Origin: Candidatus Thorarchaeota archaeon MP11T_1
GTDB taxonomy: Archaea; Asgardarchaeota; Thorarchaeia; Thorarchaeales; Thorarchaeaceae
DNA length: 24,980 bases
Direction: 5' to 3'
Assembly: GCA_002825515.1 (NCBI GenBank)
Contig: PJET01000047.1
Coordinates: 1-24,980 of the forward strand
Shown here: positions 1 through 24,980 of the stretch, piece after piece
Position numbering within the stretch: the stretch's first letter is position 1
Layout of the letters: the number at the start of each line of letters is the position of its first letter
Program-made: the position numbers and the translations under genes
Notes under the pieces: generated by a model
What the model was told of the DNA's origin: nothing
Database searches by the model: none
Seen by the model: the letters and a program-made list of their open reading frames with translations, nothing else

Positions 1-266
1 TGAGTGCTGTCTTGAGAGACTGTTGTGCTTTCAATCTCTTCGGCATTTATGGGTATCTCCTTCTGCAACTCCGATAGAAACTCACGCAGCTCTCTTACTG
101 TATGCATGGTATATACTTCAGCCTCATCGATGCAGTGTGAGGCAGTACGTAGTGCATTACTGCTTGGTCGTCTAAACTTGAATCCATTGATAGACTTCTC
201 GCATTCCGCAAGGTCATTGTCTATCTGTTCCAGCTTATCAATCAGTTCACTGAGGTTGGTTATCAT
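1..266 (-). CDS. Hypothetical protein, C-terminus cut by window edge
   Basis: This reading frame is open from an ATG at 266 to the left edge of the window, so at least 88 residues are present and the C-terminus is missing. The start is supported by an AGGAGAG Shine-Dalgarno sequence directly upstream. It overlaps the end of the preceding gene by 20 bp, as is usual here. The protein is predicted to be largely helical and polar: residues 1-20 and 55-80 are rich in Leu, Glu and Lys with heptad-like spacing, which suggests a short coiled coil. It contains no recognisable catalytic motif. I do not recognise the family, and the function is unknown. Confidence 0.7.
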   Translation of the reverse strand, partial: MITNLSELIDKLEQIDNDLAECEKSINGFKFRRPSSNALRTASHCIDEAEVYTMHTVRELREFLSELQKEIPINAEEIESTTVSQDST

Positions 267-540
267 CTCTCTCCTTTTCTATTGCTTCTTTTACAGCGTT
301 CCAGAGATCATCATGCCATATAGCAAACGTGTTCTCTCCACCATTTCCAATGCTGATCAACTCCATTCCAATACCACCAGAAACGTAGCCTATCTCCTTG
401 TCATCCACTATGACCTTAGTAGGGTTCGTGTGAAATGTCAGGTATCCATGACCATAGCCATCGTCCTCCCTGATGAATGTGTCATAGACTGGTATAGACA
501 CCATTCTGAATGGATACTCATCCCTTGTTCCCTTACTCAT
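247..540 (-). CDS. Hypothetical protein, 97 aa
   Basis: A 97-residue soluble protein with no signal peptide or membrane segment. The N-terminal half is rich in aromatic and beta-type residues (Tyr, Phe, Val, Ile) and the last 20 residues are charged and helical. The ATG lies inside the last codons of the upstream gene (ATGAGTAA overlap), which suggests translational coupling. The Shine-Dalgarno match (GAGAG) is weak. I do not recognise the family. It sits in a run of similar small unknown genes at the far end of the P1 transcription unit. Confidence 0.75.
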   Translation of the reverse strand: MSKGTRDEYPFRMVSIPVYDTFIREDDGYGHGYLTFHTNPTKVIVDDKEIGYVSGGIGMELISIGNGGENTFAIWHDDLWNAVKEAIEKERDDNQPQ

Positions 541-745
541 AGTTAGTATCTCTCACTACGATCATGTTTGATGCGACTGGACGTATCTCAATACGATCAT
601 CGGCAGATATAGAGATGCCATCGTCCGTTTCTTTTATGATGAACGTACCATCAGAGATGATCTTTATCTTAGTTGGATCTGTTGACATAAAAGACGGATC
701 ATCCAGAGGACTACTACCTTTTTTATCCCACACGTAAATTATCAT
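533..745 (-). CDS. Hypothetical small acidic protein, 70 aa
   Basis: A 70-residue acidic protein dominated by alternating Ile, Val and Asp, consistent with a small beta-rich fold. No motif is recognised. The ATG at 745 has a GGAAGAG-like Shine-Dalgarno sequence about 6 bases upstream. The gene overlaps the end of its upstream neighbour by 23 bp and the start of its downstream neighbour by 8 bp, so it is probably translated in a coupled chain. Function unknown. Confidence 0.7.
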   Translation of the reverse strand: MIIYVWDKKGSSPLDDPSFMSTDPTKIKIISDGTFIIKETDDGISISADDRIEIRPVASNMIVVRDTNYE

Positions 746-1004
746 CAGCTTGCTCTTCCTTTCGAGTGAAAATTTTCTTCACTTTCTCTATCTCTTCGTA
801 TATCTGTTCATCATCCATTTCATGTATCTTCTGATAGAAATTTATAACGACAAACATTGCACCAGATAGCATCTCGTTCAGCTCCATTGGTTCATCTGTG
901 CCTATTGACCATCCCTCCTGTGTAGGACCAACATAGCCTTTTGGTGCATTCTTGTAAAACATATTTAGATAGGCGGTTATCCGTGGTTTTTTATTGAGCA
1001 CCAT
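723..1004 (-). CDS. Hypothetical protein, 93 aa
   Basis: I chose the ATG at 1004 over a possible start at 1025. It overlaps the stop codon of the upstream gene by one base (TGATG) and has an AAGGAG Shine-Dalgarno sequence at good spacing. The product is about 93 residues. The region around residues 35-60 is hydrophobic and helical (Met-Leu-Ser-Gly-Ala, Val-Val-Ile-Asn) and may be buried or amphipathic rather than a true membrane segment. The C-terminus is highly charged. Family and function are not recognised. Confidence 0.75.
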   Translation of the reverse strand: MVLNKKPRITAYLNMFYKNAPKGYVGPTQEGWSIGTDEPMELNEMLSGAMFVVINFYQKIHEMDDEQIYEEIEKVKKIFTRKEEQADDNLRVG

Positions 1005-1321
1005 CAACTCATCTCCTTTTCCCATTCATAATCAACACTATCGTATTTAGGTGCTCCACATTTAGTGCAGCTTCCTTCTTTCCAAGGATTGCCAGCGTGA
1101 CACCCATTGCATTTCCACGTTGCAGGAAGCTTCTTCTTCTCCCGCGGAGGAGAGACAGGGTGTAAGGGTAGATAGTTGAAGTCATAAGTCATTGCACTTC
1201 CAGAGAATGACTGATCACTATTCATGTATGCTCCGTTGCTATAGACATCATCAAAGAAGGGTTCAACGGCAACATACGAATTACCTAATACGTCCTCTCG
1301 TTGTTTCAGTTTAATTTCCAT
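1004..1321 (-). CDS. RanBP2-type zinc-finger protein, 105 aa
   Basis: The C-terminal third carries W69-x-C71-x2-C74-x3-N78-x6-C85-x2-C88. This matches the RanBP2-type zinc-finger consensus W-x-C-x(2-4)-C-x3-N-x6-C-x2-C in every conserved position, including the Trp and Asn. In characterised proteins this fold binds single-stranded RNA or ubiquitin; the role here is unknown. The N-terminal 60 residues are unrecognised and probably disordered in part (Pro- and Ser-rich). The start has a GGAGGAC Shine-Dalgarno sequence and overlaps the upstream glycosyltransferase gene by 11 bp. Codons 57-61 (Ser-Pro-Pro-Arg-Glu) are encoded by one copy of the dispersed 16-bp repeat. Confidence 0.85.
   Translation of the reverse strand: MEIKLKQREDVLGNSYVAVEPFFDDVYSNGAYMNSDQSFSGSAMTYDFNYLPLHPVSPPREKKKLPATWKCNGCHAGNPWKEGSCTKCGAPKYDSVDYEWEKEMS
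1138..1153 (+). repeat. Dispersed 16-bp imperfect inverted repeat, copy 1
   Basis: The plus strand reads TCTCCCGCGGAGGAGA, identical over all 16 bases to copy 2 read on the minus strand. It has outer arms TCTCC/GGAGA with a central CG. It lies inside the RanBP2-type zinc-finger gene. It is one of five copies; see the dispersed-repeat finding. Confidence 0.8.
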
Positions 1322-2321
1322 CAGTTATGTCCTCCAAGACCTCCTCCCACTTTACAATGAGAGTATCGATCTCTCTTTCCATTGCCTTCTCATGTCCTTG
1401 TCTTGCGATCCATGTCCCATCATTAGCATTATTTACAGCAAGAGTAGCAAGACACTCGTACCATTCTTCTTCGGTCTCCGCATACAACCCTCCCTTCCCC
1501 CAATCCTTATAAGTTGGTAATGGAGTAGCCACGAATGGTATTCCTTTTGCTCCAGCATCCACGAGCTTGATGTCGCTCTTGGCAGCATTGAAGTAGGTGT
1601 TCTCAAGTGGCACTAATAGACAATCAAAATAGCCGAGTGTAGCAGGGTAGTACTCGAAATTAACAGGGGGAATGAACAGCTTCTGTCTCTCTGGTACTTG
1701 GTCAAGCTGTCTGTAGATACCAGGATCACCAGCAATCACAACTCGTGTGTTCTTGTACCTGTTCAGTACTCTTATAAGCCCTTCTCTACACTCCATGAAG
1801 TCTTTCCTGTGCGTCATTGTTCCAGAGAAACCAAAGGTATACATAGAACTGCGAAACCAGACATCCCAATACTTATTCCTTTTCTCCCATCCATTTGGGA
1901 TCACATAAATATTTTCATTCAGTCTCGACATTCTTTCCTTCAGTTCTTCAGTGGTAACGATTATCCCATCTACCTCTGCAAGACTCTTCTCGTGCATGTC
2001 TAACCATAGAGGATCGCCAGAGCCAACGCCAACATAGCCAGGGTGGTTCTTCTCTATTGCAAAGAAGTCATCATCTTGATCTGCGAGTACCTTTATCCCT
2101 GCGTCTTTGAGCTGTTTAATCATGCTCAGATAATGAGGTCTGCTCATGATTACAACATCGACATCAGGTATTTCATCAAGGCGGACATCGGCTCTATATA
2201 CAAGTGTAGTAAGTTTCGGTTGTGGGTAGCCAAGTCTAGCAAGTGCATTTGCTGGCATCAATAACCGAACATTATCGGACACTCCTCTATCGCCCGTCCA
2301 GACTGTTTTGATATTCTTCAT
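1311..2321 (-). CDS. GT4-like (GT-B fold) glycosyltransferase
   Basis: A 336-residue protein resembling GT-B retaining glycosyltransferases of the GT4 type. The N-terminal half has DVVIMSRP (about 54-62), an acidic DDDFF stretch (83-87) of the kind seen in phage and bacterial homologues, and VIPNG (140-144). The C-terminal half begins with a GFSGT loop (164-168), followed by VVIAGD (194-199) and the donor-binding region around K248 to G261 (AAKSDIKLVDAGAKG). In the canonical motif a Glu usually stands near D255. The substrate is unknown: it could modify phage DNA, phage protein or host surface sugar. I prefer the Met at 2321 to 2378 because the frame upstream lies within the preceding gene. 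The Shine-Dalgarno sequence there is weak. Confidence 0.8.
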   Translation of the reverse strand: MKNIKTVWTGDRGVSDNVRLLMPANALARLGYPQPKLTTLVYRADVRLDEIPDVDVVIMSRPHYLSMIKQLKDAGIKVLADQDDDFFAIEKNHPGYVGVGSGDPLWLDMHEKSLAEVDGIIVTTEELKERMSRLNENIYVIPNGWEKRNKYWDVWFRSSMYTFGFSGTMTHRKDFMECREGLIRVLNRYKNTRVVIAGDPGIYRQLDQVPERQKLFIPPVNFEYYPATLGYFDCLLVPLENTYFNAAKSDIKLVDAGAKGIPFVATPLPTYKDWGKGGLYAETEEEWYECLATLAVNNANDGTWIARQGHEKAMEREIDTLIVKWEEVLEDITDGN

Positions 2322-2958
2322 ACTCTCGGTTCTCTTTCTCTGCTTTCTTGAATGCTCCTGCCATATATACAGATACATCTGTTCTTATGTCTGGTATTAC
2401 TGTACCAATAATATAGTCAGGCGTTGGTGTCTTCTCTACGATCTCCTGATACTTGTTCTTAGCTTGCTCGTAGGTCATGCCAACAGCAATCATTTCTGGT
2501 ATGCTGATGACATTCATATCAATCTGAGCTTGACATTCCAGTAAGATCATGCCCTCAAGTAACGAGCGTCTAGGGTGTAGTCCTGCAACGATCATCGCTG
2601 TCTCGATATGCTTGAAGTCCATTCGCTCCGCAGCCAGGATAGAGAACAGAACGCTTCTCTTGATCACTTGAGAAATGTACTCCTTCTGCTCTCTCTCATT
2701 CAGGTCTTGTAGTCTCTTTGCCTGGATTGCTACGGAGTTAGCTAGGATAGGTGCTTGTCCAGTATCTTGATAGACTTCCCATCGAATATAGATGTTGTTC
2801 TTGTCCTTCTCGTTCTCCATTGGTTCAACAGTAATGGTGTACTCGTCTGCGTATCCAAGTAGATCATAGGATTCAAAGATGATAGTGGCAAAGTCAAGGC
2901 TATTCTCCCGTATCATCTCTTCAACTTTTACCTTAGTCTCGATTGTTTTCTTTGACAT
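2287..2958 (-). CDS. Hypothetical protein, 223 aa
   Basis: The start at 2958 is supported by an AGAGGAAACT Shine-Dalgarno sequence. The frame is open further upstream, but that part falls within the preceding gene. The protein has a beta-rich N-terminal part (residues 20-70) and a long helical part (80-200) with a hydrophobic core segment around Ser-Val-Leu-Phe-Ser-Ile-Leu-Ala. The C-terminus is charged. It has no signal peptide and no catalytic motif that I recognise. It is the largest unknown protein in the leftmost unit and lies immediately upstream of the glycosyltransferase gene, overlapping it by 35 bp. Confidence 0.8.
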   Translation of the reverse strand: MSKKTIETKVKVEEMIRENSLDFATIIFESYDLLGYADEYTITVEPMENEKDKNNIYIRWEVYQDTGQAPILANSVAIQAKRLQDLNEREQKEYISQVIKRSVLFSILAAERMDFKHIETAMIVAGLHPRRSLLEGMILLECQAQIDMNVISIPEMIAVGMTYEQAKNKYQEIVEKTPTPDYIIGTVIPDIRTDVSVYMAGAFKKAEKENREYEEYQNSLDGR

Positions 2959-3161
2959 AGTTTCCTCTGTTTTAGACTTCTTCTTCCAATATGGTAGTGT
3001 CCACAAAATGTACACTTGTATATATTCATTCTGATAGTACCGCCGTACCTCACAAGATTGTCATTGTATATCCTTGCACGAGCCTGATTAGCAGACCGCG
3101 CGTTGGCATACTGTTTCTTGCCTTCACATGTTCTTCGTCTAAGTCTACGCTTGCTCGACAT
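2928..3161 (-). CDS. Small basic zinc-ribbon-like protein, 77 aa
   Basis: A very basic protein (Arg and Lys throughout) with Y49-x-C50-x2-C53 followed by G54-H55-Y56-H57-x-G59. Small basic phage and bacterial proteins with a Tyr-x-Cys-x2-Cys-Gly-x-x-His-x-Gly signature are common, and a third zinc ligand could be C12. Nucleic-acid binding is likely from charge and motif, but the function is unknown. The ATG at 3161 has only a weak GAAG Shine-Dalgarno sequence and overlaps the upstream gene by 17 bp, which suggests coupling. It overlaps the next gene by 31 bp. Confidence 0.75.
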   Translation of the reverse strand: MSSKRRLRRRTCEGKKQYANARSANQARARIYNDNLVRYGGTIRMNIYKCTFCGHYHIGRRSLKQRKLCQRKQSRLR

Positions 3162-3453
3162 CTTCTATAAAGCCAGAGGTCATTCCACCCGTAGGCGCAT
3201 ACTCTGTACCCTTGAGCATCCAGTTATATTTGTCTTCAAGTTTATTGTCGATAACGTATTTGTCAAATGCTTCATCTCTTCGGACAAACATATTGCTTCT
3301 ACTAAGTAGCGATTTAGCAAACAGCCATGCGCTCTCAAAGTCCGAGGTAAAACCAGTGGTCTTGAAAGACTTTACAGCAAGACCAGCTTTTACCTGTATT
3401 CCGTCATACTCTCCGTCTTCATTCAGTTTCACTGATAGTGTCGGATGTATCAT
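3145..3453 (-). CDS. Hypothetical protein, 102 aa
   Basis: An unrecognised protein with a beta-rich N-terminal half and a helical middle (residues 38-70, including Leu-Phe-Ala-Lys-Ser-Leu-Leu). Its ATG at 3453 has a TGGAG Shine-Dalgarno sequence about 8 bases upstream and lies 35 bp inside the end of the LexA-type gene. It has no membrane segment and no Cys pairs. The tight coupling to the LexA-type regulator suggests co-expression but does not identify a role. Confidence 0.75.
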   Translation of the reverse strand: MIHPTLSVKLNEDGEYDGIQVKAGLAVKSFKTTGFTSDFESAWLFAKSLLSRSNMFVRRDEAFDKYVIDNKLEDKYNWMLKGTEYAPTGGMTSGFIEDVEQA

Positions 3454-3748
3454 CGTTAAGCTCCATTCTTGCCTGTCTCAATCTTGCATCAAGTTCTCTC
3501 ACGGACACGATTGGTCCTTGGTATCTGACGTGAAGCTTCGCCCTTAGATGACCTTTAGCATCTTTCCATAAGTATCCAGCCTTTATAAGTAGGTCGAGGT
3601 ACTTACTAACATGAGATGTGCTACCGATCTCAAACACGTAGGATAATTCACGTACTGTTGGCGGATAGCCTTGATCTTCGTAGCGTCCAATAATATAGTT
3701 CATCATCAGTACAGCTTTCTCTATTGTCTCTTGCTTAGGGTGGTTCAT
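3419..3748 (-). CDS. Stand-alone LexA-type winged-helix DNA-binding protein
   Basis: Residues 10-60 match the LexA N-terminal DNA-binding domain: a first helix, then GYPPTVREL (27-35), then a recognition helix and a following helix (STSHV at 43-47, through KAGYL at 56-60), aligning with YPPSVREI...SSSTVHGHLARL of Bacillus-type LexA. At 109 residues it ends before any S24 self-cleavage domain: there is no Ala-Gly cleavage site and no Ser/Lys dyad. It could therefore bind LexA-like boxes without being inactivated by RecA (inference). The start at 3748 has a GAGG Shine-Dalgarno sequence; the further-upstream start at 3796 lies within the preceding gene. Candidate targets are the GAAC-N4-GTTA boxes in the P1, P2 and P3 promoters. 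Confidence 0.8.
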   Translation of the reverse strand: MNHPKQETIEKAVLMMNYIIGRYEDQGYPPTVRELSYVFEIGSTSHVSKYLDLLIKAGYLWKDAKGHLRAKLHVRYQGPIVSVRELDARLRQARMELNDDTSDTISETE

Positions 3749-4014
3749 AATTCTATTTCCTCTTCTCTTGCTACAGTCTTGACAATCTCTATACATATTG
3801 CTCTTGGCAGATTGGTTACTGTCATTGAGCCTCCGTACCTGTCATACATGATCCATCTGTTATTGTTCCTATGTCTGACATAATCTTTGACAATAACACC
3901 GTACCTGTCCTCTGCGTATTGCAGTGCCAGTAGCGAGTCTTTTATTTCAGTTGCTGGTTTACCGAGATAGCCTGTGTGGTCTGCTATCAGACCTTCCAGG
4001 TCATGATCACTCAT
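3745..4014 (-). CDS. Hypothetical protein, 89 aa
   Basis: I place the start at 4014 because that ATG overlaps the stop of the HNH-type gene as ATGA, the commonest junction in this genome. The same frame stays open upstream to 4212, and a longer protein starting at 4101 cannot be excluded. The 89-residue form has a charged helix (Asp-His-Asp-Leu-Glu-Gly-Leu) followed by a beta-rich part with Tyr-Val-Arg-His-Arg and Trp-Ile-Met-Tyr-Asp. No family is recognised. It overlaps the LexA-type gene by 4 bp. Confidence 0.65.
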   Translation of the reverse strand: MSDHDLEGLIADHTGYLGKPATEIKDSLLALQYAEDRYGVIVKDYVRHRNNNRWIMYDRYGGSMTVTNLPRAICIEIVKTVAREEEIEL

Positions 4015-4352
4015 CCGCTTGATAGCTTCGATACGTTCTGGACTAACCTTTTTCTCTCTTGTACTGTTTGGGGGAACTGATCTTCGATACTTGTCAGCCA
4101 TTTCAGAATATTTTCTAAGCCTTCGATCTCTATCAGATGCTGAATGCATGTTTCCTGTCCTTCCTTTGTGTGGGCATTTGCGTGACATTTGCTGCCACTG
4201 CCACCTGGACATACGAATACACTGTTATATCTTGAGAAAATGATGTGCTGCTCTTTTGCATGTCGCACCATCCCCCTTGTAATTATTGGCTCATGCATGT
4301 CTGGACTAGAAGGGATAGTCCTCTTGCATATTGCACATGACACTTTCTTCAT
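4011..4352 (-). CDS. HNH-type zinc protein, probable endonuclease
   Basis: The 113-residue protein has C6-x2-C9, then H20-E21, N43 and C48...C56-H57-x3-H61. This order (Cys pair, His-Glu, central Asn, Cys-x-Cys-His/His) fits the zinc-bound HNH (His-Me finger) nuclease fold common in phages. The first catalytic His would be in H20-E21 and the last in H57 or H61. Homing, packaging-associated or recombination nuclease roles are all possible. The start at 4352 has an AAGAAG-like Shine-Dalgarno sequence and overlaps the upstream gene by 47 bp; alternative upstream starts lie within that gene. Confidence 0.65.
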   Translation of the reverse strand: MKKVSCAICKRTIPSSPDMHEPIITRGMVRHAKEQHIIFSRYNSVFVCPGGSGSKCHANAHTKEGQETCIQHLIEIEGLENILKWLTSIEDQFPQTVQERKRLVQNVSKLSSG

Positions 4353-4728
4353 ACCACTTCTTATATCTAGCTTCCCTCTTTCCGAAATCAGGTTCAGCTT
4401 CAACCAGCTTCTCTGCTGATTGTAGGATAGCCCAAGCGTCATCGGTAGTGTCCCAACTGTCTGTCTCTTCATCTATCAGCTCCTTGATAATCGATACACA
4501 TGTCCATGCAGTCAGGTTCTTGCTACTTGTCAATGCTTTGATACCAGTAAGCGTTCTCAGTATCGGTATCCTATTCTTTTTGTTGGACAGTGCAGGAAGT
4601 ATCAGGCTATTCACGCCACCGTAATGATTGGGTTTCGCCTTGGCGAATGTTCTATCCTCCATCATGTCTGACCTGATGGCAGCGACCAGCCTGAATACTG
4701 CTTCGTATTCCTCAGTCATCAAAGTCAT
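4306..4728 (-). CDS. Hypothetical protein, 140 aa
   Basis: A soluble helical protein with no recognised motif. The start is ambiguous because three in-frame starts fall in a short repeat (GACTTTGATGACTTTGATG): GTG 4737, ATG 4728 and ATG 4719. I chose 4728 because an AGGTG Shine-Dalgarno sequence (4735-4739) stands 6 bases upstream. The gene overlaps the 34-aa membrane peptide gene by 17 bp and so is probably translationally coupled to it. Residues 45-75 contain a basic stretch (Asn-Lys-Lys-Asn-Arg) and the C-terminal part is charged. Function unknown. Confidence 0.75.
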   Translation of the reverse strand: MTLMTEEYEAVFRLVAAIRSDMMEDRTFAKAKPNHYGGVNSLILPALSNKKNRIPILRTLTGIKALTSSKNLTAWTCVSIIKELIDEETDSWDTTDDAWAILQSAEKLVEAEPDFGKREARYKKWYEESVMCNMQEDYPF

Positions 4729-4816
4729 CAAAGTCACCTATGTCAAAGTTCAGACCAATGATGATCATTCCAATGACATAGATGATCCTTTCTAACCAGT
4801 TGAAAAACTTATTCAT
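4712..4816 (-). CDS. 34-aa single-span membrane peptide
   Basis: A 34-codon gene with an excellent Shine-Dalgarno sequence (AGGAGG, 6 bases before the ATG at 4816). After a short amphipathic N-terminus (MNKFFNWLER) it has a hydrophobic run of about 13 residues (Ile-Ile-Tyr-Val-Ile-Gly-Met-Ile-Ile-Ile-Gly-Leu) and an acidic tail of repeated Asp-Phe-Asp-Asp. This is the composition of a small inner-membrane peptide. Coding is supported by the ribosome site, by filling the gap between the winged-helix gene and the next gene, and by the overlap with that gene's start. The role is unknown; small phage membrane peptides often interfere with host membrane or cell-division proteins. Confidence 0.65.
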   Translation of the reverse strand: MNKFFNWLERIIYVIGMIIIGLNFDIGDFDDFDD

Positions 4817-4825
4817 CTGTGCCTC

Positions 4826-5074
4826 CTATTCGGGAGACTTGCTCTCGACAATGGAAATAATCTTATTCACTTCGAGAGCCTGTCTCCCAAGGTCAGTCAG
4901 CTGTTTGTTCCTGGCAAGGTTCTCGCCAATACTCTCAACGAGTCCCATGTCTTCTAATGCTTTTATCCTATAGTGGATCGTGGTTGCACTGAGATGAAAT
5001 TCACCTGCAATTTCACGCACAGTCCGTCTTTCATCCACTCTCTTCAGGATCAATAATGCTTCACTATCGTACAT
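4826..5074 (-). CDS. Winged-helix transcriptional regulator, 82 aa
   Basis: An 82-residue stand-alone winged HTH. Residues 16-45 form the HTH (TVREIAGEFHLS, TTIHYRIKALEDMGLV), and 46-67 form the wing and following helix, including LTDLGRQAL as in MarR/ArsR/PadR-type small regulators. No ligand-binding domain or Cys sensor is present. It is the first gene of the P1 unit, with an AAGGAG Shine-Dalgarno sequence and a near-consensus promoter. A 6+7+6 inverted repeat covers the -10 element of that promoter, so autoregulation is likely (inference). It may control the leftmost operon. Confidence 0.85.
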   Translation of the reverse strand: MYDSEALLILKRVDERRTVREIAGEFHLSATTIHYRIKALEDMGLVESIGENLARNKQLTDLGRQALEVNKIISIVESKSPE

Positions 5075-5088
5075 TTCTGCTCTCCTTA

Positions 5089-5107
5089 TATGTATCTATT
5101 GTACATA
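5089..5107 (-). promoter_or_regulatory. Candidate operator, inverted repeat over the P1 -10
   Basis: TATGTA-N7-TACATA is a perfect 6-bp inverted repeat that straddles the -10 element (5098-5103) of P1. A dimeric winged-helix protein is encoded immediately downstream, so this is a plausible autoregulatory site. The binding is inferred, not shown. Confidence 0.45.
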
Positions 5108-5126
5108 ACATTTGTTCAGTTGTCAA
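5098..5126 (-). promoter_or_regulatory. Promoter P1 (sigma-70 type)
   Basis: On the minus strand TTGACA (5121-5126) is followed by a 17-bp spacer and TACAAT (5098-5103). It directs transcription into the winged-helix regulator and the left-hand genes, with a leader of about 17 nt. The spacer carries the 12-bp box GAACAAATGTTA (5106-5117). The -35 lies at the very end of the upstream gene. Confidence 0.8.
5106..5117 (-). promoter_or_regulatory. LexA-like box in P1 spacer
   Basis: The minus strand reads GAACAAATGTTA: a GAAC-N4-GTTA box with the symmetric core AACA-N2-TGTT. It lies between the -35 and -10 of P1, where a bound protein would block RNA polymerase. Related boxes lie in P2, P3 and the small-RNA promoter. 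Confidence 0.55.
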
Positions 5127-5391
5127 CGCTTCTAGGAATGCTGTTGATCTCTTTCCGCAGGTCGATGGTATCCATGTCCTTCAGGGATTTATTCATCATT
5201 GCTTCAAGGCTTACTACCACAATAACCTTGTATCCACGCTTGTCCCACAGCTCCTTTAGTACTTCTTTGTTGATTGCAAATCCAAAGAATATACTATGTG
5301 CATCATCGTCATTTGTTACAAGACCGATATAAGCTTTCAGGTCTCCATGTTCTTCGTAGGTAAAGTATCTATTCCTTATTGATGGGTGCAT
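5116..5391 (-). CDS. Hypothetical protein, 91 aa
   Basis: An unrecognised protein encoded directly after the DnaB-like helicase gene, overlapping it by 23 bp. Its AGGAG Shine-Dalgarno sequence is 7 bases before the ATG at 5391. It appears to be a mixed alpha/beta protein: Tyr-Ile-Gly-Leu-Val-Thr and Tyr-Lys-Val-Ile-Val-Val-Val-Ser strands flank a helix (Lys-Glu-Val-Leu-Lys-Glu-Leu-Trp). No catalytic motif is seen. It is the last gene of the P2 unit, and the P1 -35 element begins at its final codons. A replication accessory role is possible from position only. Confidence 0.75.
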   Translation of the reverse strand: MHPSIRNRYFTYEEHGDLKAYIGLVTNDDDAHSIFFGFAINKEVLKELWDKRGYKVIVVVSLEAMMNKSLKDMDTIDLRKEINSIPRSVDN

Positions 5392-6274
5392 TCAAATACT
5401 CCTGGTAAAGTTTGTTTACGTCCCTCTCGGTCTTTGGTTTGATGTCGATGTCTCCAAGCAGAGAAATATCACCATTGAACCTGACATCAATACTGCCTAT
5501 GCCACTATGTCTTGACTTCTTGATCTTTATTTCTCTAAGCCTCGTGTCTTCCTGACCAGCGACCTCAAACTTCTCTATCTGTAAGAATACATCTGAGTCC
5601 CTGATGATGTCCCTTGACCATAGTACTCTACCCTCATCGTTCAACTGAGCTGCGGCGACTACTGCTATACAGTTACTCAATGCTTCTCCCTCTTTAGGAA
5701 GGGTCAAGCCTTTCAGCCACTTCGAGATGGATGCCATCTCTTCAGTAGTAGACCGCCACTTCATTTCCTTTCTCGTCATCAGCTGGATATAGTCTATGAT
5801 CAGCACTTGAGGTCTATGCTCACTGATCAGACTTGCTATTGAGCTAACATCATTAGCACCATAAGCCCATATCCCACCAAAGCACGAGATTACATTCTTT
5901 GCACTCTCTACCAATCTCCAATCTTCATCCTTTAGCTTCAAGTCTCGGAATATTGTCCTGCTGATCTGTGTATCGTGCGAGAACAGTCTCTCTGCTACTT
6001 GCATTGTGTTCTCTTCAAGTGCTACAAACAGATACTTCAGGTCTGGTTGCAGTCCTAGCATGTAAGCTAGGGAAATCAGGAAGGATGTCTTTCCCATTCC
6101 CGTCTGAGAAGCTACTACCATGTACCAGTCTCTTCCAAGACCACCAAGCATTCTATTCAGGTCTTTCAGGAATAGTGGGTAGCCTCTGTATAGATGTGGA
6201 TATTCGTGCTTGTGCCTTAGCAGAGTAACATAAGACTCCGCTAGTGTTGGTGAGTCTATTCCTCGTCTACCCAT
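5369..6274 (-). CDS. DnaB-like replicative helicase (RecA-fold domain only)
   Basis: A RecA-fold ATPase matching the C-terminal domain of DnaB-family helicases. It has Walker A ASQTGMGKTS (55-64), the glutamate motif VALEEN (84-89), Walker B VLIIDYIQL (157-165), AAQLN (about 206-211) and a C-terminal IKIKKSRHSG with the Lys/Arg expected to act across subunits. At 301 residues it lacks the N-terminal DnaG-interacting collar of full-length DnaB (about 450). Short forms of this kind are common in phages. It should unwind DNA ahead of the fork, loaded by the DnaC-like product encoded just upstream. I prefer ATG 6274 (GGAGG sequence 10 bases upstream) to TTG 6280. It overlaps the loader gene by 8 bp. 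Confidence 0.9.
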   Translation of the reverse strand: MGRRGIDSPTLAESYVTLLRHKHEYPHLYRGYPLFLKDLNRMLGGLGRDWYMVVASQTGMGKTSFLISLAYMLGLQPDLKYLFVALEENTMQVAERLFSHDTQISRTIFRDLKLKDEDWRLVESAKNVISCFGGIWAYGANDVSSIASLISEHRPQVLIIDYIQLMTRKEMKWRSTTEEMASISKWLKGLTLPKEGEALSNCIAVVAAAQLNDEGRVLWSRDIIRDSDVFLQIEKFEVAGQEDTRLREIKIKKSRHSGIGSIDVRFNGDISLLGDIDIKPKTERDVNKLYQEYLNAPINKE

Positions 6275-7079
6275 TGACAAAATCCCTCCGAGCGTCGCTC
6301 ACACTCATAACGAGATGCGTTACTATTTTCTTGTCAGACAGTCTCGATGCAACACGCTTGTTAAGATCAGCCGCTTCTCCCATCTTCATGTTAGTTGCGA
6401 CTATAGTAACAAGTCCCTCGTGATCGCTATATCTTGCATTGATGATATTGTTCAGGGTAGTGTTCACCCAAGGTCCAGAGTATTCCATTCCCCAATCATC
6501 GAAGAACAGAATAGGTATTTGAGTCAGTGCGTCTACATACCTTCCCACATTGCCATTGCGAAGCTTGAACATCATAGCCTCGAACTCCCCTGCCGTGGTG
6601 TAGATAGAGATAGGCTTTACACTTTCTCTCATACCACCCATCATGTGTGTCTTGCCAGTGCCATTACCACCTATGAACAATACCCAAAAGTCGGGTTGCC
6701 TTGTCCACCGCTTTGTAAGGGCGATTGCCTCTTCGATCTGTGGCTTATCGTTTGGAGTACCACGCACAATGAAATCACTGAGCGTAGTATGCTTGTTCTT
6801 GATGCTGTACTCCTTGATGATGTCAGAGAAGCTATGTTGCCATCGCAGAATAGAGCATAGACAAACTACCTCTGTCTCCTCCGCGGGAGAATAAGCTCCC
6901 CATCCATCACAGAACGGACAGGCTTGAATGCCTCTGCTTCGGCGGAGGTTCTCATAAACAATAGACTGGTCAGGAAACCTGTAGCCTAGAGCCTTCAGGA
7001 GCTTACTGACCACGTTGTCAGGATCATTGCTGGCATTCCTCCAGAATATCCATGACTGTAGTCTATTCAAGCTTTTCAT
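6267..7079 (-). CDS. DnaC/IstB-type AAA+ helicase loader
   Basis: A 270-residue AAA+ ATPase of the DnaC/IstB type. It has Walker A GGNGTGKT (137-144), Walker B ILFFDDW (190-196), sensor I VATN (227-230) and an arginine box RVASRLSD (242-249). The N-terminal part has C54-x2-C57 with a later C73-x-C75, which could bind zinc. It should load the DnaB-like helicase whose gene follows with an 8-bp overlap. The start at 7079 has a GGAGG Shine-Dalgarno sequence and overlaps the upstream stop as ATGA. IstB (transposon) identity is less likely because no transposase gene is adjacent. Codons 64-68 are encoded by copy 2 of the 16-bp repeat. Confidence 0.88.
   Translation of the reverse strand: MKSLNRLQSWIFWRNASNDPDNVVSKLLKALGYRFPDQSIVYENLRRSRGIQACPFCDGWGAYSPAEETEVVCLCSILRWQHSFSDIIKEYSIKNKHTTLSDFIVRGTPNDKPQIEEAIALTKRWTRQPDFWVLFIGGNGTGKTHMMGGMRESVKPISIYTTAGEFEAMMFKLRNGNVGRYVDALTQIPILFFDDWGMEYSGPWVNTTLNNIINARYSDHEGLVTIVATNMKMGEAADLNKRVASRLSDKKIVTHLVMSVSDARRDFVNG
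6875..6890 (-). repeat. Dispersed 16-bp imperfect inverted repeat, copy 2
   Basis: The minus strand reads TCTCCCGCGGAGGAGA, identical to copy 1. It lies inside the DnaC-like loader gene and there encodes Ser-Pro-Ala-Glu-Glu. Confidence 0.8.
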
Positions 7080-7525
7080 AAACCCTCCGAGTAGTCGGTG
7101 TCGTCTTGTTCATAATCAAGTGCATCGGTATAGTCTTTCTTCTTTGCTACTTCAGGGTGTTGCTTATACCATACTATTAGCCATCTGGCTTTACGATCAT
7201 GGTTCATGATGTATTTTATCAACATTGGCAACGTCCTGACAGTCTTGTACTTGTTCGCTTTCTTCCATACACTAGCACAGTGTTCTATCCATTCCATAGG
7301 ATACACCGCTTCTTTGCCCGTATCAAGGGACAAAGCTTGCTTCTCGATCATCAAGATTTGACTGCGGAGACCTCTCTCGTCTGGTCTGTAAAGCTGTCGT
7401 CTACTGGCATCAAAGAGCAGCTTCTCTATACTGCTATTCGGTAGTCTCCACTTTGGCATTCTGTTTGGTCTGCCATAATCATCATCAAACTCACTACCAG
7501 CAGGAATGTAGGTTGGCTCATCCAT
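7076..7525 (-). CDS. Hypothetical protein, candidate replication accessory, 149 aa
   Basis: A helical, basic protein with an acidic tail (Asp-Tyr-Glu-Gln-Asp-Asp-Thr-Asp-Tyr). It is encoded directly upstream of the helicase loader with an ATGA overlap. In many phages this position holds an origin-binding or replisome-organiser (DnaD/gp16-like) protein. I see no HTH signature that would establish this, so the role is inferred from position only. The Shine-Dalgarno sequence AAAGGA is 5-6 bases before the ATG at 7525. No other motif is recognised. Confidence 0.8.
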   Translation of the reverse strand: MDEPTYIPAGSEFDDDYGRPNRMPKWRLPNSSIEKLLFDASRRQLYRPDERGLRSQILMIEKQALSLDTGKEAVYPMEWIEHCASVWKKANKYKTVRTLPMLIKYIMNHDRKARWLIVWYKQHPEVAKKKDYTDALDYEQDDTDYSEGL

Positions 7526-7536
7526 TTATTGTCCTT

Positions 7537-7734
7537 TCATGTCATCGGGACTGTATAAATTACTGATGGTTTATCTTGTTTGTAAGCACGTGTAAAGTGT
7601 GGTGTTCTATCAAGATGTCTGACAAGTGCTTTTGCCTGACGCATTGCATCTTCGGCGTCCTGGGCGTCAGGCACTAAGATTACCCATGTTGGTTCGATCT
7701 CTTTCAGCTCAACAGCAACGCTATACACTGCCAT
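7537..7734 (-). CDS. Hypothetical protein, 65 aa
   Basis: A small alpha/beta protein: a beta-rich N-terminus (Val-Tyr-Ser-Val-Ala-Val-Glu-Leu), a helix with Asp-Ala-Glu-Asp-Ala-Met-Arg-Gln-Ala-Lys-Ala-Leu, and a short C-terminal strand. The ATG at 7734 has a GGAGGG Shine-Dalgarno sequence 4 bases upstream and overlaps the previous gene by 14 bp. No family is recognised. The downstream gap to the next gene is only 11 bp. Confidence 0.7.
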   Translation of the reverse strand: MAVYSVAVELKEIEPTWVILVPDAQDAEDAMRQAKALVRHLDRTPHFTRAYKQDKPSVIYTVPMT

Positions 7735-8023
7735 CTAGCCCTCCGACTGGTCTCATGTATTCGCTGACGCCAATAGGCTTACAGGTCAGATGTGCACTCA
7801 ACTTTGCATCACCCAAGATAATCTTGATCTCTTTCACTAAGTCTTCCCAATCTGCACTTCTGAATCTCTCATCGTATGAGCCTACACTTCTTATAAATAG
7901 ATCGGGCGTTTTGACCATATCAAGATTATCTATGGCGTATGATGTAATAGCTATATTCGGTACTTCTCTGGTCTCAGCGAACCAGAGACTATGACCTTGA
8001 CGCTTTGGAAACCTATCCTTCAT
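7721..8023 (-). CDS. Hypothetical protein, 100 aa
   Basis: An unrecognised 100-residue protein. The ATG at 8023 overlaps the stop of the 38-aa gene as ATGA, and the Shine-Dalgarno sequence (AAGG) is weak, so translational coupling is likely. The C-terminus (Gly-Gly-Leu-Asp-Gly-Ser-Val) also supplies the ribosome-binding site of the next gene. It has no Cys pairs, membrane segment or catalytic motif. Confidence 0.75.
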   Translation of the reverse strand: MKDRFPKRQGHSLWFAETREVPNIAITSYAIDNLDMVKTPDLFIRSVGSYDERFRSADWEDLVKEIKIILGDAKLSAHLTCKPIGVSEYMRPVGGLDGSV

Positions 8024-8136
8024 TTGAGATTGCCTTGAGCTTCGTCGTCGTTCTGTGCGATCACAAAACCAGTGGCTATGGGTGAAGGTATGCCATCTTT
8101 ATCAAATGCTATACCACCAAACGAGTACATCTTCAT
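8020..8136 (-). CDS. Small hypothetical protein, 38 aa
   Basis: A 38-codon gene that fills an otherwise empty 110-bp gap. The ATG at 8136 has a strong GAGGAGG Shine-Dalgarno sequence. The stop TGA (8020-8022) overlaps the next ATG as ATGA. The peptide begins MKMYSFGG and contains Phe-Asp-Lys-Asp-Gly and Ala-Thr-Gly-Phe-Val-Ile-Ala, like a short beta-hairpin. Function unknown. The ribosome site and the double overlap with neighbours are the main evidence that it is translated. Confidence 0.65.
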   Translation of the reverse strand: MKMYSFGGIAFDKDGIPSPIATGFVIAQNDDEAQGNLK

Positions 8137-8324
8137 GACTCCTCCTCATTATCTATAAACTCATACTTCTCTTTGATCTGTGCGAGTACTTCTTCATTCG
8201 TTGTGTACTCATTCAAGAACACATTGCTGTTACATTTGCACATGAATGGACGTTTGCTATATACCCTTAGACAATATGAGCAGACTGTGATCTCGACATC
8301 AGAACTCATAGTTTCTGAGCACAT
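8133..8324 (-). CDS. Small zinc-ribbon-like protein, 63 aa
   Basis: Cys15-x2-Cys18 and Cys29-x-Cys31 suggest a four-Cys zinc site in a small ribbon. The remainder is a charged helix with an acidic C-terminus. The ATG at 8324 has AGGAAGG about 5 bases upstream and is preferred to ATG 8309, which lacks a ribosome site. The gene overlaps the end of the disrupted gene upstream by 26 bp. Function is unknown; nucleic-acid or protein binding is the usual role for such ribbons. Confidence 0.7.
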   Translation of the reverse strand: MCSETMSSDVEITVCSYCLRVYSKRPFMCKCNSNVFLNEYTTNEEVLAQIKEKYEFIDNEEES

Positions 8325-8587
8325 CAAAGCCTTCCTCTTCTATCGCCTTTCTCATTTCATCAGTGAACTTGAAGTCCAGTACTCTTTGATAGTCGCTTGG
8401 TTTGAGGTTGAATGTATAGAGCGGTTGTCTTTCAAACAGTGCCTGAGTGTCAATGAAATAGTGATGTGCTCTTGGCTCAACCCCCAAGAACCCCCAAGGA
8501 CTCTTGATACAGTCGATAGCGATGCCTGAAGCTATGGTGAGCTTGGATCGCCAGTATCAGGAACAGTGTTGGTTTATTCAGTTTCAT
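8299..8587 (-). pseudogene. Hypothetical gene split by a 10-bp tandem duplication
   Basis: A well-formed start exists at 8587: AAGGAG Shine-Dalgarno sequence and ATGA overlap with the upstream gene. That frame ends after 36 codons at a TGA (8477-8479). A second frame, open from 8556 to 8299, holds the remaining coding part (ending Asp-Val-Leu-Arg-Asn-Tyr-Glu-Phe). The junction is an exact 10-bp tandem duplication, AACCCCCAAG twice on the plus strand (8479-8498). Removing one unit joins the two frames into a single 92-residue protein. The gene therefore appears frameshifted by a recent duplication, unless ribosomes shift +1 there or translation restarts at the TTG at 8487. No family is recognised. 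Confidence 0.6.
8479..8498 (+). repeat. 10-bp tandem duplication (AACCCCCAAG x2)
   Basis: Two perfect adjacent copies of AACCCCCAAG. Because 10 is not a multiple of three, gaining or losing one unit switches the reading frame of the gene at 8299-8587. Confidence 0.9.
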
Positions 8588-8979
8588 GTCATCTCCTTCT
8601 TACATATAGGACACGGAACACTCTCTGCTTCAATCTTATCTGGATACCATTCTTTGCACTCTTTACAGAAGTAGAACTTTTGCCCTGGATGGTTATCAAG
8701 CCATTCATTCTGTGCTCGATCACAACATTCAGGAACACCATATACATCCTCGGACCAACTTCTCTTACAGAACTCGCAGATATAATCTACATCACTCACT
8801 ATATTTACACTGCCAACATCATCAACGTGACGCTGTATCTGCGCCTTTATACTTTTTGCAAGATCATATTCCTCTTGTTCTGTTCTGTATACGCCACCAA
8901 TTCTGGCTATTCCGAAATCACCAGCATCCCTTGGATATACCTCCAGTCTGATATTACTCCTGATTGTTTTCTTAGTCAT
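8584..8979 (-). CDS. Eight-cysteine zinc-ribbon protein, 131 aa
   Basis: Four cysteine pairs can be seen: C68-x2-C71, C85-C86, C105-x2-C108 and C123-x2-C126. This suggests two zinc sites in the C-terminal half, probably a tandem of ribbon knuckles (Cys-Glu-Phe-Cys, Cys-Lys-Glu-Cys, Cys-Pro-Ile-Cys). The N-terminal 60 residues are alpha/beta and unrecognised. I prefer ATG 8979 to 9036 because it overlaps the upstream stop by only 8 bp (ATGACTAA), although the ribosome site is weak. The function is unknown; binding of DNA, RNA or protein is likely from the ribbons. Confidence 0.8.
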   Translation of the reverse strand: MTKKTIRSNIRLEVYPRDAGDFGIARIGGVYRTEQEEYDLAKSIKAQIQRHVDDVGSVNIVSDVDYICEFCKRSWSEDVYGVPECCDRAQNEWLDNHPGQKFYFCKECKEWYPDKIEAESVPCPICKKEMT

Positions 8980-9433
8980 CGTGTCTGGTAATGTCGCTCT
9001 CGTCATATCCGAACTGCTGTCTGTCAGTTCTTCCAACCATCCCAGGCTTTATACTTTCCAGACTAGCCTCGAAGAAGTGACTGCTACTCTTGGTACATTC
9101 CCACCCAAAGACATTACCGAACTGTCTATCACGGTCTTCCCTGCGGATACGCTTCTCTCCACATACGGGACAAGGATCATCGTTGAAGTTATACTTTGCT
9201 TTCAATGCTTCCTCTCTTTTCTTATCACTTAGCAGTTCTCTTGCGAACCGTTCTCGCAGTAGTGCTGCTAAGTAGTCCTCGAAATGATCAGGGTCAAACT
9301 GACCATTGAGACCAGCTGCCCTGATCGTATCGATTACATCCTTATCATTCTTGAAACCCATCTGCTTGCCCTTCAAGAACAGATTGCTCTTGGTTGGCTT
9401 CAGCTTATAAGCTTCTGTGAGAAAGTTGGACAT
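8972..9433 (-). CDS. Zinc-binding hypothetical protein, 153 aa
   Basis: A helical N-terminal part (residues 1-80) is followed by C88-P-V-C91-G and later C113 and H119, a likely Cys3-His zinc ribbon. The ATG at 9433 has a GGAGGT Shine-Dalgarno sequence 4 bases upstream. The gene directly follows the Sak4-like ATPase gene, with a 15-bp gap. In phages such an arrangement can indicate a recombination or DNA-handling accessory protein; this is inference from position. No catalytic motif is recognised. Confidence 0.8.
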   Translation of the reverse strand: MSNFLTEAYKLKPTKSNLFLKGKQMGFKNDKDVIDTIRAAGLNGQFDPDHFEDYLAALLRERFARELLSDKKREEALKAKYNFNDDPCPVCGEKRIRREDRDRQFGNVFGWECTKSSSHFFEASLESIKPGMVGRTDRQQFGYDESDITRHDD

Positions 9434-9448
9434 CGTACCTCCAGTACG

Positions 9449-10255
9449 CTATTCGTATTCTCCTTCTGACGGTACATACTTTGGCTCTTCCATGACCATT
9501 TCATCTTCACTGAGATTGTCATAGTCGGCAGGATTGTCTACATAGTTGACAAGTTTCTCAATGGTCACTTCCTTTACCCTTGGTGGGAAGAACGGAAGTC
9601 TAGCAATATCAATCTTTCCATTCGGGATCAGCTGGTTTGGCTGTCGCTTTACCTGCACTCCAAGAGACACCAGCTCTAGGATAGTAGGATTACATCTTGG
9701 CGAGTCTATATTGTTGTACGAACTCATGTGTGCTGTTACGATCAGCATGTCACAGTGCTTGGCGAGACCGAGATACTGATTTCTTAGGGCATCCCTGACC
9801 CTACCCCATACGACCTGGCTCATCTTGTTTGCCTCATCTACAGTAGCACGACCAAAGACTTCAGACTTCACCCATTCTGTCCACTGACCAGCAGTATCTA
9901 TGATGATAGTCCCATAGTGTGTGTCTTCAGCATCCTTGATCTTTGGGTACGTCTCTTCGCGCCTTGAGTTGGCAACAATCTGGTGACCTACAATCCTCTC
10001 CCATTCTTTCTTGAACTCCCCCCATGTATAGCAAGCTGCTCTGGTAAATTCCCCTCTCAGATAACCAGCTTCAATCATGCGCTTGCTCTGGCTCTCATAG
10101 TCCTTGGCACTATCTTCAAGGTCAATGATATGAACTGGTTGCCATGGACTGTTCAGACTCATCAGAGTCTTGCCTTCTTTCCGTGATCCCCAAATCAGCA
10201 TTCCACCAAACGGGGGTTCGTTTGGAACGTAAACTTCTTCTTTCTCTTTTGTCAT
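9449..10255 (-). CDS. Sak4/AAA_24-like RecA-fold ATPase
   Basis: A 268-residue P-loop ATPase with Walker A GSRKEGKT (23-30), an Asp-rich first strand (IIDLEDS, 43-49) and Walker B YGTIIIDTAG (114-123). The strand LIVTAHMSS follows at about 180. This layout fits the phage AAA_24 (Sak4-like) family of RecA-related ATPases, which work with single-strand-binding and annealing proteins in phage recombination. The exact substrate is not shown here. The gene is first in the P2 unit, with a GGAGGTC Shine-Dalgarno sequence 5-6 bases before the ATG. The C-terminal 30 residues are acidic. Confidence 0.75.
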   Translation of the reverse strand: MTKEKEEVYVPNEPPFGGMLIWGSRKEGKTLMSLNSPWQPVHIIDLEDSAKDYESQSKRMIEAGYLRGEFTRAACYTWGEFKKEWERIVGHQIVANSRREETYPKIKDAEDTHYGTIIIDTAGQWTEWVKSEVFGRATVDEANKMSQVVWGRVRDALRNQYLGLAKHCDMLIVTAHMSSYNNIDSPRCNPTILELVSLGVQVKRQPNQLIPNGKIDIARLPFFPPRVKEVTIEKLVNYVDNPADYDNLSEDEMVMEEPKYVPSEGEYE

Positions 10256-10278
10256 GTTAGACCTCCATACTTTCCTAC

Positions 10279-10307
10279 ATTATACCTGAACATCTGTTAG
10301 GTGTCAA
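10279..10307 (-). promoter_or_regulatory. Promoter P2 (perfect sigma-70 consensus)
   Basis: On the minus strand TTGACA (10302-10307), a 17-bp spacer and TATAAT (10279-10284) match the consensus in all twelve positions. It drives the Sak4-like ATPase gene and presumably the replication genes downstream. The spacer holds the 12-bp box described separately. Such a strong promoter would normally need tight control. Confidence 0.9.
10288..10299 (+). promoter_or_regulatory. LexA-like box in P2 spacer
   Basis: The plus strand reads GAACATCTGTTA. The same 12 bases occur on the minus strand inside P3 (22629-22640). The core AACA-N2-TGTT is palindromic. It lies wholly between the -10 and -35 elements of P2. 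Confidence 0.6.
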
Positions 10308-10528
10308 TCGCCAGTGAACCTGAAGTACGCACTACCTACTTCCAGAACATATCCACTAACTTCTACAAGCGCATAAGTATGTTCTGAAGTTCCACCCCAT
10401 GCCAGCCAGTAGCCAGGAAACCACTCCTTACTCATTGGGTCTACATTTCCCATAGCATTTTGAAGCGGTCTTGCAGAATAATTATCTACTCCGATGGGTT
10501 GAAACTCACATGGTCTTTGTTTGCACAT
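10304..10528 (-). CDS. Hypothetical aromatic-rich protein, 74 aa
   Basis: A small, aromatic-rich, probably beta-sheet protein (Trp-Phe-Pro-Gly-Tyr-Trp-Leu-Ala-Trp-Gly-Gly, then Tyr-Val-Leu-Glu-Val). Two early cysteines (Cys-Lys-Gln-Arg-Pro-Cys) are present. I prefer ATG 10528, which has GAGGAG 8 bases upstream, to the GTG at 10537. It overlaps the previous gene by 43 bp. The P2 -35 lies at its last codons. Family unknown. Confidence 0.7.
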   Translation of the reverse strand: MCKQRPCEFQPIGVDNYSARPLQNAMGNVDPMSKEWFPGYWLAWGGTSEHTYALVEVSGYVLEVGSAYFRFTGD

Positions 10529-11031
10529 AGCATACACTCCTCTCTAAGTCTATCGCTATTCAGGAAATTGATCACCTTCTGTGATGCCTGAATAAACTTT
10601 GGTATCCTATCTCTTGAAATGTCACGGTTCTCCCAGCTCTCGATGAAAAGCACTTCGTCCAAATTCCTACAGAGATACCCTTTGGTTACTTCTACTACTG
10701 GACACCCCTCACATTCTTCGTAAAAGTACATATTGCAAAAGCCACATGTCTGTGTTCCTTGTGTATGGAAGTAGACTGACTTTGCGCCAAGCGCGTAGGC
10801 TAACCAGAGTCCCTTGTTGAACATTTGCCATTTCTCGAATGACTTCTCCCATGCCTTGTGTATAGGGGCATGATACCCTAGGGTGATTACATGAAATATT
10901 GTTACAGCCGCAAGCATATCAGAGGTATTGAGTATCCTGACTGTCATGGCATTGTACATTCCTGTAGTCGTCACTCCATGCCACAGTAAACTGTCTGTAG
11001 TCTTTCCTTTCCATATCCATTGATCTATCAT
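10486..11031 (-). CDS. Hypothetical cysteine-motif protein, 181 aa
   Basis: The central part has C96-x2-C99-x7-C107-x2-C110-P-x10-C121. A CxxC...C..CP...C pattern of this type recurs in uncharacterised phage proteins and probably binds zinc. The N-terminal region (residues 15-60) is moderately hydrophobic but has no clear membrane span. Two more cysteines (Cys-Met-Leu-Cys) lie near the C-terminus. The ATG at 11031 forms an ATGA overlap with the upstream gene and has an AAGGTG Shine-Dalgarno sequence. Function unknown. Confidence 0.8.
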   Translation of the reverse strand: MIDQWIWKGKTTDSLLWHGVTTTGMYNAMTVRILNTSDMLAAVTIFHVITLGYHAPIHKAWEKSFEKWQMFNKGLWLAYALGAKSVYFHTQGTQTCGFCNMYFYEECEGCPVVEVTKGYLCRNLDEVLFIESWENRDISRDRIPKFIQASQKVINFLNSDRLREECMLCANKDHVSFNPSE

Positions 11032-11483
11032 TGTTTCACCTTTGGTCTTTCGTCATAGATGTCTGCCCTTTCCCACTTTCCTGATTCTACTTCTACAAAT
11101 ACAGTCCACGCTGGAGGAGGACTACCATAAAACTCTTCGGCGTCTAGCAGTTCCATCTGAAAGCTTTCTTTAGTACCACAGACAACCAGATACAGGTCTC
11201 CCTCTGCATAGTTGAACGTCATCCAGTTCTCAAGGTCTACCCAAAAGCCGAAGTACCATGCATCCTGGTCTGTATCAAACTGTTTCCATCCTCCAATGTA
11301 TTCGAGTTCTGGTGGACAGTAGTCCTTTCCCCAAGCCAAGATAGCATCCCACTTATATCGTTCAGTGGACTCAAAGGACTTGATGACAAGATTGCCACGC
11401 TTATTCAGCCAGTAGTTTTGTGGACTATGTGTTCCCCAATCATCTATTGGCGATCTCCAGCTATCAGGAATTAGGTAGTTCAT
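11028..11483 (-). CDS. Hypothetical tryptophan-rich protein, 151 aa
   Basis: An aromatic-rich protein with many Trp and Tyr residues (for example Trp-Tyr-Phe-Gly-Phe-Trp-Val-Asp-Leu-Glu-Asn-Trp), probably all-beta and soluble. I set the start at ATG 11483 because GGAGGAG stands 6 bases upstream; the frame stays open to 11567 but that part overlaps the upstream gene. It overlaps that gene by 20 bp. The family is not recognised. Confidence 0.8.
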   Translation of the reverse strand: MNYLIPDSWRSPIDDWGTHSPQNYWLNKRGNLVIKSFESTERYKWDAILAWGKDYCPPELEYIGGWKQFDTDQDAWYFGFWVDLENWMTFNYAEGDLYLVVCGTKESFQMELLDAEEFYGSPPPAWTVFVEVESGKWERADIYDERPKVKQ

Positions 11484-11805
11484 CTTTCTCCTCCAGCCAG
11501 TCCAGTCCAATCCATGACATTGCTTCACCGATCTTCTTGCCTGAGTGACCGTCCATAAGTGGTTCATAGAAAGCGTTCATAAGCATCTCAAGTCCTTGAC
11601 GCTGTTGTTCCTCTGTGCTATTGGCAGGAAACCTTGTACAGTATGATACGTCACCTGGGTCTATCCACTCCCCATCGTCATCAAGCCAAGACACATCGAA
11701 GCGGAGTAGTTCCTCATCTTCTGGATCATCTTCGTTATAGTCTCCGCACCATCCTTCTCCAAGCTCTACCCATTCAACCTTGACACGATCTTTTATTAGC
11801 TCCAT
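11464..11805 (-). CDS. Hypothetical acidic protein, 113 aa
   Basis: A strongly acidic protein (Asp and Glu dominate residues 15-50), which could be a DNA-mimic or an inhibitor-type protein, though nothing specific supports that. The C-terminal half is helical with Trp residues. The ATG at 11805 follows the previous stop by one base. The Shine-Dalgarno sequence is distant (GAGGGA), so reinitiation or coupling is likely. No family is recognised. Confidence 0.75.
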   Translation of the reverse strand: MELIKDRVKVEWVELGEGWCGDYNEDDPEDEELLRFDVSWLDDDGEWIDPGDVSYCTRFPANSTEEQQRQGLEMLMNAFYEPLMDGHSGKKIGEAMSWIGLDWLEEKDELPNS

Positions 11806-11806
11806 G

Positions 11807-12343
11807 TTACTCTAGTCCCTCGTAGTTCAGTTCTCTAACACCCATAATCTTTCTCCTTGCTTCGTTCAGTAAGTCCTTGGTAGCACCTTCATAAGATGGC
11901 GACTGAGTTTTCAGGTAGTCCTCTCCCTCTGGTATCCCCTCTACACTTGGAAGCTCTCCAAACCATTTATGAAACAGCTCTGCATATAGGAGTGTGGCAT
12001 CCTCTATGAGTGGTGCTTTGAGAGATGTTTCCATAAGACACGCTATGACCTCTGCATCGGTAGCCATTTGCCTGTCTTCCTTTCTCTTGGGAATACCATT
12101 GAGAATACGTTCTATCAACTCCTTACAGTGAATACGGTATAGCGATGGTGTCACTTCTGCTGGAGTACTAACGGGACATAAAAGTGTAAAAGCATTGTTG
12201 ATCCTGTGCATCTTATCAGGATACTTCTGCTTGTATTCCTTGATGACCTCCTCTGCTATCTCTAGATAGGTTGTCAAGTTTCTAAGCACACTGAACACAC
12301 TCGTATTGGTAAACTCATCGAACTTTGTTGCTAGTGTTGTCAT
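11807..12343 (-). CDS. Hypothetical helical protein, 178 aa
   Basis: A mostly helical soluble protein of 178 residues without recognised motifs. Residues 20-50 (Val-Leu-Arg-Asn-Leu...Tyr-Lys-Gln-Lys-Tyr) and 95-125 look like long amphipathic helices. The ATG at 12343 has GGGAG 6 bases upstream and lies 29 bp inside the previous gene. Function unknown. Confidence 0.8.
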   Translation of the reverse strand: MTTLATKFDEFTNTSVFSVLRNLTTYLEIAEEVIKEYKQKYPDKMHRINNAFTLLCPVSTPAEVTPSLYRIHCKELIERILNGIPKRKEDRQMATDAEVIACLMETSLKAPLIEDATLLYAELFHKWFGELPSVEGIPEGEDYLKTQSPSYEGATKDLLNEARRKIMGVRELNYEGLE

Positions 12344-12524
12344 CCCAAACTCCCAACCTTTTAGCTAGCTCTGGCACTTCGTTCCAACGGAGACACCAGT
12401 CATAAGAGAAAGCGCGACCGACTGGATAATTGTTCTCCGTGTCCACAATATAAATATAGCCCTCGTCATCGCGCTTGGCATGGTATTCTCTGCCTTCATG
12501 AATCCACTTCATTGTCCATCTCAT
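12315..12524 (-). CDS. Hypothetical protein, 69 aa
   Basis: A small beta-rich protein with many Trp and Tyr residues (Gly-Tyr-Ile-Tyr-Ile-Val-Asp-Thr). Two starts are possible: ATG 12524 and ATG 12512, both inside the end of the previous gene and without a strong ribosome site, so translation is probably coupled. No family is recognised. Confidence 0.7.
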   Translation of the reverse strand: MRWTMKWIHEGREYHAKRDDEGYIYIVDTENNYPVGRAFSYDWCLRWNEVPELAKRLGVWDDNTSNKVR

Positions 12525-12996
12525 TGAGCTGTCTTACAAAATCCATTGCCTCATCCATCATTTTATTGTACTCAGCGAATGTTTTGGGCAGCTCCATTAT
12601 CTCACTATAGTCCATTTCTCCAACGAGAATGCTACTTCTAATTGCACCTTGGAGACCAAGTACTCCGATACTCAGAGCAAGCTTCCGCTTTGGACCATAC
12701 TCCTTGTATATCTCTTGGAGATAATGATACTCGTCTGATAGTGGCATGTGCTCTGATATTGCTTTGAGCCATGGTTCTTCTTCATCCCCGAACTCCTCAA
12801 AGAGAGACCAGTATCTCTCGCCAGCGTCATACTCATTGAGCAACATCATGTAGCCTTCTGCGTCATACCTTTCTACGATCTCAAGAACATTGTGCTTATC
12901 ATCCCACTCCTTGAAGAAGTACACACAACCATTATCGGTAATAATCCAATGGTCTGCGTCCTTGAAGCGCAGGAGTTGATCCAGTTCTATTCTCAT
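12496..12996 (-). CDS. Hypothetical acidic protein, 166 aa
   Basis: An acidic 166-residue protein. The N-terminal part has a short beta segment (Trp-Ile-Ile-Thr-Asp-Asn-Gly-Cys-Val-Tyr-Phe-Phe). The middle is rich in Glu and Tyr, and the C-terminal half is helical. The ATG at 12996 forms an ATGA overlap with its upstream gene. No recognised family or catalytic motif. Confidence 0.78.
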   Translation of the reverse strand: MRIELDQLLRFKDADHWIITDNGCVYFFKEWDDKHNVLEIVERYDAEGYMMLLNEYDAGERYWSLFEEFGDEEEPWLKAISEHMPLSDEYHYLQEIYKEYGPKRKLALSIGVLGLQGAIRSSILVGEMDYSEIMELPKTFAEYNKMMDEAMDFVRQLNEMDNEVDS

Positions 12997-13334
12997 AGTT
13001 GTATCCTTTCATACAGTCCACCAGTTCTACTGATCTCATCACCAGCAACGCTGATCTTGATAGTCCAGCAGTCCTTGTCGCTGATCGTATTGACATCTTC
13101 TACTTCGATCTCATCAAACCCCCCAACACCAGCTTTAGCAATCAGTTCTTCGATGTCTTCTATCCCGATAGTCAGCTGTACTGTAGCATAGCTATGGACA
13201 ATCTCTGGCGGTGAGATACACGGTCCAGAGGCATAGCCAAATATTGTGACAGTATCTATGTCAGACAGTCGCAGGGGCAGTGAGATCGAAGGCAATTCCT
13301 TCGTCTTCTGGTGGTTCGTATTCAATTTCTGCAT
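12993..13334 (-). CDS. Hypothetical protein, up to 113 aa, start uncertain
   Basis: The confident part, from about 13270 to 12993, encodes a beta-rich protein (Asp-Thr-Val-Thr-Ile-Phe-Gly-Tyr; Val-Gln-Leu-Thr-Ile-Gly). Starting at ATG 13334 would create a 74-bp overlap with the upstream gene, unusually long for this region. There is no ATG, GTG or TTG nearer the upstream stop except a TTG within the overlap. Either the long overlap is real or initiation uses a rare codon such as ATA or CTG near 13265. Function unknown. Confidence 0.65.
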   Translation of the reverse strand: MQKLNTNHQKTKELPSISLPLRLSDIDTVTIFGYASGPCISPPEIVHSYATVQLTIGIEDIEELIAKAGVGGFDEIEVEDVNTISDKDCWTIKISVAGDEISRTGGLYERIQL

Positions 13335-13650
13335 AGGGGATATGTCCTTCCTTTATCAGTCTAGCCAGTCCCTTCAATAGTTCTTTATAGAAACGGTCAT
13401 TGATATATGCCAACGGTTCTACATATACCTTGCTATCGACTTTCGTTGTGCTGTTCAGGCTCTGCACTATCCCATCTGGTTTCAGTTCACTGACTACAGC
13501 AAACCAGACTTCACTCTCTTTCCCCTCTAACTTCCTATAGATTTGCCAGCAGTTCCCATCACCACGATAGGCATAGTACTCGAAGCGATCATTGGTTGCA
13601 TGTTCAAACTCGATACCATCAACAGTCACGGTATCTAGTTGCTTGGGCAT
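13261..13650 (-). CDS. Hypothetical protein, 129 aa
   Basis: An unrecognised alpha/beta protein. The N-terminal half is beta-rich with Tyr and Trp (Phe-Glu-Tyr-Tyr-Ala-Tyr-Arg-Gly-Asp-Gly). The C-terminal half has a helix with Lys-Glu-Leu-Leu-Lys-Gly-Leu-Ala-Arg-Leu, then an acidic tail. AAAGGAG lies 5 bases before the ATG at 13650. It follows the preceding gene by 1 bp. Function unknown. Confidence 0.8.
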   Translation of the reverse strand: MPKQLDTVTVDGIEFEHATNDRFEYYAYRGDGNCWQIYRKLEGKESEVWFAVVSELKPDGIVQSLNSTTKVDSKVYVEPLAYINDRFYKELLKGLARLIKEGHIPYAEIEYEPPEDEGIAFDLTAPATV

Positions 13651-13651
13651 A

Positions 13652-14233
13652 CTACTCCTTTCTTACTGCACCAATCACGCTCAATACGGCAATCACTTCT
13701 TCATGCGTCAGTCCCCTTAGAGTGACAAGAGCACAATCAGCTCTGTAGTAGTCTACGCACCAGTGTCTGAGGCACTTGCCCATCTCGCTTGTGACAGTAC
13801 CTCTAACACGATGTATCTCTGTGTCTGTGAAACTTGAGACTTCGGATAACAGACCAGTCTTCTTCTTCAGGTCTTCTGCCTGAACACTGAGCTTGTCATA
13901 GGTCTCCTGTGATGATTTCATCCATGGCTCAATGGTTGACCTGTAATGATGAACCATCGCAGGGTAGAGTTCCTTTGCAATATGAGCACCAAGGTCATAA
14001 CCAATAAGTTCTTTCTCTACCTTGATGTCTAGTTTCTGATCCCAGCTATTACCGTATACATTCTGGTAATCATTAGACCAGATTACTTTCCATTCATTCT
14101 TCATTGCTCTGATTATGATCTGATAGGTCATATCAATGGTAGAAAACCTAGCCAGATGGTCATCGCCACCACGTATGACCCATCCACGGTCAGTGTGTAC
14201 GTTTAGCCCTTCTACTACCTCATTGGGAAGCAT
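13652..14233 (-). CDS. Hypothetical protein, 193 aa
   Basis: A 193-residue soluble protein, mainly helical in its second half (Glu-Thr-Tyr-Asp-Lys-Leu-Ser-Val-Gln-Ala-Glu-Asp-Leu suggests a coiled stretch). There is a Cys-containing segment near 155-170. The ATG at 14233 has GGAGG 5 bases upstream. It is the first minus-strand gene after the small-RNA intergenic region. I see no convincing minus-strand promoter there, so it may depend on read-through. Family unknown. Confidence 0.8.
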   Translation of the reverse strand: MLPNEVVEGLNVHTDRGWVIRGGDDHLARFSTIDMTYQIIIRAMKNEWKVIWSNDYQNVYGNSWDQKLDIKVEKELIGYDLGAHIAKELYPAMVHHYRSTIEPWMKSSQETYDKLSVQAEDLKKKTGLLSEVSSFTDTEIHRVRGTVTSEMGKCLRHWCVDYYRADCALVTLRGLTHEEVIAVLSVIGAVRKE

Positions 14234-14246
14234 ATAAACCTCCAGC

Positions 14247-14274
14247 TTGACATCTGTTAGTATTCTGGTACAAT
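14247..14274 (+). promoter_or_regulatory. Plus-strand promoter P5 for a small RNA
   Basis: TTGACA (14247-14252), a 16-bp spacer and TACAAT (14269-14274) preceded by TG-N (extended -10, TGGTACAAT). It points against all surrounding genes and towards a terminator-like hairpin about 40 bp beyond the predicted start near 14281. The box TGACATCTGTTA (14248-14259) overlaps its -35 and spacer. Confidence 0.7.
14248..14259 (+). promoter_or_regulatory. LexA-like box variant in P5
   Basis: TGACATCTGTTA shares ACATCTGTTA (10 of 12 bases) with the boxes in P2 and P3. It overlaps the P5 -35 element, and it also lies just before the ribosome site of the minus-strand gene starting at 14233. Confidence 0.5.
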
Positions 14275-14280
14275 AGAAAT

Positions 14281-14351
14281 ACCAATTCCTCTATTGGAAT
14301 AGGCAGCGACCAGCCCTCGATACCCCCCTTATCGAGGGCAACTGTTTTATT
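14281..14351 (+). ncRNA. Candidate small RNA (about 70 nt)
   Basis: It is bounded by the P5 promoter and a strong hairpin with a T-rich tail. The predicted 5' end can form two mutually exclusive 5-bp hairpins: CCAAT/ATTGG (14282-14286 with 14293-14297) and ATTCC/GGAAT (14285-14289 with 14296-14300). A linker leads to the terminator stem. The loop region contains UUCCUCU, complementary to AGAGGAA-type ribosome-binding sites such as those of the LexA-type gene and the gene at 2287-2958. This is the only intergenic stretch above 100 bp here, and no start codon followed by a plausible frame is present. Its existence is inferred and untested. Confidence 0.5.
14313..14351 (+). terminator. Intrinsic-terminator-like hairpin, plus strand
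   Basis: A perfect 10-bp stem, GCCCTCGATA (14313-14322) with TATCGAGGGC (14330-14339), encloses a 7-nt loop of six C and one T. The plus-strand 3' flank AACTGTTTTATT is T-rich but interrupted. On the minus strand the flank has no T-run, so it is a poorer terminator for the gene ending at 14350. Confidence 0.65.
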
Positions 14352-14889
14352 ACTCGTTGTACGGATTTGCGCCAGCAGCAATCAACGTTTCTACAGCAAC
14401 AGCTTCATCACCACACATCACTTTCATGATCGGTACTTCTTTCCACTCTGTACCAACCTGTACCTGTCTGCACGTTGAGCCTTCTATATGATTATAGAAC
14501 TCTACTTCAAAGGCGAACCACTGATACCGCGCCCACATGTTGCGCGCAACCTTTTCTGGTAGATATTCTTCTGGCGGTAGGAATGTCAGTGTGCTTTCCT
14601 TGCTTTCCTCTTTGCGGTTATCATAGACTAGTTCCCATCCAGCATCAAGGAACGCTTGCTTTATTCTTTCCCTAAGCGTTTCATTGACTGGCAAGTCTAA
14701 TTCAGGCGGAGTAGTAGTTGTGTACATGTGCCACCTTATTCCTTCCTCGTCCAGCCATGACAGATCGGGAAGCTGTGGAGCAATGTGCTTCCGCCAATAC
14801 TTTGATCGCATTATCTTTGTTCTCAGTTCATTACGAGTACTAAGATGTTGTTTCTCGAAACGCTCAGTCAGTTTTTCTGCAAATGTCAT
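14350..14889 (-). CDS. Hypothetical protein, 179 aa
   Basis: An unrecognised 179-residue protein. It has a basic helical N-terminus (Arg-Thr-Lys-Ile-Met-Arg-Ser-Lys-Tyr-Trp-Arg-Lys), an aromatic middle and a small C-terminal alpha/beta part. AGGAGGAC lies 5 bases before the ATG at 14889. It is the last gene before the small-RNA region, and its TAA overlaps the T-rich end of the plus-strand terminator. Function unknown. Confidence 0.8.
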   Translation of the reverse strand: MTFAEKLTERFEKQHLSTRNELRTKIMRSKYWRKHIAPQLPDLSWLDEEGIRWHMYTTTTPPELDLPVNETLRERIKQAFLDAGWELVYDNRKEESKESTLTFLPPEEYLPEKVARNMWARYQWFAFEVEFYNHIEGSTCRQVQVGTEWKEVPIMKVMCGDEAVAVETLIAAGANPYNE

Positions 14890-14890
14890 G

Positions 14891-15133
14891 TTAGTCCTCC
14901 TCGTGTTCCCAAACTTTCCCTTGTGTCAAGTACCTTTCTGTAACATATAGCTCGTCATAGTACGCTCGTGCCTCTTCATCCGATACGACTGCTACGCTCA
15001 GAGGTTGATAGTAATCATCGCTCACCAAGAGCGTCTTGCCAGTCTTCGCAAAGTCCGTAAAGAAGTAGACTATCGAATGTCCCTTCACCAGTATGAATGT
15101 GTTCTTGTCTACTCCGTCAGTGAAGTTGATCAT
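14891..15133 (-). CDS. Hypothetical protein, 80 aa
   Basis: A small alpha/beta protein encoded immediately after the RecD2-type helicase gene. The start is ATG 15133, 17 bp inside the helicase gene with GGAG 7 bases upstream. It is preferred to the TTG one codon earlier. It contains a Lys-Thr-Gly-Lys-Thr-Leu stretch that resembles a P-loop fragment but lacks the surrounding glycines, so I do not call it an ATPase. Function unknown. Confidence 0.75.
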   Translation of the reverse strand: MINFTDGVDKNTFILVKGHSIVYFFTDFAKTGKTLLVSDDYYQPLSVAVVSDEEARAYYDELYVTERYLTQGKVWEHEED

Positions 15134-17321
15134 CAAGCAGCTCCTTCAACAGTGTATACCGTCTTACTCTCTGCTCATTGGTCACATACTTGTACATGGC
15201 ATTCGCAGCAGACAGTACCATGCAATACTCTTTCGCTCTTGTCAGTCCAGTATAGACCAGTTGTCTGAGCATAAAGCCTTCGTATGTCGTTGGCAACAGC
15301 AAGACTACTGCCTTGAATTCACTACCTTGGCTCTTATGAATGGTCATGGCATACGCAAGTGACAGATCCTCCAAGTCTTCCAATGTATACACCACTTCAC
15401 GACCGTCATAATCGACCAGTACCAAGGGTGGCTCTCCAGAATGGTTCTTCCTGAACTCTTGCAAGTCAGCATAAGTGGATGTCTTTACCACAGTACCAGT
15501 CTCGCCATTCATTACACCTAGCTCATAGTTATTCCTTAGATGAATGACCTTATCTCCTGGTCTGTAGTTGATACCTTCAATATCAAATCCACCTGGGTTG
15601 AACATTCCCTGAAGCACAGCGTTGAGTGCCACTCTACCCCACTCGTGACCGTTCACTGGCGTCAGCACCTGCAAGTCATTCATGTCATAGTCATACTTCT
15701 CTGTTATCCCCTTGATCAATTCAATAGCTTTGTACCCTAAGACCTGATTGTCCTGTACTGTACCTATGTAGCAGTCAGTGTAGCCATTAGGGTCAGGCAC
15801 AATGCCTTTGATGATCTTGTGAGCAATATGGACTATGCCACTATTCTCGCCTTGCCTGTGTATTGTAGTCAGACGTGCCGTTGGTATCCCTGCCTTGATA
15901 GCTTGGAAGAACGGTTCGCCTGGACCGACAGGAGGCAGCTGGTCAGCATCGCCAATCAGCACCAGCCTTGTATTCCTCTTCAGTCCCTTTATCACATGAG
16001 CCATAAGATAGGTGTCTACCATTGATGACTCATCGATGAACACTACATCACCATAGAAAGTATTCTCTGCCTCTACATCTTCCCCGAATATCTCTAGTGC
16101 CTTGTGAATTGTGGTTGCTGGAAATCCAGTAGCTTGTGTCATCCTTCTGGCAGCTTTACCAGTTGGTGATACAAGCTGTACTTCTTTGCCAGCATGATCT
16201 AGGATATTGCACAAGGCAGACAGCAATGTAGTCTTGCCAGTACCAGGACCACCAGTGATAATGCTGATCTTGTGACCAAGCACTACTTCTATAGCGTGTT
16301 CCTGATCTTCTGTCAGATCAAGATCGATGTACTTGTGAAGTTCATCCTTGACTTTCTCCCACGCGGGAGACAGAACCTCGGTATCTTTAGCCATTGTACT
16401 AAAGGTACTGGCAATAGCTTTCTCTTTCTCCAACATACCACTATCGCAGACATATTCACCGAATGACACGATATTCATGCTATCCAGCATCGGGAGTGCT
16501 TTAGCATAGAACTGATGTGGCGTCATGACTGTAATCTCAGCAAGCTTCATTGCTTTCTCTACAGCCTCTAGTCTAGGTACGCAGGTATGCCCTTCAAAGA
16601 CACCAGCCATTACCATCTCTCGGATAGCAGCAGCTAGTCTCATTGGTGCATTGACATCGATAGGTTCTTTGCCACTCCATGAAGCTCTGGCTATCCTGTC
16701 TGCGATCCCCCATCCAATTCCATGTATTACTGTAAGATTGTATGGCTTGTTCGTTATGATGTCAGAGAGATCGGCTTTGAAGTAGCGATGTGCTTTCTTG
16801 CTCATCTTCAAGCTGAGTCCAGCTCTTGAGCATAACAAAGCACTACTCACCCACTCTCTTTCCTTCTCCCAATCTCTCATCATCCATTGGGAATTGACAG
16901 CACCAATCCCCTTGATCGTCTGTAATTGCGTAGTATCACCAGATGTAAAAGCGTCTTCAATTACACCAAAAGTACCATAGCCAAACTTGTCCACGATCTC
17001 CTGAGCAAGATGTTCTTTGACACCTGTCAGGAAACCTGCGGACAAGAGACCCTTCATAGCTTCCAATTCATCTGGATAGCTGATGTGTGTTACTTTGAGC
17101 TGGTTGCCGTACTTCTTGTGATTTACCCAAATGCCAGTGAGAGCAGCTTTTATTCCTACTGGAACGAGAGCTGCCTCACCGACAATGACGAACAAGTCAC
17201 CTTTAGTGACAGAGTTGTGGTTCTCTATAGCTTCTGCTTCTGCTACAAAGAAACCTGTTGCTTCACTCTGCCACCTGATCTTCGTAATCTTCGCTTGTAT
17301 CGTCTCCAGCTGATTGTTCAT
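15117..17321 (-). CDS. recD2: RecD2-type SF1B DNA helicase
   Basis: At 734 residues it is full length for the RecD2 family (5'-3' SF1B helicases). It has N-terminal helix-hairpin-helix segments near 135-145 (IKGIG) and 196-210 (IHGIGWG), the Q region LTEDQ (336-340), motif I GGPGTGKTT (357-365), Ia SPTGKAA (385-391), II FIDESSM (429-435), III IGDADQLPPVG (456-466), IV IHRQ (487-490), V MTIHKSQGSEF (about 655-665) and VI VYTGLTRAKEY near the C-terminus. It likely acts in phage recombination or replication. The start at 17321 has a GGAG Shine-Dalgarno sequence 6-8 bases upstream. Copy 3 of the 16-bp repeat encodes residues Ser-Pro-Ala-Trp-Glu before motif I. Confidence 0.95.
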   Translation of the reverse strand: MNNQLETIQAKITKIRWQSEATGFFVAEAEAIENHNSVTKGDLFVIVGEAALVPVGIKAALTGIWVNHKKYGNQLKVTHISYPDELEAMKGLLSAGFLTGVKEHLAQEIVDKFGYGTFGVIEDAFTSGDTTQLQTIKGIGAVNSQWMMRDWEKEREWVSSALLCSRAGLSLKMSKKAHRYFKADLSDIITNKPYNLTVIHGIGWGIADRIARASWSGKEPIDVNAPMRLAAAIREMVMAGVFEGHTCVPRLEAVEKAMKLAEITVMTPHQFYAKALPMLDSMNIVSFGEYVCDSGMLEKEKAIASTFSTMAKDTEVLSPAWEKVKDELHKYIDLDLTEDQEHAIEVVLGHKISIITGGPGTGKTTLLSALCNILDHAGKEVQLVSPTGKAARRMTQATGFPATTIHKALEIFGEDVEAENTFYGDVVFIDESSMVDTYLMAHVIKGLKRNTRLVLIGDADQLPPVGPGEPFFQAIKAGIPTARLTTIHRQGENSGIVHIAHKIIKGIVPDPNGYTDCYIGTVQDNQVLGYKAIELIKGITEKYDYDMNDLQVLTPVNGHEWGRVALNAVLQGMFNPGGFDIEGINYRPGDKVIHLRNNYELGVMNGETGTVVKTSTYADLQEFRKNHSGEPPLVLVDYDGREVVYTLEDLEDLSLAYAMTIHKSQGSEFKAVVLLLPTTYEGFMLRQLVYTGLTRAKEYCMVLSAANAMYKYVTNEQRVRRYTLLKELLDDQLH
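16355..16370 (-). repeat. Dispersed 16-bp imperfect inverted repeat, copy 3
   Basis: The minus strand reads TCTCCCGCGTGGGAGA, the most symmetric copy (7 of 8 base pairs). It lies inside the RecD2-type helicase gene. Confidence 0.8.
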
Positions 17322-17625
17322 CTGTTTCTCCAGCACTCTCTTCTTTCTCTTCTATCATATCTTCAAACACTGGTATTCTTGCCCTGGTTCTGGCTGTCCT
17401 TTCGGGAAGCTCAGTCGCTGTTGATGGCATCACTTCGCTTGCCCTGACTGATACTACGCCCTTGCCAGGATACCCAAACTCAACGGCATACCATACTTCC
17501 TTACTGTGCCTGATCTTCTCGATCCTGCCAACACATCCTGGTTTTGCGACAGCTACAGTCTTACCGTCTTCAATGCGCTTTCGTTCTACAGTGCCTGTGA
17601 ATACTACAAAGTCTCCTACATTCAT
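17263..17625 (-). CDS. SH3/KOW-like barrel protein with acidic tail, 120 aa
   Basis: The first 65 residues look like a small SH3 or KOW-type beta barrel: VGDFVVFTGTV at the start, then GCVGRIEKI and WYAVEFG. The last 40 residues are acidic and probably disordered (repeated Glu, Asp and Ser). Such barrels often bind nucleic acid or mimic transcription-factor domains. It is the first gene of the P4 unit and directly precedes the RecD2-type gene, overlapping it by 59 bp. GGAGGAC lies upstream of the ATG at 17625. The exact function is unknown. Confidence 0.75.
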   Translation of the reverse strand: MNVGDFVVFTGTVERKRIEDGKTVAVAKPGCVGRIEKIRHSKEVWYAVEFGYPGKGVVSVRASEVMPSTATELPERTARTRARIPVFEDMIEEKEESAGETDEQSAGDDTSEDYEDQVAE

Positions 17626-17676
17626 TTCAAAGTCCTCCGAGGGTATATATAAAGGATGTCCTGATCGTCACATGAA

Positions 17677-17705
17677 ATCATACAATGTTCTCCATGTCAT
17701 GTCAA
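17677..17705 (-). promoter_or_regulatory. Promoter P4 (sigma-70 type)
   Basis: On the minus strand TTGACA (17700-17705), a 17-bp spacer and TATGAT (17677-17682). It lies in the 80-bp gap before the SH3/KOW-like gene and RecD2, with a leader of about 45 nt. Unlike P1, P2 and P3 it has only a degenerate box in the spacer (GAACATTGTA, one base short), so it may be regulated differently. Confidence 0.75.
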
Positions 17706-18677
17706 TCATTCCCTGAAACCTTTTGAGATTGTCTGTAATAAATCATACTCAGAACCACTCCCCCACTCTTCGATGACTGACTTCAGCTTGCTTCTGATCT
17801 CATGAGCATAGTATCTGTTAGGACATTTGACCACGATGATAGACCTGTTCTCATCGAGAAGGAACTCTTCGCCATTGATCTTTGGCGGAGTACCAGTGTA
17901 ACCAGCTCTCAGTTTCCTGACTTCTTTCTCTGTATCACGAGAAGAACTGTCATCTGCTATGAGCTGCAAGGTCGCAGTTACAACACTGGTAAATTTCTCT
18001 ATTGCTTCTTCTTCTTGCTCTGTATATTCTTTCTCAATCTTCTTGATCTCTTTCTTGATTTCTTTGACCTCTTCATTGCTACTCTCTTTGATTTCTTTGA
18101 TCTTCTCTCGTTTCAGCTGGTCAATATAATCAATGTCACTATGGAACTCTTCAAACTGTTGCCTTAGTGTCGAGATAACCCTCCGCATTTTTGTGTAGCG
18201 CATTGGAATTGTCAAAATCTCTTCAGGAATTTCCCCAACCTTCTCGAACCATGGTAACAGTTGTTCAAGCATGAACCTTATCTCTGAATATGCACCATGA
18301 TTGGTGTCTACCGTGGTCAGCTTAGCTGCAAGCCACTCTTTTATGCTCTCATACTCAGCTTCTGGATCAACGAAGGCATAAGCGTTCTTCTTCTTCAGTT
18401 CCCATAGTGCCAGTATGCTAGCTCTCTCCATCGCGGGAGCAAGGACTACAGCATGAACGGTAGCATTACTTAGAGCTACAGCATTGGCGCGCTTGACTGC
18501 ATCAGGAGTATTGAGTTTGTCAATGACCTTGCGATATTCTTTCCAGAACATAGCGCGATGTACATCATTGACGATCTCTTTCTCAATACCAGGATATACC
18601 TCAGTCATCCATCTTGGGAAGTCTCCGTCTTCTGGTATGGTATCTAGGTCGATTGTTCCGTTTGCAAATTCTTCCAT
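17706..18677 (-). CDS. Coiled-coil hypothetical protein, 323 aa
   Basis: A 323-residue protein with a highly charged coiled coil in the middle (about residues 190-230, repeated Lys-Glu-Ile-Lys), between a helical N-terminal half and a small alpha/beta C-terminal part (Ser-Ile-Ile-Val-Val-Lys-Cys-Pro). No catalytic motif is recognised. AAGGA stands 8 bases before the ATG at 18677, and the gene overlaps the nuclease gene by 34 bp. A structural or scaffolding role in the DNA-processing cluster is possible. Copy 4 of the 16-bp repeat lies within it (Ala-Pro-Ala-Met-Glu). Confidence 0.82.
   Translation of the reverse strand: MEEFANGTIDLDTIPEDGDFPRWMTEVYPGIEKEIVNDVHRAMFWKEYRKVIDKLNTPDAVKRANAVALSNATVHAVVLAPAMERASILALWELKKKNAYAFVDPEAEYESIKEWLAAKLTTVDTNHGAYSEIRFMLEQLLPWFEKVGEIPEEILTIPMRYTKMRRVISTLRQQFEEFHSDIDYIDQLKREKIKEIKESSNEEVKEIKKEIKKIEKEYTEQEEEAIEKFTSVVTATLQLIADDSSSRDTEKEVRKLRAGYTGTPPKINGEEFLLDENRSIIVVKCPNRYYAHEIRSKLKSVIEEWGSGSEYDLLQTISKGFRE
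18425..18440 (-). repeat. Dispersed 16-bp imperfect inverted repeat, copy 4
   Basis: The minus strand reads GCTCCCGCGATGGAGA, matching the consensus at all positions except the first. It lies inside the coiled-coil protein gene. Confidence 0.75.
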
Positions 18678-19261
18678 GTCTCAAATCCTTCTATGAATAT
18701 TTCCATTTGCTTGAGCATTGCATACCAGAATACGTGTTGATAAGGTATGATCCAATGTCCCTTGGTTTCATTGCCAAGTCTGTCAATGTACGTTGATTTC
18801 CATGCAAGTCTAAGGTTGTTGAAATAATATGTTGCTCCTTTCAGTCCCCTGGCAGTATCATTGAGAGGCAGGGACTTCTGTCCTCTCTCAAGCATATCCT
18901 TCTCTGCCATGCGCCATCCGTCCCACGGCACTAAGAATGCTTGGATACCGTTTGGTCTGTTTCCCTCACCAAGCTCAATGAATAGATAGCCACCGTATAG
19001 ACCGAGCTTCTCTCGTTGAGTGTCACTGATTGGCTCTTGATGAGGGAACTTCCATGACTTATGTGGTCCTTTGACCTCAATGTAAGTCCATTGTAATGCT
19101 AGAAGATAATCGGGTTGCGTCTCATTCTTTGGCTGTGCTGTATGGCAAACATTGCAATACGACACATCCCTGAACTTGTAAGAGAACGCACCCTTGGGAT
19201 ATATATCATCTAGCAAATGGTTCATGAGATGTTTAGCTTTTTCTTCTGTAGTTTTAGCCAT
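18644..19261 (-). CDS. PD-(D/E)xK nuclease
   Basis: Residues P50-D51, ten residues, then E62-V-K64 (within TYIEVKG) form the PD-(D/E)xK catalytic signature seen in Holliday-junction resolvases and VRR-NUC-type nucleases. C36-x2-C39 precedes it and may bind metal. The remaining 140 residues, rich in Trp and Tyr, are unrecognised. It is encoded with ParB-like, XRE and coiled-coil proteins, next to a recombination helicase unit, so junction cleavage or DNA-end processing is a fair guess. The ATG at 19261 is very close to GGAGGA, with a second GGAG further upstream. It overlaps the preceding gene by 40 bp. Confidence 0.75.
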   Translation of the reverse strand: MAKTTEEKAKHLMNHLLDDIYPKGAFSYKFRDVSYCNVCHTAQPKNETQPDYLLALQWTYIEVKGPHKSWKFPHQEPISDTQREKLGLYGGYLFIELGEGNRPNGIQAFLVPWDGWRMAEKDMLERGQKSLPLNDTARGLKGATYYFNNLRLAWKSTYIDRLGNETKGHWIIPYQHVFWYAMLKQMEIFIEGFETWKNLQTEQST

Positions 19262-19827
19262 TCCTCCAAATACTCCTTCAGTTCTGGATGTTCATCTTTC
19301 TTCTCATCCCAATATCTCTCGCATCTATTTCTGGTATCACACACAGCAAAACTATTGAGCCTTGTCCTACCTTGTGGCGTGTATAGTCTTGGTTCATGTA
19401 ATGCCCAAAGTCTTATTGGTGTGCTCACCCATCCCACGCTATTCCATCCATCATCTTCTGTCCAGTATGTCTTGGCAAGAAGGTTAGGCATCTTGACCAT
19501 GTGATCTAATAGATACTGGTCATTTAGTCCTTCTGCCCATTCAGCATAAGGTTTATCGCCAATCATATAAGACTTGGGAAGTCCATCACCGCCAAATGAT
19601 CCTGATACTGTGATACTTCTACGATCCCATCTGAAAGTACCCATCATGAAGTGACCAAGCTGTCTCATCTTTACATGACGAGCAACACAACAGATAGTAT
19701 GTAGCTTAGTATACTTGCCTTGTCCGCAGTAAGTATTCTCAAGCGAGATCGCAATCAGGAACATTCCCCCTGACTGTTGTCCTGATGTAAGATAGCCTGT
19801 CTCGCTAGGATTCGTCCACAGGTACAT
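19222..19827 (-). CDS. Hypothetical protein, 201 aa
   Basis: A soluble protein with a Gly/Ser-rich middle (Thr-Val-Ser-Gly-Ser-Phe-Gly-Gly-Asp-Gly), several cysteines (Cys-Cys near 46, others spread) and a charged helical C-terminus (Glu-Tyr-Leu-Glu-Glu-Trp-Leu-Lys-Leu). No family is recognised. AGGAGG is 7 bases before the ATG at 19827. It lies between the XRE regulator and the nuclease gene and overlaps both. Confidence 0.78.
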   Translation of the reverse strand: MYLWTNPSETGYLTSGQQSGGMFLIAISLENTYCGQGKYTKLHTICCVARHVKMRQLGHFMMGTFRWDRRSITVSGSFGGDGLPKSYMIGDKPYAEWAEGLNDQYLLDHMVKMPNLLAKTYWTEDDGWNSVGWVSTPIRLWALHEPRLYTPQGRTRLNSFAVCDTRNRCERYWDEKKDEHPELKEYLEEWLKLQKKKLNIS

Positions 19828-20083
19828 CGATAGACCTCCTATTTTTGAGCCATTGAGCGTCTCTTAAAAAGTCTGAGGCAGCACAATCAAGTGCTTTGCT
19901 TATTGCAAGCAGATTATCTGGCGTTACGGTCTTATCACCGTTCTCGATCATAGATAGCCATGGCGCAGAGAAGAAGCAAGCGTCTGCCACTTCTTTTTGG
20001 GTCAGCCCAAGTTCCCAACGCCTAAGCTTTATTGCCAGCCCGATATATTTCAGTTTCCTCTTTCTATAATTAGAGATTGCCAT
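19805..20083 (-). CDS. XRE-family HTH regulator, 92 aa
   Basis: A Cro/cI-type (XRE) HTH spans about residues 15-68: IKLRRWELGLTQKEVADACFF, then the recognition helix (SAPWLSMIENG) and NLLAISKALDC. There is no C-terminal dimerisation or protease domain. It overlaps the ParB-like gene by 14 bp, with AAGGTG upstream of the ATG. It could regulate the cluster or be part of a partition- or immunity-like module. It is one of three small DNA-binding regulators in the window. Confidence 0.88.
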   Translation of the reverse strand: MAISNYRKRKLKYIGLAIKLRRWELGLTQKEVADACFFSAPWLSMIENGDKTVTPDNLLAISKALDCAASDFLRDAQWLKNRRSIDVPVDES

Positions 20084-21053
20084 TCCGCACCTTCGCCAGT
20101 AGCAACTTCAACTCGACAACTGTAGGTTGTCCTGCCTCTGCGATACGGATCAGCCTTAGCAGTTCTGTTTCAAGCTTAACTTTATTGACTATGCCTTCGT
20201 CCTTCTTTTCATCAAGGTCAAACCAGCCATTACCCACGAGCTGTGCCTGTGCCTGATGTACTGCGTCTCCAGCGCGCATCCTTGCTTCTCGCTTTACATC
20301 ATCAGTGGTAATGCCCTTGCCGTCCTCTTCCATTTTCTGCTTATGTAGTTCTAGCAGGTTATCTTGGCGTTCTTCAGGGAGTTTAGAGAGTGCGTCCGCA
20401 GTGGTCTTGCTGATCTCTCCTGTCATGGCAATCATCAGGACTTCATCCTTGATCTGTCCCTTGGTTGCCATCAGGTTCTTGATATATGTCTTCGGTTTAT
20501 TTAGAGCCTTTGACATCCTGTCATACATGCCATTCTCAAGACCATATCTGTCAATGATACGGCGGATCGTGTATAGTTCATTGAGCCAGCTGTACTCACG
20601 CTCTGTATTCTCAAAGAACAGTGCCATCTCCGCATTCATCTCCAGTCCCTCATAAACATTTATGCGGATGCGTTGTGTGTCACTGATCTTCTTTTGGAAC
20701 TGTTGTGCCTGTTTTCTCTTAGTTTCTTTGGTCTCGTCGTCATCTTCTTCGGTAATCTGTACCTGCTCAAGCTGCTCACGACACCACTTGTTTGCCTGAC
20801 GCATTGCATACAGACGACCTTTACCCCAAAGATACTCGTACTCATCTTCATCAACCTTATTGATACCTACTTCATGTATCTGACCTACGGTCAACAAAGA
20901 TTGCGCTAATGAGCTAGGCGGTGGGTCTCTTTGCTGGAGAATCCATTCATCACTTGGCAATCGTTCATCGTAGATGTCCCAGCTTTGAGACTTCGGTCTA
21001 GGAAGTGCTTCAATATCAAAGCCAGTATCTAGTGTCAACGCTACCTTGGTCAT
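20070..21053 (-). CDS. ParB-like DNA-binding protein
   Basis: Residues 45-90 resemble the ParB/Srx N-terminal domain: SSLAQSLLTVGQIHE, then a short strand and YLWGKGRLYAMRQA in place of the usual GxRRxxA box. After a charged insertion (95-125) comes MNAEMALFFENTERE (139-153), resembling the ALxENxxRxx helix. A helical HTH region follows (MYDRMSKALNKPKTYIKNLM, about 176-195). At 327 residues it is of usual length. ParB proteins bind 16-bp parS sites, and a 16-bp dispersed inverted repeat exists in this genome. GAGGAGG lies upstream of the ATG, which overlaps the previous stop as ATGA. No ParA gene is visible in the window. Confidence 0.78.
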   Translation of the reverse strand: MTKVALTLDTGFDIEALPRPKSQSWDIYDERLPSDEWILQQRDPPPSSLAQSLLTVGQIHEVGINKVDEDEYEYLWGKGRLYAMRQANKWCREQLEQVQITEEDDDETKETKRKQAQQFQKKISDTQRIRINVYEGLEMNAEMALFFENTEREYSWLNELYTIRRIIDRYGLENGMYDRMSKALNKPKTYIKNLMATKGQIKDEVLMIAMTGEISKTTADALSKLPEERQDNLLELHKQKMEEDGKGITTDDVKREARMRAGDAVHQAQAQLVGNGWFDLDEKKDEGIVNKVKLETELLRLIRIAEAGQPTVVELKLLLAKVRNGNL

Positions 21054-21886
21054 GCTACCTCCTCTAGTGGAATAACCTTCACTCTATGTACTCTCTCTTC
21101 AAGACGTGCTAATGCATTCAGCGTAGATTGCGTATCGTCCTGATTGTCTTGATAGATTTGCCAGTATCCGAATAGACCAATCGGGATAGTCATGAACCAG
21201 CCTGGAGCAAACTCTGGATCATATCCTTCAGGTGATTTCCATGCCGAGTAAGCACCCCATGGCATCTTCCTGAAGACTTCACGTCCCTTGTCATTCTGTG
21301 CATCACCTTCGACACACTGGAATGTCAAACCGAAACAGGTATGCCCGAATAGTTCCAGCCAATCCTGTGCTGGTTCTAAGTGCATCTTCTTCTCGTCTTC
21401 ATCTATGCACAGACAATCGGGATACACTATCATATCTTGTATCCGCTCCTTATACAGCTTTTCAGGATTGAGGACTACTGCCTTTGGATGAACCAAACGA
21501 TACTGACTTTCAAATGATACATGCTTGAAGTCAGTGGACTTAGGATTTAACCTGTGTAGTCCGAGTTCGATCACTTCCAGAACAAAGTCTGCGAGATTAG
21601 GATAGCTGCCTGATCCAACATAATCCCACATATCATGAATGATATTACCAAGATCATCCTTAGCGAATACAGGACCGTCTTGGTCATATCCAATGACACG
21701 TGGGATCACACGGATACCTTGAGCTGCCAGTCCTAGCTCCTCCAGATTTACAGAAGGAACAGGATCATGGAAGAACTCCCACCATGGAGTACCAGTCTCT
21801 TCTACGCGCGTTGTGAAGTACGCTGTATTCGAGATTGGCAAACCACATCCTCTCGCTACAATGGTTGGTGCGCTTTGATTTGTCAC
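21050..21886 (-). CDS. Hypothetical protein, 278 aa
   Basis: An unrecognised 278-residue protein beginning Ala-Arg-Gly-Cys-Gly-Leu-Pro near its N-terminus, with several Trp-rich stretches (Trp-Trp-Glu-Phe-Phe) and no membrane span. The start is a GTG at 21886 with GGAGG 10 bases upstream; no ATG lies nearby. It ends with an ATGA overlap into the ParB-like gene, so it may be functionally linked to it. A catalytic motif was not recognised. Confidence 0.78.
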   Translation of the reverse strand: MTNQSAPTIVARGCGLPISNTAYFTTRVEETGTPWWEFFHDPVPSVNLEELGLAAQGIRVIPRVIGYDQDGPVFAKDDLGNIIHDMWDYVGSGSYPNLADFVLEVIELGLHRLNPKSTDFKHVSFESQYRLVHPKAVVLNPEKLYKERIQDMIVYPDCLCIDEDEKKMHLEPAQDWLELFGHTCFGLTFQCVEGDAQNDKGREVFRKMPWGAYSAWKSPEGYDPEFAPGWFMTIPIGLFGYWQIYQDNQDDTQSTLNALARLEERVHRVKVIPLEEVA

Positions 21887-21887
21887 T

Positions 21888-22445
21888 TCATCTAGCCTCC
21901 AGTATACCTACATCAAGTTCACGATCACACAGGAATTTACGCCATGACTCCTGCACCATATCATAGGCGAGCTTGAACGGGAATATGTCCAATGGCTTGT
22001 TGTCAATGCCACCAAAATATTGCGCGGCAGCAAACAATACTGCCCTACTCTGATCTAATGTCCTCCTATCAGATATAGACTCGCCGTTGTAATTGAAGTC
22101 CATTACTGCCAGTGGTCTGAGTGCTGTTGCTCTTACTCCCTTGTCCCTTACATGAACTTTGCCTCTGCAATCCCATAACAATACAACTGCATTTAGATTG
22201 TACATGTATTCCTTGATGATCCCCATTGTTCTTACGGCATAGATGCCACATGTACAATCCTTTACTGGTGGAGTAGTATCGCTTATCTCTTGACCAGGAG
22301 TATAGCTATGAGATGTTGGAAGTCTACCGCAGCTGGCATAGACAATCCTACCACGCGGCCACACAAAGTCTGTTCGGGACGGAGAGACAAAGGTACGGTC
22401 AGTCGGGCAGTATTCAACTGCCTTCAACACGACCAGATTTAACAT
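21888..22445 (-). CDS. CxCGIYA-motif protein, function unknown, 185 aa
   Basis: Residues 59-115 contain Pro-Pro-x3-C64-x-C66-G-I-Y-A, then AVVLLWDCRGKVHVRDKG and VRATALRPLAV. This signature (Cys-x-Cys-Gly-Ile-Tyr-Ala...Leu-Trp...Arg-Ala) is seen in uncharacterised proteins of actinobacteria and their phages. The biochemical role is unknown. The ATG at 22445 is 32 bp inside the previous gene and has no good ribosome site, so translation is probably coupled. Confidence 0.75.
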   Translation of the reverse strand: MLNLVVLKAVEYCPTDRTFVSPSRTDFVWPRGRIVYASCGRLPTSHSYTPGQEISDTTPPVKDCTCGIYAVRTMGIIKEYMYNLNAVVLLWDCRGKVHVRDKGVRATALRPLAVMDFNYNGESISDRRTLDQSRAVLFAAAQYFGGIDNKPLDIFPFKLAYDMVQESWRKFLCDRELDVGILEAR

Positions 22446-22596
22446 TGTTTAGGAGTTCAGCGTTCACTTCGACCTTGACAATACCTTCAGGCAACCTTAC
22501 TGGAATGCCATCAGGTGCACCAACACTATAGACTACGTGTTCAGGGTCTTCAAGGTTGAACGTTACCCAAGTTATATCTTTCTTTCCTATGTTCAT
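22414..22596 (-). CDS. Hypothetical protein, 60 aa
   Basis: A small beta-rich protein (Ile-Thr-Trp-Val-Thr-Phe-Asn-Leu...Ile-Pro-Val-Arg-Leu) encoded as the first gene of the P3 unit. GGAGGT stands 8 bases before the ATG at 22596. No family is recognised. As the first gene under a controlled promoter it might be an early regulator, but nothing in its sequence shows that. Confidence 0.75.
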   Translation of the reverse strand: MNIGKKDITWVTFNLEDPEHVVYSVGAPDGIPVRLPEGIVKVEVNAELLNNVKSGRVEGS

Positions 22597-22624
22597 TTGA
22601 CTTTACCTCCAGTGTTATACCTTC

Positions 22625-22653
22625 AGTATAACAGATGTTCAATCGACTGTCAA
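22625..22653 (-). promoter_or_regulatory. Promoter P3 (sigma-70 type)
   Basis: On the minus strand TTGACA (22648-22653), a 17-bp spacer and TATACT (22625-22630) with an extended TGT before the -10. It drives the unit that includes the ParB-like, XRE and nuclease genes. Its spacer is largely occupied by the box GAACATCTGTTA, and copy 5 of the 16-bp repeat overlaps its -35 by two bases. Confidence 0.85.
22629..22640 (-). promoter_or_regulatory. LexA-like box in P3
   Basis: The minus strand reads GAACATCTGTTA, identical to the box in P2 read on the other strand. It lies between the -35 and -10 and overlaps the first two bases of the -10. Confidence 0.6.
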
Positions 22654-22667
22654 TCCCGCGGGGGAGA
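22652..22667 (+). repeat. Dispersed 16-bp imperfect inverted repeat, copy 5
   Basis: The plus strand reads AATCCCGCGGGGGAGA, differing from the consensus in its first two bases. It is the only intergenic copy, sitting between a stop codon and the P3 -35. Confidence 0.7.
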
Positions 22668-22668
22668 A

Positions 22669-22920
22669 TTAGTACACTCTGTACAGATAATCTGTCTTTT
22701 TAGCTGCATTTACTGTGACCTGAAAGTTACCATCCCAATTTGGGATTTGATCACCGAGCCTAGCGATGACCTGTTTCTCGCAACCAGGACATTCAAGAAG
22801 GTCTCCAGCAGCTATGGCATACGGTCTCCTATTGGCATCATATTCAAGGATATAGACACCCATCTTCTTTATTCCCATTGGTCGTCTACACTCAGCGCAG
22901 ATAACAGTCAGTCTATTCAC
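22669..22920 (-). CDS. Zinc-ribbon protein, 83 aa, GTG start
   Basis: C8-x2-C11 and C44-x2-C47 form a clear four-Cys zinc ribbon around a small beta-rich core. I place the start at GTG 22920 because AAGGAGG stands exactly 5 bases upstream. The ATG at 22938 has no ribosome site and would put that AAGGAGG inside the coding region. The gene overlaps the end of the next ribbon gene upstream (GTGAATAG overlap). The two adjacent ribbon genes are similar in layout and may be related by duplication. Function unknown. Confidence 0.75.
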   Translation of the reverse strand: MNRLTVICAECRRPMGIKKMGVYILEYDANRRPYAIAAGDLLECPGCEKQVIARLGDQIPNWDGNFQVTVNAAKKTDYLYRVY

Positions 22921-23119
22921 TATAGCCTCCTTGTCCATCGAGATCGTCCAGCTTTAGCTTCTCTTTGCACATTGGACAGTCAATCAAAGTATCTACCTGG
23001 TCGAGATAAGTTGCATCAATAGCAAACAGACCTCGACAGAATGGACACTTTCCCCATTCAAGTTCTCCAAGTTCTACACTAATGGCATGTGTAGTAACAT
23101 GTGGGATTCTCTCGCTCAT
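22913..23119 (-). CDS. Zinc-ribbon protein, 68 aa
   Basis: C25-P-F-C28 and C48-P-M-C51 form a classic two-knuckle zinc ribbon. The tail is acidic. AAAGGAG lies 6 bases before the ATG at 23119, and the gene follows the previous stop directly. No function is shown; ribbons of this size often bind nucleic acid or act as protein-protein adapters. Confidence 0.8.
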   Translation of the reverse strand: MSERIPHVTTHAISVELGELEWGKCPFCRGLFAIDATYLDQVDTLIDCPMCKEKLKLDDLDGQGGYSE

Positions 23120-23506
23120 TTATTCTCCTTTCGCCCATTCCCTGATCTCTTTCAACAGTTCAATATATCTCATGTCGTGGTACTTGATCTTGTAGATTGT
23201 TAGAGTTACGACAAGATTTGCAAAGAAGTCGGCATTGTCCAGGCTATCGAATGGATGACTAAGTGCGCCTATATTTTCAACTATCCAGCCTGTTACATCA
23301 GTCATCCTACAATAGCCAGTCTGTGTCAGATTGCATACCTCGACATGTTCCTTTTTCTCTGTCTGCATGTGGACGGAAACATCGACAAGCCCTACAGTCT
23401 CTGAGCTTTTATCCTTGCTGAGAATGAAGGCGTAGAACTTGCCAACACGTAACATATCTTCAATCCAAAAACTTATTGTATCTTTATTCCTTGCAAGAAC
23501 TTTCAT
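23120..23506 (-). CDS. Hypothetical protein, 128 aa
   Basis: A mixed alpha/beta protein with a hydrophobic helix near residues 95-110 (Phe-Phe-Ala-Asn-Leu-Val-Val-Thr-Leu-Thr-Ile). AAGGAG is 6 bases before the ATG at 23506. It is divergent from the plus-strand gene at 23521 with only 14 bp between the two start codons, so their control regions overlap each other's coding sequence. Family unknown. Confidence 0.78.
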   Translation of the reverse strand: MKVLARNKDTISFWIEDMLRVGKFYAFILSKDKSSETVGLVDVSVHMQTEKKEHVEVCNLTQTGYCRMTDVTGWIVENIGALSHPFDSLDNADFFANLVVTLTIYKIKYHDMRYIELLKEIREWAKGE

Positions 23507-23514
23507 GTTATACT
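23507..23514 (+). promoter_or_regulatory. Extended -10 promoter P6, probably leaderless
   Basis: TG-T-TATACT (TG at 23506-23507, -10 at 23509-23514), the same nine bases as at P3, with no recognisable -35. Seven bases after the -10 is the A of ATG 23521, so transcription is predicted to begin at the start codon. Confidence 0.5.
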
Positions 23515-23520
23515 CCTTGT

Positions 23521-24096
23521 ATGTCTGAAATAGTTGAAGCTACAATGATCTCTAAAGCTTTGGAAGTCTTTCGCCTTCATACTGAAAGGGAGGACTTCAA
23601 GCTCAATGATGCTCTGGAGCAAGTGGGGATCACGCGTGACCAGTACTACTACTGGATACGTAAAGGTGAAGATGTCCTTATAGAGTTCAGAGAGAAGATG
23701 ATCGAAGCTAATAAGATCATGCTTCATGATGTCATCAATGCGCGTGTTGCGGTGACCCGTAAGATCATTGAGCAGTCTGAAGACAAGATGATTTCCCTTT
23801 CTGACCGCATTACTGCTGCCAAGTATCTCGCTCAACTTCAGGAAGATATGGAACATCGTGTCGGTGTTCATGGTGTGGCGGATGATGAAGCCGCAGAGTT
23901 CCTGAAGAAAGGCGTTAGACTTATTGAGGCTGAGAGCAGGTTCACTACCATAAACGTAACACCTAAAGCGGATGGCAGTGTGGATATTTCAGTACCTCTG
24001 AAAGAGGACGAGATCATTGACGCCTACTTTGAAGACAATCAGAATGGGGGAAACGACTCTGAAGAGTCAGAGGAAGGCGAAGGTGTGACTTCATAG
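23521..24096 (+). CDS. HTH protein, terminase small-subunit-like
   Basis: The only plus-strand gene in the window, 191 residues. Residues 25-48 form a HTH (LNDALEQVGITRDQYYYWIRKG), followed by a long helical region (50-112) and an acidic C-terminal tail (residues 160-191). This layout fits phage terminase small subunits or phage HTH proteins related to them; no large terminase gene is next to it here, so the assignment is tentative. The ATG at 23521 has no Shine-Dalgarno sequence and is probably read from a leaderless mRNA. The end overlaps the opposing gene by 58 bp. An alternative start is ATG 23548. Confidence 0.75.
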   Translation: MSEIVEATMISKALEVFRLHTEREDFKLNDALEQVGITRDQYYYWIRKGEDVLIEFREKMIEANKIMLHDVINARVAVTRKIIEQSEDKMISLSDRITAAKYLAQLQEDMEHRVGVHGVADDEAAEFLKKGVRLIEAESRFTTINVTPKADGSVDISVPLKEDEIIDAYFEDNQNGGNDSEESEEGEGVTS

Positions 24097-24344
24097 CCAC
24101 GTTCACCTAGATAACGCATACAGAGTCTATCCATTGCCTCTGCTTCTATTCGTCCAATACCACCACTAAGAATAGTATCTCTTTGACCATAGCCGTTTAT
24201 CCACACGGCAGGAGGATGCGTGTCGCTACCCTCTTCCCACGAGAATGACACTGCTGTCAGATCATAAGTGCCATATCTGCCAGTTAGCCATGCGTGTTTA
24301 GTGTCTACCTTTACTTCACGTTCATTAGGTCTTAAGTGTCTCAC
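24039..24344 (-). CDS. Hypothetical protein, 101 aa, GTG start
   Basis: A beta-rich 101-residue protein with a Ser/Pro-rich tail. The GTG at 24344 overlaps the upstream stop as GTGA, and AAAGGA lies about 9 bases upstream. The last 58 bp run antisense to the end of the plus-strand HTH gene. Because that tail is Ser/Pro-rich and the opposite tail is Glu/Asp-rich, neither appears strongly constrained. Function unknown. Confidence 0.72.
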   Translation of the reverse strand: MRHLRPNEREVKVDTKHAWLTGRYGTYDLTAVSFSWEEGSDTHPPAVWINGYGQRDTILSGGIGRIEAEAMDRLCMRYLGERGYEVTPSPSSDSSESFPPF

Positions 24345-24733
24345 TCAAACCATCCTTTCATGACATCTACTTTTGGTGGTGATCCAAGCCATTCCGTATG
24401 CTTTGTAGGATCATCGATACCCTCAAACTGAACATGATAAGCACCACCACTATTGAGATAATTGACCATTGTATTCAGTCTGAATAATCTTGCATGTGCC
24501 TCTTCTACAGGAAGGCGATGTTCCTTGTATTCAGGATCATTTATCATCTTGACGAACATGTTATTCAGAAAGATTGAGTCTTGTGCTATCTGTATAATCG
24601 CGGCGGCATTTGCATGGTCATCACAGTACTCGAAGTTGAAGTTAGTAATCTCTACTTTACCATCTGATATAGTTCCTAGATTGAAATGTAGTGTACATCC
24701 ACATTCATTACGTACCCAGTTTTCATAGATCAT
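24341..24733 (-). CDS. Hypothetical protein, 130 aa
   Basis: A protein with a Cys-Gly-Cys near the N-terminus (residues 11-13) and Cys-Asp-Asp-His (37-40), possibly metal-binding, followed by a helical middle (residues 42-95). GAGGA stands 8 bases before the ATG at 24733, which overlaps the upstream gene by 11 bp. The family is not recognised. Confidence 0.75.
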   Translation of the reverse strand: MIYENWVRNECGCTLHFNLGTISDGKVEITNFNFEYCDDHANAAAIIQIAQDSIFLNNMFVKMINDPEYKEHRLPVEEAHARLFRLNTMVNYLNSGGAYHVQFEGIDDPTKHTEWLGSPPKVDVMKGWFE

Positions 24734-24980
24734 GTTCTTGGTCCTCGTGCCTTCTCTTCATGTCTATAAGAAATGCGTTTGTCACGCTATCACTTAGCCT
24801 GATGATCTTGCCATCATGAATAACGTCTGGCACTGTGCCATACTTGCCAAGGAAGGCAATCCACCATATAGCTACAGTGAGACGGTCAATCACTATGTAA
24901 GTCTTTGCTTGAGGATCGAACCCCGACCGAAGCATATTCACTGCCATCGTTTCAGCATGACGGAAGTTACTTACAGGATC
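24723..24980 (-). CDS. Hypothetical protein, N-terminus cut by window edge
   Basis: The frame is open from the right edge of the window to the stop at 24723 (85 codons). An internal ATG at 24947 lacks a ribosome site, and the 11 codons before it read naturally into the protein, so the true start is probably outside the window. The visible part is alpha/beta with a hydrophobic segment (Leu-Thr-Val-Ala-Ile-Trp-Trp-Ile-Ala-Phe-Leu) and a charged C-terminus. Function unknown. Confidence 0.7.
   Translation of the reverse strand, partial: DPVSNFRHAETMAVNMLRSGFDPQAKTYIVIDRLTVAIWWIAFLGKYGTVPDVIHDGKIIRLSDSVTNAFLIDMKRRHEDQEHDL

Follow-up and report, generated by a model that had tools for sequence, protein, structure and literature searches.

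Five dispersed palindromes in an uncultured phage are candidate loading sites for its own ParB-like protein

Which protein, if any, reads a short palindrome that recurs along a phage genome, mostly inside genes? The stretch of DNA analyzed here (the window; 24,980 nucleotides) is a piece of an uncultured phage, a virus of bacteria, carrying five near-identical 16-bp palindromes dispersed across ~21 kb. Their consensus is TCTCCNNCGNNGGAGA, with inverted-repeat arms of ~5 bp and a CG within the left spacer. Four of the five lie within minus-strand ORFs. Site 1 (1138-1153, plus strand; TCTCCCGCGGAGGAGA) is within ORF 1004-1321(-), where the minus strand codes S-P-P-R-E. Site 2 (6875-6890, minus strand), which is exactly site 1, is in the gene for a DnaC-like helicase loader (6267-7079, minus strand) and codes S-P-A-E-E, while site 3 (16355-16370, minus strand; TCTCCCGCGTGGGAGA) codes S-P-A-W-E in a RecD-like helicase gene (15117-17336, minus strand). 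Site 4 (18425-18440, minus strand; GCTCCCGCGATGGAGA) codes A-P-A-M-E within ORF 17706-18677(-). The remaining copy, site 5 (22652-22667, plus strand; AATCCCGCGGGGGAGA), is intergenic, and two of its bases fall in the -35 box of what resembles a minus-strand promoter. A preliminary description of this DNA had reported these copies as lying mostly inside genes. We found all five where it had placed them and agree with its counts of 14, 14, 14, 13, and 12 matches to the 14 fixed positions, site 5 being the weakest copy (12/14).

The same description held that such 16-mers are not expected by chance. Allowing up to three mismatches, the motif matched the window 11 times (each of the five sites once per strand, and a single further match at 4822), compared to a mean of 0.99 matches and a maximum of 5 when the same search was run on 100 dinucleotide shuffles. 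In a motif-blind search of unrestricted 16-mer families, these sites formed the top family of the window, with a score of 9.39 that was reached by 0/150 codon shuffles and 2/544 synonymous shuffles (0/150 plus 2/394). When families were instead seeded with near-palindromes, defined by 6 or more matching pairs out of 8 (a cut that, like the length, was picked after the motif was seen), the window score was reached by 0/15,681 synonymous and 0/15,680 codon shuffles, whose maxima were 5.94 and 6.48, respectively. Thus, the claim stands for the palindromic family and is weaker for the sites taken as unrestricted 16-mers. By a cruder count, an exact 16-mer repeat was present in about one third of 40 synonymous shuffles, and the best word of the real window differed from the site motif. 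Since low-complexity words dominate, unrestricted Hamming counts of word families are uninformative.

Real phages provided a second yardstick, in the form of 41 RecD-retrieved loci, each 20 kb or longer and some of them near-duplicates. The unrestricted score exceeded that of the window in 15 of these loci and so does not set the window apart. The palindrome-restricted score was higher in seven, of which six have a G+C content of at least 0.62; the seventh, L126 (G+C 0.35), contains four copies of another dispersed palindrome. A weight matrix built from the five sites scored these, its own training set, at 20.4-25.7 bits and the next window position at 9.5 bits. Across 1.46 Mb of RecD-retrieved loci, no position reached 18 bits and three reached 15 bits.

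All four genic copies are in one codon phase, reading S/A-P-A/P-x-E. This phase favors an explanation in which the sites are a by-product of coding: helix starts of the form S-P-x-x-E, encoded as TCT CCx xxx xxG GAG A, resemble the palindrome, and chance codon choice would have made four of them similar. Consistent with such an origin, the nearest RecD and DnaC relatives retain S, P, and E while other residues change, and the two synonymous shuffles that attained the unrestricted score also fit. So does the absence of any other [SA]P[AP]xE, a pattern derived from these copies, from the 51 minus-strand ORFs examined. Yet synonymous shuffles preserve the proteins and never reached the palindromic score, so coding alone does not explain the sites. 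The codons employed are also minority choices in the window (CCC, 32 of 328 proline codons; GCG, 50 of 491 alanine codons), site 5 lies outside genes, and one site of another phage, described below, is in a different codon phase. We therefore consider a coding by-product improbable.

The preliminary description had proposed testing whether site positions are conserved in relatives. Two sites could be checked, through the protein sequences of 54%-identical relatives, and neither is intact. At the position of site 3, the RecD relative P0002 reads SPVWE, from which it follows that core position 8 cannot be C; none of the remaining 13 RecD sequences aligned has S-P-x-x-E there. The DnaC relative P0125 reads SPINE at the position of site 2, with four fixed positions broken. 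At the DNA level, the window had no match in phages (near mode throughout; positions 1-8000 and 16001-24000 in distant mode as well), and 15117-24980 had none in plasmids (near mode). Translated searches (tblastn) of phages returned nothing for the ParB-like protein described below or for ORF 23476-24096, and phage matches for RecD, DnaC, and the glycosyltransferase were all below 60% identity. Searches of viral contigs with the ParB-like protein, RecD, the ParB and DnaC alignments, and ORF 17706-18677 found no relative. The RecD alignment gave 249 matches in these contigs; the best 80 of the 249 have best-segment identities of at most 39%, and none of these 80 has a ParB-like match at E <0.7. 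In genome contigs, the ParB alignment had no match and the DnaC alignment one distant match.

The motif itself retrieved 120 viral-contig loci among the matches listed, of which only L080 and L103 contain a further site scoring 20 bits or more. Since these two agree at 99.88% over 12.2 kb, we count them as one phage (L207, the whole record of L103). Among 179 loci compared, L080 and L103 correlate most strongly with the window in tetranucleotide usage (0.646 and 0.635, compared to 0.523 for the next phage); against single thirds of the window, their values are 0.46-0.66. Their codon-usage correlation is likewise the highest of 197 loci (0.756-0.835), with the next, at 0.718, close. The loci for these comparisons were picked by motif or RecD, and are thus non-random and include duplicates. 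No gene or overlap common to L207 and the window was found, and a 555-aa L207 protein, a putative large terminase, was without a PHROG match and returned only the two known contigs when searched. Judging by composition and sites, L207 may be of the same lineage as the window or a sister lineage. One of its two sites codes L-S-I-A-G, which is in another codon phase; thus, the site family is not tied to S-P-x-x-E.

With these two sites, seven sequences were available to ask whether the ~5-bp arms form RNA hairpins that act in the transcript. None of the five window copies has excess folding stability (z -0.75 to 0.39), and the predicted folds differ. None of the five pairs changes on both sides across the seven sites, the right arm being constant (GGAGA) and the left arm variable, and there was no Rfam match at the gathering score. 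On these grounds we reject RNA hairpins, a reading that we regard as highly improbable.

A candidate protein reader is encoded by the ParB-like gene (20070-21053, minus strand; 327 aa), which lies 1.6 kb from site 4 and 1.6 kb from site 5. In all three known sequences of its family, G77-K-G-R80 (GxxR) and E148-N-x-x-R152 (ENxxR, which we take to be Box III of ParB proteins) are invariant, and a six-frame search of both the window and L207 found this pair of boxes once. GxxR is Box II in the account of ParB proteins in PMC12704722. The protein matches the ParB-like PHROG 4715 at E 3.6e-4; two of the three family members match it at E <=1, and one member matches an unnamed PHROG comparably (3.2e-4). 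An alignment to the HTH region of N15 SopB (hhalign, E 0.0026) had a probability of only 11.6, and a helix-turn-helix is only suggested. The ParB models of Pfam and NCBIfam did not match, the PDB contained no sequence relative, and the AlphaFold model was poor (pLDDT 52.9), with no useful fold match. The gene does look ParB-like, as had been proposed, and we regard the assignment of its product to ParB as weak. By eye, the 327-aa protein lacks the motif (L/F/I)G(K/R)G(L/F/I), given in PMC12704722 as the ParA-binding motif of the ParB N-terminus. Nor did any of the six frames of either the window or L207 contain a ParA-type Walker motif; as both are fragments, parA could possibly lie elsewhere.

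The sites might instead be bound by a different protein: a phage repressor, a protein acting in replication or packaging, or a DNA-binding protein of host or plasmid origin (a resident ParB, for example) that is exploited by the phage. The excess of the site family over codon-aware chance holds whatever protein reads it, and two sites sit in the helicase-loader and RecD-like helicase genes. The window also encodes other HTH proteins, namely an XRE/HTH_3 regulator whose gene (19805-20083, minus strand) adjoins the ParB-like gene, an HTH_24 protein (4826-5074), and a LexA-like protein (3419-3796). Site 5 touches promoter-like sequence, a sigma-70-like TTGACA-17-TATACT (22625-22653, minus strand; 11/12) upstream of the ORF run that contains the ParB-like and XRE genes, in a stretch where such matches are not in excess (24 found, compared to 26.0 in shuffles). 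However, a simple repressor usually acts at operators within promoter regions, whereas four of the five sites are inside genes. For the XRE protein, which the preliminary description had named as an alternative reader of the 16-mers, the case is weakened by a separate operator candidate: the perfect palindrome GTTATAC-N5-GTATAAC (22614-22632), which covers the -10 box upstream of the XRE gene run and is perhaps the XRE operator. A binder other than the ParB-like protein thus seems to us possible, on the unlikely side.

The best-supported part of the preliminary description is its reading of the copies as dispersed parS-type protein-binding sites, with the ParB-like protein as the putative binder. 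We give an even chance to a specific form of this reading, in which the five copies are loading sites of the phage's own orphan, divergent ParB-like protein and work in the manner of the N15 IR sites or KorB OB sites. The family runs through the early region of the phage and perhaps through structural genes too. A dimer of the ParB-like protein would bind a 16-bp site, close there as a nucleotide-dependent clamp, and then spread; the spreading protein would hold or partition phage DNA, silence genes, or both. We infer this binder, its clamp action, and the biological outcome. Through site 5, on the -35 box upstream of its gene, the ParB-like protein may repress its own operon, and the XRE repressor may act alongside through its separate operator on the -10 box. 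More doubtful is an extension in which an orphan ParB without ParA loads at gene-embedded palindromes throughout the genome and spreads, organizing or silencing all of it together as a KorB-like switch. In that case, codon choice at helix starts that tolerate it would have placed sites in early and structural coding sequence. If loading by the ParB-like protein is correct, dispersed ParB sites would gain a new specificity and a layout that is embedded in genes and lacks ParA. This would also suggest that orphan ParB-like proteins of uncultured phages can be paired with their sites by sequence alone.

How do these sites compare to known systems? Chromosomal parS and Noc sites are palindromes with a central CG, which the window sites resemble, as does the pairing with an HTH and CTPase-box protein; the site sequence differs, and the window protein is a phage protein without a curated family match. 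Noc is described in PMC12704722 as a chromosomal orphan ParB of canonical architecture. Among parABS features, parS-like palindromes near parB are present, in that sites 4 and 5 flank the ParB-like gene at the distances given above, and a ParA ATPase beside ParB is not seen within the window or L207 fragments. The partition system of phage RedRock also has ParB sites but, as presented in PMC7157519, these are two clustered loci of eight 8-bp direct repeats with parA adjoining. Stoperators, to which the sites had been likened, share dispersal and, if the window sites are read as proposed, recognition by one phage protein. We reject the resemblance, as the mycobacteriophage L5-type stoperators described in PMC9283540 are more than 20 asymmetric 13-mers, oriented with transcription and located in promoters or short intergenic spaces, whereas the window sites are palindromic and mostly genic.

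KorB of plasmid RK2 has a ParB N-terminal domain and, according to PMC11790492, is a sliding clamp and silencer that works with a small DNA-binding partner at 16-bp OB sites. Proximal OB sites lie 4-10 bp, and distal ones 45 to >1000 bp, upstream of the promoters they repress. The window sites share this length and may likewise be promoter-proximal or distal; site 5 takes in two bases of the -35 box instead of standing 4-10 bp upstream. By analogy, the XRE protein might be a KorB-style partner, which is a guess. SopB- and KorB-type proteins are described as having scattered sites (PMC5016525). In phage N15, the SopB centromere sites IR1-4 occur at four places, three outside genes, whereas four of five window sites are genic, and the site sequences differ. 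N15 also has SopA (ParA) beside SopB, while the window has no visible ParA, and SopB matches the ParB-like PHROG at 8.5e-115, in contrast to the weak match of the window protein. The likeness lies in the layout: in both, there are a few near-identical dispersed palindromes, with one in a replication gene (gene 37 in N15) and one close to a promoter (in the window, a promoter-like sequence). In N15, this site is extragenic and precedes an annotated -35 box by 20 bp; one of the three extragenic N15 sites is within an annotated terminator stem-loop. Used as a control, N15 gave its dispersed SopB palindromes as the top palindromic family of the genome (score 8.76, compared to 9.39 for the window). 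The palindromic-family score, which ranks these known sites first, could be applied, together with synonymous shuffles, to other phages that encode ParB-like proteins.

All five 16-mers claimed in the preliminary description were present, at 1138-1153 (+), 6875-6890 (-), 16355-16370 (-), 18425-18440 (-), and 22652-22667 (+) (sites 1 to 5). When these were aligned with two sites of another contig, one of which had been fetched by the same pattern, positions 3-9 and 12-16 of TCTCCCGCG-NN-GGAGA (12 positions) were invariant. The argument that GC-rich 16-mers are too rare to arise by chance proved too simple, as exact 16-mer repeats appeared in about one-third of 40 synonymous shuffles. With unrestricted seeds, the family score of 9.39 was reached in 2 of 544 synonymous shuffles (0/150 and 2/394) and in none of 150 codon shuffles, and 15 of 41 real phage loci scored above the window. 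Restricting seeds to near-palindromes changed this verdict: with a palindrome cut (6-of-8) and a length (16) picked after the motif had been seen, 9.39 was reached in 0/15,681 synonymous and 0/15,680 codon shuffles, with maxima of 5.94 and 6.48, respectively. CTCC-N6-GGAG occurs six times in the window, four of them within the sites; counted on both strands, this gives 12, whereas 300 synonymous shuffles averaged 1.44.

For a yardstick, we derived a search pattern from the phage N15 oligonucleotides (IR1 to IR3) that appear in PMC7205306. Its matches at 33479 (one mismatch, within gene 37), 35930, 41124, and 45561 formed the top palindromic family of that genome, scoring 8.76; we take the match at 33479 to be IR4. 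Since 7 of the 41 phage loci exceeded 9.39 on the palindromic score, a high score does not reveal which protein binds. Six of the seven are GC-rich and the seventh is L126 (IMGVR_UViG_3300028840_003815), which carries the palindrome GTTCYACGTRGAAC at 13758, 14492, 15900, and 16116, two of these directly behind ORF ends. Other comparison loci also contained high-scoring dispersed 16-mer families (TTGACRTTGTGTCAA-like in L152, TGCTTCGGCAGGAAGC in L154, and ATTTTCGTCAAGCGAA in L195).

The four genic copies all begin at a codon boundary and encode SPPRE, SPAEE, SPAWE, and APAME, resembling S/T-P-x-x-E, a helix start. At the place of site 3, the nearest relative of the RecD-like protein (P0002, 54%) has SPVWE, and at the place of site 2 a relative of the DnaC-like protein (P0125, 54%) has SPINE; thus, S, P, and E are kept but the DNA core cannot be. 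The remaining 13 aligned RecD sequences (40-45%) had neither the S-P-E residues nor the DNA core there. Read from proteins, neither of the two checkable sites was thus intact in relatives, an outcome that speaks against the site being fixed and conserved. Conservation of S-P-x-x-E does not explain the codon choice, since synonymous shuffles with the same proteins do not make the 16-mer family. Our reading is that the sites were gained within this lineage at places the protein tolerates.

The window appears to be a partial sequence of an uncultured phage: among the contigs listed for its ParB-like protein, the longest has 24,980 bases, equal to the window, and no exact overlap was found between the window's ends. 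From the ORF list, we judge almost all genes to lie on the minus strand. It encodes a DnaB-like helicase, a DnaC-like loader, a RecD-like helicase, and a glycosyltransferase; scanning 22 ORFs against a family library named no structural gene above the cut-off. We also noted that a perfect sigma-70 consensus promoter (TTGACA-17-TATAAT; 10279-10307, minus strand) closely precedes ORF 9449-10255 (AAA_24 protein) and that a 10-pair terminator-like hairpin (14313-14339, plus strand) lies between ORFs 13652-14233 and 14350-14889.

Scanning viral contigs for the 14-base pattern gave at least 120 loci. Among the 120 matches listed, only L080 and L103 held a second site of at least 20 bits on a weight matrix built from the five sites; these contigs agree at 99.88% over 12.2 kb and belong to one phage. 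Their sites, TCTCCCGCGATGGAGA and CCTCCCGCGTGGGAGA, are 2,549 bp apart; one is in a different codon phase and the other again has the S-P-x-x-E form, encoding SPTRE. A looser 12-base pattern (at most one mismatch) found a second place in 9 of the 120 loci listed, six with G+C of at least 0.60, the rest being L004, L080, and L103. Loci fetched by RecD contained no 18-bit position in 1.46 Mb. The whole record of L103 (L207; 16,814 bp) had PHROG matches, among seven proteins scanned, to portal, minor tail protein, and, weakly, tape measure protein, and no gene shared with the window was detected. Of 179 loci compared, L080 and L103 had the highest tetranucleotide correlation with the window (0.646 and 0.635, against 0.523 for the next phage); window thirds correlate at 0.62-0.69 mutually and at 0.46-0.66 with these contigs. 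Codon usage likewise ranked L103 (0.835), L207 (0.769), and L080 (0.756) highest among 197 loci (next, 0.718; window halves, 0.834). L207 may carry the structural region of the window's own lineage or of a sister to it. One of its 16-mer sites lies in a gene (8270-10840) whose 856-aa product repeats a THTADTPQLSQKQ-like unit many times.

The 16-mer sites likely bind a protein; among single candidates for this role, the ParB-like protein (20070-21053, minus strand) is favoured, at even odds. It matched a ParB-like PHROG (3.6e-4); Pfam, NCBIfam, and PDB sequences did not support ParB identity, nor did a fold search with a poor model. At the search's sensitivity, 5.8 billion proteins yielded two homologues besides itself (51 and 48%), and GxxR and ENxxR were invariant in all three sequences. 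As we saw no ParA-binding motif in it by eye and found no ParA-type Walker motif in the window or L207, the protein would belong to the orphan ParBs, which are described as common and present in phages too, with members that bind different nucleotides (PMC12704722). No publication on this protein or the 16-mer site came up; the single paper listed for phage orphan ParB proteins with dispersed palindromes deals with SGI1 and the IncC plasmid parABS.

Site 5 (22652-22667) overlaps the TTGACA (22653-22648) of a promoter-like sequence on the minus strand with a -10 of TATACT (22630-22625); promoter-like matches as such were not in excess in this stretch. The first ORF after it starts at 22596, and the ORF run that follows contains the ParB-like gene and the XRE gene (19805-20083). 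A perfect palindrome, GTTATAC-N5-GTATAAC (22632-22614), encloses the -10 and is a candidate XRE operator, as is a second of this type with two mismatches (23507-23525), directly upstream of ORF 23120-23506; two such palindromes, at a tolerance of three mismatches, are not beyond chance (18/100 shuffles). With site 5 on TTGACA and a GTTATAC palindrome on the -10, this one promoter carries palindromes of two kinds, an arrangement that, by analogy, may recall OB and OA of the KorB/KorA system as presented in PMC11790492.
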